64,000 bases of DNA from Tridacna crocea. Its lineage: Eukaryota; Mollusca; Bivalvia; Cardiida; Cardiidae. The stretch spans positions 43,548,173-43,612,172 of the forward strand of contig OX031070.1 of assembly GCA_943736015.1 (NCBI GenBank), in the 5' to 3' direction. This document shows positions 1 to 64,000 of the stretch, piece by piece (within the stretch, counting starts at the first letter, position 1; each line of letters begins with the position of its first letter). Below the pieces are notes generated by a model. It did no database searches, was not told the origin of the DNA, and saw only the letters and a program-made list of their open reading frames with translations. The translations under genes and the position numbers were made by a program.

Positions 1-255
1 CTTTTAACAGAGTCATTCTTTTGCTGTGCATAAAACATACGAAGCATACTTGGTGGAATGGAGGTTTAATGCAAAATTACAACCAAGTAGTCACATAATA
101 ATGGATTTGTAAAACCCATTTTGTCCAACAACTCGTAAACTGAATCATAAGGCAAAAGGGTCCTTTGACATGCAGGCAATAATTGGCAAATAGCAAAAAA
201 AGTTTTGACTCAGTTTACGCAGGCTTACATCAGTAAATTACTTTTTGCAGATGCA
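1..255. repeat. R8 repeat, partial
   Basis: It contains TAGTCACATAATAATGG and GCAAAAGGGTCCTTTG, landmarks shared with R8 at 9.8, 18.5, 36.5 and 50.9 kb. The left edge is cut by the window. Confidence 0.5.
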
Positions 256-461
256 TTAACCCATTACCACACAATCCCTACTTTTGACGCCCCTGAGAAA
301 GAAGCCTTTTGAAAACACTGTATGAAAAGGAGAAAATGCTGGTAACCAGCATTTTCTCCTTCCCAGAACAAATTTTAATTTTTCAGTCACCTTTATTTTG
401 TCGTCTGCAAATGCTTTCAATTTGTACCAGTCTAAAATTTTGTCGTTTGGTAAAGAGATAA
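256..461 (+). repeat. P1 MITE, right arm shortened
   Basis: It starts TTAACCCATTACCACACAAT. The core left arm is present, but the right arm jumps from TCTCCTT to CCCAGAAC, losing about 20 bp. The end TTAA has decayed to GATAAA. Confidence 0.85.
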
Positions 462-567
462 ACCCTGTGTTGTGAGTACCCATTAGAGTCGTCTCATCAA
501 GACATAGGGTTTTAGAGGGAAATGATGACTTTAGAAGACTGTCACACTCTTATCTGGAGCTCTGATA
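462..567. repeat. P4 element, truncated
   Basis: It holds TGAGTACCCATTAGAGTCGT and the TATCTGGAGCTCTG end; one half of the palindrome is missing. Confidence 0.6.
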
Positions 568-1196
568 ACATGTCTCTTCTCATAGAGCAAGAATCATTTC
601 ACCAAAGTAGTATGCCCACATTTCACCATGTTTTATCAGCTAAGTGAGATATTAAGTGACTGAAGTGAAAAGAAAAAAATTCATGGCCAGACAATTAAAG
701 ATGCAAAGTTTTATAAGTATGAGCTTTTACAACGCGAAAAAAAGGTTCAGAGCTTGTCTAAATTGGAAGTTTTTGCAGGCAGTATGTCCCGCTAGATGGC
801 ATTCTACAAATACGTGTACACATCTATCAAATTTGGGCACCCTGGGTACAGAACCAGTCTATAGTTGCCTAATGAGCAATAGCAGATATAATTTTCTTCA
901 AGCTTTTTCTATGCGACAACCGTCACATTGAATTTCAACCTAAAATAAACGTTTTCTCAGTAAAACACTGATCAGCAGTTCAGAGAAACCTAGAGCTAAA
1001 ACAGGCCTGATTTTTCCTCAAATGTATTGATAAAAGCCATTTTCTCAAATCTTTGAAGAATATGACATGCGCAGACATTGCTTTTGTTGGTGATAAAAGA
1101 AAAGTGACTTATTAAATGAGGGAAGGGTAAAGAAAACATTATGGGAAAGGAGAGAAGGCTTGTAACTGGAACTTAGTTGATTGACTAATGGATGGA
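568..1196. other. No gene recognised
   Basis: AT-rich sequence. A faint P1-like trace (GAAAACATTATGGGAAAGGAG) is at 1133-1158. Short open frames lack any recognisable domain. Confidence 0.5.
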
Positions 1197-1505
1197 AGAG
1201 TGGATCTTAGCACTCAGTCAGTCGGTCAGTCAGTCGTGTAAGTCAATTGGTCTGTTGTTCAGTTAGACGGAGATTCAGTCAAGTCAGTCTGTTCAGTCCA
1301 GACGGTCAGTCAATCAATCAATCAATCAGTCAATCAGTTAGTCAATCAATCAATCAATTTGTATTTATCTATTATATTTTTTTATTAATCAATTAAACTA
1401 AGAATGAATGAATGAATGAATGAATGAATGAATGAATTGACTGACTGATTGACTGGCTGATTGATTGATTGATTGATTTACTAATTGGTTTAATGATTGA
1501 TTGTA
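1197..1505. repeat. Inverted tetranucleotide microsatellite
   Basis: The left arm is (TCAG)n then (TCAA)n; the middle is AT-rich; the right arm has (GAAT)n, then CTGACTGATTGACTGG and (GATT)n. The right arm is largely the reverse complement of the left, so the tract can fold back on itself. Confidence 0.85.
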
Positions 1506-1841
1506 ACTTATCAGCTTGCCAATTTCTTCGATTTTTTTCTGTCTGAACCTAAATGGCTTTTTTCCCCCTCTTCATAAAAATGGAAAGAAAACAAAAAAAA
1601 AATAAGAGGGCGTTGGGCTTTAAGTGTAACAACAGCCAATGTCATCTCGGCAGACCTAGGATACCGTTAGTCGAACTATGCTGTACGCCATGTCACTATT
1701 TACTCGAGTCAATTCAGGTCGAAGTTGTTAAAGAAACTGCGAGTGACACGACAAATCTTCTTATCACCAAGACGAATCATTGGTTATTTTTATCATATTG
1801 TATGTTATCTTTATATTTATTTCATATATCATATATAGACT
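1506..1841. other. VMP1 upstream flank
   Basis: Presumed 5'UTR or promoter zone because it precedes the first coding exon. It is AT-rich, with TATATATAG-like sequence at 1826-1838 just before the ATG. No CpG-rich core or clear initiator could be picked by eye. Confidence 0.35.
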
Positions 1842-1949
1842 ATGACATCTCGTATGACAGAGGATGATTACAAAAAGCTTACCGCCTCTCAGCTTAGATC
1901 TCAGCTTAAAAAACGAAAGCTCGGGACGAACGGCAAAAAAGATGAGTTG
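1842..1949 (+). CDS. VMP1: VMP1 exon 1 (SAP-like N-terminus)
   Basis: Thirty-six codons starting [20 protein letters not shown] and ending GKKDEL at donor TTG|GTAAGC, phase 0. It supplies most of a SAP motif that is completed by VSRLLE in exon 2. Reading through the donor would give a 72-aa peptide ending at 2060, which looks like intron translation. Confidence 0.8.
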
Positions 1950-4900
1950 GTAAGCCGGTGTGCCGGGTGCAGCTTTGTGGTGCATTTAGATCTAATAGGA
2001 GACTTTTTCTGGCTTAGCTTGATCCTTTTTTATCATTTTATTAATTTTACACATTTTTGACAGAAATATTTTAGTCACGAAAGAAACTTTGTAACATTTT
2101 GTATCAAAAGGTTGTGAAACCGGATATGATGTATTTTCGGATAAAGTATCGAGATAGACGAAATTTGGCATTTTTACTCAAATGAAACTTGAATTAATAA
2201 GTTTCTGTTTGTAAAGGAAAATAGATATTTCTGTAGGCCGCATAAAAAGAACTGCTTTGCTGGTCTGTAACTGACATACCTAGAGGAAATTGAATGAGCA
2301 TATTCCACTTTTTACCTCTGGCTAAATCCAGCCCGGGTAGCTCATTGGTACAAGATACAAGATACAAGATACAAAATTTTATTTTAAGTCGGTTTCAAAG
2401 TATTTAACAAAATAACATTAGCGATGTATCGCTATTTACCGACATAATTAGACATACATACATAAGACAAACATAGACGTACAATGTTAAAACATTAAAA
2501 ACAGAAACATGCAATTACTTTTTTTTTTTTAAAAAAAATGAAGCACATTTTAAAACAAAAGCGAGAAACAAGCACTTTAAAAATAACATGCTATAAGCTT
2601 GTAATACGGTAATTTGAAAAGACTACAGCTTAAAAAAAAAAAAAAAAAAAAACTTTATAGATAAAACAGAATGGACTTAATAGCAACACAGTGAAAGACA
2701 TTTTATGTACTTTCATTTTAAAGCAAGGAATCCTCGATTTTTGTAATCTCATGGATTATTGCACTTTGTTGGGCAGTATAAATGCACCCGTGCAGGGAAT
2801 CCATCGAGAGTTTTGCACTCTGAAGGGCTCCCTAGACAAGTACATTGTTAACTAGATATGGTAGAGTTATCAGACTAAAAAAAATTACATCCTAAAGTTG
2901 GCTGCAGAAAAATGCCTTAGCTCATAACAAAACAAAAAGCAATGAAAGCATGCAGGCATAAGCAGGAAAAAAAAAAAAAAAAACTCTCCACCAGTGAAAT
3001 ATAAAAAAAAAAAAAAAAAAGCATTGTGGGAAAAGAGAAAAAGTTCTTTGTAGACAGTTTCTCCTCCGCCACAGAGCCCTCAAGCTAAAAGCCTCAGGAT
3101 TATGTAGACCAATACTCACCGATAGAGAGTAAAAGAAGCAGTAAGCATTCAAATGGAAGCATTAAACAAGAAATTTTAACTAGTTTGAACAGCAAGAACA
3201 TCTACAACTCTCGCCGTCCCACGCCCCAATCAGGCCCTGGAACTGGCTCAGACCTGTTACTTCACGATAGTGTTGTGGGAGCGAGTTCCACAGCCTTGGA
3301 GCAGCGGAGCGGAAAGAGTTGAGACCGTAACCCGTGGTTCTTACCTGTGGTACATCAGCTCTATTTGTATACCTAAAAGAATAGGAAGACTCTTTTATTT
3401 TAATTAAATCATGTAGGTAGGATGGAGTTTGTTTGTGTATAATTTTAAAAGTTTCTAAAGCCATGCTTCTAAGTCTTTTAACTTTAAGAGTTGGTAATTT
3501 GGATTTTAATAATAAGGTTTCATAACTTGAAGAATAATCATCATAGATAAATCTCAGAGCTCTTTTTTGAATATTTTCAATCTTTCTAGTGTTTGTTTCA
3601 CCACAAAAATGCCATGTTAGAGGACAAAAATTGAAGTTTGACATAATAAAAGAATGATAAATATTTAGTTTGCCTAGTTTACAGAGATATTTTCCTATAC
3701 GTTTCAGAACATTTAGTTGTCTGGATGCTTTTTTGCAAATAATGGAAACATGTGATTTAAAATTTAGCTGAAAATCAATAGTGACTCCTAAAAGTTTGAC
3801 CTCCTCTTCACACTTAATATTGGCACCTGGTAAAGAAAAAGAAAATTCATGCTTTTTAGATTTTTGACCCATAGCAATAGCTTGAAATTTTTCAGGGTTG
3901 GCTTGCATTTGGTTATCTGTGAACCATTTTATAAGGACAAGGCTTTCATTTTCTAAAACAGATTTAACTTCATTTGGATCATCACTTGCATAAGAGATGG
4001 TGTTATCATCAGCATAGTTATAAAGATTACTTTTTTCAATAAAATAAAAGATGTCATTTATAAAGATGTTGAAGAGAACAGGCCCTAATATAGATCCCTG
4101 GGGCACTCCCTTATAAATAGTTTCAAAATCACTCTTAAAATGACCAAGTTTAACACATTGTTTTCTATTTGTTAAATAAGATGAGATTAAGTTAAGTGAT
4201 GATTCTGTAAGTCCGTAATGTTTTAGTTTTGCTATAAGTAAGTCATGTGGTAGGCAATCAAAAGCTTTTGATAAATCCATAAGAACAGCTGCCAGATAGT
4301 AATTTTTATCCAGAGCCTGTTTCCAATCTTCAACAATACGTAAGAGTGTTGTTTGGCAGCCATATCCTGATCTAAAAGCTGATAGAAAGGGATTAAAGTG
4401 TAAATTGAAATAGGCTGACAATTGGGAGTTAATTGCTCTTTCAAAAATTTTTGACATGACAGATAAGATACTTACTGGACGATAGTTAGTTTTGTCTAGT
4501 GTACTGTTTTTTTTATGGAGAGGAGTAACTTGGGCAATTTTAAGATTATCAGGAAATGTTGCAGTCTGAAATGACAGGTTTATCATGGAAGTTAAATAAT
4601 ATGTGATTGTGTTTTTAGATATTTTAACAATTTTAGGGGGTATTCCATCCATACCAGTGGCCTTTTTGGGATTGAGTTTATCTATTTCCTTACTTACATC
4701 AGAAAATTCGACTGGATGGAATTTAAAATCAGGGCAATCAGCTTTTTTAGAATTAATGGCATTAATACTTGGGTGGTTTTCCAAAGATTGAGATGAGCTT
4801 TCTCCAATATTTTTGGCTACGTTTACAAAGAAGTTATTAAATATGTTACAGATTTCTTTTTGGTCAGTTTTGATAGACTCATTTTCATGTAAAATTGTAT

Positions 4901-7900
4901 CTTTAGTAATTTTGTTTCCCTTGTTGGTTAAAAAGGGTTTGACTGTTGACCAAAAGGTTTCAGATTTACAACCGCCTGTACAGCGATCAATAAAGTATTT
5001 ATTCAGTGATCTTCTTCTAAGACTAGTGACTAAGTTTCTTTGTCTACGAAAGTTTTCCCAAGTTTTAGGAGTTTTATTTCTTTTATATTTGTTGAATAGC
5101 ATTCTTTTTTTGTATATTTCATATTTTAGTGCTTTATTCATAAAAGGAGCTGGCTGTTTTACTAATTTTCTTTGTTTAAGGGGGGCATGTTTATTGACTG
5201 TTTCAGTCAATATGGTAAGCATATCATACTCGTGACCAGGTGGTTGTGAGTTTGATACAAGGATGAGCCAAACCTTCCGGAGATTTTTAAATCTTCACCT
5301 CTGATGCATGTTAGAAAAGTGGTCACAGTGATTTGGAAAGAAACTTGCATCAGTGCTGGTGTGAGAAAGCCAGGAAACACATACATAGGTTCACTGACCA
5401 CATTGATATGACCAAAGCTCTTAACCCTTTCCCAAAAAACCCCTGGTTTTTACAGGTCAGGAATAGAAGCCTTTTGAAAACATCGTGGGAAAAGGAGAAA
5501 ATGCTGGTAACCAGCATTTTCTCCTTTTCTAACAATTTTTTTCTACCCTACCATATAGAAAAATTATCAGCAGAGATAATTTTCTTCAAGCTTTCTGCAA
5601 TTGATATTGGCTGTTATTGGTGTGTAGATCAAGGTCAGACTGCACAAAATATTCAGTCTGATCTTTGATCTTGATTGAAAGATATTTTAGGGGACATTTA
5701 TTACTATAAATATGGTATTGATGTTGCATAACTCGGTTCTTTTGATCAAGCACAAGTAAATGATAGATTGATTAGTTACATTTATTACTAACACAGTTTT
5801 GATGTTGAATCATTTATTTTTTTTTTTTATCAAATATAGTTCACAGTAATTGATTATCCCTTTGCTAAACAGTACTATATTTTTACATTTTTACAATCGT
5901 CTGGAGGAAGGGTTTGTGTTTGAAGAAACTGTGGGAGATAGTAAAAATATTTTCAATAATCAACTTCATCTGTTGTTATAATTAATAATTCTTTCAAAAG
6001 CGTTTTGTTTCAAGATACATATCCTATGATTGAAAGCATTACTCTTTCTTTAACCCAATACCACACAATCCCTACTTTTGACGACCCTGAGAAAGAAGCC
6101 TTTGGAAAACATTATGGGAAAAGGAGAAAATGCTGGTAACCAGCATTTTCTTCTTCTCCCACAATGTTTTCTACCCTTCACGAAGTAAATTTCAAATTTT
6201 CAGTCTCTTTTGTCATATCGACTGCAAATGCTTTTGATTTGGACAAGGTCAAAATATTGTTGTTTGGTAATGAGTTAAATCCTTCAAGATTGAAAGTATC
6301 TATAGGCAACAAATCCAACCTACAAAGATTGGAAATTATGTAGCTCGATAGAAAAGAATGTTGGAAAAGGACCAAACGCTGGCCTCAGTAATTTCTCCAT
6401 TTTCCACAGTGTTTTTTAAATCTTTCTCAGGACCATTTACACTGGGGATTGTTAAGTAAGGGGTTGACTGTCTAAGCACCAAAGGCTTTTCTTTTAAATG
6501 GATTGGGATAAAACTGTGTAAATGCACAGTCTGATCTTGGATCTACCTTCTCTAGTGCTTTATGGATCTGCACTCTCATTTGCTTTGCAGTGCCATAATG
6601 GAATACTTTCCTTTATGCATGGCTTTGCCTAACACAGTACATGTACATGTAAAAATTCAAGTTATAAGTTGAAGAGAAGTGAGGGCAAAATGAGAGAGAG
6701 ATGGTAGGAGGGGGGGGGGGGAAAGAGAGAGATGGAGGGAAAGAGAGGGAGATTTCTTTGAATTGAAAAAGAATCTACATGTATATTGCAAAAAGGTTAA
6801 CTTTAATTTTTCCCAAACAACAGAATTTGGATGGGACTAAATTGAAAAAGCTTCTGTAAATGATGCTGTCTATCTGATAGGGTAGAAAACAGTGTGTGAA
6901 AAGAAGATTCTGGTAACCTGCATTTTCCCATTTACCACAATGTTTTCAAATGCATAATTCTCTTTCAGGGTAGATAAAAGTCAATCGTGTGGTTCAGAGT
7001 TAATAATATTAATACACATTACTGTTTAATTTTATGTTTCTTTTGTTTTTTATATTAATATTGTTCTTAATCTTTCTCTTCAATATAAAATTATGTTGTT
7101 TTTTTTTCTTTACAGCTTATTGTAAGTTTCAGTTTTAGCATCTGCCCTTAGTCCACACAATCCCTACTTTTGACGACCCTGAGAAAGAAGTCTTTAGAAG
7201 ACATTGCGGGAAAAGGAGAAAACGCTGGTTACCGCAGTGTTTTCTACCTTCACAAAACAAATTTCAAATTTTCAGTCACTTTTATTTTGCTATCTGCAAA
7301 TGCTTTCTATTTGGACAAACCTAAAATTTTGTCATTTGGTAATGAGTTAAGGATGTATCTTAGAGGTCTAATGTTTTTACCAGACTTTCCTGTGTTACAA
7401 CAACCCCTAAGGAAAAAGGTTTTCATAACATCATGGAAAAAAAAGAAAATGTTGTTACTAACCAGGATGCTGTTACCTGTTTAAGAATGAATTTCACCAT
7501 TTGGGGCTTGTTTGTCAACTACAAATGATATATATTCTGCCTAATAAGTCTCGGATTTTGTTTTGCTGTAACGAGCTAACTTGACCCATTAACACACAAT
7601 CCCGACTTTTGACGACCCTGAGAAAGAAACCTTTAGAAAACATTGTGGGAGAAGGAGAAAATGCTGGTTACCAGCCATTTCTCCTTTTCCCACAATGTTT
7701 TCTACCCTTTACAAAACAAATTTCAAATTTTAAGTCACTCTTATTTTGTCGTCTGCAAATGCTTTTGATTTGGACAAGTCAAAGATTTTGCCGTTGGGTA
7801 ATGAGTTAAGTTAAAGTCCCAGTAGAGACAGCCAAGCGCTCAGTCGGTAGTGTACAAAACTTAGATAACATGGGGTCATGGCTTGGCCACTTTCTTTTTG

Positions 7901-10900
7901 AGGGTTCATGCTAGTCACAGTGACAGGATTCATTCCTTTCTCACCGCAGATCATTGTTTCCAAGATGGTCTGACATGTAGGAAAGCACATGGAAACAATA
8001 TTGTGCAGAGACTGAGAGTACTGGTAAAAGAAACTCCAGGAAAGCATGGATAGGTGCACTAACCACCATGATATAACTGAAGAAATGTTGAAAATGGTGT
8101 TACCAACCAACCAACCAACCAACTAACCAACCAAAAATACAAAAAAAAATCTGTTATTGTGGTCCATCTGTTTGTAGCTGACAGAAAAAAATGAATTTCA
8201 AAATTGGTCAAAAAGTAAAAAAGAGAGTAACCTGGTAACTTTTAACCCAGTACTGATATTAATTTCTCAGCCATTTCTGTAACACTGACAGACTGTTTGA
8301 ACAATAACAGATTGTCATCTTCACAAAAACCTCCATACATTTAACCCATTACCAAACAACAATATTTTAGGCTTGTCCAAATCGAAAGCATTAATTTCGC
8401 AGACAACGTAATAAAAGTGACTGAAAATTTGAAATTTGTTTTGTGAAGGGTAGAAAACTTTGTGGGAAAAGGAGAAAATGCTGGTAACCAGCATTTTCTC
8501 TTTTTCCCACAATGTTTTCTAAAGGCTTCTTTCTCAGGGTCGTCAAAAGTAGGGATTGTGTGGTAATGGGTTAACCCTGTACCGATATTAATTTCTCGGC
8601 CATTTCTGTAACACCGAAAGACTGTTTGAACAATAACAGATTGTCATGATCTTCACAAAAACCTCCATACATTTTAACCCTTTACTCCATAGATACTCAT
8701 TTATTTGCATTGCTTGTAGGAGTCTTTGGAAAACATTGTGGCAAAAGGTGAAATTGCTTGTGACGAGCAATTTCAACTTTTGTCACAATGTTTTCTATGC
8801 TATCCAAAGGTATCATATACACATAAGAAACTGCTTGATCCTTGCTGTTATTTAGGGTCATTTAGAGATACCACAGAAATGCCTTATGGGGTAAAGGGTT
8901 AAGTGGTTTGATTCAAATTTAAATGCATTTTAACACCAGTTTTGTTTACATGTTGACAGCTGTTGTTACTTTTACCCTTTACCATACAATCCAGACTCCT
9001 AACAATCCTGACCAAGAAAGCTGTTGAAAACATTTTGGGAGATGGAGAAAATACTGATAAATGGCATTTTCTCCTTTTTCCACAATATTCTCTACCAAAC
9101 CGAAAAGAAACTTCAAATGTTTTTGATTTGTACAATATGAAAATCTGTTGTTTGGTAAAGAGAGAATGAGTTTGAATAAACATGTACAAAAAAAGTAATC
9201 CATGAATTATTTTATAGGTAAGCCGTTTGCTAGAATCTGATAAAAAGAAGAAAGATATGAAAAAATCTGTCGTACCGAAACCTGAAACTCCTAGAAAACG
9301 TTCAGTTCAAGCATCCAATCAGTCTTCAGAGAAGAAAAATGTGAATGGTGGTCTTTCCAAGAAAAAACAAGAAGAAAAGAAAGAAATGGAAAGACGAGAA
9401 CGAGAAAAGATTGTACTGTGGCGCTCACCCTTGACTACACTGCAGTACTTTACATTGGAGGCTGGTGTTCTTTTATACTTGCTAGGATTAAAGTAAGCCA
9501 AATTATTTTTTTGATATTTTTGCTCTTACTTTTGATTGCTGATAGCTATTTACTAGATGATAAGATTCTAGACTTAACTCTTTACCAAACAACAAAATTA
9601 TAGACTGGTCCAAATTGATAGCATTTGCAAAACAAGAAAGAAACGTGTATGAACAATTGAAATTTGGTTTGGGAAGGGTAGAAAACATTGTGGGAAAAGG
9701 AGAAAATGCTGGTTACCAGCATTTTCTCCTTTTCCCTCAATGTTTTCAAAAGGCTTTTCTTTCAGGGTCGTGAAAGTTGGGATTGTGTGCTAAAGAGTTA
9801 AATTAAAAGCATTTGAACAGGGCTCTAACAAAAGGGGTTTCATGCACCTCTGTCTTCCATTACACTAAGTAAGCTTTCACATAATTATAGATCCCAAATA
9901 ACCAATAATTGTTTTAATGGCCAGCTAAATAATGAAGTAGACTGGCCCTTGGACATACAGAAAATTGACCAATAACAAAAAGAGTTGGTCCAGGTAAGCC
10001 TAAGCGGACTGCGCAGACTGCCTGGGTCGATACGTTTTACAGATGCAGTAAGCCCCCTTTTGACAGAGCATGGCTCATTTGTAAATTGAAATAGAATATG
10101 GTTTACATGGTAACTAGCATTTCTTCCTGTCCCACAATGTTTTCTGTCCTATCAAAGATCAATTCCTTGATTTGAGCCACATTTCAAACGAGCTATACTC
10201 TCTGAAAAGGGGGCTTAATGCCACAGAGAAACGTATAGACTCATATCGGCCTTTGTGTTTTATTTAACTTTATTGTCCACGTTTAAACGGTACATGAGGG
10301 TTGTGGCCATCCCTCAATGCACCTTACAGTTCAGTATTAGAAATCTGTGTTAGTAAGTGAAAACATTAAACAAAAATTAAACACCTATTATCGTTCTTGT
10401 GTATTGATATGTTTACAAAGATATAAAGATTTTAATACTAGTATTTGACTAAAATAAAGGTTTACATGTTCTTAATTTGTATTTTTCTCTTTAATATGTG
10501 GACAAAAAAAAAACATTTTCATATATAATTGTGAAAAAAAAAAATATTGTGTGAGAGTTGTGAGTGTGCAAGTGACTGTGTTGATAAAGTGCTACTTTTT
10601 ATCTTGGTTCAAAGAACAGTGCTGAAGCTTGAAAAGCTAAAGGGAAGTGTAACATAAAGTAAGTATTCCTTTGTGGCTTCAGCACTGTATCATTGTTCCT
10701 GTGCGTGGAAAGTTTTTATCTGTATTTCATTTGCAGCAGGACAGTACATGTTATTTCAACTTCAAGTAAAAAGAAATATAGCCATGTTCTGTGAAAAGTG
10801 GGGGGGGGGGGGTTTAACCCTTTACCACACAATCCCTACTTTTGACGCCCCTTACAAAGAAGCCTTTTGAAAACACTGTGGGAAAAGGAGAAAATGCTGG

Positions 10901-13900
10901 TAACCAGCATTTTCTCCTTTTCCCACAGTGTTTTCTACCCTTTCTAGAACAAATTTTAATTTTTCAGTCACCTTTATTTTGTCGTCTGCAAATGCTTTCA
11001 ATTTGGACCAGTCTAAATTTTTCTCGTGTGGTAATGGGTTAACCCTTTACCAAATGACAAAATTTTAGACTGGTCCAAATTGAAAGCATTTGAAGAAGAC
11101 AAAATAAATGTGAATCAAAAATTAAAATTTGATTCGGAAAGCATAGAAAACATTGTGGGAAAAGGAGAAAATGCTGGTAACCAGCATTTTCTCCTTTTCC
11201 CACGTTTTCAAAAGCTTTCCTTCTTAGGGTAGTTAAAAGTCGGGATTGTGTGGTAAAGAGTTGATGCAGTTAGATTAACTTACAACCCAGGCAATCCTGT
11301 TCAGGCTGACTTGCATTGAAACCATTTTCATACTGATTTAGCTTTGTGCTTGCCTAAGGACCAGTCAACCATAAGATTCGGCTGGATGGTAGCCGAAATA
11401 GATTTCATTGGTTCAAAAATATGTGATGACTGATGACTTACTCGGTAAAATGCATCATGGAGCCAGAGTGGTGATCGAAGTTTGGTTGATTGAACAAATT
11501 ACATGACATACTATTATTTCTTTCAGATTGTATGCCAGAAAGAAAACAGTCCTTATATGTTTGCTGGTAACATTACTGTTGGTCATGTTGTATTATACTG
11601 ATGGATCACATCAAGTGGTGAGCTTTCTCCTAATTTCAGTTACAAGTATCGTTAAGGTCTACAGACACTAACTCTCATAATTATTAACTCATTACCAAAC
11701 GACAAAATTTGAGGTTTGTCCAAACTGAAAACAATTGCAGATGACAGAAAATTTTCAGTCACTTTTATTTTCTCGTCTACAATGCTTTCAATTTGGACCA
11801 GTCTACAATTTTGTTGTTTGGTAAAGAGTTAATTGGCAGTATTACACATCACTAGACTGGTATTCTGGTCGACCTTGGAAAAACACACTCAGTGATGTTG
11901 ACAGGGGTACCAGTCAAGCTCCCACATGACCCAGCATCCATGTGAAACATACCTCTGTGTAACCTAAATTTGCGCTGTAGGATATTTGTGCGATTTTTAT
12001 CAATATGCAAAAATCGCTGAGATTTTCACCATGGAAATAGCATTATCAGCACCTACCTTTGTAAAAAGTTAACCCTTTCACAGCTGAATTAATAAATTGC
12101 ATTCTCTCAAAGGCTAGGAATACATTTCCTCGACATGATGAAGAGAGATTTTATTCTAAAATATAGCAGTGGACTGTGTAGACAGTCTGATCTTGATCTG
12201 CACAGTCCAGAAAAGCTTTTGGGTCTGAATTCACCAACCACTCTTAAGACCATTGTTTGTCTTGTTCTTCAAGATATTCAAACTGTGAAAGTAACAGAAC
12301 TTCTGATTGGCTAAACCATTTTGGTTTAGCCAATCAGAAGTTCTGTTACTTTCACATTGACAAAATTCTGAAGAATAAGACTAAGAATGCTCTTAAGAAT
12401 GGTTGGTCAATACAGATCCTGGTGTTGTCCATGGTAGGGAAAGAGGTAAAATAACTACAGTATAAGGACCAGTATACATGTAGTTTGCCAAGTCATTATC
12501 AGTTCTCTTCTCTCTATCTTTACAGGCAGTTGAGTGGCTGAGAAAATACTTTCTGTGGAGTGCATACTGGGTCGGTCTGGGTATTTTATCTTCGGTAGGC
12601 CTTGGGACAGGTCTCCATACATTTCTGCTGTATCTTGTAAGTGCATTTATCAACAACAGCCCATCACTCTTAAAGTCAGTCCTTTGATTCTTGCACCAGG
12701 TCACTTATGAAAAGGCAGGGCTAAGAAACACAGTCGGCATTGCACAAGGTTAAACAAATTGACTGTGCAATGGTTGTAAAACAAGTTATACATTTTTATC
12801 AGTTGCTTCCCAAAACTTTTAACCAGTGCTTGCGTCATGCCATGGTCAGTTCCAAAGGTTGGCCTCACATATGGCAGGATTCAAACCCACAACTTTAGTG
12901 TCTTGGGCTTTAACTCTTTACCACATAATCCGGACTTTTAGTGACCCTGAGAAAGAAGCCTTCTAAAAACATTGTTGGAAAAGGAGAAACTGCTGGTAAC
13001 GAGCATTTTCTCCTTTTCCCACAATGTTTTCTACCCTTCCCAAACCAAATTTAAATTTTTTAGTCACATATATTTTGTCGTCTGCAAATGCTTTCAGTTT
13101 GGAACAGTCTATAATTTTGTTGTTTGGTAAAGAGTTAACCCTTTACCCGGAAGGCATTTCTAAGGTACCTCTAATTGACCCTAAATAACAACAAGGATGA
13201 AGCCATTTCTTGTGTGTATATGACACCTTTTGATAGCATAGAAAACATTATGACAAAAGGTGAAATTGCTCGTCACGAGCAATTTCACCTTTTGCCACAA
13301 TGTTTTCAAAATGCTCCTACAAGCAATGTGTAGAAATAAGTGTCTATGAAGTAAAGGGTTAAGCCCATGAGGTTACTGATTCCATTTGCAGTAAAACTAA
13401 ATTGTTTCAGGGGATTGATGATTGTTGGGATATATTCCGCGCTCGGCCCTAAACACGTAGAATATTTTTTATGTCTCAAAGCTGCCGGTTGTTTGCATGC
13501 AAAGAATATTATGAGAACTATTGGTAAAAGAAATTCCAGAAAGTTGCTGCAATGGAATTGGAATAATTTTTAAGAGGGTGCTAAATATGCTGAAAAATTT
13601 TTCAGGGTTAATTGATGTGAGAAATTAAATACTGTAGTTTTAGACAAAACAAATTCCGTGCATGGCTATCTGTTCACCGAAGAATCTCGGAATTTTGACA
13701 ACCCTGAAACAAATAATTTTTATGTAACAGCTCTGACAAGTAACCTCCCTGGGCAAGGATTGAATCCATGACCTCTAGAACTTACGGCAAATGCTCTACC
13801 AAGTTTCTACAAAGGCTCCCTAAATATATGGACGCCTTGTCTGCACATGCTATTCAGTGGAGTCCAAAATTTTGTTGTTTGGTAAAGAATTAGGATAAAT

Positions 13901-16900
13901 ATTTTTCATGCAGATTTTATTTATATTTGACTGTCGCAGGGACCACATATAGCAGCAGTGACGTTGGCAGCTTACGAGTGTGAGTCTGTAGATTTTCCAG
14001 AACCTCCATATCCAAATGAGTATGTACATATAAAAAATGTATTCGACAGAGCTCTAGAAAGAGGGAGTGATTTTGATTTCAAAACTGAATATATCAATTA
14101 TTCTCCACTAAACCCTATGTTATGGGTTCTCATTAGAATCGTCTCATCGAGACAATTCTAATGAGTACCCATAACATAGATTTTGGAAGATAAATAAGGG
14201 ATTTAGAATGCCATCACTCCCTCTAATCTGGAACTCTGATTAGATCTGACATAAGTTGTAATTTGAGATTTAAACTTTATCAGACGAGTCTAGTAAATAT
14301 GTTATTCATTAAGGGTTTTATGAGCCTAATAACAATTTTTGTAAGAAGAGTTTAACCCTTTCCCAAACGACAAATTTTGGATTCTTCCAAAGTGAAAGAG
14401 TTTGCAGTCGACAATTTTAGATTTTGAGAAAATGGCAGAAAGTTCTGAAAAAGGGTAGAAAACACTGTGGGAAAAGGAGAAATTGCTCATTACGAGCAAT
14501 TTCTCCTTTTCCCACAGTGTTTTCAAAAGACTTTTACTGCAGACATGTAAAAACCAGGGCTTGTTTGGGAAGGGTTAATAAGATTTTATCTAAGAAGTGA
14601 CTGGTAAACTGCGTTTTCTCCTTTTCTCACAATTCTTCTATCATTTTCAAAAAACTAATTAGTAATTACATCATTTGAATTACATGTAGATTGTTGGCTG
14701 TCCATCAATTTGAGCTAGTCTAAAATTTTGTGTTTTGGTAGTTTACAATAGGTGTGGAAATGACATCATATAATGCTCCCTCATGGGTGTGTGTGAAAAA
14801 TGAAAAATTCATATTGACTGAAAATTTCTGCTTAATCCATTACCACACAATCCCTACTTTTGACAACCCTGAGAAAGAAGCCTTTAGAAAACATTGTGGG
14901 AACAGGAGAAAATGCTGGTAACCAGCATCTTCTCCTTTTCCCACAATGCTTTCTACCCTTCACAAAACAAGTTTCAAATTTTCAGTCATTTTTATTTTGT
15001 CGTCTGCAAATGCTTTCAGTTTGGACCAGTCTAAAATTTTGTCATTTGGTAAAGAGTTAAGCCCCCTTTTGCCAGAGGATGGCTTATGTATAAGGTGTTA
15101 ATATTCTATTAAGATGAAACGAGAAAATTTTGGACTGGTCCAAATTGGAAGCATTTGCAGACAACAAAATAAAAGTGACTGAAATTTTGAATTTTTTGGG
15201 GGGAAGGGAAGAAAATTTGAGGGAAAAGGAGAAAATGCTGGTTAGCAGCATTTTCTCCTTTTCCCTCAATGTTTTCAGAAGCCTTTTTTTTCAGGGTTGC
15301 TGAAAGTCGGGGTTGTGTGGTAAATAGTTAACTTGTTTTTTTTGGTAGGATTATTTGTCCAGAGAGTGAAGCAAGTTACATCTCAATGTGGACCATCATT
15401 AGTAAAGTACGGTTAGAAGCCTTTATGTGGGGTGCTGGGACCGCTATCGGAGAGTTACCACCTTACTTCATGGCTAAAGCAGCACGATTATCAGGGTCAG
15501 ACATGGAGGAAGATGAATTTGAAGAGATTGAAGAATTGATACAAGAGAAGAAAACTCATCCCGACGATATGGTATATTTCTGTAATTTTTGCTGGGCTGT
15601 TTTTGAAGAAAAAGTTAAGGTGTTGTCACGGAAGATCATTCCTTTCTTACTGCGTAACTTTCCCGTATAAAATCAATACCTGACAACTGTGTCGGAGAGA
15701 AATCTTTTTGGCTCAGTAGTTATGGTTCTGGTCTTTTAACTCTTTTCCACGAGACAAAATTTTAGACTGGTTCAAAATGAAAGCATTTACAGATGACAAA
15801 ATAAAGGTGACTGAAAAATTGAAATAAATTTGTTCTGGAAAAGGTAGAAAACACTGTGGGAAAAGGAGAAAATGCTGGTTCGTATCTTGCCAGAGCCGGT
15901 TTGTACTTCAGCTTTGCACTTGTTCCGAACTTTCATGTTTGTAAGATGGGTGCTGGTCAGGGATTGGCCATTGATTGGCCATTGAGCCATTTGTTGTCTA
16001 ATCAATAGACTTACTACCTAACTAGGCTTTCTGTTAACGAAATGATGACATTTAACCCTTTACTCCATAGATACTCATTTGTACACACTGCTTGTAGGAG
16101 GCTTTGGTAAACATTGTTGCAAAAGGTGAAATTGCTTGTCACAATGCTTTCTGTGCTATCAGAAGGTGTCATTTACACATAAGAAGTGGCTTCATCCTTG
16201 CTAATATTTAGGGTCAATTAGAGATGCCATAGGAATGTCTTATTGGGTAAAGGGTTAAGAGGGGGTGTTTTACAGATCACTCCTTCCCTAGTGCATAACT
16301 TTCCTTTAAAAAATCAATACCTTACAACTGCCTATGAGAGAATTCTCTTTGGCTCAGTGGTTATAATATTGGTCTATTAAACCTCGAAAAATGAGGATAT
16401 TTGCCTGTCATGGGTTTGAATGTCGCTATGCATTTGGTGCAAACTTTCATGTTCGTAAGTGTTGTCATAGCCCTGTCATTGGCCTTGGCTTGCTAAAACT
16501 TCAAACATTCAGCATTCCTTTTGTTTTAGGTATTATTACTTTTTTATGTATGTTTCTTTTTCAGAGTTTCCTAGAAAAGTTAAAGCTGTCTGTCCACAAT
16601 TTAGTACAAAAAGTTGGATTCTTTGGAATTCTGCTTTGTGCATCTGTAAGTATAGGTTTCTTTAACCCATAGGCACCCGCTCGGATGGCTCTGTGGTGAG
16701 CTTGTCGGACTCATGACCTGGTGGTTGTGAGTTCAATACCTGGTTGAGGCGAACTTTCTTTCCGGCGTATTTTCGCCTCTCACCTCTGCTGAAGCATGTG
16801 AAAAAAGTAGTCGGTGGCTTTTAAAAGAAAATGGTGTTAGTACTGGTATGAGAAAGCCAGGAAACACATGTGCGTCACCGACGCCATGATACGACCTTAG

Positions 16901-19900
16901 CTGTTAAAGTGGCGTTAAACCCCAATACAACAAACAACCAACCAACCCTTAGGCTGCTAAGCAAACTAAAGGGCTTTTTGTGGATAGTGTTGATCAAGAT
17001 TACACTGCACAGAAGATGCAGTCTGATCTTCGATCTACATTTGTCTGACAAAGAGATTTTATGGATAGTGTAGATCAAGATCAGACAACACAGAACATAC
17101 AGTCTGATCTTGGATCCACACTGTCTTATACAGAGATGTCTTTCATCTGAAATACTTTTGAAATACCCAAAATTTGACTTTTTTACTACCTGCTTGAAAG
17201 TTACATTTCACGCATTAAGCAGGATAAGGATTACTCACATAACTTGAATTTGCAATAGGTGAAAAGGGACATTAGGATATCTGCATAAAGTGTCGTCTGG
17301 GATCAGCCTGCGCTATCCACGTAGGCTAATCCGAGACTGCACTTTCAGTTTTTTCGAATTTCTCTGTTTTGCGAAAGTCTACTGAAGGACAAAATCTAAT
17401 GTATAGGTAAAGTGCCGTCTCGGATTAGCCTGCATGGACCCCTTTTTGAATGCTGCAAGCCATGTAAGAGTGCTCGAAGTTGGAAGCAGTTGCAAACAAC
17501 ACAAAATGGAACTTGACAGATGTTATGAAATTTGTTTGAGAAGGGAGTAGAAAACATTTTCTCATTATCCCACAATGTTTTCTAAATCCATCTACCTTAG
17601 GGTTGTTGAAACACTGGGTTTTATGGTACAGTAGTAAAGGATATTATTTTCATTTAAGGAATGAAGAGATTTCTTTTTTTTGCTTTCATGGAGGTATTAA
17701 GAAAAAAACAACTAATCATACAAAAGTATGATTAGGGTTTTTTTTTTTCATACCTCCATGAAAAAAAAAAAATCTCTTTATTCCTTATAATTCAATACCA
17801 CAGACAACAAATATGCACTTGAAATTACTAACTGCTTTTTTATTGAAAATCTAACATTGGGTATTTCATTTTCATTCATAACTATAGCGCGATAAAACTG
17901 CCGGTTCATGACGTAACAATGACGTAAATTCGTGACATCATTATAGTATTGAACATTTGCAGGTTCAGTAGCTTTATTGTTTGAATTCTATATCTTTTGT
18001 ACTCTTTATAAATATGCGAAACAAACAGTATCCATTAGACAATTAATTACATTTTGTTCTTCAGATACCTAATCCATTGTTCGACTTAGCTGGTATAACA
18101 TGTGGTCATTTTCTTGTACCGTTTTGGACCTTTTTTGGTGCTACATTGATTGGAAAGGCCATTATCAAAATGCATATACAGGTATGTTTCATTAGTATTT
18201 GTAAGGAAGGCTAGTTGATCAGTTGTATTGTTTTCAAGACTACAAAACCTTCTTCTGTGATTATGTAGCAATATATTGTAGCTGATAACTCGTTACCACA
18301 CGAGAAAATTTTAGACTGGTCCAAATTGAAAGCATTTGCAGACGACAAAATAAAGGTGACTGAAAAATTGAAATTTGTTCTGGGAAGAGTAGAAAACACT
18401 GGGGGAAAAGGAGAAAATGCTGGTTACCAGCATTTTCTCCTTTTCCTACAGTGTTTTCAAAAGGCTTCTTTCTCAGGGGCGTCAAAAGTAGGGATTGTGT
18501 GGTAATGGGTTAATGGATCTCTGTGACACATTATACCAAGTAGATCATCACATAATTATCATCTTCTCAAACCAAGGATACTAAGGTAGAACCCATTGGC
18601 CGCTCGCCTCTTTAAAAATCAAAGCTCCCACTGCGCCATTTCATTGGGTGCGATCAAAACCCATCACGACCAATCAAATCATTTGTAACAAGAAATCTTT
18701 CACAAAACAGAAAACCAGCATTTTCTCCTTTTCCCACAATGTTTTCTACCCTTCACAAAACAAGTATCAAATTTCCTGTCACTTTTATTTTGTCATCTGC
18801 AGATGCTTTAGAATTGGACAAGCCTAGAGTATTGTCATTTGGTAATGAGTTAAACTCAGAATTTTGTGGTAAAAAGTTATCTAATACACATTTTACCTTC
18901 TTTTTGATAACATGTTTTATTTTTGCCTCTCTTTGCAGAAATTATTTGTTATATTCCTATTTAGTAAACATCATGTAGAGAGTCTAGTATCTATCATAGG
19001 GTAAGTAATGCATATCTTTAATATTTAGTTTGCCAATTTTCAAAAAATCTATCAAAGTATTGTCAAGACCCTGTAGTTGGCTTTATTGACTTGTCAGATC
19101 TTGGCATTGCCTCAAGGCTTCCTTGCTGCTGATAATGTTTTAGTTTTAACTTGAGCTAGGTGTTGACTGTCAAAAGAGAATCTTTTGAAGTAGTGGACCC
19201 TTAATAGAAAACACCTATTTTCACTATGATTTTATCCTAGAAAATTTTCTCTGACTAAAAATGAGTGTTAATGTACTACTTTCACCGAGCCGCTTTTTCC
19301 TTTTTGTCCATCCTAGAATTATCATTCATAAATCTAAAACCACCATACTTTCATTACAAATGGATATGATAATTACCTCCCTTTTCTGGAAACTAACAAA
19401 AGCATCAACAAATAATTTCAAAATAGACATCAAAGGAATTTCTGGTCGGTGAAAAATGTGCAAAAGTATTATATCTGTACAAATCTGTCTTTATCAACAG
19501 TCAAGAAATTTTATGCCATGCTGCACTAAACCTATTACAGGTCCACTACCTTAACTGGAAATGTAAGGAATTGTCAGTCTACTGTTTTTCTATGAAGTTA
19601 CTTCCCCTTTTTCAATTCTTAGATTTCTCTGAAAAAGCAGCCACAGCCTAGCGTAGGCATCTGCCTGTGATTCTGTTGTTTCATCCAGATTTAGATAAAA
19701 AACTAAATAAGTATACATGTATCTTAACCCTTTACCTCACAAGCCATTTCTATGGTATCTCTAACTGACCCAAAATAACAGCAAGGATGGAGCTGTTTCC
19801 TATGTGTATGTGACGCCTCTTGATAGTGTAGAAAATATTGTGGCAAAAGGTGAAAGTGCTCGTCACGAGCAATTTCACCTTTTGCCACAATGTTTTCAAA

Positions 19901-21545
19901 AGGCTCCTACAAGCAATGCGTAGAAATGGGTATCTATGGAGTAAAGGGTTAACTGGGGCCATCTTTGAGTCATTTGTTACCTTTTTACCAGGTGGCAAAA
20001 AAAAAAATTTAGACATCACCATATTGAAAGAATATGGCTGATATGTAGAGGATATTTTTTTTTTTTTTTTTTTTTTCAGTGAAAGATCGAAATTTGTTTT
20101 ATCAAGTGGACACCATCGGTAATATTTTCATGAGTGGTGCAGCCATGAGTAAAAATATTACTGATGATGTTCATGAGATGAAATAAATTTGATATTTCAC
20201 CGAAAAAAACAACTACATGTATTCTATTTTCTTTTAACCCTTTCTGGGAGGAGCTTTATCAAAATCCAGTACAGTTTTTTTTTTTTGTTATTACCTGTGA
20301 TGTACTCCTCCTGCATAGCAACGCATTACAATATAACATAAAGAGCAAGAAATGTAAGGTAAATGACATCATATTTGGTTGTCAGGCATGCGCAATTAAC
20401 CTAGGCAACAAGAACATGAAAATCGGTATTTTCACTGGTGGTATCAGTGAAAGATTGAAAAATACAAGTGAAAGATCAAAAAATATTTTCGCTGCTATTT
20501 CTCGATATCCCACTGTAAAACATGAAATAATATTGGATATTTCTATAACTTTTGACCACCTGAGAAAAATGTAGACGGTCTAAATTGGAAACATTTGCAG
20601 AGAACAATCAAAATTTGGTTCAGGTGATGGAGCCAAGTGAAAGCATGGATAGCTACACTGACCACTGCGATATAATTGAAATCGTGTTCAAAACAGTGTT
20701 AAAAATGTACAATCAGTCATAAAGAACTGAAGAATTGTTTTCTTAAGAAGGTTGATTAAATGCAGAAATTTAATTTCTAGGGATGAATTTTTTATAAAAG
20801 ATAAGTAGATTCACAGAATTCACTGTGCAATGTTGGTATAGTTTGACATTTGTGGTAAACAGTGGAAATAGCATTACATTATAACACTGCAAAATCCAAA
20901 ATATTTTTTCTTGAAGTTTCAGTACAAATTTGTTTTTTCCTACTCTAGGAAATTACCAAGATATGGTTCTGTCCTACAGACACCTTTCAAAGATTATCTG
21001 GTTGCTCAAAAAGAAAAACTACACAAGGGAGGCTCTGCCACCAGCCATGTAAGTGCTATTGTTTTATTTAATCCAGTATTGCTTAATTTACTACTCTTAA
21101 CTGTTTACCAAACAGCAAAATTTCAGACTGGTCCAAAATGAAAGCACTTGCAGACAACAGAATAAACGTAACTCAAAAACTGAAATTTGTTTCCAGTAGG
21201 GAGGAAACGTGGTTTGACAAGCCCCTTTGAGCGTATATCGCTGCTTTGCGAAGCTCATGTTTGGTTTATTCTATGGAAAAGTTCTTTTTTCCCACTGAAC
21301 TTTACAAATCTTTTAGCTCAGATCCTTAAAAAAGTTATCTTAAGTACCTTATGGCCAAGAATTTTTCCTTTCATGAAAACTTACTATTGTCTTTTTTCCT
21401 ACAGGAGTCTTCAAATCTTCTAGCCCAGATTTTTGAGAAAGTCGTGTTACTGATGGTGGTATATTTCCTGTTATCTATCATTAACTCCATGGCTCAGAGT
21501 TACCACAAGAGACAGTGTAAGAAAAAGAGATTTCAGAGCAGATGA
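1842..21545 (+). CDS. VMP1: VMP1 (vacuole membrane protein 1) gene, 11 exons
   Basis: Exons: 1842-1949, 9218-9492, 11527-11617, 12526-12636, 13940-14019, 15349-15571, 16565-16645, 18065-18181, 18939-19000, 20949-21048, 21405-21545. They sum to 1389 nt (462 aa plus stop); every junction is GT-AG and phase-compatible. The protein matches vertebrate VMP1 (406 aa) from [14 protein letters not shown] to the C-terminus, including [69 protein letters not shown] and [10 protein letters not shown]. Known role of the family: a multi-spanning ER protein with a VTT/DedA-type fold, a phospholipid scramblase needed for autophagosome formation, ER contact sites and lipoprotein release. Oddity: residues 10-42 form a SAP-like motif followed by a lysine-rich linker, not present in human VMP1. 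The start is the first ATG of exon 1 (a second Met is codon 5). No upstream 5'UTR exon could be fixed. Confidence 0.95.
2326..2350 (+). repeat. S1 SINE head, split by LINE
   Basis: GCCCGGGTAGCTCATTGGTA resembles the tRNA-like 5' end of the other S1 copies. Its continuation is at 5213. Confidence 0.65.
2351..5212 (-). mobile_element. 5'-truncated LINE (CR1/Jockey-group type)
   Basis: A 2.86-kb non-LTR retrotransposon copy antisense in VMP1 intron 1. It has one open reverse-transcriptase frame, about 830 bp of 3' sequence with A/T runs, and a 3' tail of TACAAGA-type repeats at 2351-2372. It is flanked by TGGTA at 2346-2350 and 5213-5217, a likely target duplication. The endonuclease half is absent. 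The target was an S1 SINE: tRNA-like head at 2326-2350, body from 5213. Confidence 0.88.
3180..5222 (-). CDS. LINE ORF2 fragment, reverse transcriptase, 680 codons
   Basis: The frame carries ordered RT motifs: [16 protein letters not shown] near residue 190, [16 protein letters not shown] near 248-262, LMDLSKAFD with the catalytic Asp at 316, [10 protein letters not shown] at 372-381, YADD at 403-406 and KLLGVTID near 476. The C-terminus has RLWNSLP and a WxGxxCxCxxC ending typical of CR1/Daphne-like ORF2s. The first ATG (5222) lies in flanking SINE DNA, so it is not a native start: the element enters mid-ORF, after the missing endonuclease. No internal stop over 680 codons suggests a recent insertion or recent activity of the source. 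Confidence 0.9.
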   Translation of the reverse strand: MLTILTETVNKHAPLKQRKLVKQPAPFMNKALKYEIYKKRMLFNKYKRNKTPKTWENFRRQRNLVTSLRRRSLNKYFIDRCTGGCKSETFWSTVKPFLTNKGNKITKDTILHENESIKTDQKEICNIFNNFFVNVAKNIGESSSQSLENHPSINAINSKKADCPDFKFHPVEFSDVSKEIDKLNPKKATGMDGIPPKIVKISKNTITYYLTSMINLSFQTATFPDNLKIAQVTPLHKKNSTLDKTNYRPVSILSVMSKIFERAINSQLSAYFNLHFNPFLSAFRSGYGCQTTLLRIVEDWKQALDKNYYLAAVLMDLSKAFDCLPHDLLIAKLKHYGLTESSLNLISSYLTNRKQCVKLGHFKSDFETIYKGVPQGSILGPVLFNIFINDIFYFIEKSNLYNYADDNTISYASDDPNEVKSVLENESLVLIKWFTDNQMQANPEKFQAIAMGQKSKKHEFSFSLPGANIKCEEEVKLLGVTIDFQLNFKSHVSIICKKASRQLNVLKRIGKYLCKLGKLNIYHSFIMSNFNFCPLTWHFCGETNTRKIENIQKRALRFIYDDYSSSYETLLLKSKLPTLKVKRLRSMALETFKIIHKQTPSYLHDLIKIKESSYSFRYTNRADVPQVRTTGYGLNSFRSAAPRLWNSLPQHYREVTGLSQFQGLIGAWDGESCRCSCCSN
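5213..5420 (+). repeat. S1 SINE body, right part
   Basis: It starts TGGTAAGCAT, then CGTGACCAGGTGGTTGTGAG (B-box region of S1), TGGAAAGAAACTTGC and GAGAAAGCCAGGAAACACAT. It aligns with S1 copies at 16.7 and 23.5 kb from the point where the 2326-2350 head stops. Confidence 0.8.
5421..5565 (+). repeat. P1/P1b MITE, truncated
   Basis: The left end (CCCAAAAAACCCCTGGTTTTTACAGG) is P1b-like. The core is intact on the left arm; the right side stops near 5565 without the terminal end. Confidence 0.7.
5570..6049. other. Intron 1 sequence, no feature seen
   Basis: AT-rich intronic DNA. It holds an isolated AGATCAAGGTCAGACTGCAC fragment (R6) at 5627-5665 and poly-T at 5818-5828. Confidence 0.4.
6050..6278 (+). 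repeat. P1 MITE, full
   Basis: TTAA at both ends. The core is slightly imperfect on the right arm (TCTTCTTCTCCCAC). Confidence 0.92.
6660..6760. repeat. Purine-rich low-complexity tract
   Basis: GAGA-rich repeats with a run of 12 G; strand-asymmetric polypurine DNA. Confidence 0.8.
6830..7003 (-). repeat. P1 MITE, decayed
   Basis: GATAGGGTAGAAAACAGTGTG, TTCTGGTAACCTGCA and GTGTGGTTCAGAGTTAA remain; the core arms no longer match well. Confidence 0.65.
7148..7350 (+). repeat. P1 MITE, core right arm deleted
   Basis: The left arm runs through the centre (CGCTGGTTACC) and then joins GCAGTGTTTTCTACC directly: the right arm is lost from 3-4 nt past the centre. Confidence 0.88.
7581..7808 (+). 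repeat. P1 MITE, full
   Basis: The left TTAA has mutated to TTGA; the right is TTAA. One base is inserted in the core right arm (CCAGCCATTT). Confidence 0.9.
7811..8135 (+). repeat. S2 tRNA-derived SINE
   Basis: The head GCGCTCAGTCGGTAGTG is A-box-like. The body ends CCAGGAAAGCATGGATAGGT, a DNA shared with the copies at 42.8 and 52.8 kb. The tail is (CAAC)n at 8100-8130. Confidence 0.75.
8246..8340 (+). repeat. 95-bp direct repeat, copy A
   Basis: It starts TTAACCCAGTACTGATATTA and ends CAAAAACCTCCATACATT. It is repeated almost base for base at 8571-8673, on the other side of a P1 copy. Confidence 0.9.
8341..8574 (-). repeat. P1 MITE, full
   Basis: TTAA at both ends, ACCAAACAACAATATTTTAG end left. 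The core is intact except for one T on the right arm. Confidence 0.93.
8571..8673 (+). repeat. 95-bp direct repeat, copy B
   Basis: TTAACCCTGTACCGATATTA to CCTCCATACATT, with few differences from copy A and a short GATC insertion. Confidence 0.9.
8674..8902 (+). repeat. P2 MITE, full
   Basis: TTAA at both ends; core GTGAAATTGCTTGTGACGAG with a one-base arm mismatch. Confidence 0.92.
8971..9166 (+). repeat. P1 MITE, degenerate, next to VMP1 exon 2
   Basis: Core GGAGAAAATACTGATAAATGG is imperfect and the terminal TTAA is lost on both sides. It ends 51 bp before the exon 2 acceptor. Confidence 0.8.
9218..9492 (+). CDS. VMP1: VMP1 exon 2
   Basis: Acceptor TTTATAG|GTAAGC, donor AAA|GTAAGC. It encodes the end of the SAP-like motif, a Lys/Glu-rich linker ([17 protein letters not shown]) and the conserved [14 protein letters not shown] entry to the first hydrophobic segment. 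It ends with two bases of a Lys codon. P1 copies lie 51 bp upstream and 81 bp downstream. Confidence 0.9.
9574..9801 (-). repeat. P1 MITE, full
   Basis: TTAA at both ends. The core arms differ at the outer edge (GTGGG against CCCTC). Confidence 0.93.
9813..10235. repeat. R8 repeat
   Basis: It carries the TTTCACATAATTATAGATCC landmark and AAGCCCCCTTTTGACAGAGC at 10049, with the reverse complement of that end (CTGAAAAGGGGGCTTA) at 10202-10217. The 170 bp between those ends contain a P1-derived scrap (TCCCACAATGTTTTCTGTCC). Confidence 0.6.
10814..11042 (+). repeat. P1 MITE, full
   Basis: TTAA at both ends, perfect core. It shares its right TTAA with the next copy. Confidence 0.95.
11039..11264 (-). 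repeat. P1 MITE, abutting previous copy
   Basis: It begins at the same TTAA that ends the 10814 copy, in the opposite orientation. Right TTAA mutated to TTGA. The core right arm lacks the ACAATG step. Confidence 0.93.
11527..11617 (+). CDS. VMP1: VMP1 exon 3
   Basis: Acceptor TTTCAG, donor CAAGTG|GTGAGC. It encodes LYARKKTV followed by the hydrophobic helix [18 protein letters not shown], matching the first luminal turn of VMP1 (human YYVEGVHQQ). Confidence 0.93.
11684..11832. repeat. P1 derivative, two like ends, no core
   Basis: It starts TTAACTCATTACCAAACGAC and ends GTCTACAATTTTGTTGTTTGGTAAAGAG + TTAA. Both ends are the same (right) type, facing each other, with the palindromic core and the other end missing. 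Confidence 0.85.
12232..12408. repeat. P5 hairpin element
   Basis: The ends are ACCAACCACTCTTAAGA and TCTTAAGAATGGTTGGT. The centre is an almost perfect palindrome of about 29-bp arms containing CTGATTGGCTAAACCA and its complement. Confidence 0.88.
12526..12636 (+). CDS. VMP1: VMP1 exon 4
   Basis: Thirty-seven codons, phase 0 to 0, acceptor TTACAG, donor CTT|GTAAGT. It contains [20 protein letters not shown], one of the most conserved VMP1 segments. Confidence 0.96.
12830..12909 (-). repeat. tRNA-like SINE fragment
   Basis: The reverse strand reads GTTGTGGGTTTGAATCCTGCC, a B-box, preceded by a plausible A-box-to-anticodon stretch. The left part is missing. Confidence 0.5.
12910..13138 (+). 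repeat. P1 MITE, full
   Basis: TTAA at both ends. The core inner loop is GCTGGTAACGAGC, a one-base asymmetry. Confidence 0.93.
13135..13362 (-). repeat. P2 MITE, abutting P1
   Basis: It starts at the TTAA that ends the previous P1. Left arm ATGACAAAAGG against right arm CCTTTTGCCAC. Confidence 0.93.
13746..13806 (-). repeat. tRNA-like SINE head
   Basis: The reverse strand has TTGGTAGAGCATTTGCCG (A-box) and GTCATGGATTCAATCC (B-box), tRNA-sized. The rest of the element is not clear. Confidence 0.6.
13863..13894 (+). repeat. P1 end fragment
   Basis: Only AAAATTTTGTTGTTTGGTAA and a decayed TTAG end remain, 45 bp before VMP1 exon 5. Confidence 0.7.
13940..14019 (+). CDS. VMP1: VMP1 exon 5
   Basis: Acceptor GTCGCAG, donor AATGA|GTATGT. 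It encodes [20 protein letters not shown] then EPPYPN, collinear with human VMP1. A P4 element begins 28 bp after the donor. Confidence 0.95.
14047..14238. repeat. P4 element, full
   Basis: Ends CAGAGCTCTAGAAAGAGGGAG and CTCCCTCTAATCTGGAACTCTG are inverted repeats. The centre ATGAGAACCCATAACAT-type palindrome spans AGAATCGTCTCAT / GAGACAATTCT. Confidence 0.85.
14352..14578 (+). repeat. P3 MITE, full
   Basis: TTAA at both ends. Core GAAATTGCTCATTACGAGCA has one arm mismatch. Confidence 0.92.
14832..15060 (+). repeat. P1 MITE, full
   Basis: TTAA at both ends. An R8-type AAGCCCCCTTTTGCC end starts at the right TTAA. Confidence 0.93.
15109..15331 (-). repeat. P1 MITE, full, near exon 6 acceptor
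   Basis: Core arms read GAGGGAAAAGG and CCTTTTCCCTC: the outer base pair has changed on both arms. It ends 17 bp before VMP1 exon 6. Confidence 0.92.
15349..15571 (+). CDS. VMP1: VMP1 exon 6
   Basis: Acceptor TTTGGTAG|G, donor GATATG|GTATAT (a weak donor). It encodes [40 protein letters not shown] and an acidic stretch ([18 protein letters not shown]). The last codon (ATG) depends on the weak donor. A P1 MITE ends 17 bp before the exon. Confidence 0.93.
15645..16050 (+). repeat. S3 tRNA-like SINE, interrupted
   Basis: Left part to 15735 (GGCTCAGTAGTTATGGTTCT), right part from 15881 (GCCAGAGCCGGTTTGTACTTCAG to the GGCCATTGAGCC region). A half P1 copy sits between. The intact layout is seen at 55.7-56.0 kb. 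Confidence 0.75.
15736..15880 (-). repeat. Half P1 MITE inside S3
   Basis: It runs from TTAA to AATGCTGGTT and stops exactly at the central base of the palindrome. The other half is missing. Confidence 0.9.
16052..16258 (+). repeat. P2 MITE, core right arm deleted
   Basis: TTAA at both ends. GAAATTGCTTGTCAC joins AATGCTTTCTG, losing about 22 bp of the right arm. Confidence 0.9.
16262..16500 (+). repeat. S3 tRNA-like SINE
   Basis: GGCTCAGTGGTTATAATATT (A-box-like), ATGGGTTTGAATGTCGC (B-box-like), then CAAACTTTCATGTTCGTAAG. Confidence 0.7.
16565..16645 (+). CDS. VMP1: VMP1 exon 7
   Basis: Twenty-seven codons, phase 0 to 0, acceptor TTTTCAG, donor TCT|GTAAGT. It encodes [20 protein letters not shown] then GILLCAS, matching the amphipathic and hydrophobic stretch of VMP1. 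Confidence 0.95.
16675..16949 (+). repeat. S1 tRNA-derived SINE
   Basis: The head GGATGGCTCTGTGGTGAGC is A-box-like and GGTTGTGAGTTCAATACC is the B-box. The body includes TTTCGCCTCTCACCTCTGC and GAGAAAGCCAGGAAACACAT; the tail is AACAACCAACCAACC. Confidence 0.88.
16950..17236. repeat. R6 hairpin element, duplicated hairpin
   Basis: It begins CCCTTAGGCTGCTAAGC and ends GCAGGATAAGGATTA. Unlike other R6 copies it holds two hairpins in tandem (around 16990-17060 and 17060-17130). Confidence 0.8.
17237..17470. repeat. R7 hairpin element
   Basis: GAAAAGGGACATTAGGATAT, AAGTGTCGTCTGGGATCAGC and the complementary GGATTAGCCTGCATGGACC. Confidence 0.7.
17471..17625 (-). repeat. P1 MITE, decayed
   Basis: Core reduced to GAAAACATTTTCTCATTATCCCACAATG; ends not recognisable. 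Confidence 0.6.
17656..17786. repeat. Large palindrome
   Basis: AAGGAATGAAGAGATTT / AAATCTCTTTATTCCTT form the outer arms, and CATGGAGGTAT / ATACCTCCATG with CTAATCATAC / GTATGATTAG the inner arms. It does not match the P families. Confidence 0.85.
18065..18181 (+). CDS. VMP1: VMP1 exon 8
   Basis: Thirty-nine codons, acceptor CTTCAG, donor CAG|GTATGT. It encodes [20 protein letters not shown] and [19 protein letters not shown], nearly identical to human VMP1 and the strongest identification in the window. Confidence 0.97.
18285..18513 (-). repeat. P1 MITE, full
   Basis: The left TTAA has decayed to ATAA. Core nearly perfect. Confidence 0.92.
18514..18712. repeat. R8 repeat, partial
   Basis: CTCTGTGACACATTATACCA and ATCACATAATTATCATC landmarks; the rest is diverged. 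Confidence 0.5.
18713..18853 (+). repeat. Half P1 MITE
   Basis: It begins AACCAGCATTTTCTCC, i.e. at the palindrome centre, and runs to the right TTAA. No left half. Confidence 0.9.
18939..19000 (+). CDS. VMP1: VMP1 exon 9
   Basis: Acceptor TTTGCAG, donor ATAGG|GTAAGT. It encodes [20 protein letters not shown], matching human KIFVIITFSKHIVEQMVAFI. A half P1 copy lies 85 bp upstream. Confidence 0.94.
19001..19723. other. VMP1 intron 9 sequence, no feature seen
   Basis: AT-rich. I found no repeat family or exon-like signal in it. Confidence 0.4.
19724..19952 (-). repeat. P2 MITE, full
   Basis: TTAA at both ends. Core arm mismatch GAAAGTGCTCG. Confidence 0.92.
20079..20203. repeat. Palindromic element
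   Basis: Ends GTGAAAGATCGAAATTTG and AAATTTGATATTTCAC, with inner GGTAATATTTTCATGAGTGG / CCATGAGTAAAAATATTACT. A diverged half (GTGAAAGATTGAAAAATAC) is at 20447-20475. Confidence 0.8.
20625..20715 (+). repeat. S2 SINE body fragment
   Basis: GAAAGCATGGATAGCTACAC and GCGATATAATTGAAATC match the S2 3' body. Confidence 0.55.
20949..21048 (+). CDS. VMP1: VMP1 exon 10
   Basis: Acceptor CTCTAG, donor CAT|GTAAGT. It encodes [20 protein letters not shown] and [14 protein letters not shown], matching the loop and helix before the last membrane segment of VMP1. Confidence 0.92.
21096..21215 (-). repeat. P1 MITE, left part only
   Basis: TTAACTGTTTACCAAACAGC through GAAATTTGTTTCCAGTAGGG; then unrelated sequence. 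Confidence 0.75.
21405..21545 (+). CDS. VMP1: VMP1 exon 11 (stop)
   Basis: Acceptor CCTACAG, stop TGA at 21543-21545. It encodes the last helix [20 protein letters not shown] and a basic tail KKKRFQSR; human VMP1 also ends in a basic, polar tail. A P1 element starts 45 bp after the stop, so it is probably inside the 3'UTR. No AATAAA was seen close to the stop. Confidence 0.95.
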
Positions 21546-21590
21546 GAGATGGAGGGATTGATGTAGAAAACTTAGTTTACAGCAGTACAT

Positions 21591-21818
21591 TTAACCCATT
21601 ACCACACAATCCCTACTTTTGATGACCCTGAGAAGAAAGCCTTTTGAAAACATTGTGGGAAAAAGAGAAAATGCTTGTAACCAGCATTTTCTCCTTTTCC
21701 TACAATGTTTTCTATCCTACCAAAGACAAATTCTATCAGTTGAGCCCCATTGAAATTGTCATTTGCAAATGGTTTCCATTTGGACAAGTCTGAAATTTTG
21801 TCGTTTGGTAATGAGTTA
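21591..21818 (+). repeat. P1 MITE, full, in likely VMP1 3'UTR
   Basis: TTAA at both ends. Starts 45 bp after the VMP1 stop codon, so transcripts probably carry the hairpin. Confidence 0.92.
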
Positions 21819-21871
21819 AGGGGAGAGAATTTATGTTTGAAGGGTAATATCTCTGCAGATCTTCACGAGCC

Positions 21872-22081
21872 GACCCTTTACCACCCATTCCTCCGTTTTA
21901 ACGACCCTGAGGAAAAAGTCATTTGAAAACATAGTGGGAAAAAGGAGAAAATGCTGGTAACCAGCATTTTTTCCCTATCCCACAATGTTTTCTACCATTT
22001 CATACACAATTCCTATTATCTAAACCTTATTAATTTGTCTGTGAATTTTGACAAGTCTACAATTTCAGGGTTTTGTTAAAA
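21872..22081 (+). repeat. P1 MITE, no intact TTAA
   Basis: CCCTTTACCACCCATTCC start and a good core; both ends diverged. Confidence 0.8.
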
Positions 22082-22094
22082 CTTTTTTGTTGAT

Positions 22095-22225
22095 ACTCAT
22101 TAGGATTGTCTTACTGAGACAGCTCTATTGAGTACCCACAATATAGGTTTAAGTGAAGAATTAAGGTGTCTTAAGATTAAGAAGACATCCCTCTCTTTAT
22201 TGTGACCTCTGTATTAGTCGACCAT
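22095..22225. repeat. P4 element, diverged
   Basis: GATACTCATTAGGATTGTC and TTGAGTACCCACAATATAGG core, plus CATCCCTCTCTTTATTG near the end. Confidence 0.6.
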
Positions 22226-22331
22226 ATTTTTTTTTTTTTCAATTTTTTTTCCAGTAAACTTTATTCATTTGGACCAAATTTCAAATATGCAAACCTTTGT
22301 CTTCATTTTTTCTGTTTTATATGCAGGTGTC

Positions 22332-22550
22332 TTAACCCTTTCCCAAACGGCAAATTTTGGACCAGACCAAATTGTAGATGACAAATTAACAGTTGCTTTA
22401 AAAGATGATTTTTCTATATGATAGTGTAGAAAACATTGTGGGAAAAGGAGAAAATGCTGGTTACCAGCATTTTCTCCATTTCCCACAATGTTTTCAAAAG
22501 GCTTCTATTCCTGACCTGAAAAAACCATGGATTGTTTGGGAAAGGGTTAA
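22332..22550 (+). repeat. P1b MITE, full
   Basis: TTAACCCTTTCCCAAACGGC start and GATTGTTTGGGAAAGGGTTAA end, P1-type core. About 10 bp shorter than the 43116 copy (AAAGCATTTTGC missing). Confidence 0.93.
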
Positions 22551-22610
22551 AGAGTTATATCAGCTTATTGTGACTTTAAACATTTCACATAGTGGTTCCA
22601 CGAAGAACCT

Positions 22611-23015
22611 GTTACCAAACAATTCCAAGATTTAACAACCCACACAGAGATAGCCTTTGAAAGCAATGTTGAAAAAGGAGAAAATGTTGGTAAACAATAT
22701 TTGCTCCTTTTCCCACAATGCTTTCTGCTCTTTCACAAACAAATCCAATATTTTTAGCCACATTTAACCCATTACCACACAATCCTTACTTTTGACGCCC
22801 CTGAGAAATAAGCCTTTAGAAAACATTGTGGGGAAAAGGAGAAAATGCTGGTAACCAGCATTTTCTTCTTTTCCCACAATGTTTTCTACCCTTTACAAAA
22901 CAAATTTCAAATTTTCAGTCACTTTTATTTTGTTGTCTGCAAATGCTTCCCATTTGGAGAAGCCTGAAATATTGTTGTTTGGTTATGAGTTAATTCGTGG
23001 TCTGCAAATGCTTTT
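22611..23015 (+). repeat. P1 MITE, split by a nested P1
   Basis: Left part 22611-22763 ends AGCCACA; the right part resumes TTCGTGGTCTGCAAATGC at 22994. Read across the insert this is one normal P1 right arm with a single TTAA. Confidence 0.85.
22764..22993 (+). repeat. P1 MITE nested in P1
   Basis: TTAA at both ends, full length. Confidence 0.94.
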
Positions 23016-23029
23016 GTTACAGAGGAATA

Positions 23030-23259
23030 TTAACTCTTTATCAAACAACCCTTGCTTTTTACAACTCTGAGATAGAAGCCTTTTGAAACACTGTTGGAAA
23101 TGGTGAAAGTGCTGGTAACCAGCGTTTTCTCCTTTTCCCACAAAAATTTTCTATTCTATCAGGGAAAAAATTGGTTTATTTAGGCCAATATGAAAATATC
23201 ATCTGCAACTGCTTTGAATTTTGAAAAGTCCATAATTTTGCTGTGTGGTAAAGTTTTAA
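23030..23259 (+). repeat. P1 MITE, full but diverged
   Basis: TTAA at both ends; core left arm GTTGGAAATGGTGAAAGTGC is diverged. Confidence 0.88.
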
Positions 23260-23507
23260 AAAAAAGTGTGCCTCACAAATTTGTATGGATTTATGGACAG
23301 AAGGCATTTCTTTACTATTGCTTACCTTGAAATTGGTAATTAAAAGAGTGCCCTATAATTCAGTCTATGTTCAATCCGGGCATTGATACTAATTTGCTAC
23401 TTTTTGTATTTACATGACAAAACAGCAGGATCATACCTATATCAAAATGTATAGCATACCTAAATATTTTCTGGCTGAAGTTAATTTATTTATTTTTTTT
23501 TTTTTCC

Positions 23508-23787
23508 GTATGGATAATAGCCCTCCTTTGTGGCTCAGTGGGGAGCTTGTTGGACTCATGACCTGGTGGTTTGGAGTTCGATACCCGGTTGAGGCAAAGT
23601 TTCTTTCCGGTGTATTTTCGCCTCTCACCTCTGCTGAAGCATGTGAGAAAAGTAGTCGTTGGCTTTGGAAAGAAAGTTGCGTTAGTACTGGTATGAGAAA
23701 AGCCAGGAAACACATGTGCGTCACCAACCGCCATAATATGACCTTCGCTTTAAATCCCAATACGACCAACCAATTGTATGGATAATA
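23508..23787 (+). repeat. S1 SINE with 12-bp target duplication
   Basis: SINE 23520-23775 is flanked by GTATGGATAATA at 23508-23519 and 23776-23787. Head TGGCTCAGTGGGGAGC, B-box GGAGTTCGATACCCGG, tail CCAATACGACCAACCAA. Confidence 0.92.
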
Positions 23788-24081
23788 TTAGACATTATAG
23801 GAAAAGAAATTAGTATCTCATAGGGTAATATACGGTCATAAATAATACAATTATGTAATCTGCCTGTAGACTACTTTTAGCTTGCAGTCAGATTTATGAC
23901 TGGATCATAATACTAGTATTCATTTGCCGGCACTACTTTCAGCCTGTTTGCAGATTTGATTGGTCAGAATGTTTAGTCAAAATATTCATTTGCCAAGACT
24001 TAGAAAAAGGTTCAGAGAATATCAGACATTATGAAGGAAAAATCCTTTTATGAATGGATCAAATACTGTCAAAAGCATGAT

Positions 24082-24157
24082 TATGTAACCTGATTTTAGA
24101 CTTCTTCAGCCTGTTTCCCTTATGTAACCTGATTTTAGACTTCTTCAGCCTGTTTCC
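24082..24157 (+). repeat. 39-bp tandem duplication
   Basis: TATGTAACCTGATTTTAGAC...CAGCCTGTTTCC occurs twice in a row, identical. Confidence 0.95.
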
Positions 24158-24272
24158 AAGTTTAAAATGTTAGAATAATAAGTCTTGATATTCATTTATC
24201 AAACATAGAAAAAAGAGAAAAAGAAAATGATATCAAACATTTTGAAAAAAAAAAAAAATCCATATATCGTCA

Positions 24273-24339
24273 GTTTACTTCAAAAACCTTGTAACTACAG
24301 CTTGAAACAAGTTGTAGTTACGAGGTTTTTGAAGTAAAC
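24273..24339. repeat. Palindrome, about 29-bp arms
   Basis: GTTTACTTCAAAAACCT and AGGTTTTTGAAGTAAAC arms around GTAACTACAGCTTG. Confidence 0.92.
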
Positions 24340-24627
24340 CAATGCTGTGAAATTAACAAATACTGTCACAAATATGATTATAGAACATATCAGACATTTT
24401 TGAAAGAAAAATCTGCAACTGATAGGATCAAATACTGTCAAAACTATGTAAAATGCTTGTTGACTGTTTCAGCCTGGTTTCAGTTTTTTGATTGATCAAA
24501 ATTCAAAGTTGCTCTATGCGTTCACCATTTCCAGAAAAAGGCGCACAGAAAAGAAAAATTATATTGGAAGTCAGTAACTGACAAGATCAAAATTTAATAC
24601 TGATCAAAAATTTGATTGGTTACAATA

Positions 24628-24850
24628 TTAACTCTTAACCACACAATCCTTACTTTTAACGACCTCCTGAGAAAGAAGCCTTTTGAAAACATTAAGGGAA
24701 AAGGAGAAAATGCTGGTAACCAGCATTTTCTCCTTTTCCCTTAATGTTTTCTTACCAATCAAAGACAAACACTATTACTTTATACATATTTGTCAGCAAA
24801 CGCTTTCAATTTGGACAAGTCAACATTTTTATCGTTAGGTAAAGAGTTAA
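24628..24850 (+). repeat. P1 MITE inside the tandem array
   Basis: TTAA at both ends. Core edges AAGGGAAAAGG / CCTTTTCCCTT differ from consensus on both arms. Confidence 0.93.
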
Positions 24851-24910
24851 GTCATAATATTCATCTGCCAGTCATGGAAAAATGTTCTGAGCTACATTAC
24901 CAGTTTTTCT

Positions 24911-25125
24911 TTAACTCTTTACTACACGAGAAAAATTTAGACTGGTCCAAATTGAAAGCATTTGCAGACAACAAAATAAAGGTGACTGATTCTGGGATGG
25001 GTAGAAAACACTGTGGGAAAAGGAGAAAATGCTGGTTACCAGCATTTTCTCCTTTTCCCACAGTGTTTTCAAAAGGCTTCTTTCTCAGGAGCATTAAAAG
25101 TAGGGATTGTGTGGTAATGGGTTAA
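24911..25125 (-). repeat. P1 MITE, full
   Basis: TTAA at both ends. About 13 bp of the CTGAAAAATTGAAATTTG segment missing. Confidence 0.93.
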
Positions 25126-25499
25126 ACTGCTTATTTTTAAATTGAAATTGTCCATATTAATGAATATTGTCAAAATTTGTAGGTGTACAATAGAAGAAAT
25201 ATTACATTTTAGTAACTTTGTAGCTGGGGCTTGTATTATGCTTATTACTGTATAGCAAACCTTGTGAGATATTGGATGTGATTTTCCTATGCAGTTTGAA
25301 GTAAATACAAAAAGCCCTTGGAAAGTTTGTGAAATGTAAAATTCCATATTTTGAAAGAGTGTTTTATGAAAGATTATGTATTACTTCACCAAGTGGTAAT
25401 GATAAATTGTGATTGGTATTGTGACTTTAAGAAGGAATCACAATGTTTCAACAACCCTGATGTAGAATGTATTTGAGTACATTGTGAAGCAAATGATGG

Positions 25500-25624
25500 A
25501 GCTTGCCTGTAGAAAACATTGTGAGAAAAGGAGAAAATGCTGGTAACCAGCATTTTCTCCTTTTCTCACATTGTTTTCAAAAGATTTTCTTGCTCTAGGT
25601 CAAGAATTGTGTAGTAAAAGCTTA
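25500..25624 (-). repeat. P1 MITE core and right part
   Basis: Core GTGAGAAAAGG / CCTTTTCTCAC, changed on both arms. The left end is replaced by other sequence. Confidence 0.75.
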
Positions 25625-25629
25625 AGATC

Positions 25630-26507
25630 AAACTGCAAAAAGTCTACCAAATTAAATGCATATCATTTTGACCGCTCCAGTTTAGAACTTGAAATTGTTC
25701 AGCATAATTTGCATCATATAATTTACAATTTACAATTATAAAATTTATTTTGTTTTCTGTCCAGATGAAAAAATATTCCCTTTTATTATATGCCTGAAAG
25801 TTTTCCAGCGAATATACATGTGTCGCATGGGGATGAAATATCACACAGGACAGATAAAAAAATAGATATTTACAAACAGTGAAATACAGTTCTCAATATA
25901 GTATGATGATGTCATAATGATGTAAATTGCGCACGGTGTATGTATTGATTCATTTGCAAGTTCATTGGTCAAAATTTTACTCCGTAATACTCGTCCATCA
26001 TTCATAAAAACAAAGTTACTGGCTATGACATAATTATTAGTTTTATTTTGCCAACCGTTTTTGAAGAAATGCTGATCATTTGCAATATTTTGTTGTTTGA
26101 AAGGTGTAACTGTATAATAAAAGGAATACTATGCTGTATTGACTCTTCCTGTGCGTGTATTTACTTCTTGCTGCGTAACTTTTGGCGTCTCTCTCGACTT
26201 TAGGTCTTGTGCCAAACCAAATTCTCTTACACCGTTGGAAGTAAATACAAGCATAAGGAAAGTCACAACAGCAGAATATTTTGTATTTATACCGAGTGAA
26301 CTGTTCTGTTACTTACCTCATGAATTTCTTATATTTGTTGTCTACCTGAGTTGATATATGTTTGTCTTCTATAAGTTGATAATTATATATTTAGCTTTAT
26401 GTATTTGCTTTGTGAAAGACAAGAAATTTAGAAAACCTTATTTGAAAAGTAGTCAGAATATTTATTTATATTTTTTTATTGTGTTCCGTTCTTAATTGTA
26501 TTTGCAG
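25630..26507. other. No gene recognised
   Basis: AT-rich. A short open frame at 26139-26354 has no recognisable domain and no supporting splice context. Confidence 0.4.
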
Positions 26508-26738
26508 TTAACACTTTACCACACAGTGACAACTTTTAATGACCCATGGGAAAGAAGTTTTTTTGAAAACATTGTGGGAAAAGAAGAAAATGCTGGTAAC
26601 CAGCATTTTCTCCTGTTCCCAAAATGTTTTGTACCCCATCAAAAAATGATTGCTGTGTTTGAGCCACATTGAAATTGTCGTCTGCAAAGGCTTTCAATTT
26701 GGAAAAAGCTTACAATTTGTCATCTGGTGAAGGGTTGT
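26508..26738 (+). repeat. P1 MITE, diverged
   Basis: TTAACACTTTACCACACAGT start; right TTAA lost next to the following copy. Confidence 0.88.
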
Positions 26739-26934
26739 TTAACTCTTTACCACATGAGTAAATAATGGACTTGTCCAAATTGAAAGCGGTTGCAGACGAC
26801 AATTTAAACATAGCTCAAAAGATGGAATTTGTCTATGATAAAGTACAAAACATTGTGGAAAAAGGAGAACAATGTTTTCCATAGGCTTCTATGTAGGGGT
26901 CGTTAAAAGTCGTGATTGTGTGGTAATGAGTTAA
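26739..26934 (-). repeat. P1 MITE, core deleted
   Basis: TTAA at both ends. GTGGAAAAAGGAGAA joins CAATGTTTTCC, removing most of both core arms. Confidence 0.9.
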
Positions 26935-27044
26935 GCCCTTTTGTAAATGACAAAGGTAGAAATGAAATCAGTATGACACACTTATGCTGCATTTGTCATG
27001 ATATGGAAAGTTTGCCACTACAGACTAAGATCTTTTTCTCTTTT

Positions 27045-27156
27045 TCTCTTGAGATCTTTTTCCCACAATGTTTTCTATCCTCTCAAAGGGCATATTTAAA
27101 GAAATTGAGCATTAAATGAGTTTTTCATAAGCAAATGCTTTCAGTGCTGATAAGTT
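27045..27156 (+). repeat. P1 right-half fragment
   Basis: TTTTTCCCACAATGTTTTCT to GCAAATGCTTTCAGTGC. Confidence 0.65.
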
Positions 27157-27386
27157 ATAACTCTTGACCATACAATACATACTTTTAACAACCTTGAAAA
27201 AGAAGTCTATGGAAAACATTGTGGGAAAAGGAGAAAATGCTGGTAACCAGCATTTTCTCCTTTTCCCACAATATTTTCTGCCCTATCAAAGTCAGAAATC
27301 ATCATATTAACAAGATTTAAGTTTTCATCTGCAGATGAATTAAATTTGGTTCAGTCCAAAAATTTGTTGTTTTGGTAAAGAGTTAA
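27157..27386 (+). repeat. P1 MITE, full
   Basis: Left TTAA decayed (TATAA), right TTAA intact, perfect core. Confidence 0.9.
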
Positions 27387-27599
27387 ATTTCTATAGGCTA
27401 GTAAAGAGCCAATGGGAAAAAAGTACATGTATTTGCATATAGTGGATAAATCTATTGCACTCTGCCATTTTCCATTTACTATACTGGTGTTCAAATACAA
27501 GCTGAAATTAATGGTCGATAGCTTTTGAACCCGATGTGGGGAAAGTAGCTTCAGGCAATTGCTCCATTCCCACAATCTTTATATACCTCATGAAAAATA

Positions 27600-28169
27600 A
27601 TGTCCTTGCATGTAATTTTTTGTCATTTTGTTTTATTGTAATACTCTGCCATTCAGCCATTCATTGTACAAATACAACCTGTGAAGCTCATATGTGTCAC
27701 AGCTTTAGAAAACAGTGTGGAGAATGGGGCATTTCCTTGCTTCAAGCAAATGCTCCATTTTCCAACATGTTTCTTGTCCTTGTGAATGAGAAATAATATT
27801 CATGCCTATAAATTTTTGTCATTCGTGTAAATTTTCATACATTGGATAAAACTAAAATAGAGCATGTATAGTCATTAATGAATTGTGGGTATCTCTCTGA
27901 AGTCAAACTGCCTTTTTGCATTACTTTATCGAATATCGAGCATTTTCTTGTATCTGAAGGGGCATATTTTTTCTGCATTTTATAACTCTTTTGTTAAATG
28001 CTAATAAACACCACAAAATGTGCTTTCTTATGGGGACATTGCCTTGAAGGGGGAGGGGGCATTGCCCACATGGGCAAAGCCTTTGAAGCTTTGCCCATAG
28101 GGGCAACTGATGCCTTGATGGCTATGACAGATAAATCAAAATCAGTCGATGAGATTTATCCTGAAACAG
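27600..28169. other. No gene recognised; small inverted repeat
   Basis: Only ATGGGCAAAGC / GCTTTGCCCAT (28072-28099) stands out. Confidence 0.45.
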
Positions 28170-28284
28170 ATTCTAATGGAAGGAGAAAATGCTGATTATC
28201 AGCAGCCTTTTTTACTTTTCTCATGTTTTTAGAAACCATCTTCATCTGGGTCTCTAAAGCAAGGAATTGTCTGGTAAAGAGTTA
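28170..28284 (-). repeat. P1 MITE, right part
   Basis: GGAGAAAATGCTGATTATCA start, right end GTCTGGTAAAGAGTTAA. Confidence 0.7.
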
Positions 28285-28572
28285 ACCTTTTTCCAGGCAG
28301 TTCCTAGTTTTAACGACAATATCAAGGAAAGTTAACTTGTGAAAGCATTGTAGGAAAATTAGAAATTGCAGGTCACAAGTTTTGTCCCCTGTCAGATATT
28401 ACAGTCTATTGAGGCTGCTCGAAGCGTATACTTTACACAGATGCCATAAACCCCATTTTTACTTGACTCGTATATTTGCAAACATTCCTATTTACTTGTG
28501 TTGTCAGTTTCAAGCTTTTTCTAGTGTACTTTAGTTTTCATAAAGAAAACCCTTTACCAATGAATCCTGAGT

Positions 28573-28800
28573 TTAACTCTTTACCAAACGACAAAGTTTT
28601 GGACTTGTCCAAATCGAAAGCATTTGGAGACAACAAAATAGATGGGACTCAAAATTGAAAATTGTCTTGGGAAGGGTAGAAAACATTGTGGGAAAAGGAG
28701 AAAATGCTGGTTACCAGCATTTTCTCCTTTTCCTACAATGTTTTCAAAATTCTTCTTCTTCAGGGTCGTTAAAAGTCGGGATTGTGTGGTAAAGAGTTGA
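28573..28800 (-). repeat. P1 MITE, full
   Basis: Left TTAA, right TTGA, core nearly perfect. Confidence 0.92.
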
Positions 28801-29150
28801 ATAACTCTGAGAAAGACAGATTTTGAAAACATTGTGTTAACTCATTACCAAAACGACAAAATTTTGGGTTTGTCCAAATCCAAAGCATTTGCAGACAACA
28901 TAATAAAAGTGACTGAAAATTTGAGATTTGTTTTGTGAAGGGTAGAAAACATTGTGGGAAAAAGAGAAAATGCTGATTACCAGCATTTTCTCCTTTTCCC
29001 ACAATGTTTTCAAAGGCCTTCTTTCTCAGGGTCGCCAAAAGTCGGGATTGTGTGGTAATTAGTTAAAAGGAGAAAATCTAGAAACAGGCATTGTTTCCTT
29101 TCCAACCATATTTTCTGTTCGTACAAGATAAGAACCTATTATTTGAACTG
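28801..29150 (+). repeat. P1 remnant split by a nested P1
   Basis: Left piece ACTCTGAGAAAGACAG to AACATTGTG (28836); after the insert the sequence continues AAGGAGAAAATC at 29067. The target TTAA arose in the core. Confidence 0.75.
28837..29066 (-). repeat. P1 MITE nested in P1 core
   Basis: TTAA at both ends. Core GCTGATTACCAGC. Confidence 0.93.
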
Positions 29151-29156
29151 CTTTCA

Positions 29157-29331
29157 ATCTTTTACTACATGATTCTGACTTTCAAGGACCCTGAGAAAGA
29201 AAGCATTTTGCCCATAATGTTTTTTTACCCTTCACAAAATAAATTTCAATTTTTGAGTTGCATTTTATTTGCTATCTTCAAAAACTTTCAATTTGGACAA
29301 ATCTAAAATTTTGTTGTTTGACAGAGTTTAA
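29157..29331 (+). repeat. P1 MITE, left core arm deleted
   Basis: GACCCTGAGAAAGAAAGCATTTT joins GCCCATAATG; right TTAA present. Confidence 0.8.
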
Positions 29332-29350
29332 TTCTCACCTTCCTTATCCT

Positions 29351-29575
29351 TTTTACTCTTTACCATCCACAAAATTTCATATTTGTCCAAACTGAAAGCA
29401 TTTCCAGAGGAGAAATTAAAGGTGGCTAAATTGACAAAATTTGTCCTTGATAGGACAGAAAACATTGTGGGAAAAGGAGAGAATGCTTGTTACTAGCATT
29501 TTCATCTTTTCCCTCGGTGTCTTCAAAAGTCATATCCATCAGGGTTAAAACTTGGGATTGTGTAGTGAAGGGCTG
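29351..29575 (-). repeat. P1 MITE, diverged
   Basis: Core GCTTGTTACTAGC; ends decayed to TTTA and CTGA. Confidence 0.8.
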
Positions 29576-29710
29576 AATCAGACATGTATATTTTTTTGTT
29601 TGTTAAAGTTTTGATGTACACTGCCTCTTTATACTCTTCTCTTTCTCATGTACTGCAATTTTCCAATTTTGATAATCATTATGATGATTCTTATGTCTTT
29701 AATTATTAAT

Positions 29711-30107
29711 TTAACCCCTTACCACATAATGACAACTTGACGCCCAGGAGAAAGAAAACTTTTGAAAACTTTGTGTGAAAAGGAGAAAATGCTGGTAACC
29801 AGCATTTTCTCCTTTTCCAACTGTCAAAGCTAAATTGAACCATTTGAACCACTTTGAAATTGTTGTCTGGCAGTTTTCGATTCGGAAAGGTCTAAAATTT
29901 TGCTGTGTGGTAACAGGAAGAAAGAAAACTTTTGAAAACTTTATGGGAAAAGGAGAAAATGCTGGTAACCAGCATTTTCTCCATTTCCCACAAAGTTTTC
30001 TACCCTATCAGAGCAAAATTGAACCATTTGAGCCACTTTGAAATTGTTGTCTGCCAGTGCTTTCAATTCGGAAAGGTCTAAAATTTTGCTGTGTGGTAAC
30101 GAGTTAA
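29711..30107 (+). repeat. P1 dimer with internal duplication
   Basis: One left TTAA and one right TTAA enclose two successive units, each GAAAGAAAACTTTTGAAAAC to GCTGTGTGGTAAC (about 29745-29912 and 29917-30100). Each unit has its own palindromic core. Confidence 0.92.
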
Positions 30108-30175
30108 AACGTGTAAATGACTTGGGAAATGTATTACTTCAGTATTCTCAGCTCTGTGCTGTCTGCTAGAGCCGT

Positions 30176-30335
30176 AGAATTACCTTTTTTTGAAAGAATT
30201 CATCGACAATGAATGTGGTTGGAATGATTATAGTTGGCTTTGAAAGGGTACGAAACATTGTAGTAAAGGGAGAAAATGTTAGTTTTTTTTTTCTTATTCC
30301 ACATCTTCAAAATTTGGTGTTTTTCTGAGAGTCAT
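30176..30335 (-). repeat. P1 MITE, decayed
   Basis: GAAAGGGTACGAAACATTGT and AGAAAATGTTAG recognisable; core arms lost. Confidence 0.55.
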
Positions 30336-30557
30336 TTAACCCTTTTCCAAATTAGAAAATTTTAGACTTGTCCAAATTTAATGCATTTGCAGACGACAAA
30401 ATAAAAGTGACTGAAAATGTGAAATTTGTTTTGTGAAGGGTAGAAAACATTGTGGGAAAAGGAGAAAATGCTGGTTACCAGCATTTTCTCCTTTTCCCAC
30501 AATGTTTTCTAAAGGCTTCTTTCTCAGGGACGTCAAAAGTAGGGATTGTGTGGTAAC
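30336..30557 (-). repeat. P1 MITE
   Basis: Left TTAA. The right end GTGTGGTAA runs straight into the CCCTTTATCAAACAA left end of the next copy. Confidence 0.92.
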
Positions 30558-30746
30558 CCTTTATCAAACAATATCCTGCTGAAGGAGAAATTCTGAAAAC
30601 ATTGTGGAAAGGGGAGAAACATGCTGGAAGCAGTAATTTCTCCCTTTTCTACAATGTTTTTTTCACCCAATAGTGAATTTCAACTACTGAGTTACATCCA
30701 TTTCAAGGTCTACAGAAGCCTTGGTAAATTTGCTGAAGGGTTATTT
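30553..30746 (+). repeat. P1 MITE, diverged
   Basis: Core GGGGAGAAACATGCTGGAAG no longer pairs well. Confidence 0.7.
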
Positions 30747-30969
30747 CTTCACCAAAGAACAAACTTGTGAGTCTTCCAGATTTGAAAGCATTTGCAGATA
30801 GAAAAAAAAAATCAAAATCGAAAAGGGACCAAAGTTCTTTGACTGGTCAGAAAACATCATGGGAAAAGGAAAAAATGCTGGTTACCAGCATTTTCTCCTT
30901 TTCCCATGATGTTTTCTACAGTACTCTACCTTTGGAACCATTTAAACTTGAGACTGTGTAGCAATGGGT
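30741..30969 (-). repeat. P1 MITE
   Basis: Core edges CATCATGGGAAAAGG / CCTTTTCCCATGATG: symmetrical change from consensus on both arms. Ends diverged. Confidence 0.82.
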
Positions 30970-31320
30970 AAAAGAAAAGCAAAATTTTTGTAACACATGT
31001 ACCTACATTTACATCTACTTGAACTGATATGTACTGTACATAAGATGACCATAAATTCTGTTTTAGAGAATTCATTTTGTATCTGTCCAAATGAATTGGT
31101 AGTAAACAGAGATAAAAACTGATCAAGAAGTCAAATCCTTATTATATTTCTTCAGATAAAGCAGAATCTAATCACCGAGTCATTAATATACAGGGCAAGT
31201 TATTCATTGGTTTTGAGTTTTGAAAATATGAACATCATCAATAATTGTTCTTTATTTGCATTTTTAGTCTTATTCAATATTTAGCCAGATACACAATTTC
31301 TGATTGGCTAATCCATAGCC

Positions 31321-31516
31321 TTAACTCTTTACCACATGACAAAAAACAGACTGGTCTAAAGTGAAAGCATTTGCAGACGACAATTTAAATGTAATTGAAA
31401 TGATGGCAGTTGTCTTTGATTAAGTAGAAAATGTTGTTGGAAAAGGAGTAAATGCTGGTTACCAGCATTTTCTCCTTTTCCAACAATGTTTTAAAAAAGC
31501 CTTCTTCACAGGGTCG
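31321..31516 (-). repeat. P1 MITE, right end cut
   Basis: Core edges TTGGAAAAGG / CCTTTTCCAA changed on both arms. Stops at the R9 head. Confidence 0.88.
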
Positions 31517-31521
31517 TATGT

Positions 31522-32321
31522 AAACAAGAGGGCCACGATGGCCCTGTATCACTCCACTGGCTAATAAGTCAAAACACTACAAGCCAAACATTACAATACT
31601 TGGCCAATTAGTTTCAAAATAGAAGACATACAAAATTTTCTTCTATAAAATCCTACGAGAAAGTTACAATCCCAGGGCAAAGCCAATATTCTTACATCCT
31701 ATCCTTTTCTTTCATTACTTTTTTTCGTGCTAAATGACCCTAGTAGCTGTCGGTGCACCATAAAACAATAAATTCTATTCTATTCAGGGCAAAGTCATTT
31801 TTGGCCACAAAGCTACAATTACTTGAATCCTGGTGGAGGTCCACAAGATACAGCCCTATACCAAAAAAAGCAGGTCTTGAATGTGTGGTTATAAACAAGA
31901 AGATTTTCAAAATTTGCTCAATAAAAGGCCCTGTAAAACAAGTTCACTCAATAAAAGGCCCTGTAAAACACGAGACCCATGAGACAGGTTAGCCCTAGTT
32001 CTTATGGTTAGTAACAAGAAGATTTATCAAGTTTTCACTATGAAAGCCACATGTAAAACTTATGACCCCAGGGATGGGACCAAACTTGCTCGTTTGGAAG
32101 AGGCCCACTAGATAGAGCTACAACATGCAAAATTTGGTAGCCCTAGGCCTTATGTCTACGTACAAGTAGATTTTTAAAGTTTCCCTACATAAACACATGT
32201 AAAACTTGTGATCCCAGGGCAAGGTGAAATTTGACCCCAGGGCTATAATCTGGGCATCCTTGGTAGAGACCCACTTGATCAAGCCACATGCAAAATTTGG
32301 TAGGCCTAGGTCTTATGGTCT
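31522..32321 (+). repeat. R9 repeat with degenerate tandem units
   Basis: The head is AACAAGAGGGCCACGATGG. From about 31784 there are three to four diverged units with CTACAATTACTTGAATCCTGG / TATAATCTGGGCATCC, GGTGGAGGTCCAC, CAAAATTTGGTAGCCCTAGG, AACAAGAAGATTT and ACATGTAAAACTTGTGA. Confidence 0.8.
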
Positions 32322-32471
32322 GGTGACCAGCATTTTCTCCTTGTCCAACAATGTTTTTTTTTTTTTTAAAGACAAAAGGCAATATCTATCACTTGATTCA
32401 CTTTTAATTTGTTGTCTGCAACTGCTTTCATTCTGAACAAGTCTTAAAGTTTGTCACCAGGCAGAGTTATA
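32322..32471 (+). repeat. Half P1 MITE
   Basis: Starts TGGTGACCAGCATTTTCTCC at the palindrome centre, directly after R9. Right end diverged. Confidence 0.82.
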
Positions 32472-32741
32472 ACACAGAGAAAAACTGACTGGAATTTACT
32501 GCTATTTCCAAAAAGGAAATCAAAAACAACTAAGTAAATAAATCTACATTTTCACAAGCCATTTTATTTGATTCAGCACAAAATTATAGACATCAAAAGA
32601 TAGGATTCTCTATAAAAAAAAGACTAACACATAAAAAAATACACAAACTTCTTATCCAATTGTAAAATTTTGATTTGAAAATACAGGTCTTATCAAATTA
32701 CCTTGTAAAGTTTTTTCATTTAATTCTGTATGTGATGAAAA

Positions 32742-32938
32742 TAATTAAATCCAGACTTGCCCAGATTAAGAGAAATTTCAGGAAACCAATTAAATGTAGT
32801 TTCAATGATATCATTCATTAAAAAACATTGTGGGAAAAGGAGAAAATGCTGGTAACCAGCATTTTCTCCTTTTCCCACAATGTTTTTAAAGGGCTTCATC
32901 ATAAGTCATTAAAATAAAGAATATTTGGTACATAGTTA
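32742..32938 (-). repeat. P1 MITE, diverged left arm
   Basis: Perfect core; right TTAA; left end AAATCCAGACTTGCCCAG. Confidence 0.82.
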
Positions 32939-33200
32939 AAAGAGCTTTAAAACATGAAAAGCTAGACATTTTCAGTCAAGAAAAACATAATTAAATTCTC
33001 AGTGTTGCTATTTTAATTGTATTTTTTGTACAAAATAGTTCAAGATTGTGAACAGTGTGGACATAAGAACAGACCAGCTTTTCTACAGTCAACAATAACA
33101 CATATTTTGCATTATTATCTAGTTTAGAAAAATAACTTGCAATAGATATAGATCTAGAAGAGTTTGTTCTATCAACTGAAAATCCTTACACATTTCATTT

Positions 33201-33470
33201 TGTGACCCATCACACAAAGAGGGACCATCTGGGAATTCTGTACATCAGTTAGATGAAAACAGATCAACGATAGTGCAGGTCAGTTTAAGCTGATAATTCA
33301 AAATTATTGTATAACAAGGTACTATCACCACTTTAAGGGACTTTTCATACAAAAAATGTCATTAAAGTGAAAAGCGTCGACCCTGGTTAGCTTGCGCAAT
33401 TTGCGCAGTCTGACCATGGTTGACACTCTTCTCAGCTCCCGGAAGGTCCCTTTTTGTGTGATGGGTCACA
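33201..33470. repeat. TIR element, 270 bp
   Basis: Ends TGTGACCCATCACACAAAGA and TTTTTGTGTGATGGGTCACA are inverted repeats extending to about 30 bp (GGGACCATCTGGGA / TCCCGGAAGGTCCC). The interior holds GCTTGCGCAATTTGCGCAG. No coding capacity. It appears once in the window. Confidence 0.88.
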
Positions 33471-33914
33471 TTTATTGATAAATTCTGTAACACACACAAA
33501 TATATATATACATATAGAGAACTGAGCCGGTCATCAAATAGACCTCACCGGTTGCCTTGCCAGTGGATCAGGAAAAATTCAAAGCGCTGTAGCTCCTGTA
33601 ATCGTCCACTTATCGCGCATTATGAAAATTGCAAGTTCACACTTTTTCTCATAGTAAAAAGATTTTCATTGGAAAACTGTAGGACAAAACAAGAAGACAA
33701 ATTTGCAGCTATGAACAGACAGAGGAACAGACCCTTCCAACTTTAAAAGTAAGAATATATAAACATCAAAAAGGTGGGGTTCAAATTTAGATGTGGTATA
33801 AAAATATCAAAAAGGAGGGATAATCTTCATATAGAACAGCTGATTTGATATTCTTTCTCGAAAAAAAAATATTAAAAAAGAAGACAAATGTGAATAATAA
33901 CATAGACAAAATGC
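33471..33914. other. No gene recognised
   Basis: AT-rich. ATATATATAC run near 33503; a 64-codon open frame has no recognisable domain. Confidence 0.4.
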
Positions 33915-34152
33915 TTAACTCTTTACTACATAATCCTGCGTTTTAGCGACCATGAAAAAAGAGGGCTTTGAAAAACACTGTGAGAAAAGAAGAAAATGCT
34001 GATAACCAGCATTTTCTCCTTTTCCCACAATGTTTTCTTCCCACTGAAACCGTATTTTAACTTCTGAGTAATATTTCATTTGGTGTCTGCATCTGCAAAT
34101 CCTTTCAATTTGAACAAGAGCTGAATTATTTTTTTGTTTGGTAAAGAATTAA
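33915..34152 (+). repeat. P1 MITE, full
   Basis: TTAA at both ends; core left arm GTGAGAAAAGAAG. Confidence 0.9.
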
Positions 34153-34221
34153 TAAGCTGTAACATACAAAAATACTCTATGAGTCTGAATACTGAAATAA
34201 ACATCCTGAGTTTACCAAAAT

Positions 34222-34367
34222 ACTGGTGACCAGCATTTTCTCCTTTCCCCACCATGTTTTCAACCCTTCTCAAACCAAATTTCAATTTTTCACCACATTA
34301 ATTTTGTCCTCTGCAAATGCTTTCAATTTGGACCAGTCTATAATTTTGTTGTTTGGTAAATAGTTAA
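34222..34367 (+). repeat. Half P1 MITE
   Basis: Starts ACTGGTGACCAGCATTTTC within 6 nt of the palindrome centre; right TTAA shared with the next piece. Confidence 0.85.
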
Positions 34368-34625
34368 CTCTTTACCAGACAACACCAGTATTTTCTCCTT
34401 TTCAAACAAATGTTTCTTCTTCCTCGGTGCCGTTTTACAAAAACAATCACTTTTTTTAACAGTCCGGAAAAAAAAGTTTCTGAAAGCCACGCAGAAAATG
34501 AAGAAAATACTGGAAAGCTATAAGACTGTCTTCTTTCCCCAGAAAGTTTCCTACCATTTTCAAAGACCTGTTTCATCAACTTTTTTAAATTTGGAGAAGT
34601 CTACACTTTTGTTGTTTGGTAAACC
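34364..34625. repeat. P1 composite remnant
   Basis: TTAACTCTTTACCAGACAAC joins ACCAGTATTTTCTCC, then a second diverged core (GAAAATGAAGAAAATACTGG) and a TTTTGTTGTTTGGTAAA end. Confidence 0.6.
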
Positions 34626-34828
34626 AAGAGTTACCCAACTTCTTTTCCAATACACAATGTACTCCTTTTTGGCTTATTCCAGACCACAACCACAAATGAA
34701 GGATTTATGGGTATTATCTGTATGTAGCAAACATCAAGAAAGCATTATAGCAAAAGAAGAAATTGCTCTCTCCTCTTAGAGATATATAACCTCTTTTTGC
34801 TACAACTCGTTGAAAAAACATGTGGAGT

Positions 34829-34935
34829 CAATTTCACCAACCATTCGTAAGAACATTTTAGGCTTATTACTCTCAAGTTTTCTATATTTGGAAGTAATAC
34901 TTCTGATTGGCTAAACCAGATGGTTTAGAGGAGAA
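34829..34935. repeat. P5 element, left half
   Basis: TTCACCAACCATTCGTAAGA and ACTTCTGATTGGCTAAACCA; the right half is missing. Confidence 0.75.
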
Positions 34936-35084
34936 AAAGAAACACATTTCAATACAAAATATACAACAATCTAGGTACTCTAATATATAATGTACCAGTA
35001 GAATAACGAAAGGCATTTGTTAAGTTTGATTTAGCTACCATTAAATTTTACTACACATTCACCTTTTGGCTGCTATGCGTGACT

Positions 35085-35215
35085 CACTGACCTTTTGCTG
35101 ACAGTGTAGATGAAGATCAGACAGCACAGAATGTGCAGCCTGATCTTGGGTCTTCACTGTCCGATAAGGATCTACATTTCTCTGCAAAAGATAAGTTTGA
35201 AGAAACATTTTTCAG
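35085..35215. repeat. R6 hairpin element
   Basis: GACAGTGTAGATGAAGATCAG / CTGATCTTGGGTCTTCACTGTC; the A-to-G change in the stem is matched on the other arm (GATGAAGA / TCTTCA). Confidence 0.78.
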
Positions 35216-35229
35216 GTTTTACTACTGGC

Positions 35230-35458
35230 TTAACTCATTACCAAATGACAAAATTTTAGACTTGTCCAAATTGAAAGGATTTGCAGATGACAAAATAAAA
35301 TTGACTGATTATTTGAAATTTGTTTTGTAAAGGGTATAAAACATTGTGTGAAAAGGAGAAAATGCCGGTTACCAGCATTTTCTCCTTTTCCCACAATGTT
35401 TTCTAACAGCTTCTTTCTCAGGGTCGTCAAAAGTAGGGATTGTGTGGTAATGGGTTAA
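35230..35458 (-). repeat. P1 MITE, full
   Basis: TTAA at both ends; right TTAA shared with the next copy. Confidence 0.93.
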
Positions 35459-35682
35459 CTCATTATCAAACAACAAAATTTTAGACCGGTCCAAATTGAA
35501 AGCTTTTGCAGATATCAAAATAAATGTGAATCAAAAACTGAAATTTGATTAAGAAAGAGTGGAAAACATTGTGGGAGCAGGAGAAAATGCTGGTTACCAG
35601 CATTTTCTCCTTTTCCCACAATGTTTACAAAGGCTTTTATCTTAGGGTCGTAAATAGTCAGGATTGTGTGGTAAAGAGTTAA
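35455..35682 (-). repeat. P1 MITE, tandem with previous
   Basis: Same orientation as 35230 copy, starting in its last TTAA. Confidence 0.93.
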
Positions 35683-35694
35683 AAGTTTCAGCTG

Positions 35695-35921
35695 AATCTT
35701 TACCAAACAATCCCTGGTTTTTACAACCCTGAGATGGCAGCCTTTTGAAAACATTGTGGGAAAAGGAGAAAAAGCTGGTGAACAGCATTTTCTCCTTTTC
35801 CCACAATATTTTCTACCCTGGTGGAAACAAATTTCAATTTTCGAGTTATGTTTATTTTGTCGTCTGCAAGTGCTTTCAATGGACCAGTCTAGGAGTATAT
35901 GTCATTTGGTAAAGAGTTTAA
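35695..35921 (+). repeat. P1 MITE, left TTAA lost
   Basis: ACCAAACAATCCCTGGTTTT left end (P1b-like); core loop GCTGGTGAACAGC. Confidence 0.88.
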
Positions 35922-36267
35922 CAGTTTCTTTCTACAGTACTTCAATTAAGCATCAATACTGGGCCAACACACCTGACCATGCATTCACAGCTATTTCTAT
36001 CCACACCTAGTTATATACGATTTTCATTTAAAACCACCAGATAATGTCAGACAAAATATGACAAGGGAGGAGTGATCTAATGCTGATGATACTTTAGTAC
36101 ATGTACCTAGGTAAAAATTTTGGCTAAGCTGTTTTGAACAATTTACCCTAAGAGTGCCACTTAACACAAAGGACATTCTTCGACAGGAAGATCGGACCAA
36201 ACTGATGCAATTTCAATGCTGACTCTAGACAAATATAATAATGAGCCATGCTCTGGCAAAAGGGGGC

Positions 36268-36495
36268 TTAACTCATTACCAAACGACAATATTTTAGGCC
36301 TGTCTAAATCGAAACCATTTGCAGGCGACAAAATAAAAGCCACTGAAAATTTGAAATCTGTTTTGTAAAGGGTAGAAAACATTGTTAGAAAAGGAGAAAA
36401 TGCTGGTTACCAACATTTTCTCCTTTTCTAACAATGTTTTCTAAATGCTTCTTTCTCAGGGTCGTCAAAAGTAGGGATTGTGTGGTAATTGGATA
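36268..36495 (-). repeat. P1 MITE, full
   Basis: Core edges TTAGAAAAGG / CCTTTTCTAA changed on both arms. Left TTAA sits in an R8 end (AGGGGGCTTAA). Confidence 0.92.
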
Positions 36496-36960
36496 ATGCA
36501 TCCCTATAATACATTATATTGGAAAAATTGTTATATAATTATGGATCAACAATAGTCTCTTACTTAACCCTTTCCCAAACGACAGATTTTAGACTCTTCC
36601 AAACTGAAAGAGTTTGCAGACAACAATTTTAAATTTGATGAAAATGGTAGAAAGTTCTCTTAAAGGGTAGAAAACACTGTGGGAAAAGGAGAAATTGCTT
36701 GTTACGAGCAATTTCTCCTTTTCCCACAGTGTTTTCAAAAGACTTGTACTGCAGACATGTAAAAACCAGGGCTTGTTTGGGAAAGAGTTAAACAACCATG
36801 ATTAATCATATAGACCGTTCTTGTACAAAGAGAAAAATTGACGGATAGAGAAAACTTTTGGCCTGGGTCAGCCGGCATGGACTCTACAGGCTGACCTGGG
36901 TCAACATTTTTGCACATGCATTAAGCCCCCTTTCTTCACATAGCATGACTCATTTCAAAG
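36496..36960. repeat. R8 repeat, interrupted by P3
   Basis: Left part has ATAATTATGGATCAACAAT; right part has CTGGGTCAGCCGGCATGGAC / CAGGCTGACCTGGGTC and TTAAGCCCCCTTTCTTCACA. The insert is P3 at 36564-36791. Confidence 0.6.
36564..36791 (+). repeat. P3 MITE, full
   Basis: TTAA at both ends; core GAAATTGCTTGTTACGAGC. Confidence 0.93.
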
Positions 36961-37141
36961 TTTTCTATATAAAATTCATGATCCTATTTATTTTTCTTTT
37001 TTGCAGCCTGATCTTGATTTACAATTTCTGCAACAAGAACTGAAGTTTTGACAAACTCTCGAAGAATTAATACTTGTTATAAAATGTTTGTCTTTGGTAT
37101 AAACAGCTTCAAACACATAAAGCACCATGGCTTTTTTTTCC

Positions 37142-37374
37142 TTAACTCTTTATCTAACTACAAAATTTTAGACATATTTCAAAGCTCTTGTAGACTACAA
37201 ATTTATTTTGGCTTATTTATAAATAAAATGTTTTTGTCTTTAAAAGACAAGAAAACATTGTTGGTTAAAGGAGAAATTGCTGGTGACAACATTTTCTCCT
37301 TTTTCCACAATGTTTTCGAAGCCTTATTTCTCAGAGTTGTTCTAAAAACTCTGGACTATATAGTAAAGGGTCAA
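37142..37374 (-). repeat. P1 MITE, diverged
   Basis: Core GGAGAAATTGCTGGTGACAAC is shortened; right end GGGTCAA. Confidence 0.78.
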
Positions 37375-37662
37375 ACAAAAATTATACACAAATATATAAA
37401 ACTAATCATGATGCACCAATTTTTTTTATGAAATCAAATCATACAAAATCAAATAACGCTACTTTGCAAGCAAAGATAAGTAATGCTGAAAATAACTATT
37501 TCAAAAAATGTTTCCAACTCAATTATTTTCCGACAAAATTTGAAGCAAAATGCTAAAGAATAGAAAGAAAAAAACTCAGTGAAATATAGATAATTAAGAA
37601 AGGCCTAATGCACGAATCAATGAAATATCAACATAAGCCATCAAAGGAACATGTTGCTCTTC

Positions 37663-37891
37663 TTAACTCATTACCAAACGACAAAACTTTAGGTTTGTCC
37701 AAATCTAAAGCATTTGCAGACGACAAATTAAAAGTGACTGAAAATTTGAATTTTGTTTTGTGAAGGGGAGAACACACTATGGGAAAAGGAGAAAATGCTG
37801 GTTACCAGCATTTTCTCCTTTTTCCACAATGTTTTCTTAAGGCTTCTTTCTCAGCGTCGTCAAAAGTAGGGACTGTGTGGTAATGGGTTAA
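37663..37891 (-). repeat. P1 MITE, full
   Basis: TTAA at both ends; left core edge TATGGG against right TCCAC. Confidence 0.93.
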
Positions 37892-38024
37892 GTAATTTCT
37901 TCATAATTACAATAATCAGCTGTCAGTAAAAAGGTTGTTTTACAGTGTTAACATGTTAATTATAGCTATTTATTACACTCTACCCTTTGATTATCAAAAT
38001 CTTAAATTGTGTATATTTTTTTCA

Positions 38025-38524
38025 TTAACCCTTTCCCAAACGACAACTTTTGGACTCTTCCAAACAGAAACAGTTTGCGGACGACAATTTTAGATTTGAA
38101 CAAAATGGCAAAAAGTTCTTGAAAAGGGTAGAAAACACTTTGGGAAAAGGAGAAATTGCTCGTTACAAGCAATTTCTCCTTGTCTCATAGTGTTTTCAAA
38201 AGACTTTTACTGCAGACACGTAAAAACCAGGGCTTGTTTGTTGGTTGGTTGGTTGTATTGGGGTTTAGCGCCACTTTAGCAGCTAAGGTCATATCATGGC
38301 GGTCGGTGACGCACATGTGTTTCCTGGCTTTCTCACACTGGTATTTACACTACTTTCTTTCCAAAGCCACCGACTACTTTTCTCACATGCTTCAGCAGAG
38401 GTGAGAGGCGAAAATACGCCGGAAAGAAAGTTTGCCTCAACCGGGTATCGAACTCACAACCACCAGGTCATGAGTCCGACACGCTCACCACTAAGGGGGC
38501 AGGGCTTGTTTGGGAATGGGTTAA
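38025..38524 (+). repeat. P3 MITE interrupted by S1 SINE
   Basis: TTAA at both ends (38025, 38521). The P3 right end CAGGGCTTGTTTG is duplicated at 38228-38240 and 38500-38512 around the SINE. Confidence 0.93.
38241..38499 (-). repeat. S1 SINE inserted in P3
   Basis: Antisense S1: TTGGTTGGTTGGTTGTATTG tail at left, head GGTCATGAGTCCGACACGCT at right, 13-bp target duplication. Confidence 0.93.
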
Positions 38525-39479
38525 TTACAAACATGTTCAACTGTATGTGAAGTATCGGTATCATGTTTACAAGAGGCCATATCATGACCGACACATAGTT
38601 AAAGGCAAAAACATAATGACAAATATTCAACAACAAAAAAAAGCTATATAATGAATTTAGCTCCTTGCTTGGGAAAAAAATGAAGCCTCCTATAATGAAT
38701 CCATATAAAGAAATGTCTATGAAATACAAAGAATATAAGAATACAAAATAAGTTTCACAGATCTTTCTCAAAAATGGCTTTGCCATGATCAGTACAAGTA
38801 TATTGCCATGATCAGTACAAGTATATTCAAATATAGAATAGATAAAACTAGAACTGTCACTTAAAGGTGACTTAAACACCCTGCCAAATGCTTTGACGAT
38901 GATGACTCCGTGGGATTAAAGTCCCTCCCTGCTTTAAGCATATTTGGTATGGACCATTACAGAAACAGATTCGGATACAAGGAAATCCTGGTACATGCCC
39001 CTAGCTCTTCTTGGATTCTTCTTTCAATTTGTTGTCTGCATATGCATTTAAAGTGGACAAGGAAAAAAGTTGTCTGATACATAGCAAACTAATCTGCAAT
39101 AAAAGTCAAGATGAAGCTTGCTACACTAAATGCCACTGTGCAAGAACACAAACAGACAGACAAGAAAGCAGGTTGACTCCACTACACTCCTGCAGAATTG
39201 TATGGTCTGTAGAGGTTTAATATTGTTTACAGAGATGCATACATTGTATATGTTTAAATATTTCATATTTACAGAAAAAAATTGTTTTCATTCATTCCCT
39301 GACATTCTGCATTGAAGTTACAATATCCATTTTCTTCCAAGATTAATTTTGGACTTGTCAAGAATGGAAACATTCCGAAGCAATAACCTTTGAAAGAGTC
39401 ATATCTGTAAGAACCAGTTTCATTCAAATAGAATTCCAGAGGTCATCATCCAAAACAAGGTCTTTTCAATCTTAACAAT
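38525..39479. other. No gene recognised
   Basis: AT-rich. A 24-bp tandem duplication (TTGCCATGATCAGTACAAGTATA, 38780-38827) is the only structure seen. A 141-codon reverse-strand frame over it is hydrophobic but matches nothing I know. Confidence 0.5.
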
Positions 39480-39660
39480 AACTTTCGACTCTTCCAAACC
39501 CATTCAAATTCAAAGAATTTGCAAACAACAGATGAAACTTGATGCAAAAGATGACATTTGTCATTGGCGATGTGGATTACCAGCATTTTCTCCTTTTCTC
39601 ACATTGTTTCTGAAAACTCTCTTCTGGGGTTTTAAAAACATACTGGTAGATCTTGGATTT
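39480..39660 (-). repeat. P1 MITE, left core arm missing
   Basis: GATGTGGATTACCAGCATTTTC: the core starts at the palindrome centre. Confidence 0.65.
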
Positions 39661-39700
39661 AAGCTGATAGCTTGTGCACCTCTTTACCACACAAGTTTTA

Positions 39701-39927
39701 GTCCTTTACCACACAATGCGGACTTGTAATGACCCTGAGGAACAAGCCTTATAACACCAATGTGGGAAAAGGAGAAAATGCTGGTTATCAGCATTTTCTC
39801 CTTTTTTCCCACAATGTTTTCTATCCTATCAAAAGATATGTGCATCATTTGGGGCACAATGAAATTGTCCTCTGTAGCTGCTTTGAATTTGGTTCAGTCT
39901 AAAATTTAGATGTGTGGTAAAAGGTTA
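39701..39927 (+). repeat. P1 MITE
   Basis: Left TTAA lost, right TTAA present; core GCTGGTTATCAGC. Confidence 0.88.
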
Positions 39928-39939
39928 ATGAACAAGATG

Positions 39940-40115
39940 GAAAAGGCATGAAAAGCACTGTGGAAAAAGGAGAAAATACATGTTTTTTCTCTTTTTTTCG
40001 ACAAGTTTTCTACCCTCTCACATATAGTTCATACAAGTAGCATATAACTTGTCACCTACATACGCTTTGAATTCCGACCAATCTAAAAATTTACAGTGTG
40101 ATGAAGAGTTTATAA
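39940..40115 (+). repeat. P1 MITE, decayed
   Basis: GTGGAAAAAGGAGAAAATAC with a broken right arm. Confidence 0.55.
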
Positions 40116-40383
40116 ACATTGTCTCAATAAGACAAAATCTTTTCTAAGTTTCAGTGGAATACAATAACAGCAATGAGAGTGGTCATGTTTATGTATTTGG
40201 CACATTAAAAATGTTAAAAGAGTCTAGAAATAACAGCAGAATATCAGGGAACAAGAATGAAATGACTACACAACACTTTTGATATCAAAACTTTCACCTG
40301 GATTGATTTGTTATATTTCTGGAGTAAAAAATCACCCCATTGTCTCTGTTAGAAATTGCCCATTTCACAAACAATAGTAATGT

Positions 40384-40612
40384 TTAACTCTTTACCATAT
40401 AGCAACATTCTAAGCCTATCCAAATTGAAAGCATTTGCAGACGACAATTTCAAAGTGCCTCAATTGGAGAAATTTTGCTTTGATAGAGGAGAAAACATTG
40501 TGGAAAAAGGAGAAAATGCTGGTTAACAGCATTTTCTCCCTTTCCCACAATGTTTTCAAAAGGCTTTTTCCTCATGGTTGTTAAAAAAGTTCATTGTGTG
40601 GTAAAGGGTTAA
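40384..40612 (-). repeat. P1 MITE, full
   Basis: TTAA at both ends. Confidence 0.92.
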
Positions 40613-40619
40613 ATAACTA

Positions 40620-40861
40620 CAAGGCAGAAAGCTTTTGAAAACATATTGGAAAAAGAGAAAATGCTGTAATCAGCATTTTCTCTTTTTCCAACAATGTTCA
40701 GCATTCTCTCTCTTTTCAATAATGTTTTCTACCCTTTCAGAGACCAGTTTCATCATTTGAGAAATATCTCAGCAAGTCAAATGGCTAATTTGGGACATCT
40801 GTCATCAGCAAATACCTTCATTTTGGACAAAGCTACAATTTCGTCATATGATAGAGAATTT
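40620..40861 (+). repeat. P1 MITE, diverged
   Basis: Core TTGGAAAAAGAGAAAATGC / GCATTTTCTCTTTTTCCAA: two changes mirrored on both arms. A second TTCAATAATGTTTTCT follows. Confidence 0.75.
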
Positions 40862-41090
40862 ACCCTTTACAACTTGACAAAAATTTACAACAGTCCTTAT
40901 CAAAAACATCTGCAGACAACAGATAAAATGTGACGACAAAAAACTGAAATTTCTTCACTGAAAAGTAGAACACATCGTGGGAAAAGGAGAAAAATGCTGG
41001 TTACCAGCATTTTCTCCTTTTCCCACAATGTTTTCAAAAGCCTTCTCTGTTAAGATCATTAAAACCAGGGATTTTTTGGTATGTTGTAAA
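40859..41090 (-). repeat. P1 MITE, ends lost
   Basis: Good core with one extra A on the left arm. Confidence 0.78.
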
Positions 41091-41220
41091 ATGATTAAAA
41101 TACTGTCATTGGAGCCTATTCATCAGTTAATTGAATTTTCAAACTTCCAGAATATTTGACAATATCAATTCTCATACAACACATTTATATCCCTGTTTAA
41201 AAATAATTAACAAAAACTGC

Positions 41221-41451
41221 TTAAACCCTTTACTCCATATATACTCATTTCTACGCATTGCTTGTAGGAGCCTTTTGGAAAACACTGTGGCAAAAGGTGA
41301 AATTGATCATGACGAGCAATTTCACCTTTTGCCACAATGTTTTCTACACTATCAAAATGTGTCATATACACATAAGAAATGGCTTCATTCTTAATATTAT
41401 TTAGGGTCAATTAGAGATGCCATAGAAATGCCTTATGGAGTAAAGGGTTAA
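41221..41451 (+). repeat. P2 MITE, full
   Basis: TTAA at both ends; core loop GATCATGACGAGC. Confidence 0.93.
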
Positions 41452-41654
41452 CTGTTAATGGCAACTTTCAAAACCAATCTTTTGAAACCCACTACCTGAC
41501 CCCACTTCTAAAAGAAAGCTTGTCAAAAATTTCATTATTGAATATAAAGCTGACAGGTGCAGTTATTCTTTAACTACCGGTATCAATACATCAGACAGGC
41601 ATGGTGCATAACCATAAAAAGCCAAATTTTACCTCCTTACTACAAAAAAAAACT

Positions 41655-41883
41655 TTAACTCTTTACCAAACAGCAAAATTTTAGACTTGTCCAAATTGAA
41701 AGCATTTGCAGACGACAAAATAAATGTGAATTAAAAACTGAAATTTTATTTGGAAAGGGTAGAAAACATTGTGGGAAAAGGAGAAAATGCTGGTTACCAG
41801 CATTTTCTCCTTTTCCTACAATGTTTTCAAAGGCTATTTTTCCCAAGGTCGTTAAAAGTCGGGATTGTGTGGTAAAGAGTTAA
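41655..41883 (-). repeat. P1 MITE, full
   Basis: TTAA at both ends. Confidence 0.94.
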
Positions 41884-42174
41884 TGCTAGTCCAAACAAGC
41901 CTTTGCAGAAGATAAACATTGCAAAAATGAATTTGTATCATAAGAAATAGAAAAGAATTAAGTGGGAGGGGGGGAAATTTAATGCTTTCAAAAGTTTGAT
42001 TTTCCTGGTTTGTTACAAATTAGAATTTTGTGCATGGTAATGGATTAATGCTTATATCGCAAGTAACAGACATAATACCTGTGTTTCTATATGGGATGTT
42101 TCATTGTAGACAATTTATGCATTTGTCGGTTTGTCAATTAACTGACTTCTCATTTCAGTTTGTCTGCTCCATTT

Positions 42175-42399
42175 CTGTACCAAACGACATAATTTTAGAC
42201 TGTTCCAAACTGAAAGCACCTGCACACGACAAAATAAATGCAACTCAAGAACTGAAATTTTGTATCCAGAAGGGTAGAAAACATTATGGGAAAAGGAGAA
42301 AATACTGGTTAACAGCATTTTTTCCTGTTCCCACAATGTTTTCAAAAGGTTTCTATCTCGCGGTCACAAAAACCAGGGATTGTTTGGTAAAAGGGTTAA
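42175..42399 (-). repeat. P1 MITE
   Basis: Right end AACCAGGGATTGTTTGG is P1b-like while the left end is P1: a chimera of ends. Confidence 0.86.
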
Positions 42400-42410
42400 A
42401 TGCTGTTGTT

Positions 42411-42506
42411 TATCCCTCACCACACAATCCAAACTTAAATCACACCTGGAAAAAAGCTTTATTAAAAAACATTGTGGGAATAGGACAAAATTCTGGTTGT
42501 ATAGTG
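42411..42506 (+). repeat. Half P1 MITE
   Basis: Runs from CACCACACAATCC to ATTCTGGTT and stops at the palindrome centre. Confidence 0.8.
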
Positions 42507-42736
42507 TTCAACTCTTTACCACACAATCCCGACTTTTAAAGACCCTAAGAAAGAAGCCTTTTGAAAACACTGTGGGAAAAGGAGAAAATGCTGGTAACCA
42601 GCATTTTCTCCTTTTCCCGCAGTGTTTTCTACCCTTCCCAAACCGAATTTTAATTTTTCAGTCGCCTTTATTTTGTCGTCTGCAAATGCTTTCAATTTGG
42701 ACTAATCTAAAATTTTCTCGTGTGGTAAAGAGTTAA
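42507..42736 (+). repeat. P1 MITE, full
   Basis: Left TTCA, right TTAA, core nearly perfect. Confidence 0.93.
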
Positions 42737-42744
42737 CGCCTCTT

Positions 42745-43005
42745 TGAACATTATTTCAGTTATACAGCGGCAGCCACTGCACCTATCCATGCTTTCCTGG
42801 ATTCTTTTACCAGCGCTCCAAACAATTTTCTTTCCAAGCCACTGGCTGCTTTCCAACATAAAACAATGGTCAGCAGTGGGAGAAGAATGAATCCTGTTGC
42901 AATCACTATTACCAATCTTCAGACAAAAATTGGCTGAGCCAGGGATGGAACCCATGTCCCCTTGTTCTCAAGTCCTGCACGCTACCGACTGAACTGCTAG
43001 GGTGG
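42745..43005 (-). repeat. S2 tRNA-derived SINE
   Basis: Reverse strand head CAGTTCAGTCGGTAGCGTG (A-box) and ACATGGGTTCCATCCCTGG (B-box); body ends GAAAGCATGGATAGGTGCAG. Confidence 0.85.
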
Positions 43006-43006
43006 G

Positions 43007-43090
43007 AAAAGGAGAATATGCTGGTTACTAGCATTTTCCTCTTTCTCCACAGTGATTTCCAAAGCCTTCTTCCTCAGGAATCATTTCATT
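43007..43090 (-). repeat. P1 core fragment
   Basis: GTGGGAAAAGGAGAATATGC / GCATTTTCCTC core directly after the SINE head. Confidence 0.7.
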
Positions 43091-43115
43091 TTTTTTGCCG
43101 GAATATAATAAAACC

Positions 43116-43344
43116 TTAACCCTTTCCCAAACGGCAAATTTTGGACCAGACCAAATTGAAAGCATTTTGCAGATGACAAATTAACAGTTGCTAAAAAGAT
43201 TATTTTTCTATATGATAGGGTAGAAAACATTGTGGGAAAAGGAGAAAATGCTGGTTACCAGCATTTTCTCCTTTTCCCACAATGTTTTCAAAAGGCTTCT
43301 ATTCCTGACCCGTAAAAACCAGTGATTGTTTGGCAAAGGGTTAA
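43116..43344 (+). repeat. P1b MITE, full
   Basis: TTAA at both ends, perfect core; best P1b reference copy. Confidence 0.95.
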
Positions 43345-43618
43345 CTTATCAATAGCACTTATAAGTGTACATATATGTATATGATTGATAATTCAATTTT
43401 CAATGTATTTAAATACAAATAAATTGTCATTCTGATTTTATTACGATAAAATCCTAACTACCGGTATGTTAAAGCATACACCATAAAAAGCTATTGCTTT
43501 CTTGATTATCATTGCAGTTAAGTCAGCATGCTAGAGACTATTTTGGCAATAAAGAGGTCAATACTGGGCTAGATAAATGGGTGATTTGTACAAAATAATT
43601 CTAATACTACTATGACAC

Positions 43619-43836
43619 ATCAACTCTTTACCAAGCGACAGAATTTTTGACATGGTCAAGATGAAAGCATTTGCAGTGATACAAATTAAATATAACTCAA
43701 CTGAAAGGATGTGTTTTTGACAGAGTATAAAATCATTGTAAGAAAAGGAGAAAATGCCGGTTATCAGCCTTTCCTTTTTTTCCCCACAATGATTTCAAGA
43801 GCTTACCTACTCTGGATTGTTTGGTAAACAGCTTAA
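43619..43836 (-). repeat. P1 MITE, diverged
   Basis: Core GCCGGTTATCAGC with decayed right arm. Confidence 0.75.
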
Positions 43837-43952
43837 CAAAGAAAATTATACAGTCATTTTTTTTCAAAATAAATAATGACTTTAAACAGAAGCTGAAGAG
43901 TCTAATACATCTTTGTTAGTGGTACAGATACAAAGCTGAAAGATATTTACAT

Positions 43953-44060
43953 TCTAATTCTTTACAAAACAATTTTCTTTTTTTTTTGACCCTAATGAAA
44001 AACAGCTTCTAAATACATATTGTAGGAAAGGAATAAAACACTGTCAAGCACCATTTTGTT
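43953..44060 (+). repeat. P1 left fragment
   Basis: TTTACAAAACAATTTTC, GACCCTAATGAAAAACAG and a broken core. Confidence 0.5.
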
Positions 44061-44080
44061 CTGAAGACAAACTCTCTCAC

Positions 44081-44316
44081 TTAACTCTTTACCAAACAAC
44101 AAAATTTTTAAAATTTTAGACTGGTCCAAATTGAAAACATTTGCAGACGATAAAATAAATGTGACTCAAAAATTGAAATTTGATTTGGGAAGGGAAGAAA
44201 ACATTGTGGGAAAAGGAGAAAATGCTGGTTACCAGCATTTTCTCCTTTTCCTACAATGTTTTCAAAAGCTTTCTTTTTCAGGGTCGTTAAAATTCAGGAT
44301 AGTGTGGTAGAGTTAA
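44081..44316 (-). repeat. P1 MITE, full
   Basis: TTAA at both ends; 9-bp internal duplication of AAAATTTT near the left end. Right TTAA shared with the next copy. Confidence 0.93.
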
Positions 44317-44541
44317 CCCATTACCACACAATCCCTACTTTTGACGCCCCTGAGAAAGAAGCCTTTTGAAAACACTACGGAAAAAGGAGAAAATGCTGGT
44401 AACCAGCATTTTCTCCTTTTCCCACAGTGTTTTCTACCCTTCCCAGAACAAATTTCTATTTGTTAGTCACCTTTATTTTGTCGTCTGCAAATGCTTTCAA
44501 TTTGGACCAGTCTAAAATTCTCTTGTGTGGTAAAGAGTTAA
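44313..44541 (+). repeat. P1 MITE, abutting previous
   Basis: Opposite orientation to the 44081 copy; TTAA at both ends. Confidence 0.93.
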
Positions 44542-44600
44542 GCCATATGTACCTCTTTGCCAGCAAAACACTGAATTGTTCATATTTAACCATGTATTCT

Positions 44601-44785
44601 ATAAATCCAACTTTTAACAAACATGGTGAAGAGGGGTTCTATGAACATTGTGGGAATAAAAATTTAGTGACCGGCACTTTCTCTCTTTCCCAATATGTTT
44701 TCAAATCTTCCAAACTCAAATTTTGGTTTGCACCATGTTTATTTTGTCCTCTACAAAATGCATTCAACCTGGACAGGTCTTTTTA
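44601..44785 (+). repeat. P1 MITE, decayed
   Basis: Core AAATTTAGTGACCGGCAC not palindromic; GTCCTCTACAAAATGCATTC right half. Confidence 0.55.
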
Positions 44786-45057
44786 ACTATTTACCTAATG
44801 ACAATATTTTCAATTGGTCCAAATTGAAAGCATTTGCAGTTGACAAATTAAACATGACTGAAAAAGTTGAAATTTCTTTTGGGAAGGGAAGAAAACATTG
44901 TGGGAAAAGGAGAAAATGCTGTTGAAATTTCTTTTGGGAAGGGAAGAAAACATTGTGGGAAAAGGAGAAAATGCTGGTTACCAGCATTTTCTCCTTTTCC
45001 CACAATGCTTTCAAAAAGCTTCTTTCTAAAAGTTGGGATTGTGTCCTACAGAGTTAA
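44783..45057 (-). repeat. P1 MITE with internal 55-bp duplication
   Basis: GAAATTTCTTTTGGGAAGGG through AAAATGCTG occurs twice; the first copy breaks at the palindrome centre. TTAA at both ends. Confidence 0.93.
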
Positions 45058-45280
45058 CCCTTTGCCCCATTAGGCATTTCTAAGGTATCTCTAATTGACC
45101 CTAAATAACAGCAAGGATGAAGCTGTTTTTTATGTGTATAGGACCCTTTTTGATAGCATAGAAAACATTGTGGCAAAAGGTGAAATTGCTCGTCACGAGC
45201 AATTTCACCTTTTGCCACATGTTTTCAAAGGCTCCTACAAGCAATGCGTAGAAATGAGTATCTATGGAGTAAAGAGTTAA
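45054..45280 (-). repeat. P2 MITE, abutting P1
   Basis: Starts in the TTAA that ends the previous P1. Confidence 0.93.
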
Positions 45281-45529
45281 TGTCTGGCTAAGCACAAAAA
45301 CATGTACAAAAATATGTGAATAAAAAAAATTTTCTGACTGAATCAAACCTTGTACAATATGCTAATGTCATTAAACAGCAAGTGATAGTCGTAAGCATTG
45401 TGTCATGTTGCAAAGTTGTGTGGAACTGCATGATACATGAGACTTTATCCTAATGTCTAAACATACAAATGTTATGTTTTAGATCTTGAATGGGAAAAAT
45501 AATCATGATGAGGCAAGCTTACATAGCAC

Positions 45530-45599
45530 GCAACACACGAAAAGTGGACATTCAGACATTTTGCGCAGTCCGCGCAGGCTAATCCGAAATAACATTTTC
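45530..45599. repeat. R7 fragment
   Basis: GAAAAGTGGACATTCAGACA and CAGTCCGCGCAGGCTAATCC. Confidence 0.6.
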
Positions 45600-45804
45600 C
45601 ATTATTCAGAGCGCCAGATATGAGGGAGTGATAGCATTCTAAATCCATTATATCTCTTCAAAACCCTATGTTGTGGGTACTCATTAGAATCGTCTCAATG
45701 AGACGATTCTAGTAAGTACCCATAACATAGGGTTTAGAGGATAATGATTAATATTTTTCATTTCGAAATCAAAATCACTCCCTCTACCTGGAACTCTCAT
45801 TATT
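45600..45804. repeat. P4 element with 7-bp target duplication
   Basis: Element 45607-45797; CATTATT flanks it at 45600-45606 and 45798-45804. Central palindrome GGTACTCATTAGAATCGTCT / AGACGATTCTAGTAAGTACC. Confidence 0.85.
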
Positions 45805-45859
45805 ATGTAATTTTCAGTTATGCTCAAGTAATCAACTGTTGCACAAAATTTAATGTTGT

Positions 45860-46035
45860 AAAGTGCCGTCACAGATTAACCAGCGCGGATTGAACAGGCT
45901 AATCTGAGACAACACTTTACGTAAATGTCCGAATGCCCATTTACGCAAGTTGCAGACCATATACAAATGAGCAATGTGCTGGCAAAAGGGGGCTTAATGT
46001 ATCTCTATGACGCATGGTAGCATGCGAGTCTTCAT
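45860..46035. repeat. R7 and R8 pieces
   Basis: AAAGTGCCGTCACAGATTAA / GGCTAATCTGAGACAACAC, then GCTGGCAAAAGGGGGCTTAA and ATCTCTATGACGCATGG of R8. Confidence 0.55.
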
Positions 46036-46354
46036 ATAACCTCATGTGTCCTTGTTCCATGATGAAAAGGAAACACCAAAGTGAAATGAAGAATTTACAC
46101 AGGAACATGAGCTAAAGATTAACATGCCTCCATCAAAAATAACTTCTGATGACTTTCATGAAAAACAATTAACTTAAGATAGGAGTTTCCATGTTCAATG
46201 TGCATAAATGAAAAAAGCATGTCGTTGGCCTTCTTTGGAAAACATGGTGTGACCTAATTCCTGTACTTCAGTAGCCTTTATAGAAACAAAGATCTTTGCA
46301 TTTTTTGTGAAGGAACACTATTTAGATATATAAGAAAAATGATGTCAATTTCTT

Positions 46355-46584
46355 TTAACTTATTACCAAACAACAAAATTTTAGGCTTGTCCAAATCGAA
46401 AGCATTTGCAGACGACAAAATAAGAAGGAATGAAAACTTGAAATTTCTTTTGTGAAGGGTAGAAAACATTGTGGGAAAAGGAGAAAATGCTGGTTACTAG
46501 CATTTTTTTCCTTTTCCCACAATGTTTTCTAACGGCTTCTTTCTCAGGATTGTCAAAAGAAAGGATTGTGTGTTAATGGGTTAA
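46355..46584 (-). repeat. P1 MITE, full
   Basis: TTAA at both ends. Confidence 0.93.
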
Positions 46585-46844
46585 ATGAGATAATTAATCT
46601 ATTTTTAATTAAAAGCATTTGTCTGGTATTTGGCTGAAATTCAAGGGTAATAAAAGGTTCCAATCACTGGTAAGGGTTACAAGCTGAAATACCGTGCGGC
46701 GTCATCAAACTTATGTTGTTTACGAGATGTAAACAACAATCACCAGTTCAAGGACACCCACAGAATAAGGGCACTTGACAATAATCACCGATCCATAAAA
46801 ATCCATCTTGTAGAATAGGCTGTATCAGGAGGTTTTCTGTTCCA

Positions 46845-47073
46845 TTAACCCTTTACCCCATAGATACTCATTTCTATGCATTGCTTGTAGGAGCCTGTAG
46901 AAAACATTGTGGCAAAAGGTGAAATTGCTCGTGACGAGCAATTTCACCTTTTGTCACAATGTTTTCTATGCTACCAAAAGGTGTCATATACACATAAGAA
47001 ACGGCTTCGTCCTTGCTGTTATATAGGGTCAATTTGAGATGCCTTAGAAATGCCTTATGGAGTAAAGGGTTAA
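46845..47073 (+). repeat. P2 MITE, full
   Basis: TTAA at both ends, core nearly perfect; good P2 reference. Confidence 0.95.
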
Positions 47074-47282
47074 CATTTAGAACATTGAATTGATTGCAAA
47101 AAGGTTTGACATGGCTTGATACTTTTTGCTGATGCACTATGTCCACTTTTGACAGTGCATGGTTCAAATATATTTTGACAAGCCTTGTCACAGCATACTC
47201 TCCCAAACTTATTTGCTAACATTCATAATTTCAGATGCTATCACACATGTATTACTACTGAAAAAAACTTTGTAGTTTGCAT

Positions 47283-47434
47283 GAGATTGTGATTTTTGAA
47301 AAAAAAAATGTTTTTGAAAGGGGTAGAAAACATGGTACAAAAAGGAGAAAATGCTGGTTTCCAGCATTCTCTCCTTTTACTTCAGGTTTTTTATTAGGGT
47401 TCATCAAAACTCAGGATTGTTTGGTAATAAGAGA
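47283..47434 (-). repeat. P1 MITE, diverged
   Basis: GGTACAAAAAGGAGAAAATGC / GCATTCTCTCCTTTTAC core. Confidence 0.72.
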
Positions 47435-47747
47435 AAGGCCTATTACAACTTCTGCTGTTTTTGCAACCAGTGAATATCAAGGTAAGATCACACATTTAGA
47501 GCAGTCTGATCTTTGATCTACTTTTTCCCTTAGTAGAGATACTCTGCACAACAACAACAACCTTGACATTGAAATTATCTGAGTCTCTATCAGAACTGAA
47601 AATGTTTTTCTGGTTAATAGCAGGCCTTTGAAGCTCAATTAGTCTGTCAGGAAACACTGAAATTTTCATTGGTTGATCATTGAACACTGTTACTATGAAT
47701 AGCACATTGGCACATGCTGTCTATATTGTTTAAATATTATGTAATCC

Positions 47748-48013
47748 TATGGCTTGTAACATGCGAAAAGGGGCATTTAGACATTAGCATAAAGTGTTGT
47801 CTCAGATCAGCCTGCGCAGTCTGCGCAGGCTAATCCGAGACAGCACTTTACGACTAAAAAAAGATTTTTTTCTACATTAAACTTGTGCAATACAGAAATT
47901 GTATAAGAACAAAAGGTTGGTTTCAGATTTAGTCCGTGCAGACTGCACAGGCTGATCTGAGACGACATTTTACGCCAATATTGAATGCCCCTTTTCACAT
48001 GTTACATGCCATA
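47748..48013. repeat. R7 element, full, 30-bp TIRs
   Basis: Ends TATGGCTTGTAACATGCGAA and TTCACATGTTACATGCCATA. Inside are two hairpins built on AGCCTGCGCAG / CTGCGCAGGCT (around 47790-47850) and CCGTGCAGACTGCACAGG (around 47930). No coding capacity. Confidence 0.88.
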
Positions 48014-48196
48014 TAGAGATGAAGGCATTGCGCCAATGTGCTACTTCGGTAACAGTGTTCGATGAGTGAGCGATGAAATTTTGGTCTTCTGTGACAGACC
48101 AATGGAGTGTTAAAGGCCTATGGGTTAGTTTAGAGCTCAATGGGTTAATACAAAATGGTAATAACAAACATGACAAAAATAAAAGTAAAATCCAGA

Positions 48197-48628
48197 TCAA
48201 TCTGACTTCAAATGTGTTTTCAAGTTGGACTGGTTATTATTTCCATTCACTAAGGGTTCCGCTGGTTTTTTGTATATCATGTTCCGTAAAACATCATTCT
48301 TAAAAAGTCTCCAAAACAGGATCGGATTAATCACATTCATGACGAAAATGGAGGCACACAAACATCTAAAGTATATCACAGGAACCAAGTGGTTTTCCAT
48401 CATCATGCCGTATGAGATCCTAGCCAATGAAAATCCACGGCAAACAAAAAATGTAAGTAAATTGATGACACAAACAGTCTTATAAAACCTATTGTCAAAC
48501 TCGTAGTTCAGCATATGAAGAAGTTTCCTCGAATGCAAGAAAAAGCTGTTTATTTCCGCCATGAGCGCTATCACGTTGTATCCTATACACATTCGACAAT
48601 GAAAGTTGTACCAGAACATAGAAATCAC
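48197..48628 (-). CDS. TLCD-like exon 4 (stop)
   Basis: Acceptor TTTCAG|GTG. It encodes VISMFWYNFHCRMCIGYNVI, the helix with AEINSFFLHSRKLLHML, two more hydrophobic segments (VCVINLLTFFVCRGFSLARI region and FRCLCASIFVMNVINPILF) and a polar tail with Asn-rich NGNNNQS. The spacing from HH to the AEIN helix equals human TLCD1, so no exon is missing. Confidence 0.88.
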   Translation of the reverse strand: MISMFWYNFHCRMCIGYNVIALMAEINSFFLHSRKLLHMLNYEFDNRFYKTVCVINLLTFFVCRGFSLARISYGMMMENHLVPVIYFRCLCASIFVMNVINPILFWRLFKNDVLRNMIYKKPAEPLVNGNNNQSNLKTHLKSD

Positions 48629-51600
48629 CTGAAAGAAAAAACACGAGAGAAATGTTACTTAATCTCTTTACCAATCAACAAAATTGTAGACTTGTCCAAA
48701 TTGAAAGCATTTGCAGACGACAAAATATATGTGACTCAAAAATTGAAAATTTGTTTTGAGAAAGATAAAGACTCTGTGGGAAAAGGAAAAATGCTGGTTT
48801 CCAGCATTTTCTCCTTTTCCCACCATGTTTTTAAAAGGCTTCTTTCTCAGGGTGGTAAAAAGTCCGGATTGTGTGGTATAGAGTTAACTCTTTACCAAAT
48901 ACCAAAATTTTACACTGGTTCAAATTGAAAGGATTTGCAGACAACAAATTAAGGAGCCTTAAAAATTGATTTTTTTTTTTTTTTTCAGGGAGGATAGAAA
49001 ACATTGCAGGAAAAGGAGAAAATGCTGGTTACCAGCATTTTCTCCTTTTCCTACAATGTTTTCAGAAGGCTTCTTTCTCAGGTTCATGAAAACCAGGGAT
49101 TGTTTGGAATAGGGTTAACCCATTACCAAACCACAATATTTGAGACAGGTCTAAATTGAAAGCATTTGCAGACGACAAAATAAAAGTGACTGAAAATTTG
49201 AAATTTGTTTTGTGAAAGGTAGAAAACATTGTGGGAAAAGGAGAAAATGCTGGTTACAAACTTTTGTCGTTTGGGAAACACTAACAATTCCAATAAATAT
49301 ATTTTTTTCTTTTCAATCTTAACAAAACTTTATTTTTAAACTCAGTTTAAAGGTACAGTATTTGGCATTTAGTAACATCATGGTGGTTTTACAATAGGTA
49401 ACTCTTAGTCCATTTTTATGACATCAGATAAATTATCCTCATACCGATTCATATATGAATCAACTATGTTAAGTAATCTATATATGTCATTACTCACAGG
49501 AAATTGCCATGAGTCTTAGCAAAACTCTTGCACAAAATCAAAAAAAACTTAAGTGGCTACATAGCCCATTAAGGAGATACAATAGAAAAATTATATTTTC
49601 TTTCATTTGTCTTTCTTCTTTTCTGATGCATTGAAAGCTACATGCTTACTTAATATTGAGTGATTAACCCTTTACTCCATAGATACTCATTTCTACGCAT
49701 TGCTTGTAGGAGCCTTTGGAAAACACTGTGGCAAAAGGTAAAATTGCTAGTGACGAGCAATTTCACCTTTTGCCACAATGTTTTCTATGCTATCAAAAGG
49801 TGTCATATACACATAAGAAATGGCTTCATTCTTGCTGTTATTTAGGGTCAATTAGAGATACCATAGAAATGCCTTATGGGGTAAAGGGTTAATCATAATT
49901 TTAACCCTTTACCCCATACGGCATTTCTATAGTGTCTCTAATTGACCCTAAATAACAGCAAGGATGAAGCTGTTTCTTTATGCATATTTGACACCAATTG
50001 ATAATGTAGAAAACATTGTGGCAAAAGGTGAAATTGCTCATCACTAGCAATTTCACTTTTTGCCACAATGTTTTCCAAAGGCCCCTAGAAGCATTGCGTA
50101 GAAATGAGTATCTATGGAGTAAAGGGTTAAGCGTAATGAGATTATGAAATTATGAATAATTCCATTTAACGCCATAGTTTTAGACTTACCAGGGTGTACT
50201 GCAACTTATTCAAAGGATAAACATGAGAAGAAAAGAAAATATTGTAAATCCTTTGGCTGGTAAGTGTGACACACTGACTTTTTGTGGACTTTGTAGATCA
50301 AGATCAGATTGCACAAAATGTGCACTCTGATCTTGGATCCACACTGTCCAGTAACATGTTTTTCTCTATCAAATAAGTTTGAATTAAACGTTTTTGCATT
50401 TTCTACTCGCAGCTCGAAACTTTAATCCAACTTATTTAGCAGAACAAGGGTTAACCCTTTACCACACGACAAAATTTTAAATCTGTCCGAATTGAAAGCA
50501 TTTGCTGATGACAGTTTCAATGTGGCTCATATGAAATGTGTTTTCTTTGATAGGGTAGAAAACATCGTGGGAAAAGGAGAAAATACTGGTAACCAGCATT
50601 TTCTCCTTTTCCACAATGTTTTCAAAAGCCATCTCTTTCATGGGTGTTAAAAGTCGTCATTGTGTGGTAAAGGGTTAAACAACAATATGGAAAACTATCT
50701 GGGAACATGAGTAACCGCTTTCTGCCAGCAACTACCCCCATTCCAAAAGTACTTTCCAATGCTGTTATTTACAGATATGCAAAGACATCCAATTTTACAG
50801 TAACTAGAAGCAGTTACAAATTCAGCTTTACAAGTTTCTACAAACCACAATCACTGTGAAGTGTTTATATGACCCATGCTCTGGCAAAAAGGGACTTAAC
50901 ACAATTCTGTGATGCATGACACCATGCCAGTTGCCACATAATTATGGACCCAAAAGTCCATTGTATCTAATAAACCAACTAAATCATGTGGTAAACTGGT
51001 CTTGGACATACATATTAAAATTAACCAATGGCAAAACTGCTGTGAAAAGTTTCAGCCCAGATCAGCCTGCACAGAATACTCAGCCTGATCCGAGTCAATA
51101 CTTTTTTTCCACAGATGTATTAAGACCCCTTTTTCCAGAACATGACTGATGTAAATTCTGTATAATATTGATACAAGGTGACAGGTCTACTTACGGCTAT
51201 ATGGTGCAAGGTGACTTCCCAACTAATTAATATTTTACCCCTTACCAGCAGATCGAGAAAATCGTAGAGAAAATAGCCTGAAAAAGAAGCAAACAAGATG
51301 TTAAACCCGGTTGTCCATGATCCATGGTTATAACAACTCTAGAGAGAGCCACTGAAAACATTGTAAGAGAAGAAGACGAATGATCAAAATACCTAAATAC
51401 CCAAGATTTTTCACTATCGAGTTCAGATTACTGATAAAAGTCCGACTTAATTGTATTTTTTCGTGATATTGGACACAAAGTTTTAGCCTTGACAGAATTG
51501 AAAACATTTGTAGAGGATAATTTCAGTGTGGTATATTTGGTGCAATTTCTCTACGATAGGGTAGAAAATATTGTGGAAAAAGGAGAAAATGCTGGTTACC

Positions 51601-53949
51601 AGCATTTTCTCCTTTTTCCACAATGTCTTCTACTCTTTTCAAATCAAATTTCAATGTTTGATCCACATTTATTTTGTTGTCTGTAAATGCTTTCAATTTG
51701 GACTAGCCAAAAATTTTGTAGTTTGGTAATGAGTTAAAGGACAATTTCTATTTGTCATCTGCAAATACTTTAAATTTAGACAGGTGCAAAATTTTGCCAA
51801 ATGGAAGAGTTAACCCATTACCACACAATCCCTACTTTTGACTCCCCTGAGAAAGAAGCTTTTAGAAAATACTGTGGGAAAAGTAGAAAATGCTGGTAAC
51901 CAGCATTTTCGTCTTTTCCCACAATGTTTTCTACCCTTCACAAACAAATTTAAAATTTTTAGTCACTTTTATTTTGTCGTCTGCAAATGCTTTCAATTTG
52001 GACCAGTCTAAAACATTGTTGTTTGGTAATGGGTTAACAAATGCAAAGGAAATGTTACCTGTTGAGAAAGCAATCATCAGATATGTAAAATAGTTGATAT
52101 GATGCACCAGGTTATAGACCAGCTCTGGATACAAAACCAAACTGAAAAATAAACGCATAAACATGTACAGTCTAAGTCTTTACTCTTTACCATACAACCT
52201 TGGGTTTAAAAATCCCCAAAGAAGAAAGCTTAATTATGAAAAAATCATGGGAAAGGAAGAAAATACTGGTAACCAGCATTTTATCCCTTTCCCACAATGT
52301 TTTCTTTTTTTTTTTAGGTCGAAGACATTAATTATCTTAGAGCTATATTTTATTTGTTGTATGTGAATGCTTCATTTGGTAAAGTCGAAAAAACTTTGTC
52401 TTTTGGTAAAGAAATTTAAAGGAGTACAGTGTAATTCCATTTGATTGTCATACCAAAAAAGAAAATTATAGAACAAGGAAGACCTCTATAAAGTATTGTC
52501 CATTAGGAGATCTTAAAAGATAAGCATAGAAATATTTCTTAATACATTTGATCTACCTTGGCTTGAATGTTTACTCAAACATTTCGCAAAAGCCTCTGAG
52601 AACGTCAAATGATGATCAGTAACTGTATTTCATATGTGGGGTCACCTTCAAATAGTGTTGGCAGTGCTTGGCACTTCCTCTCAGGCAGTCATATTTATAC
52701 CCTGTATAAGCTCCTTCATTAAAACGATATACTCTGCGGCTTAAATGGTTTTAAATGTGGGAAAGTAAAAGTGGCTTGGGTAGAATATGGTGTGAAGTAT
52801 TTGCTAAAGAATCTTAAAGAAAGCATGGATACTAAGGTGCACTTATCATGGTGATATAACTGATATAATTTTGAAGACAGCGTTGAACACCACGCAACCA
52901 AATGAAATGTTGCAATCATTTAACCCTTTACTTCATAGATACTCATTTCTACACATTGCTTGTAGGAGCCTTTGGAAAACATTGTAGCAAAGGTGAGATT
53001 GCTTTCGACAAGCAATTTCACCTTTTATCACAATGTTTTCTATGCTATCAAAAGGTGTCATCTGATATACTCATAAGAAACGGCTTCATCCTTGCTGTTA
53101 TTTAGGGTCAGTTAGAGTTGGAATACACATTAAGTATTAACCCTTTTGAAAACAAACTCTGGTTCTTATGACCCTGAGATAAAAGCCTTTAGAAAACATT
53201 GTGGGTAAAGGAGAAAATGCTGGTAACCAGCATTTCGTCCTTTTCCCACGATGTTTTCTACCCTGCTGGAAACAAATTTAAACTGTTAACTTTGTCATCT
53301 GCAAGTGCCTTCAAATACAACCAGTCTAAAGTTTTGTCGTTTGGTAAAGGGTTAACTACATGCATTGCAATAATCAGAAAAGCTTTGTGATTGATAAGGG
53401 TACAATAAGGTGACTAAGGTCACAGCCCTTTCAATATTACGTGGAGACGTGCTGTGACAACAAATTTTCGAAGATATAAGCGACTTTCAAAATAATTTTT
53501 CAGGAATGCGCCTCAACAGATAATAAGAAAGTTAATTGCCACAAATTTACATATCTCCCAAAGTTGATCGCAATGTTTCTCGTCAAAGCTTACCACAGAA
53601 TATCCCATGTACCACAAATAAACCCATGAATCCACGATATCAACAGATTATTCCATCTCCATGCTTCGGAGTGAACGCTCCTGGGTTTGCCGATAGCTGT
53701 TACGATAACATTCAACAATCCAAAGAAAAATATGCTCGCAAAGAACATATAATATCCATGCTTTTGCTCTACTTTATTCTCGGGATCAAACACAAATTCG
53801 GTGTCGGACATTGTCGAAGAAGAGTTGTTTTCAATCATTAGGACGATCTCTTCCGGGCAAGACTCCCATTGAAGAGTGACGTCACGTTGTGTAAAGAAAT
53901 GTCGCTTACAGCATAACAAAAGAGGTAAACAAAAACACATGGTTGCCAT
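48197..53949 (-). CDS. TLC domain protein, TLCD1/TLCD2-like, 4 exons
   Basis: Exons (minus strand): 53838-53594 (or from 53949), 52141-52059, 51277-51195, 48628-48197. With the inner start the CDS is 843 nt (280 aa); with the outer ATG it is 317 aa. The protein follows human TLCD1 (247 aa): AWRWNNLLISWIHGFICGTW (human TWRWHNLLVSFAHS...), FSTGYFLYDFLDLL (FSAGYFIHDTVDIV), ISWEVTLHHIA (ASWEYLVHHVM), then an Asn/Glu-containing helix and a polar C-tail. The HH pair is the conserved TLC histidine motif. TLCD1/2 are multi-pass plasma-membrane proteins that limit incorporation of polyunsaturated chains into phospholipids. Whether this is the TLCD1 or TLCD2 orthologue cannot be decided by eye. Confidence 0.88.
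48659..48887 (-). repeat. P1 MITE, first of a tandem trio
   Basis: TTAA at both ends; lies in TLCD intron 3, 31 bp upstream of the exon 4 acceptor. Confidence 0.92.
48884..49118 (-). repeat. P1 MITE, second of trio
   Basis: Shares TTAA on both sides; 15-bp poly-T insertion; right end P1b-like. Confidence 0.92.
49115..49281 (-). repeat. P1 MITE, third of trio, internally deleted
   Basis: The core stops 2 nt past its centre (CTGGTTAC) and joins AAACTTTTGTCGTTTGGG. Confidence 0.88.
49282..49663. other. TLCD intron 3 sequence, no feature seen
   Basis: AT-rich intronic DNA without a recognisable repeat. Confidence 0.4.
49664..49892 (+). repeat. P2 MITE, left arm of inverted pair
   Basis: TTAA at both ends; core loop GCTAGTGACGAGC. 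Confidence 0.94.
49901..50130 (-). repeat. P2 MITE, right arm of inverted pair
   Basis: Opposite orientation to the previous copy, 8 bp away; TTAA at both ends. Confidence 0.94.
50250..50454. repeat. R6 hairpin element
   Basis: CCTTTGGCTGGTAAGTG end, GATCAAGATCAGATTGCAC / GTGCACTCTGATCTTGGATC hairpin, TTAGCAGAACAAGGGTTAA end. Confidence 0.82.
50451..50678 (-). repeat. P1 MITE, abutting R6
   Basis: Starts in the TTAA that ends the R6 element. Confidence 0.93.
50868..51150. repeat. R8 repeat, fullest copy
   Basis: Ends CATGCTCTGGCAAAAAGGGAC and GACCCCTTTTTCCAGAACATG are inverted. The interior has GCCACATAATTATGGACCC and an AGATCAGCCTGCACAG hairpin. Confidence 0.75.
51195..51277 (-). CDS. TLCD-like exon 3 (HH motif)
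   Basis: Acceptor TTTTCAG, donor GCC|GTAAGT. It encodes YFLYDFLDLLVRGKILISWE then VTLHHIA, carrying the TLC-domain His-His pair. It is too short to stand out as an open frame and is found by alignment to the TLCD1 pattern. Confidence 0.88.
51470..51737. repeat. P1 palindrome with two like ends
   Basis: Perfect core GTGGAAAAAGG / CCTTTTTCCAC. Both flanks are right-type (GACAGAATTGAAAACATTTG left, GTAAATGCTTTCAATTTGGA right), so the whole element is one long palindrome. Confidence 0.85.
51738..51812 (+). repeat. P1 end fragment
   Basis: TGTCATCTGCAAATACTTTAA to GGAAGAGTTAA. Confidence 0.75.
51810..52037 (+). repeat. P1 MITE, full, beside TLCD exon 2
   Basis: TTAA at both ends; 22 bp from the exon 2 donor on the gene strand. 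Confidence 0.93.
52059..52141 (-). CDS. TLCD-like exon 2
   Basis: Acceptor TTTTTCAG, donor ACAG|GTAACA. It encodes LVLYPELVYNLVHHINYFTY then LMIAFSTG. The split codons on both sides restore WDILC and STGYF. A P1 copy ends 22 bp past the donor and another lies 37 bp before the acceptor. Confidence 0.87.
52178..52420 (+). repeat. P1 MITE, diverged
   Basis: Core left arm CATGGGAAAGGAAG; poly-T run; right end TTTGGTAAAGAAATTTAA. Confidence 0.75.
52620..52910 (+). repeat. S2 SINE, diverged
   Basis: GTGGGGTCACCTTC, GAAAGCATGGATACTAAGGTG and TGGTGATATAACTGATATAA landmarks; tail CACCACGCAACCAAA. Confidence 0.55.
52920..53122 (+). repeat. P2 MITE, right end lost
   Basis: Core GCAAAGGTGAGATTGCTTTCG is diverged. 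Confidence 0.85.
53137..53355 (+). repeat. P1 MITE
   Basis: TTAA at both ends; left end TTTTGAAAACAAACTCTGG unusual. Confidence 0.87.
53594..53838 (-). CDS. TLCD-like exon 1
   Basis: Donor TGTG|GTAAGC. Three in-frame ATGs are possible: 53949, 53838 and 53811. The 53838 start gives MIENNSSSTMSDTEFVFDPE, then a membrane helix (MFFASIFFFGLLNVIVTAI) and the conserved WRWNNLL. The 53949 start adds a Cys-rich hydrophobic stretch unlike TLCD1. Confidence 0.83.
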
Positions 53950-54309
53950 GAACGCTTTGCTGTCAAATCGGATTACACCCGATAGTTTTCAATTCAAGTT
54001 CAAACAAGTGATGGTTTTGTAAAGACGTTAATCTAAGATTAACCGATATTTCTTTGTAAAACAGTTTGCTGTCTTGAAACTGTGACAAAGTGGACAAGGG
54101 AATAGCCACGGTTGTATACTACGGCACGATTGAGTGACCATCATGTTAATAGTATTATATGTTTGAAGACATATATATACAGGCCTTGAAATGGTTGGTT
54201 TGTTAATTAGATGGATGGGTTGATGGATGGATGGATGGATGGATGGGTGGATGGATTGTGAGATAGACAGACAAATGAAAATTTTCACCTAATGAGAAAT
54301 CATACAAAA
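53950..54309. other. TLCD upstream flank with GGAT microsatellite
   Basis: Presumed promoter side of the TLCD gene. (GGAT)n at 54205-54260 is the only clear structure. Confidence 0.5.
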
Positions 54310-54453
54310 TCAATTTGGCCCAGGATCTTTTCCTTTTACCACAATATTTTCTATCGTTTCATAAATTTCATAATTTTTGCCACGTTTAATTTGGCATTTA
54401 CAGATGCTTTCTTTTGGATAAGTAAAAATTTTGCCATACGGTGGAGCGATAAG
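54310..54453 (+). repeat. P1 right half, decayed
   Basis: TTTACCACAATATTTTCTAT, GGCATTTACAGATGCTTTC. Confidence 0.6.
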
Positions 54454-54818
54454 CCATTCTTGCTTTTGCAAAAATCTTTTCAAGCAAAAAACCCACTATC
54501 TTCATATGCTCTAAAAAAGATCTACAGACTCTACTAAGTCACTCCGCTTCATACTGTAAATGAAAATGGGTTTCTCGCTCATTTCCCATATCTTCATATC
54601 TTTTCTGGTAATGAATGAATATTTTCTTTATAACACAAGGATTGTAAGGATTTTTTTAGTTTTTGTTGAAAATATCAGACAGTGTAGATCCAGATTACAC
54701 TTTCCAGACTGCAAATTCTTTGTAATCCAATTGATCCTGATGTACAATTTCTGTGAAAATGCACCCTGTCATACTTGGAATGCCAAATAGAACTTAACAC
54801 AAATTAATGATTGACAGT

Positions 54819-55267
54819 TTAACCCATTACCACACAATCCCAACTTTTGATGACCCTGAGAAAGAAGCCTTTAGAAAACATTGTGGGAAAAGGAGAAAAT
54901 GCTGGTAATCAGCATTTTCTCCTTTTCCCACAATGTTTTCTACTCTTCACAAAACAAATTTAACCCTTTACCCCATAAAGCATTTCTATGGTATCTCTTA
55001 TTTACCCTAAATAACAACAAGGATGAAGCTGTTTCTTATGTGTATATTGCACATTTTGATAGCCTAGAAAACATTGTGGCAAAAGGTGAAATTGCTCATC
55101 ACGAGCAATTTCACCTTTTGCCACAATGTTTTCCAAAGGCTCCTACAAGTAATGTGTAGAAATGAGTATCTATGTAGTAAAGGGTTAAAAATTTCAGTCA
55201 CTCAGTTTGTTGTATGCAAATGCTTTCGATTTGGACAAGCCTAAAGTTTCGTTTGTTAATGAGTTAA
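54819..55267 (+). repeat. P1 MITE carrying a nested P2
   Basis: Outer P1 with TTAA at 54819 and 55264; read across the P2, CAAAACAAATTTAA continues AAATTTCAGTCACTCAG. Confidence 0.94.
54960..55188 (-). repeat. P2 MITE nested in P1
   Basis: TTAA at both ends; core loop GCTCATCACGAGC. Confidence 0.95.
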
Positions 55268-55430
55268 GCCTCCTTTTCATAGGGCATGGCTCATAGCCCT
55301 TGATATCAGTTTTGTTTGATATGTCATCTAGGTATGCTTTGAATTTGGGCAAGTTTATGATTTAGTGTTTCAAAAAAGAATTAACGAAAACAACGGGAGA
55401 CCACTCCTTCTTGTATGGCTTTGTCCTCAT

Positions 55431-55660
55431 TTAACCCTCTACTCTATAGATACTTATTTAGACGTATCAACAAGAGACAGCTTTTGAAAACATTGTGGGA
55501 AAAGGAGCAATTGCTCGTAACGAGCAATTTCTCCTTTTCCCACTATGTTTTACACTCAATCAGATATTTGTATCCTCATTTGTCCATATTTTTAACATCA
55601 TATCTTTATTTGCTGCTGAAATGTAAGAGCCTCAAATTGGCATATGAGGTAAAGGGTTAA
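55431..55660 (+). repeat. P2/P3 chimeric MITE
   Basis: The left end (TACTCTATAGATACTTATT) is P2-type; the core GGAGCAATTGCTCGTAACGAGC is P3-type; the right end is private. Confidence 0.85.
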
Positions 55661-55667
55661 ATACAAT

Positions 55668-56030
55668 ACCTAACAACTGCATCACGAAGATGTCGCTTTA
55701 GCTCTGTGGTTATGTTATTGGGCTTTTAAACCTCAAAAAACAAGGATATTTGCCTGTCATGGGTTCAAATTCCACCAGAGGTGGTTTGTATTTCAGCTGT
55801 GCATGTGTTGTGAACTTTCATGTTTGTAAGATGGGGGCTTGCCTGTGATTGGCCACTGAGCCATTAATCCCATTTGTTGTCCAAAAACTGACTTTCTGCA
55901 TAATAAGGCTTTGAGTCATCAATAAATGATGGCTTTAAGCGGGGGTGTGTTACGGGAGACCACTCTTTCATGCATGGCTTTATCCCGATTTAAAAAATGC
56001 AATACCTAACAACTGTGTTAGGGATATACA
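55668..56030 (+). repeat. S3 tRNA-like SINE
   Basis: TTTAGCTCTGTGGTTATG (A-box-like), CATGGGTTCAAATTCCACC (B-box), GTTTGTATTTCAGCTGTGC and GATTGGCCACTGAGCC; most complete S3 copy. Confidence 0.78.
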
Positions 56031-56107
56031 TTTGTATCTCTTTAGCACTTGACGGCTGTGAATTTCTCCAAATATGAAAAAATGTTGGCGTATGTAAACT
56101 CTTACCT

Positions 56108-56517
56108 ATCACTTTACCAAACAATGCCACATTGTAACTACCACTACAAAGAAGCCTTTTAACCCTTTACCCCATAAGGCATTTTTAAGGTATCTCTAAC
56201 TGACCCTAAATAACAGCAAGGATGAAGCCGTTTCCTATGTGTATATGACACCTTTTGATAACATAGAAAACATTGTGGCAAAAGGTGCAATTGCTCGTGA
56301 CGAGCAATTTCACCTTTTGCCACAATGTTTTCCAAAGTCTCCTACAAGCAATGTGTAGAAATGAGTATCTATGGAGTAAAGAATTAAAAATACTGCATTA
56401 TAAAAACATTGTAAGAAAAGGGGAAATGCAGGCAGCCTGGCAACCAGCATTTTCTCTACTAGCGTTTTCTTCTCTTTTCACAATGTTTTTCTTCCTTCCT
56501 AAAACAACTTCAACCAT
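56108..56517 (+). repeat. P1 remnant carrying a nested P2
   Basis: CTTTACCAAACAATGCC and AAGAAGCCTT left; after the insert AAAACATTGTAAGAAAAGG and a disrupted core (GCAGGCAGCCTGGCAACCAGC). Confidence 0.78.
56159..56387 (-). repeat. P2 MITE nested in P1
   Basis: TTAA at both ends; one arm mismatch (GGTGCAATTG). Confidence 0.95.
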
Positions 56518-56742
56518 TTAACCCTTTACCACACAAAATCCCAAGTTTTAACTGCCCTCAGACAGAAACCATTTAAAAAACATTATGGGAAAGGAGAAGT
56601 TGCTAGTTACAAGCATTTTCTCCTTTTCCCACAATGTTTTTTTATCTTTTGCACTACAAATTTCCAATTTTCAGCCACTTTTATTACGTTGTCTGCAAAT
56701 GCTTTAATTAGGACCAGTCTTAAATTTTGTTGTTTGGTAAAG
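56518..56742 (+). repeat. P1 MITE, right TTAA lost
   Basis: Core GGAGAAGTTGCTAGTTACAAGC mixes P1 and P3 features. Confidence 0.83.
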
Positions 56743-57014
56743 GCAAATCAAGTCTGTCATCAGCAAAATTAATGCTTTGGATTTGAAAACAACCCAAAAT
56801 TTGTCTTCAAAAGAAGAGTTAAACAAAGAGGACTACAATTCTGTTTTGAGGTGATTTCGACAAAGGGGAAAAATAAAGACTTCAATAACTAGAAATTTAC
56901 TTATGAATTTATCAAAACCGTAAGAGATTCATCTTTTATTATACAAATATGTTTCCTGAAAGCAATACAAAATTATTTGTCCAACAACAACAATAAGAAC
57001 AGGATCAGTATTTA

Positions 57015-57303
57015 TCAACCATCAACAGTCCTTTATTCATTTCTAGATCTACTTTAAGACTTAGAAAGAAACACAACTTCTTATTGGCTAAACTATTGTT
57101 GTTGCCAATGAAGTTGTGTTACATTCAAATATAGAAAATCTATTCCATTCTAGGTATAATTTAAGATTCAGAAAGTAACACAAATTCTGATTGGCTAAAC
57201 CATTTGGTTTAGCCAATCAGAAATTGTGTTACTTTCACATTTAGAAAATTTTAGAGAATAAGACTAAGAATGATTTGTAAAAGAATAAGAATGGTTGGTA
57301 AAA
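57015..57303. repeat. P5 element, duplicated hairpin
   Basis: Hairpin 1 (57065-57135) diverged; hairpin 2 (57168-57245) nearly perfect, TTCTGATTGGCTAAACCATT; right end AAGAATGGTTGGT. Confidence 0.83.
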
Positions 57304-57360
57304 ACAAATCTCGAGGTCATAGCTGACAAAATTTAATAAACAGATGAATAGAAAAAGCAT

Positions 57361-57500
57361 TTTTTACCCTATACCAAATGATCCCATTGTTTTCGACACT
57401 ATGGAAGAAATCTTCAGAAAACAAAGTGTGAAAGGAATAAGTGCTCATGATCAGCTTTTTCTCCTATTCCTACAATGTTTTCTACTTTTTTACAGAGCCT
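57361..57500 (+). repeat. P1 MITE, diverged left and core
   Basis: ACCCTATACCAAATGATCCC, core AGTGCTCATGATCAGC. Confidence 0.6.
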
Positions 57501-57751
57501 GTTATTTCAGTCTGCAACATACAGCGCTTGCTTCCTAAGCTTTGTAAACTTTTTTTCAAAGATTCACTTCTGTCCAATATTGGTTGATCTTGTTGTAATG
57601 ATACTAATATGTAAAAGCAGTCAGTAGTGGCTTGAAGATATTTTCTGCAAAAAAAATGGTGACAGTTATAGCATGAAATCATAAAAAAGATGCATTGGCC
57701 ACCTTGATATAACTAAACTAATATCCTTTAATCTTTAATGGCCTTTAACCT

Positions 57752-57978
57752 TTAACACATTACCAACAACAATATTTTAGGCTTGTCCAATTTGAAAGCA
57801 TTTTGCAGACAACAAAATAAAAGTGACTGAAAATTTGAAATTTGTTTTGTGAAGGGTAGAAAACATTGTGAGAAAAGGAGAAAATGCTGGTTACCAGCAT
57901 TTTCTCCTTTTCCCACAATGTTTTTAAAGGCATTTTTCTCATGGTCATCCAAAGTAGGGATTGTGTGGCAATGAGTTA
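57752..57978 (-). repeat. P1 MITE, full
   Basis: TTAA at both ends. Confidence 0.93.
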
Positions 57979-58086
57979 AGGAGCTTTAACAAGATTTCAT
58001 GTTGCAAGAAGTTTTGTAGAAAATCTTCATGAAGACAAGACTTTTTGTTCACATACACAGATGGCTTTAAATTCATAAAATGAGAG

Positions 58087-58290
58087 AGACAAGAGGGCCA
58101 TGATGGCCCTGTATTGCTCCACTGGCTAATAAGAACAAGCCATACATACCAAACATTAAAATTCTATGTCAAATGGTTTTGAACAAGAAGTGTACCGGGT
58201 TAAAAAGAAAAAACAAAATCAAGAGCTTCGCAAAGCGGGGCATATACACCCAAGGGGGCTTGTAAGTGAAATAGGTTAAAATCTAGAATG
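58087..58290 (+). repeat. R9 head fragment
   Basis: GACAAGAGGGCCATGATGGC, then GAGCTTCGCAAAGCGGGGC, whose complement occurs at 21215-21260. Confidence 0.7.
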
Positions 58291-58291
58291 C

Positions 58292-58520
58292 TTAACTTTT
58301 TACCAAACAACAAAATTTTAGACTGGTCCAAACTGAAAGCTCTTGCAGATGACAAATTAAACGTAAATCAAAAATTGAAATTGGTTTCCAGCAGGGTAGA
58401 AAACATTGTGGGAAAGGGAGAAAATGCTGGTTACCAGCATTTTCTCCTTTTCCCACAATGTTTTCAAAAGGCTTCTATCCCAGGGTCGTAAAAACCAGGG
58501 ATTGTTTGGGAAAGGGTTAA
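58292..58520 (-). repeat. P1 MITE with P1b right end
   Basis: TTAA at both ends; left P1-type, right GGGATTGTTTGGGAAAGGG. Confidence 0.92.
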
Positions 58521-58700
58521 AGAGATCCAAATTTTACCGTAAGTCAAAAGCACAACTATCTATCATAGAGATTCATAGTGGTAAGTTTCGAAATATTCCA
58601 TTGGAAACTGAAGGAGGACTTGCGCACACAAGAAACTGCTAACAGACGGACGGCCAGAAACGGACTACCAGGGCCATACCATAATATGACCCTTCGAGCA
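58521..58700 (+). repeat. R9 tail-like fragment
   Basis: ACAGACGGACGGCCAGAAAC and GACCCTTCGAGCATATAAAAA; the P1 at 58292 may have split an R9 copy. Confidence 0.5.
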
Positions 58701-58832
58701 TATAAAAAAGGAAAGAAGATATCCAATTGGGTCCTATGAAATATATTGTGAAGTAAAGAACAAATGCTTGCTACAGGCCTGTTTTCCTAAGTTGTTTTCA
58801 TTGGCTGTCAACAGCTAGGTCATGATAAATGA

Positions 58833-59044
58833 TTAACCCTTAGGCTGGTAAGTTCGACTCACTAACCTTTTGCAGACAGTGTAGATCAAGATCAGACTGC
58901 ACAGAACATGCAGTCTGATCTTGGATCTACACTGTCCATTAAGGAGATGTTATTACCCAAAACACAACTTTGAAATAGTAATATTTTGGCTTTCACTATC
59001 AAATTGAAAACCTCATTTTGGTTATTTAGCAGGATAAAAATTAA
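58833..59044. repeat. R6 element, full
   Basis: Ends TTAACCCTTAGGCTGGTAAG and TTTAGCAGGATAAAAATTAA; hairpin GATCAGACTGCACAG / CATGCAGTCTGATC. Confidence 0.88.
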
Positions 59045-59266
59045 CCCTTTCCCAAACGACAAATTTTTGGACTAGACCAAATTGAAAGCATTTGCAGACG
59101 ACAATTCAACTCTTGCTGAAAAGATTATTTCTGTCTGATAGGGTATAAAACATTGTGGAAAAAGGAGAAAATGCTGGTTACCAGCATTTTCTCCTTTTCC
59201 CACAATGTTTTCGAAAGGCTACTATTCCAGACCCGTAAAAACCAGGGATTGTTTGGGAAAGGGTTA
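59041..59266 (+). repeat. P1b MITE, abutting R6
   Basis: Starts in the TTAA that ends R6; TTAA at the right. Confidence 0.94.
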
Positions 59267-59320
59267 AGTTGTATCTCTGTAATATGGAATGCTGATAAAA
59301 GTGTGAAATACAGGCTAAAC

Positions 59321-59350
59321 AAGGGGGGGGGGGGAGGGGGGGGGGGGGGC
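59321..59350 (+). repeat. Poly-G tract
   Basis: Nearly 30 G with one A; mirrored by shorter G runs at 6709 and 10799. Confidence 0.95.
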
Positions 59351-59499
59351 CAAGATTGCCCTGGATTACTCACCGGAATATTTTTGAGAGGACTGTCAGA
59401 TATAATGCAGTATCATTAGTACTTTGATATGTAAATTGGTTTGATATGATTGGTCTCCTTTAGGAATTTGCCAATGGCTGAATCATAGAAGTCCAAACC

Positions 59500-60200
59500 T
59501 GAACAGGCCTTAGTTTTCCCAGTTGATTTTACATGGTGTCAGAAGTGGGATGAACCTACCAGACTGATAGTTTGTCAGAAACTAAATAGAGACGAAATAT
59601 GGAAGGTTTGGCCTCTATGAATTTGGAATGAAGGTTTGGCCGCTATGAATTTGGAATCAAATGATTTGATCAACACATGGAAAACATTTTCCACCCACAT
59701 AGATTTCATGTTCAAAGGCCCCCTAAAAGAAAAAGAGGACGAAGAGAAATGTGCCTACCTATGATTTGGGTTGGGAAGCGTGGCAGAGAGGTGTATGGCA
59801 CTTGGAATGTGACAAATGACAAAAAGAAACAAATCACCTGAAAACAAAATTCGAAGAATATGTCAAGCCGAAAACGAACACAGTTTTTAACAGGTACAAA
59901 TCCCATTAGATGGTACAGCTAGATTCCAAGAGGTCATAATAAAAGTAAGCCCTACAGAAAAATTCATCGTAAGGCTAATTTTCCTGTAGCGTGTATTTTA
60001 GTATGACCGATTCCGAGACCAGAGACAGTTTTGTCACTATTTTGAGGCTATTAGCCAAAGATTGTGATTGTGGTGACCAAACAGACAATCTAATGATAGA
60101 CTGATTTGTATTTGGCATCAGCAGTGATAAAGTAAGAGAAAAACTCATTAGTGGAGGTTCAACCCTTATCCTAGAAAAGCTACAGACATATCCTCATAAA
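59500..60200 (+). pseudogene. Ty3/Gypsy gag relic
   Basis: ATGGTGTCAGAAGTGGGAT at 59533-59551 resembles the primer-binding region that starts many Gypsy elements. Downstream frames carry SFVTILRLLAKDCDCGDQTD and FVFGISSDKVREKLISGG, typical of Gypsy gag. Multiple stops and frame changes; no pol follows. A TGA lies where the family has an Arg codon before the FVFGI motif. Confidence 0.8.
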
Positions 60201-60204
60201 AACT

Positions 60205-60440
60205 GTCCTAGAAACAAACTACAGCTGTCACTGAATGTGTCTATATGCCCCCGCCAGTGCTTTGACAGTATTTTGTCACAGGACACACAGACGGACAAAA
60301 GGAACATTTCTGCCAAGTTTGGTCCAAATTGGCCAAAAGGTTTAGGAGGAGATGATGTAAAAGAATTGTTGGTGATGGGCGATGGACAATGGGTGATCCT
60401 CAAAACTCCCCTTGAGCATGTTGTGCTCAGATGACCTAAA
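60205..60440 (+). repeat. R9-like 3' end
   Basis: ACACACAGACGGACAAAAGG, TTGAGCATGTTGTGCTCAGA, GACCTAAAAAAAAAC; a common type of bivalve repeat tail. Confidence 0.6.
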
Positions 60441-60511
60441 AAAAAACACATATGAACACATTACTGACAAAAGCTCCAGTCAAAATCTCTTGGTTCAGTT
60501 TTGTCTTTCTT

Positions 60512-60616
60512 TTACTGTTCTTTTTTATCCTGTGCACTTTCCTTCCGTGGTTTAGGCAACTTTTTCTTGCACTGGTTGTAAGTTTCATTCATCTCAAAGT
60601 CACGTTTAATATTTTC
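60512..60616 (-). CDS. TMX2: TMX2 last exon (stop)
   Basis: Acceptor TTTCGCAG. It encodes ENIKRDFEMNETYNQCKKKL and PKPRKESAQDKKEQ, then TAA at 60514-60512. It matches the human [20 protein letters not shown] position. Confidence 0.92.
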   Translation of the reverse strand, partial: ENIKRDFEMNETYNQCKKKLPKPRKESAQDKKEQ

Positions 60617-63600
60617 CTGCGAAAAAAAAGAAACAAAATATCAAATAAACAACAGATTACAAGATTATATGGCTTACAACATGCAGAAGCGACATTCATA
60701 CATTTGCATGAAGTGTCGTCTCAGATCAGCCTGTGGGGACTCCTAGACGGCACTTTACAACTACATTAGATTTCGTGCTACAGTAGACTTGGGTGAAACA
60801 GAAAATTACATAAAAATACAAATCATCATTTTGGACCCCTCACCAAACCACAAAATTTTGAACAGGTCAAAACTGAAAACATTTGCAGACAACAAATAGA
60901 GTGTAACTCCCTGGTGGGAGTATAACTTCTTTCAAAGGTGGCTTTGTTTTGAAATGATTTGTATTTTTATAGGAAGTGTTTTTTATGCAAGTGAAATCAT
61001 TTTTTTTTTTTTTTTATTATGAGCTTTTAAAGTTTCCCAGTTTACCTATTTATAATTTATCTTAAGGGAATCCTGCAAAAGAGAACAATATCAGCAAATG
61101 ATATGACATCATTTGCCTCCATCTTGGTAGCATACCATATGACTCGGAAGAAAAACAAAATGGCAGCTAACCTCAATATATCACAGAGCTCCAGATAAGA
61201 GGGAATGATGGTATTCTAAATCCAATATTCCTCTTTCAACCCCTATGTTGTGGGTACTCATAAGAATCCTGTCAATGAGACGATTCTAATGAGTACCCAC
61301 AATATAGGGTTTAGTAGAGAATAATTACTATTTTTAATTTTGAAATCAAAAACACTCCCTCTAGCTGGAGCTCTGTATCACGATTTCAGATGATTCAACG
61401 ATACCTTTGTAAACATGTATTTGACAACTGTTCCTTTTGGACTCATGGCTGGTCGACTTATCACTTCTTTACCTTCTTTGAACAACACAATGGTGGGTAA
61501 CTGCTTGGAGAATGAGGAAGTGTTGATTCTGAATCTGAAATTGATCATGTTTTAACCCTCTACCACATATTTCTAAGTTCAAATGATCCCAAGAAAGTAA
61601 GCTTTTCAAAACATTGTGGGAAAAGGAGAAAATGCTGGTAACCAGCATTTTCTCCTTTTCCCACTATGTTTTCTACCTTTTAATGTGCAGCTTACAGTAT
61701 ATTAGATAAGTAGAGTAAATGCTTTGAATACAGACAAGGCTGAGATCCTTCATTTGGTACAGGATTAAGTGAAACTATTCAATCATATACAATTACATTT
61801 TTTGTGCAGTGTGCTTGGTGTTTAGCTTATTTATCCCTTTACCAAACTAGACTGATTTTGACAACCCTGCTAATATAAAAGAAGGGGTTTGAAAACATTA
61901 TGGTGAAAGGAACCAAATTGTTGTGGGAAAAAGCTTTAGAAAAATAAAATGTGGGAACGGGAGAAAATACTGGACACTAGCATGTTTACAGTGTTTTTAA
62001 GTATTGTCTCCTGTTCCTACAGTATTTTTCACTACATTTGGGACAAATCCCTGTATTAAAGCCAGACTAACTTTTGCATCTACAAATGCTTTCAATTTGA
62101 ACAAACCCAGAATTTTGTGTGTTTGAAAAGATTTAGGAATATGGTTTACTTTATCACAGTTTCGACACCTAAATTTATCTAAACCTTTTGTTTACAATTT
62201 GAAAAGACTTAACTCTTTCCCAAACAAGCCCTGGTTTTTACGTGTCTGCAGTACAAGTCTTTAGAAAACACTGTGGGAAAAGGATAAATTGCTCATAACA
62301 AGCAATTTCTCCTTTTCCCAGTGTTTTCTAGCCTATCTGAAAACTTTCCGCCATTCTAATCAAATTCAAAATTTTCATCTGCAAACACTTAGACTTTGAG
62401 TTTGGAACAGTCATTTGGGAAAGGGTTAAAATTGCTTGTGTTAAAACTTACTCTTCTGCCACATCAGAGTATCTGCTCACATCTAACTTTCCAAACTTGA
62501 AATTATCCAAATGATATCTGGAAAAAAAGACAGTAACATAAATTTGCTGATTACCTCAAATACATGTACTAATCAATGTTTTTTCACCCTTTCAAAGAAC
62601 ATTTTCCCAATTTGTGCAACATTTACATTATCCTTTACAAATGCATCAAATTTAGAGCGGACTATAAATTGCTGTTTGGTAAAGAGTAAAACTACCCTTT
62701 CACAACTTTATTTGCTGTTCATAACAGGTATAGATCAAGATCAGACAGCACAGATAGTATTTTTATATTGCAAAGAAATTTCTCGTGATCTGATTGGTTA
62801 ACATGCCGGGAACATATATCATGTTCCCTGGCAAAAACCACATAAACATCACTACACATGCAACACAACATCCAAAATGGCAGCGTCGATCGATCACCAG
62901 ACTGCACATTTATGAACCAAACTGCACAATTTAGTGACGTCAGTTTCCAGTGATGTCAGTTTTCAATGAATTGGGGCACTCAGAAGGAATTTCTATTTCG
63001 TCAGCATACTCGATTCCTGAAATTATGAAACAGGAAAATTTCGCTTAACACGCTTTGAAACTTGTTAACGACTGTATACTTTGCTAAGACCTTTTTTACA
63101 AACACAACCTTAAACCTTAGGCTGCTAAGCACTACTAAACAACCTTTTGCTGACAGTGTAGATCAAGATCAGACTGCACAGAACATGCAGTCTGATCTTT
63201 GATTTACACTGACTGATAAGGAGATGTTATTCCACAAGAAAATTCAATTTTAGTTCTTTAGCAAGATGAGGGTTAAAAAAGCATTTATTTGGGGTCTTTT
63301 GTCTATAATGAAAATATGAGCTTGGCTTAACTGATAAATTAACTCTTTTTGAAACGACAAATTTTAGACTTGTCAAAATTGAAAGCAACTGCAGTCGGGC
63401 AAAATGAATTTTATACAAATGATTGAATTTCCCTTTGGAAGGATGGAAAACACTGTGAGAAAAGGAGAAAATGCTCATCACCAGCACTTTCAGTTTCTCC
63501 TTTCCTTATAATGTTTTCAAAAGCTGTCTTTCATGAGGTTGTTAAAACTTGGGATTATGTGATAAAGGATTACAAAAATTCTAGAAAGAATTACACATCT

Positions 63601-63824
63601 TATTTTGGGTAATAACTTCTATTACACTCTTGATAGATGGATGCACACACAAAGACAAGGTAGCCAGTATAATGTCCCTTTGCAGCTTTATGGACATGGC
63701 ATACAATTTCAACTTACTCGTTTGAAAGTTCAGCAAAGATAGGAGCCACTGTCACACATGCTGGGGACCAGGCTGCGTAAAAACAGATCATCCATGTGAC
63801 TCTCTTGTCACTGTTGATCTCGTT
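60512..63824 (-). CDS. TMX2: TMX2 (thioredoxin-related transmembrane protein 2), 3' part
   Basis: Exons (minus strand): 63824-63718, 62517-62452, 61534-61405, 60616-60512, all GT-AG and in phase; further 5' exons lie past 64000. The reconstructed part covers the thioredoxin fold: NSDKRVTWMICFYAAWSPAC (human RDKRVTWIVEFFANWSNDC), LSNEYHLDNFKFGKLDVSRY, SKQLPTIVLFKEGKEVISRP with the cis-Pro, and a Lys-rich C-tail ending DKKEQ. TMX2 is an ER membrane PDI-family protein with an atypical active site. Here the site reads SPAC, so only the second cysteine is present. The C-terminal KKEQ tail is shorter than the human KKDK-type ending but keeps a lysine pair near the end. Confidence 0.93.
60665..60775. 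repeat. R7 fragment
   Basis: TATGGCTTACAACATGCAGA start, AAGTGTCGTCTCAGATCAGC. Confidence 0.7.
60835..60911 (-). repeat. P1 end fragment
   Basis: CCCCTCACCAAACCACAAAA to GCAGACAACAAATAG. Confidence 0.75.
61184..61375. repeat. P4 element, full
   Basis: Ends CAGAGCTCCAGATAAGAGGG and CCCTCTAGCTGGAGCTCTG; TATCA on both sides may be a target duplication. Lies 29 bp from a TMX2 exon. Confidence 0.88.
61405..61534 (-). CDS. TMX2: TMX2 internal exon with cis-proline
   Basis: Acceptor ATTTCAG|ATTCAG: the first AG is chosen because it gives EEFRINTSSFSKQLPT with the same length as human; the second AG would drop two residues. Donor ACAAAG|GTATCG. The LPT segment holds the thioredoxin-fold cis-proline. 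Confidence 0.93.
61552..61768 (+). repeat. P1 MITE
   Basis: TTAA at both ends; perfect core, diverged right half. 17 bp from the TMX2 exon acceptor at 61534. Confidence 0.88.
61831..62132 (+). repeat. P1 MITE, decayed
   Basis: ACCCTGCTAATATAAAAGAA insertion-disrupted left side; GGGAGAAAATACTGGACACT core. Confidence 0.55.
62209..62429 (-). repeat. P3 MITE, full
   Basis: TTAA at both ends; core GATAAATTGCTCATAACAAG. Confidence 0.9.
62452..62517 (-). CDS. TMX2: TMX2 internal exon
   Basis: A 66-nt exon, acceptor TTCCAG, donor GAAGA|GTAAGT. It encodes YHLDNFKFGKLDVSRYSDVA, matching human [20 protein letters not shown]. A P3 MITE ends 22 bp beyond the donor. Confidence 0.93.
62572..62689 (+). 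repeat. P1 right-half fragment
   Basis: CACCCTTTCAAAGAACATTT to TTGCTGTTTGGTAAAGAG. Confidence 0.65.
63110..63276. repeat. R6 element
   Basis: CCTTAGGCTGCTAAGC start, hairpin GATCAGACTGCACAG / TGCAGTCTGATC, TTTAGCAAGATGAGGGTTAA end. Confidence 0.85.
63339..63572 (-). repeat. P1 MITE
   Basis: Left TTAA; core GCTCATCACCAGCAC mixes P1 and P2 loops and has an extra CAGTTT on the right arm. Confidence 0.83.
63573..63717. other. TMX2 intron sequence
   Basis: No repeat or exon-like signal apart from the TMX2 donor at 63712-63717. Confidence 0.5.
63718..63824 (-). CDS. TMX2: TMX2 exon with active-site SPAC
   Basis: Acceptor TTTTTCAG, donor AACGA|GTAAGT. It encodes NEINSDKRVTWMICFYAAWS then PACVTVAPIFAELSN. 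The active-site tetrad is S-P-A-C where human TMX2 has S-N-D-C. Confidence 0.93.
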
Positions 63825-64000
63825 CTGAAAAATACACATACACATGAGGGGAGGTCAGGCAAAATGGGGTTTAATGGATCTATCCTTGAAAAGTTTAGAA
63901 AATATTGGGTAACCACAAGACAATGATCAGTAATACAAAAAGTTCTAACTGACTGCAGACAAAATAATGTCCATCTGTGTATATCAGATACTTGTGTACA

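Follow-up and report, generated by a model that had tools for sequence, protein, structure and literature searches.

TTAA is the target of T2-MITE and Kolobok elements too, and Made1, a derivative of Tc1/mariner, is nearly all palindrome. In Acropora, the CMITE group is described as piggyBac MITEs of about 100 bp with an estimated 1600 copies, whose internal region is of unknown origin and is suspected of being under selection (PMC2872659). CRD dimers of piggyBac and piggyBat bind palindromic subterminal sites; the sites described are a 19-bp palindromic repeat at bp 17–33 of the piggyBac left end and imperfect palindromic sites in piggyBat, the innermost at bp 107–120 (PMC7351741, PMC11707139). 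We analysed a 64,000-nucleotide stretch of Tridacna crocea DNA (the window) that carries a swarm of palindromic MITEs. These MITEs appear to ride on a piggyBac element of the same genome, and their palindromic symmetry seems important chiefly during transposition.

Profile HMMs of the three unit types (P1, P2 and P3), trained on units selected for the palindrome, detected 133 copies or fragments covering 24,328 of the 64,000 bp (38.0%), and 79 of the 133 span at least 200 model positions (Table 1). The original prediction of about 100 copies and fragments making up roughly 30% of the window was too low on both counts; its bounds were exact, the HMM-defined pieces running from 256 to 63572. Across all the sequence examined, the same HMMs gave 1826 raw matches, against none when the sequence was reversed. 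When facing TTAACYC...GRGTTAA ends were paired in 255 kb of sequence, part of it loci selected for the palindrome or for piggyBac, the lengths peaked at 229 bp, both TTAA counted (33 pairs, versus a mean of 3.2 per length). The uniform 229-bp length, the high copy number and the tips, which are imperfect inverted repeats about 13 bp long, are those of MITEs, and the units are presumably non-coding, judging from their length. A single TTAA is common to adjacent units in three cases.

Table 1. Units of the MITE swarm in the window, with the model positions matched where available
Feature	Position	Strand	HMM positions
Entire swarm, 133 copies or fragments by HMM, 38.0% of window	256..63572	.	
P1 MITE, near full	256..460	-	2-229
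P1 MITE, 229 bp, TTAA both ends	6050..6278	-	
P1 MITE	7582..7809	-	1-228
P1 MITE, TTAA both ends	8341..8574	+	
P3 MITE, 229 bp, palindrome centre 141	8674..8902	-	
P1 MITE, TTAA both ends	9574..9801	+	
P1 MITE, 229 bp, palindrome core exact	10814..11042	-	
P1 MITE, adjoins 10814-11042 unit	11039..11262	+	1-227
P1 MITE, 229 bp, TTAA common with P3 unit 13135..13362	12910..13138	-	
P3 MITE, TTAA 13135-13138 common with P1 unit 12910..13138	13135..13362	+	
P2 MITE, P2 palindrome core	14352..14576	+	
P1 MITE, 229 bp	14832..15060	-	
P3 MITE, internally shortened	16052..16258	-	
P1 MITE	18286..18513	+	2-229
P3 MITE, 229 bp	19724..19952	+	
P1 MITE, 229 bp	21591..21819	-	
P2 MITE	22332..22550	+	
P1 MITE, 230 bp	22764..22993	-	
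P1 MITE, 230 bp	23030..23259	-	
P1 MITE	24628..24850	-	
P1 MITE	24911..25125	+	
P1 MITE	26508..26736	-	3-229
P1 MITE, internally shortened	26739..26934	+	
P1 MITE	27158..27386	-	1-228
P1 MITE	28573..28798	+	1-227
P1 MITE, 230 bp	28837..29066	+	
P1-like MITE, several private paired palindrome changes	33915..34152	-	
P1 MITE, 229 bp, TTAA common with P1 unit 35455..35682	35230..35458	+	
P1 MITE, TTAA 35455-35458 common with P1 unit 35230..35458	35455..35682	+	
P1 MITE, mirrored two-base palindrome change	36268..36495	+	
P2 MITE, P2 core	36564..36790	+	
P1 MITE	37142..37373	+	1-228
P1 MITE, 229 bp	37663..37891	+	
P1 MITE	39699..39928	-	1-228
P1 MITE, 229 bp	40384..40612	+	
P3 MITE	41223..41451	-	1-228
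P1 MITE, 229 bp	41655..41883	+	
P1 MITE	42510..42736	-	1-227
P2-ended MITE, P1 core, perfect 33-bp palindrome arms	43116..43344	+	
P1 MITE, 229 bp	44313..44541	-	
P3 MITE	45054..45280	+	
P1 MITE	46355..46584	+	
P3 MITE, 229 bp	46845..47073	-	
P1 MITE	48884..49118	+	1-229
P3 MITE, 229 bp	49664..49892	-	
P3 MITE, 230 bp	49901..50130	+	
P1 MITE	50451..50678	+	
P1 MITE	51810..52037	-	
P1 MITE	53137..53355	-	
P3 MITE, 229 bp	54960..55188	+	
P1 by HMM, ends P3-like in appearance	55431..55660	-	
P3 MITE	56159..56386	+	1-228
P1 MITE	57752..57979	+	
P1 MITE, 229 bp	58292..58520	+	
P2-ended MITE, P1 core	59041..59267	+	
P1 MITE	61552..61768	-	
P2 MITE	62210..62429	-	
P1 MITE	63339..63572	+	1-228

With the palindrome as query, 360,904 sites were counted in the genome, against 26 in the control. 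MITE coverage in ten 10-kb pieces taken at hand-picked round positions averaged 15.8% (range 0–52%, bootstrap 7–26%), and the window, at 38.0%, is denser than this sample. We estimate the genome total at 1.0–1.2 million copies and fragments, or about 16–19% of the 1.05-Gb genome. 'DNA, Unknown' repeats are given as 34.9% in Tridacna crocea (2,578,864 elements; PMC10858879), and these MITEs may account for part of that share.

Insertion duplicates TTAA, as predicted: a filled locus (L032) reads GGC-TTAA-[MITE]-TTAA-ACC, whereas its empty paralogues (L016 and L014) have one TTAA, and no other duplication was seen there. In a second filled/empty pair, L034 and L016, the empty copy reads TTTA instead of TTAA; in L014, no counterpart of the L034 downstream flank was located. 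The tips of P1 units start mostly with CCC or CTC on the right and with CTC on the left, and those of P2 and P3 mostly with CCC. One piggyBac element of the same genome, family E, is 7.2 kb long and its transposase exon is open; near-identical copies lie on several chromosomes (those on C3 and C9 are 99.7% identical), and of six copies examined, four are flanked by TTAA at either end. Its transposase matches PF13843 (DDE_Tnp_1_7, E=2.8e-88) and is homologous, by phmmer, to the structurally solved piggyBat and piggyBac transposases. The alignment with piggyBat spans the SVDE, FDNF and GVDLHDQ segments, which we take to hold the conserved catalytic Asp residues, and also the Cys-rich tail.

The ends of family E read TTAA-CTCATTACCACTCAG and TTAA-CCCATTACC...CAAT...CTTTTGACGCCCCT, and those of the P1b MITEs read TTAA-CTCATTACCA and TTAA-CCCATTACC...CAAT...CTTTTGACGCCCCT; the asymmetric tips are common to both, and the 14-bp right-end motif lies at the same offset. 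Family E has CTC at its left end and CCC at its right, so the CTC tip is a departure common to MITE and source. Over the right 36 bp, 28 positions match (the maximum in 20,000 shuffles was 22), and the MITE HMM alone detects the family E right end (model positions 173–229, E=3.3e-5). At the left end the match is restricted to the terminal 14 bp including TTAA, and the 15 matches over 36 bp are not above shuffles. The tips of family E match those of the MITEs at 12 and 11 of 14 positions, compared with 5–9 of 14 in families A–D.

The predicted piggyBac assignment was thus borne out for the P1b tip type, for which an autonomous element with the same tips and right-end motif exists; for the P1a, P2 and P3 tips, no source was found among the 30 examined of the 118 listed piggyBac matches. 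The window itself was said to hold no source transposase, and in agreement none of the 118 listed matches (at least 118 genome-wide, with 116 of 196 candidates scored) falls there. These results confirm the MITEs as non-autonomous members of the piggyBac superfamily. The P1b units were very probably mobilized by family E or close relatives; for the remaining tip types, mobilization by related elements is probable. Amplification as folded single strands, released as hairpins in replication with the palindrome as the enabling fold, is a model reportedly put forward for fish MITEs, and two units do have predicted folds far more stable than those of shuffled sequences (z = -10.4 and -11.9, DNA parameters). 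We consider it very improbable here, because the TTAA duplication, the family E tips and motif and the shared TTAA point to transposase-mediated insertion, and the model predicts no fixed spacing between tip and palindrome.

That spacing is nearly fixed. The palindrome is 67 bp long, with 33-bp arms around one central base, not arms of about 24 bp as first described, and is off-centre rather than central, being centred at position 141 of 229 in 28 of the 51 candidate units and at 140 of 228 in P2. The distances from its centre to the tips are 84 and 136 bp, which is 8.0 and 12.95 helical turns of 10.5 bp; such near-whole numbers to both tips are as expected for a defined protein-DNA assembly. 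The statement that a long internal palindrome is not typical of piggyBac elements stands. Within the first and last 400 bp of family E no MITE-like dyad was found (the best palindromes are 58–65% paired over 16–33 bp), which argues that the palindrome is not obviously needed by the transposase; MITE-type palindromes inside family E sit in nested MITEs or fragments. The P1 and P3 consensus sequences are 87% identical in the palindrome, against 43% in the left part and 53% in the right, and the P1, P2 and P3 core types are each paired on both arms. Tip type corresponds to core type in 55 of the 59 listed units (the list repeats one unit and gives one insertion as two).

Conservation was tested in 70 copies selected by their outer arms only. 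Paired two-sided changes in the palindrome numbered 60, versus 12.2 expected from column shuffling (maximum 22 in 2000), and dropped to 0–12 when the partner was slid by 1–4 bases. All 10 variants present in at least 7 of the 70 copies were mostly mirrored across the arms. None of the 13 variants found in 4–6 copies was paired in more than half of them, indicating that the symmetry is not absolute; pairing was seen in 8 of 76 occurrences of variants in 2–3 copies and in 3 of 52 singletons. In a small sample of 19 copies, the singleton rate per site was 0.0215 in the palindrome, 0.027 and 0.034 in the arms and 0.025 in the tips, and the shared-variant rate was 0.018, 0.105 and 0.047, and 0.084, respectively, which makes shared variants 2.6–5.8 times rarer in the palindrome. 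One might suppose that the palindrome is simply recent, or that its prominence is an effect of ascertainment, given that it was the query of the genome count and that the units behind the HMMs had passed a palindrome filter. This is hardly credible, since the copies used for the conservation tests were chosen without reference to it, and the similar singleton rates indicate that palindrome and arms are of much the same age.

Symmetry without function could also arise if replication, by hairpin or template-switch copying, corrected the palindrome against itself, a change in one arm being copied to the other. The three private paired changes in 100 listed genome sites, where 0.66 were expected, leave room for such a mutational origin, and the mirrored two-base change in window unit 36268 is the pattern expected of template switching. 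However, 87 of the 90 changes from the nearest of the three core types in those sites were one-sided (3 were paired), so correction after landing is rare, and self-correction would preserve symmetry but not letters, yet it is in the palindrome that shared variants are scarce. We regard this explanation as unlikely, though not negligible. A role for the palindrome as an RNA hairpin, in small RNAs, silencing or escape from silencing, has a precedent in the human mir-548 genes, described as coming from a palindromic MITE (PMC1784062), and both computed folds (computed as DNA) contain a strong hairpin. Tolerance of G-U pairs on the transcribed strand would then be expected, but one-sided changes occurred without strand bias (45 versus 41), and singleton variation was just slightly lower in the palindrome than in the arms; we give this role little credence.

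The similar singleton rates, the rarity of shared variants in the palindrome and the mirroring of the common ones suggest that the dyad is under selection while units are being mobilized rather than once they have landed. The palindrome could be a two-fold symmetric cis-site used in mobilization. It would be occupied, at a constant spacing from the tips, by a protein dimer, perhaps of the cysteine-rich domains at the transposase C terminus or else of a host factor, which would assist a very short DNA in assembling a synaptic complex. If its dyad were broken or its spacing wrong, a unit would have few descendants, and symmetry would accordingly be purified in the mobile lineage and not at landed sites. 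Resident copies do decay one-sidedly, at a rate close to that of the remainder of the element. We put the chances of such a cis-site at about even. The whole account, with piggyBac MITEs, family E as the mobilizer of P1b and the dyad as a mobilization site, is one that we favour with some reserve. A stronger version, which we offer tentatively and with more doubt than conviction, is that transposition requires the internal 67-bp dyad, at its fixed spacing, as a module that evolves through compensatory changes, as RNA stems do, and is free to decay after landing. What is read would be the symmetry of the DNA, not of an RNA, and such a module may have allowed a hitchhiker of 225 bp to multiply to about a million pieces.

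This genome bears on what drives certain MITEs to extreme abundance, as it combines a recent source element, recent insertions and, by our estimate, about a million pieces; in its natural mutational record, constraint on the mobile form can be told apart from the decay of landed copies. Made1, a hairpin-type MITE, is likewise short, palindromic and non-coding, but is without a fixed internal palindromic block. Whereas T2-MITE is associated with Kolobok (PMC6004289), a piggyBac source was found here for the P1b tips; a Kolobok origin of the P1a, P2 and P3 tips is conceivable. TTAA targeting and unequal ends are shared with Trichoplusia ni piggyBac and Myotis lucifugus piggyBat, as are the DDD core and C-terminal Cys-rich domain of the family E transposase; the palindromic sites described for those elements are short (PMC7351741, PMC11707139), whereas here there is a single 67-bp dyad, its centre 84 and 136 bp from the tips. 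Likened by their description, the coral CMITEs resemble our units in their TTAA duplication and CCC-type tips, in having several families that combine differing tips with one shared internal region conserved above the tips, and in that one family shares tips with a local piggyBac element (PMC2872659). Unlike CMITEs as described there, the present units are 229 bp long, have a 67-bp palindrome nearly fixed in place and number about a million pieces (an estimate); that description of CMITE gives neither a palindrome nor compensatory change, and the constraint can here be assigned to the mobile lineage. New here is that the common palindrome variants are mirrored and the singletons one-sided, and that shared variants are scarcer in the palindrome. 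These patterns suggest that an internal dyad, beyond the tips, can be selected in transposition, as was suspected for the CMITE internal region.

Searched with profile HMMs for the three types of the TTAA-bounded palindromic MITE, the window yielded 133 copies or fragments (108 P1, 13 P3 and 12 P2), which together cover 38.0% of it; the reversed sequence used as a control gave no match. Elsewhere in the genome (1.049 Gb in 31 contigs), MITE coverage averaged 15.8% in ten 10-kb pieces (range 0–52%, bootstrap 7–26%), and the HMMs detected no MITE in three of the ten. In two of these MITE-free pieces, L040 and L047, tandem repeats account for about 45%, including one with a 166-bp period. A genome-wide search for the P1 core with at most two mismatches gave 388,957 places on the forward and 389,524 on the reverse strand (control, 0); because the core is nearly its own reverse complement, these are presumably mostly identical sites. 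The P3 core occurred at 44,529 places genome-wide (control, 0), and a core pattern in which only some of the outer letters are fixed at 360,904 sites (control, 26). The pattern was calibrated at 47 sites per 133 pieces in the window and 28 per 91 in the ten sample pieces. Scaling from these few samples, we estimate a total of about 1.0–1.2 million MITE pieces, and coverage scaled likewise gives an estimated MITE share of about 16–19% of the genome.

Neither Rfam nor tRNA scans gave a match in the window. Its other features are listed below; short direct and simple repeats lie close to the reverse-transcriptase ORF, and many MITEs lie between the two candidate membrane protein exons. The genome assembly also includes a mitochondrial contig (C31) of 29,009 bp, unusually large, with one COX1 match. 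In many protostomes, molluscs included, AGR is read as Ser, ATA as Met and TGA as Trp; by our reading the COX1 match does the same, and the mitochondrial code is apparently invertebrate code 5. In its size the contig resembles the mtDNA of bivalves with large mitochondrial genomes, such as the 24.95-kb mtDNA of Tridacna derasa (PMC11490831).

Features of the window other than the MITEs
Feature	Position in window	Strand	Observation
Low-complexity tract	1190–1500		Long; GTCA, AATC and GAAT units
Reverse-transcriptase ORF	3180–5294	-	Open, 704 aa; PF00078, E=5.6e-33; LINE-like
Separate repeat with AGCCAGGAAACACAT	5368, 16855, 23701	+	At least four occurrences, both strands together; may be SINE-like
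Separate repeat with AGCCAGGAAACACAT	38315	-	As above
Candidate TLC-domain membrane protein exon	48197–48658	-	PF03798, E=1.1e-6
Candidate TLC-domain membrane protein exon	53590–53988	-	No family match

The MITE has a nearly fixed architecture. The commonest distance between facing ends is 229 bp, which occurs in 33 pairs where the average length has 3.2. A set of 51 candidates, each 225–233 bp long, had 28 or more of the 33 palindrome positions paired; in 28 of them the unit measures exactly 229 bp and the palindrome is centred at 141, and the remainder are mostly one or two bases off. P2 units tend to a length of 228 and a centre of 140. The palindrome has arms of 33 bp each and one base at the centre. 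The rule that typed the 51 candidates was rough and counted some P3 units as P1. The units that measure exactly 229 bp and have their centre at 141 form two groups, P1 (21) and P3 (7), and the consensus sequences of these units alone are 87% identical in the palindrome, 43% in the left part and 53% in the right part. They differ at four arm positions, each changed on both arms. Core type matches tip type in 55 of 59 listed units. These unit lists were drawn from the window and the loci L001–L043; the unit at window position 9574 is entered twice, and those in L035 and L038 represent one insertion. The P1 and P3 outer arms compared at equal offset gave shuffle p values of 0.016 and 0.004, and other offsets score as high; support for homology of these arms is weak, and we do not claim it.

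The target site is seen in two piggyBac copies of a family other than E (the 7.2-kb family discussed below), L032 and L034, each of which carries a MITE missing from a sister copy. L032 reads TTAA-MITE-TTAA where L016 and L014 carry a single TTAA; for the L034 insertion, the corresponding empty site in L016 is now TTTA, and L014 has no downstream match. In three pairs of neighbouring units, one TTAA is common to both. This insertion evidence is at odds with hairpin replication. L016 shares about 97% identity with both L032 and L034, and on this basis the two insertions are judged to be fairly recent.

The genome contains at least 118 matches to PF13843 (116 of 196 candidates scored), spread over contigs C1–C18, and 30 of these loci were sampled. 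Seven belong to family E (L026–L030, L035 and L038), whose left end reads TTAA|CTCATTACCACTCAG and whose right end, read inward, TTAA|CCCATTACCGTTCAATAACGCCTTTTGACGCCCCT. Two copies are 99.7% identical across 7.2 kb; L026–L030 are 99.5–99.98% identical across 4.1 kb. Six copies were checked: TTAA flanks four of them at each end, another carries GATT to the left, and in the last the right end is disrupted. The P1b type was read by us from the end variants; its right end agrees with that of family E in 28 positions out of 36, where shuffles reached no more than 22, and both carry CTTTTGACGCCCCT at the identical offset, and the left ends match over the terminal 14 letters only. The MITE HMM detected the family E right end independently (E=3.3e-5), together with several nested MITEs, one of which lies between the long exon and a likely N-terminal exon and others 3' of the gene. 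The open exon of 492 aa matches PF13843 (E=2.8e-88), aligns to the piggyBat (E=5.7e-40) and piggyBac (4.3e-36) chains, and the transposase has a Cys-rich domain tail. The motif GGGGCGTCAAAAG occurs twice within the final 300 bp of the element.

Families A–D were ruled out as MITE sources by their tips, in a comparison made without the ends of L010/L013, L011, L025, L037 and L039. Besides family E, at least four piggyBac families are present (L014–L020, L024, L032 and L034; L022, L023, L031 and L033; L021 and L036; L012), with differing tips (CCCTTTATATAC, CCCTAGTCATGC, CCCTTTCAGYGC, CCCATTTATGCC). Some have near-identical copies, and piggyBac therefore appears to have been recently active in this genome.

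The evolution of the palindrome was followed in copies selected by their outer arms only, the palindrome being no part of the selection. Of 131 copies found, 70 were used; 59 were left out because their middle was not exactly 72 bp, and two because they were duplicates of insertions within copies of family E. The 70 copies contain 60 complementary two-sided changes; shuffling gives an expectation of 12.2 and never exceeded 22 in 2000 trials, and sliding the partner by 1–4 bases lowered the number to 0–12. All ten variants present in at least seven copies were mostly paired; they represent five positions of the arm, each on its two sides, which lie 2, 7, 12, 19 and 25 steps away from the centre. 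All 13 variants in 4–6 copies were paired in half of their copies or fewer. For variants in 2–3 copies, 8 of the 76 occurrences were paired, and for singletons 3 of the 52. Among 100 listed genome sites, all on C1 at 182–740 kb, 50 were perfect across 11 free pairs, and compared with the nearest of three core types the 100 showed 87 one-sided and three paired changes (0.66 paired expected).

Nineteen copies had complete outer arms, and in these the number of singletons per site was similar in the palindrome (0.0215), left arm (0.0269), right arm (0.0336) and tips (0.0253), whereas shared variants were fewer in the palindrome (0.0183) than in the left arm (0.1053), right arm (0.0468) or tips (0.0838). 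Landed copies thus seem to decay rather evenly, and constraint appears to act mainly on the mobile lineage. RNA-level constraint, sought as a strand bias of one-sided changes, was not found (45 versus 41), and a function of the palindrome as an RNA hairpin is accordingly not supported.

Two studies (PMC7351741, PMC11707139) describe Cys-rich domain dimers of the piggyBac and piggyBat transposases that bind palindromic subterminal sites, and the importance of unequal ends in piggyBac. Most likely, the MITE dyad is a putative two-fold site that would be occupied during synapsis of the very short element, either by the transposase tail or by a host dimer. Such a site would account for the paired evolution, the conserved letters, the near-fixed spacing and the free decay after landing; self-correction of the palindromes is the main rival explanation. 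The spacing of the palindrome, near whole helical turns from the tips, is suggestive only. No comparable dyad was found in 400 bp at either end of family E, in which all MITE-type palindromes lie within nested MITEs or fragments, and for this reason the dyad may be dispensable, acting as an added enhancer.

In the open-licence PMC literature we recognised no earlier description of the element except for the coral CMITE group, the nearest precedent. The CMITEs are piggyBac MITEs in which an internal region is conserved for a function left unexplained (PMC2872659). Compared with the coral CMITEs as described there, the MITEs described here are far more numerous, palindromic, nearly fixed in position and compensating, and they add evidence on the timing of constraint.
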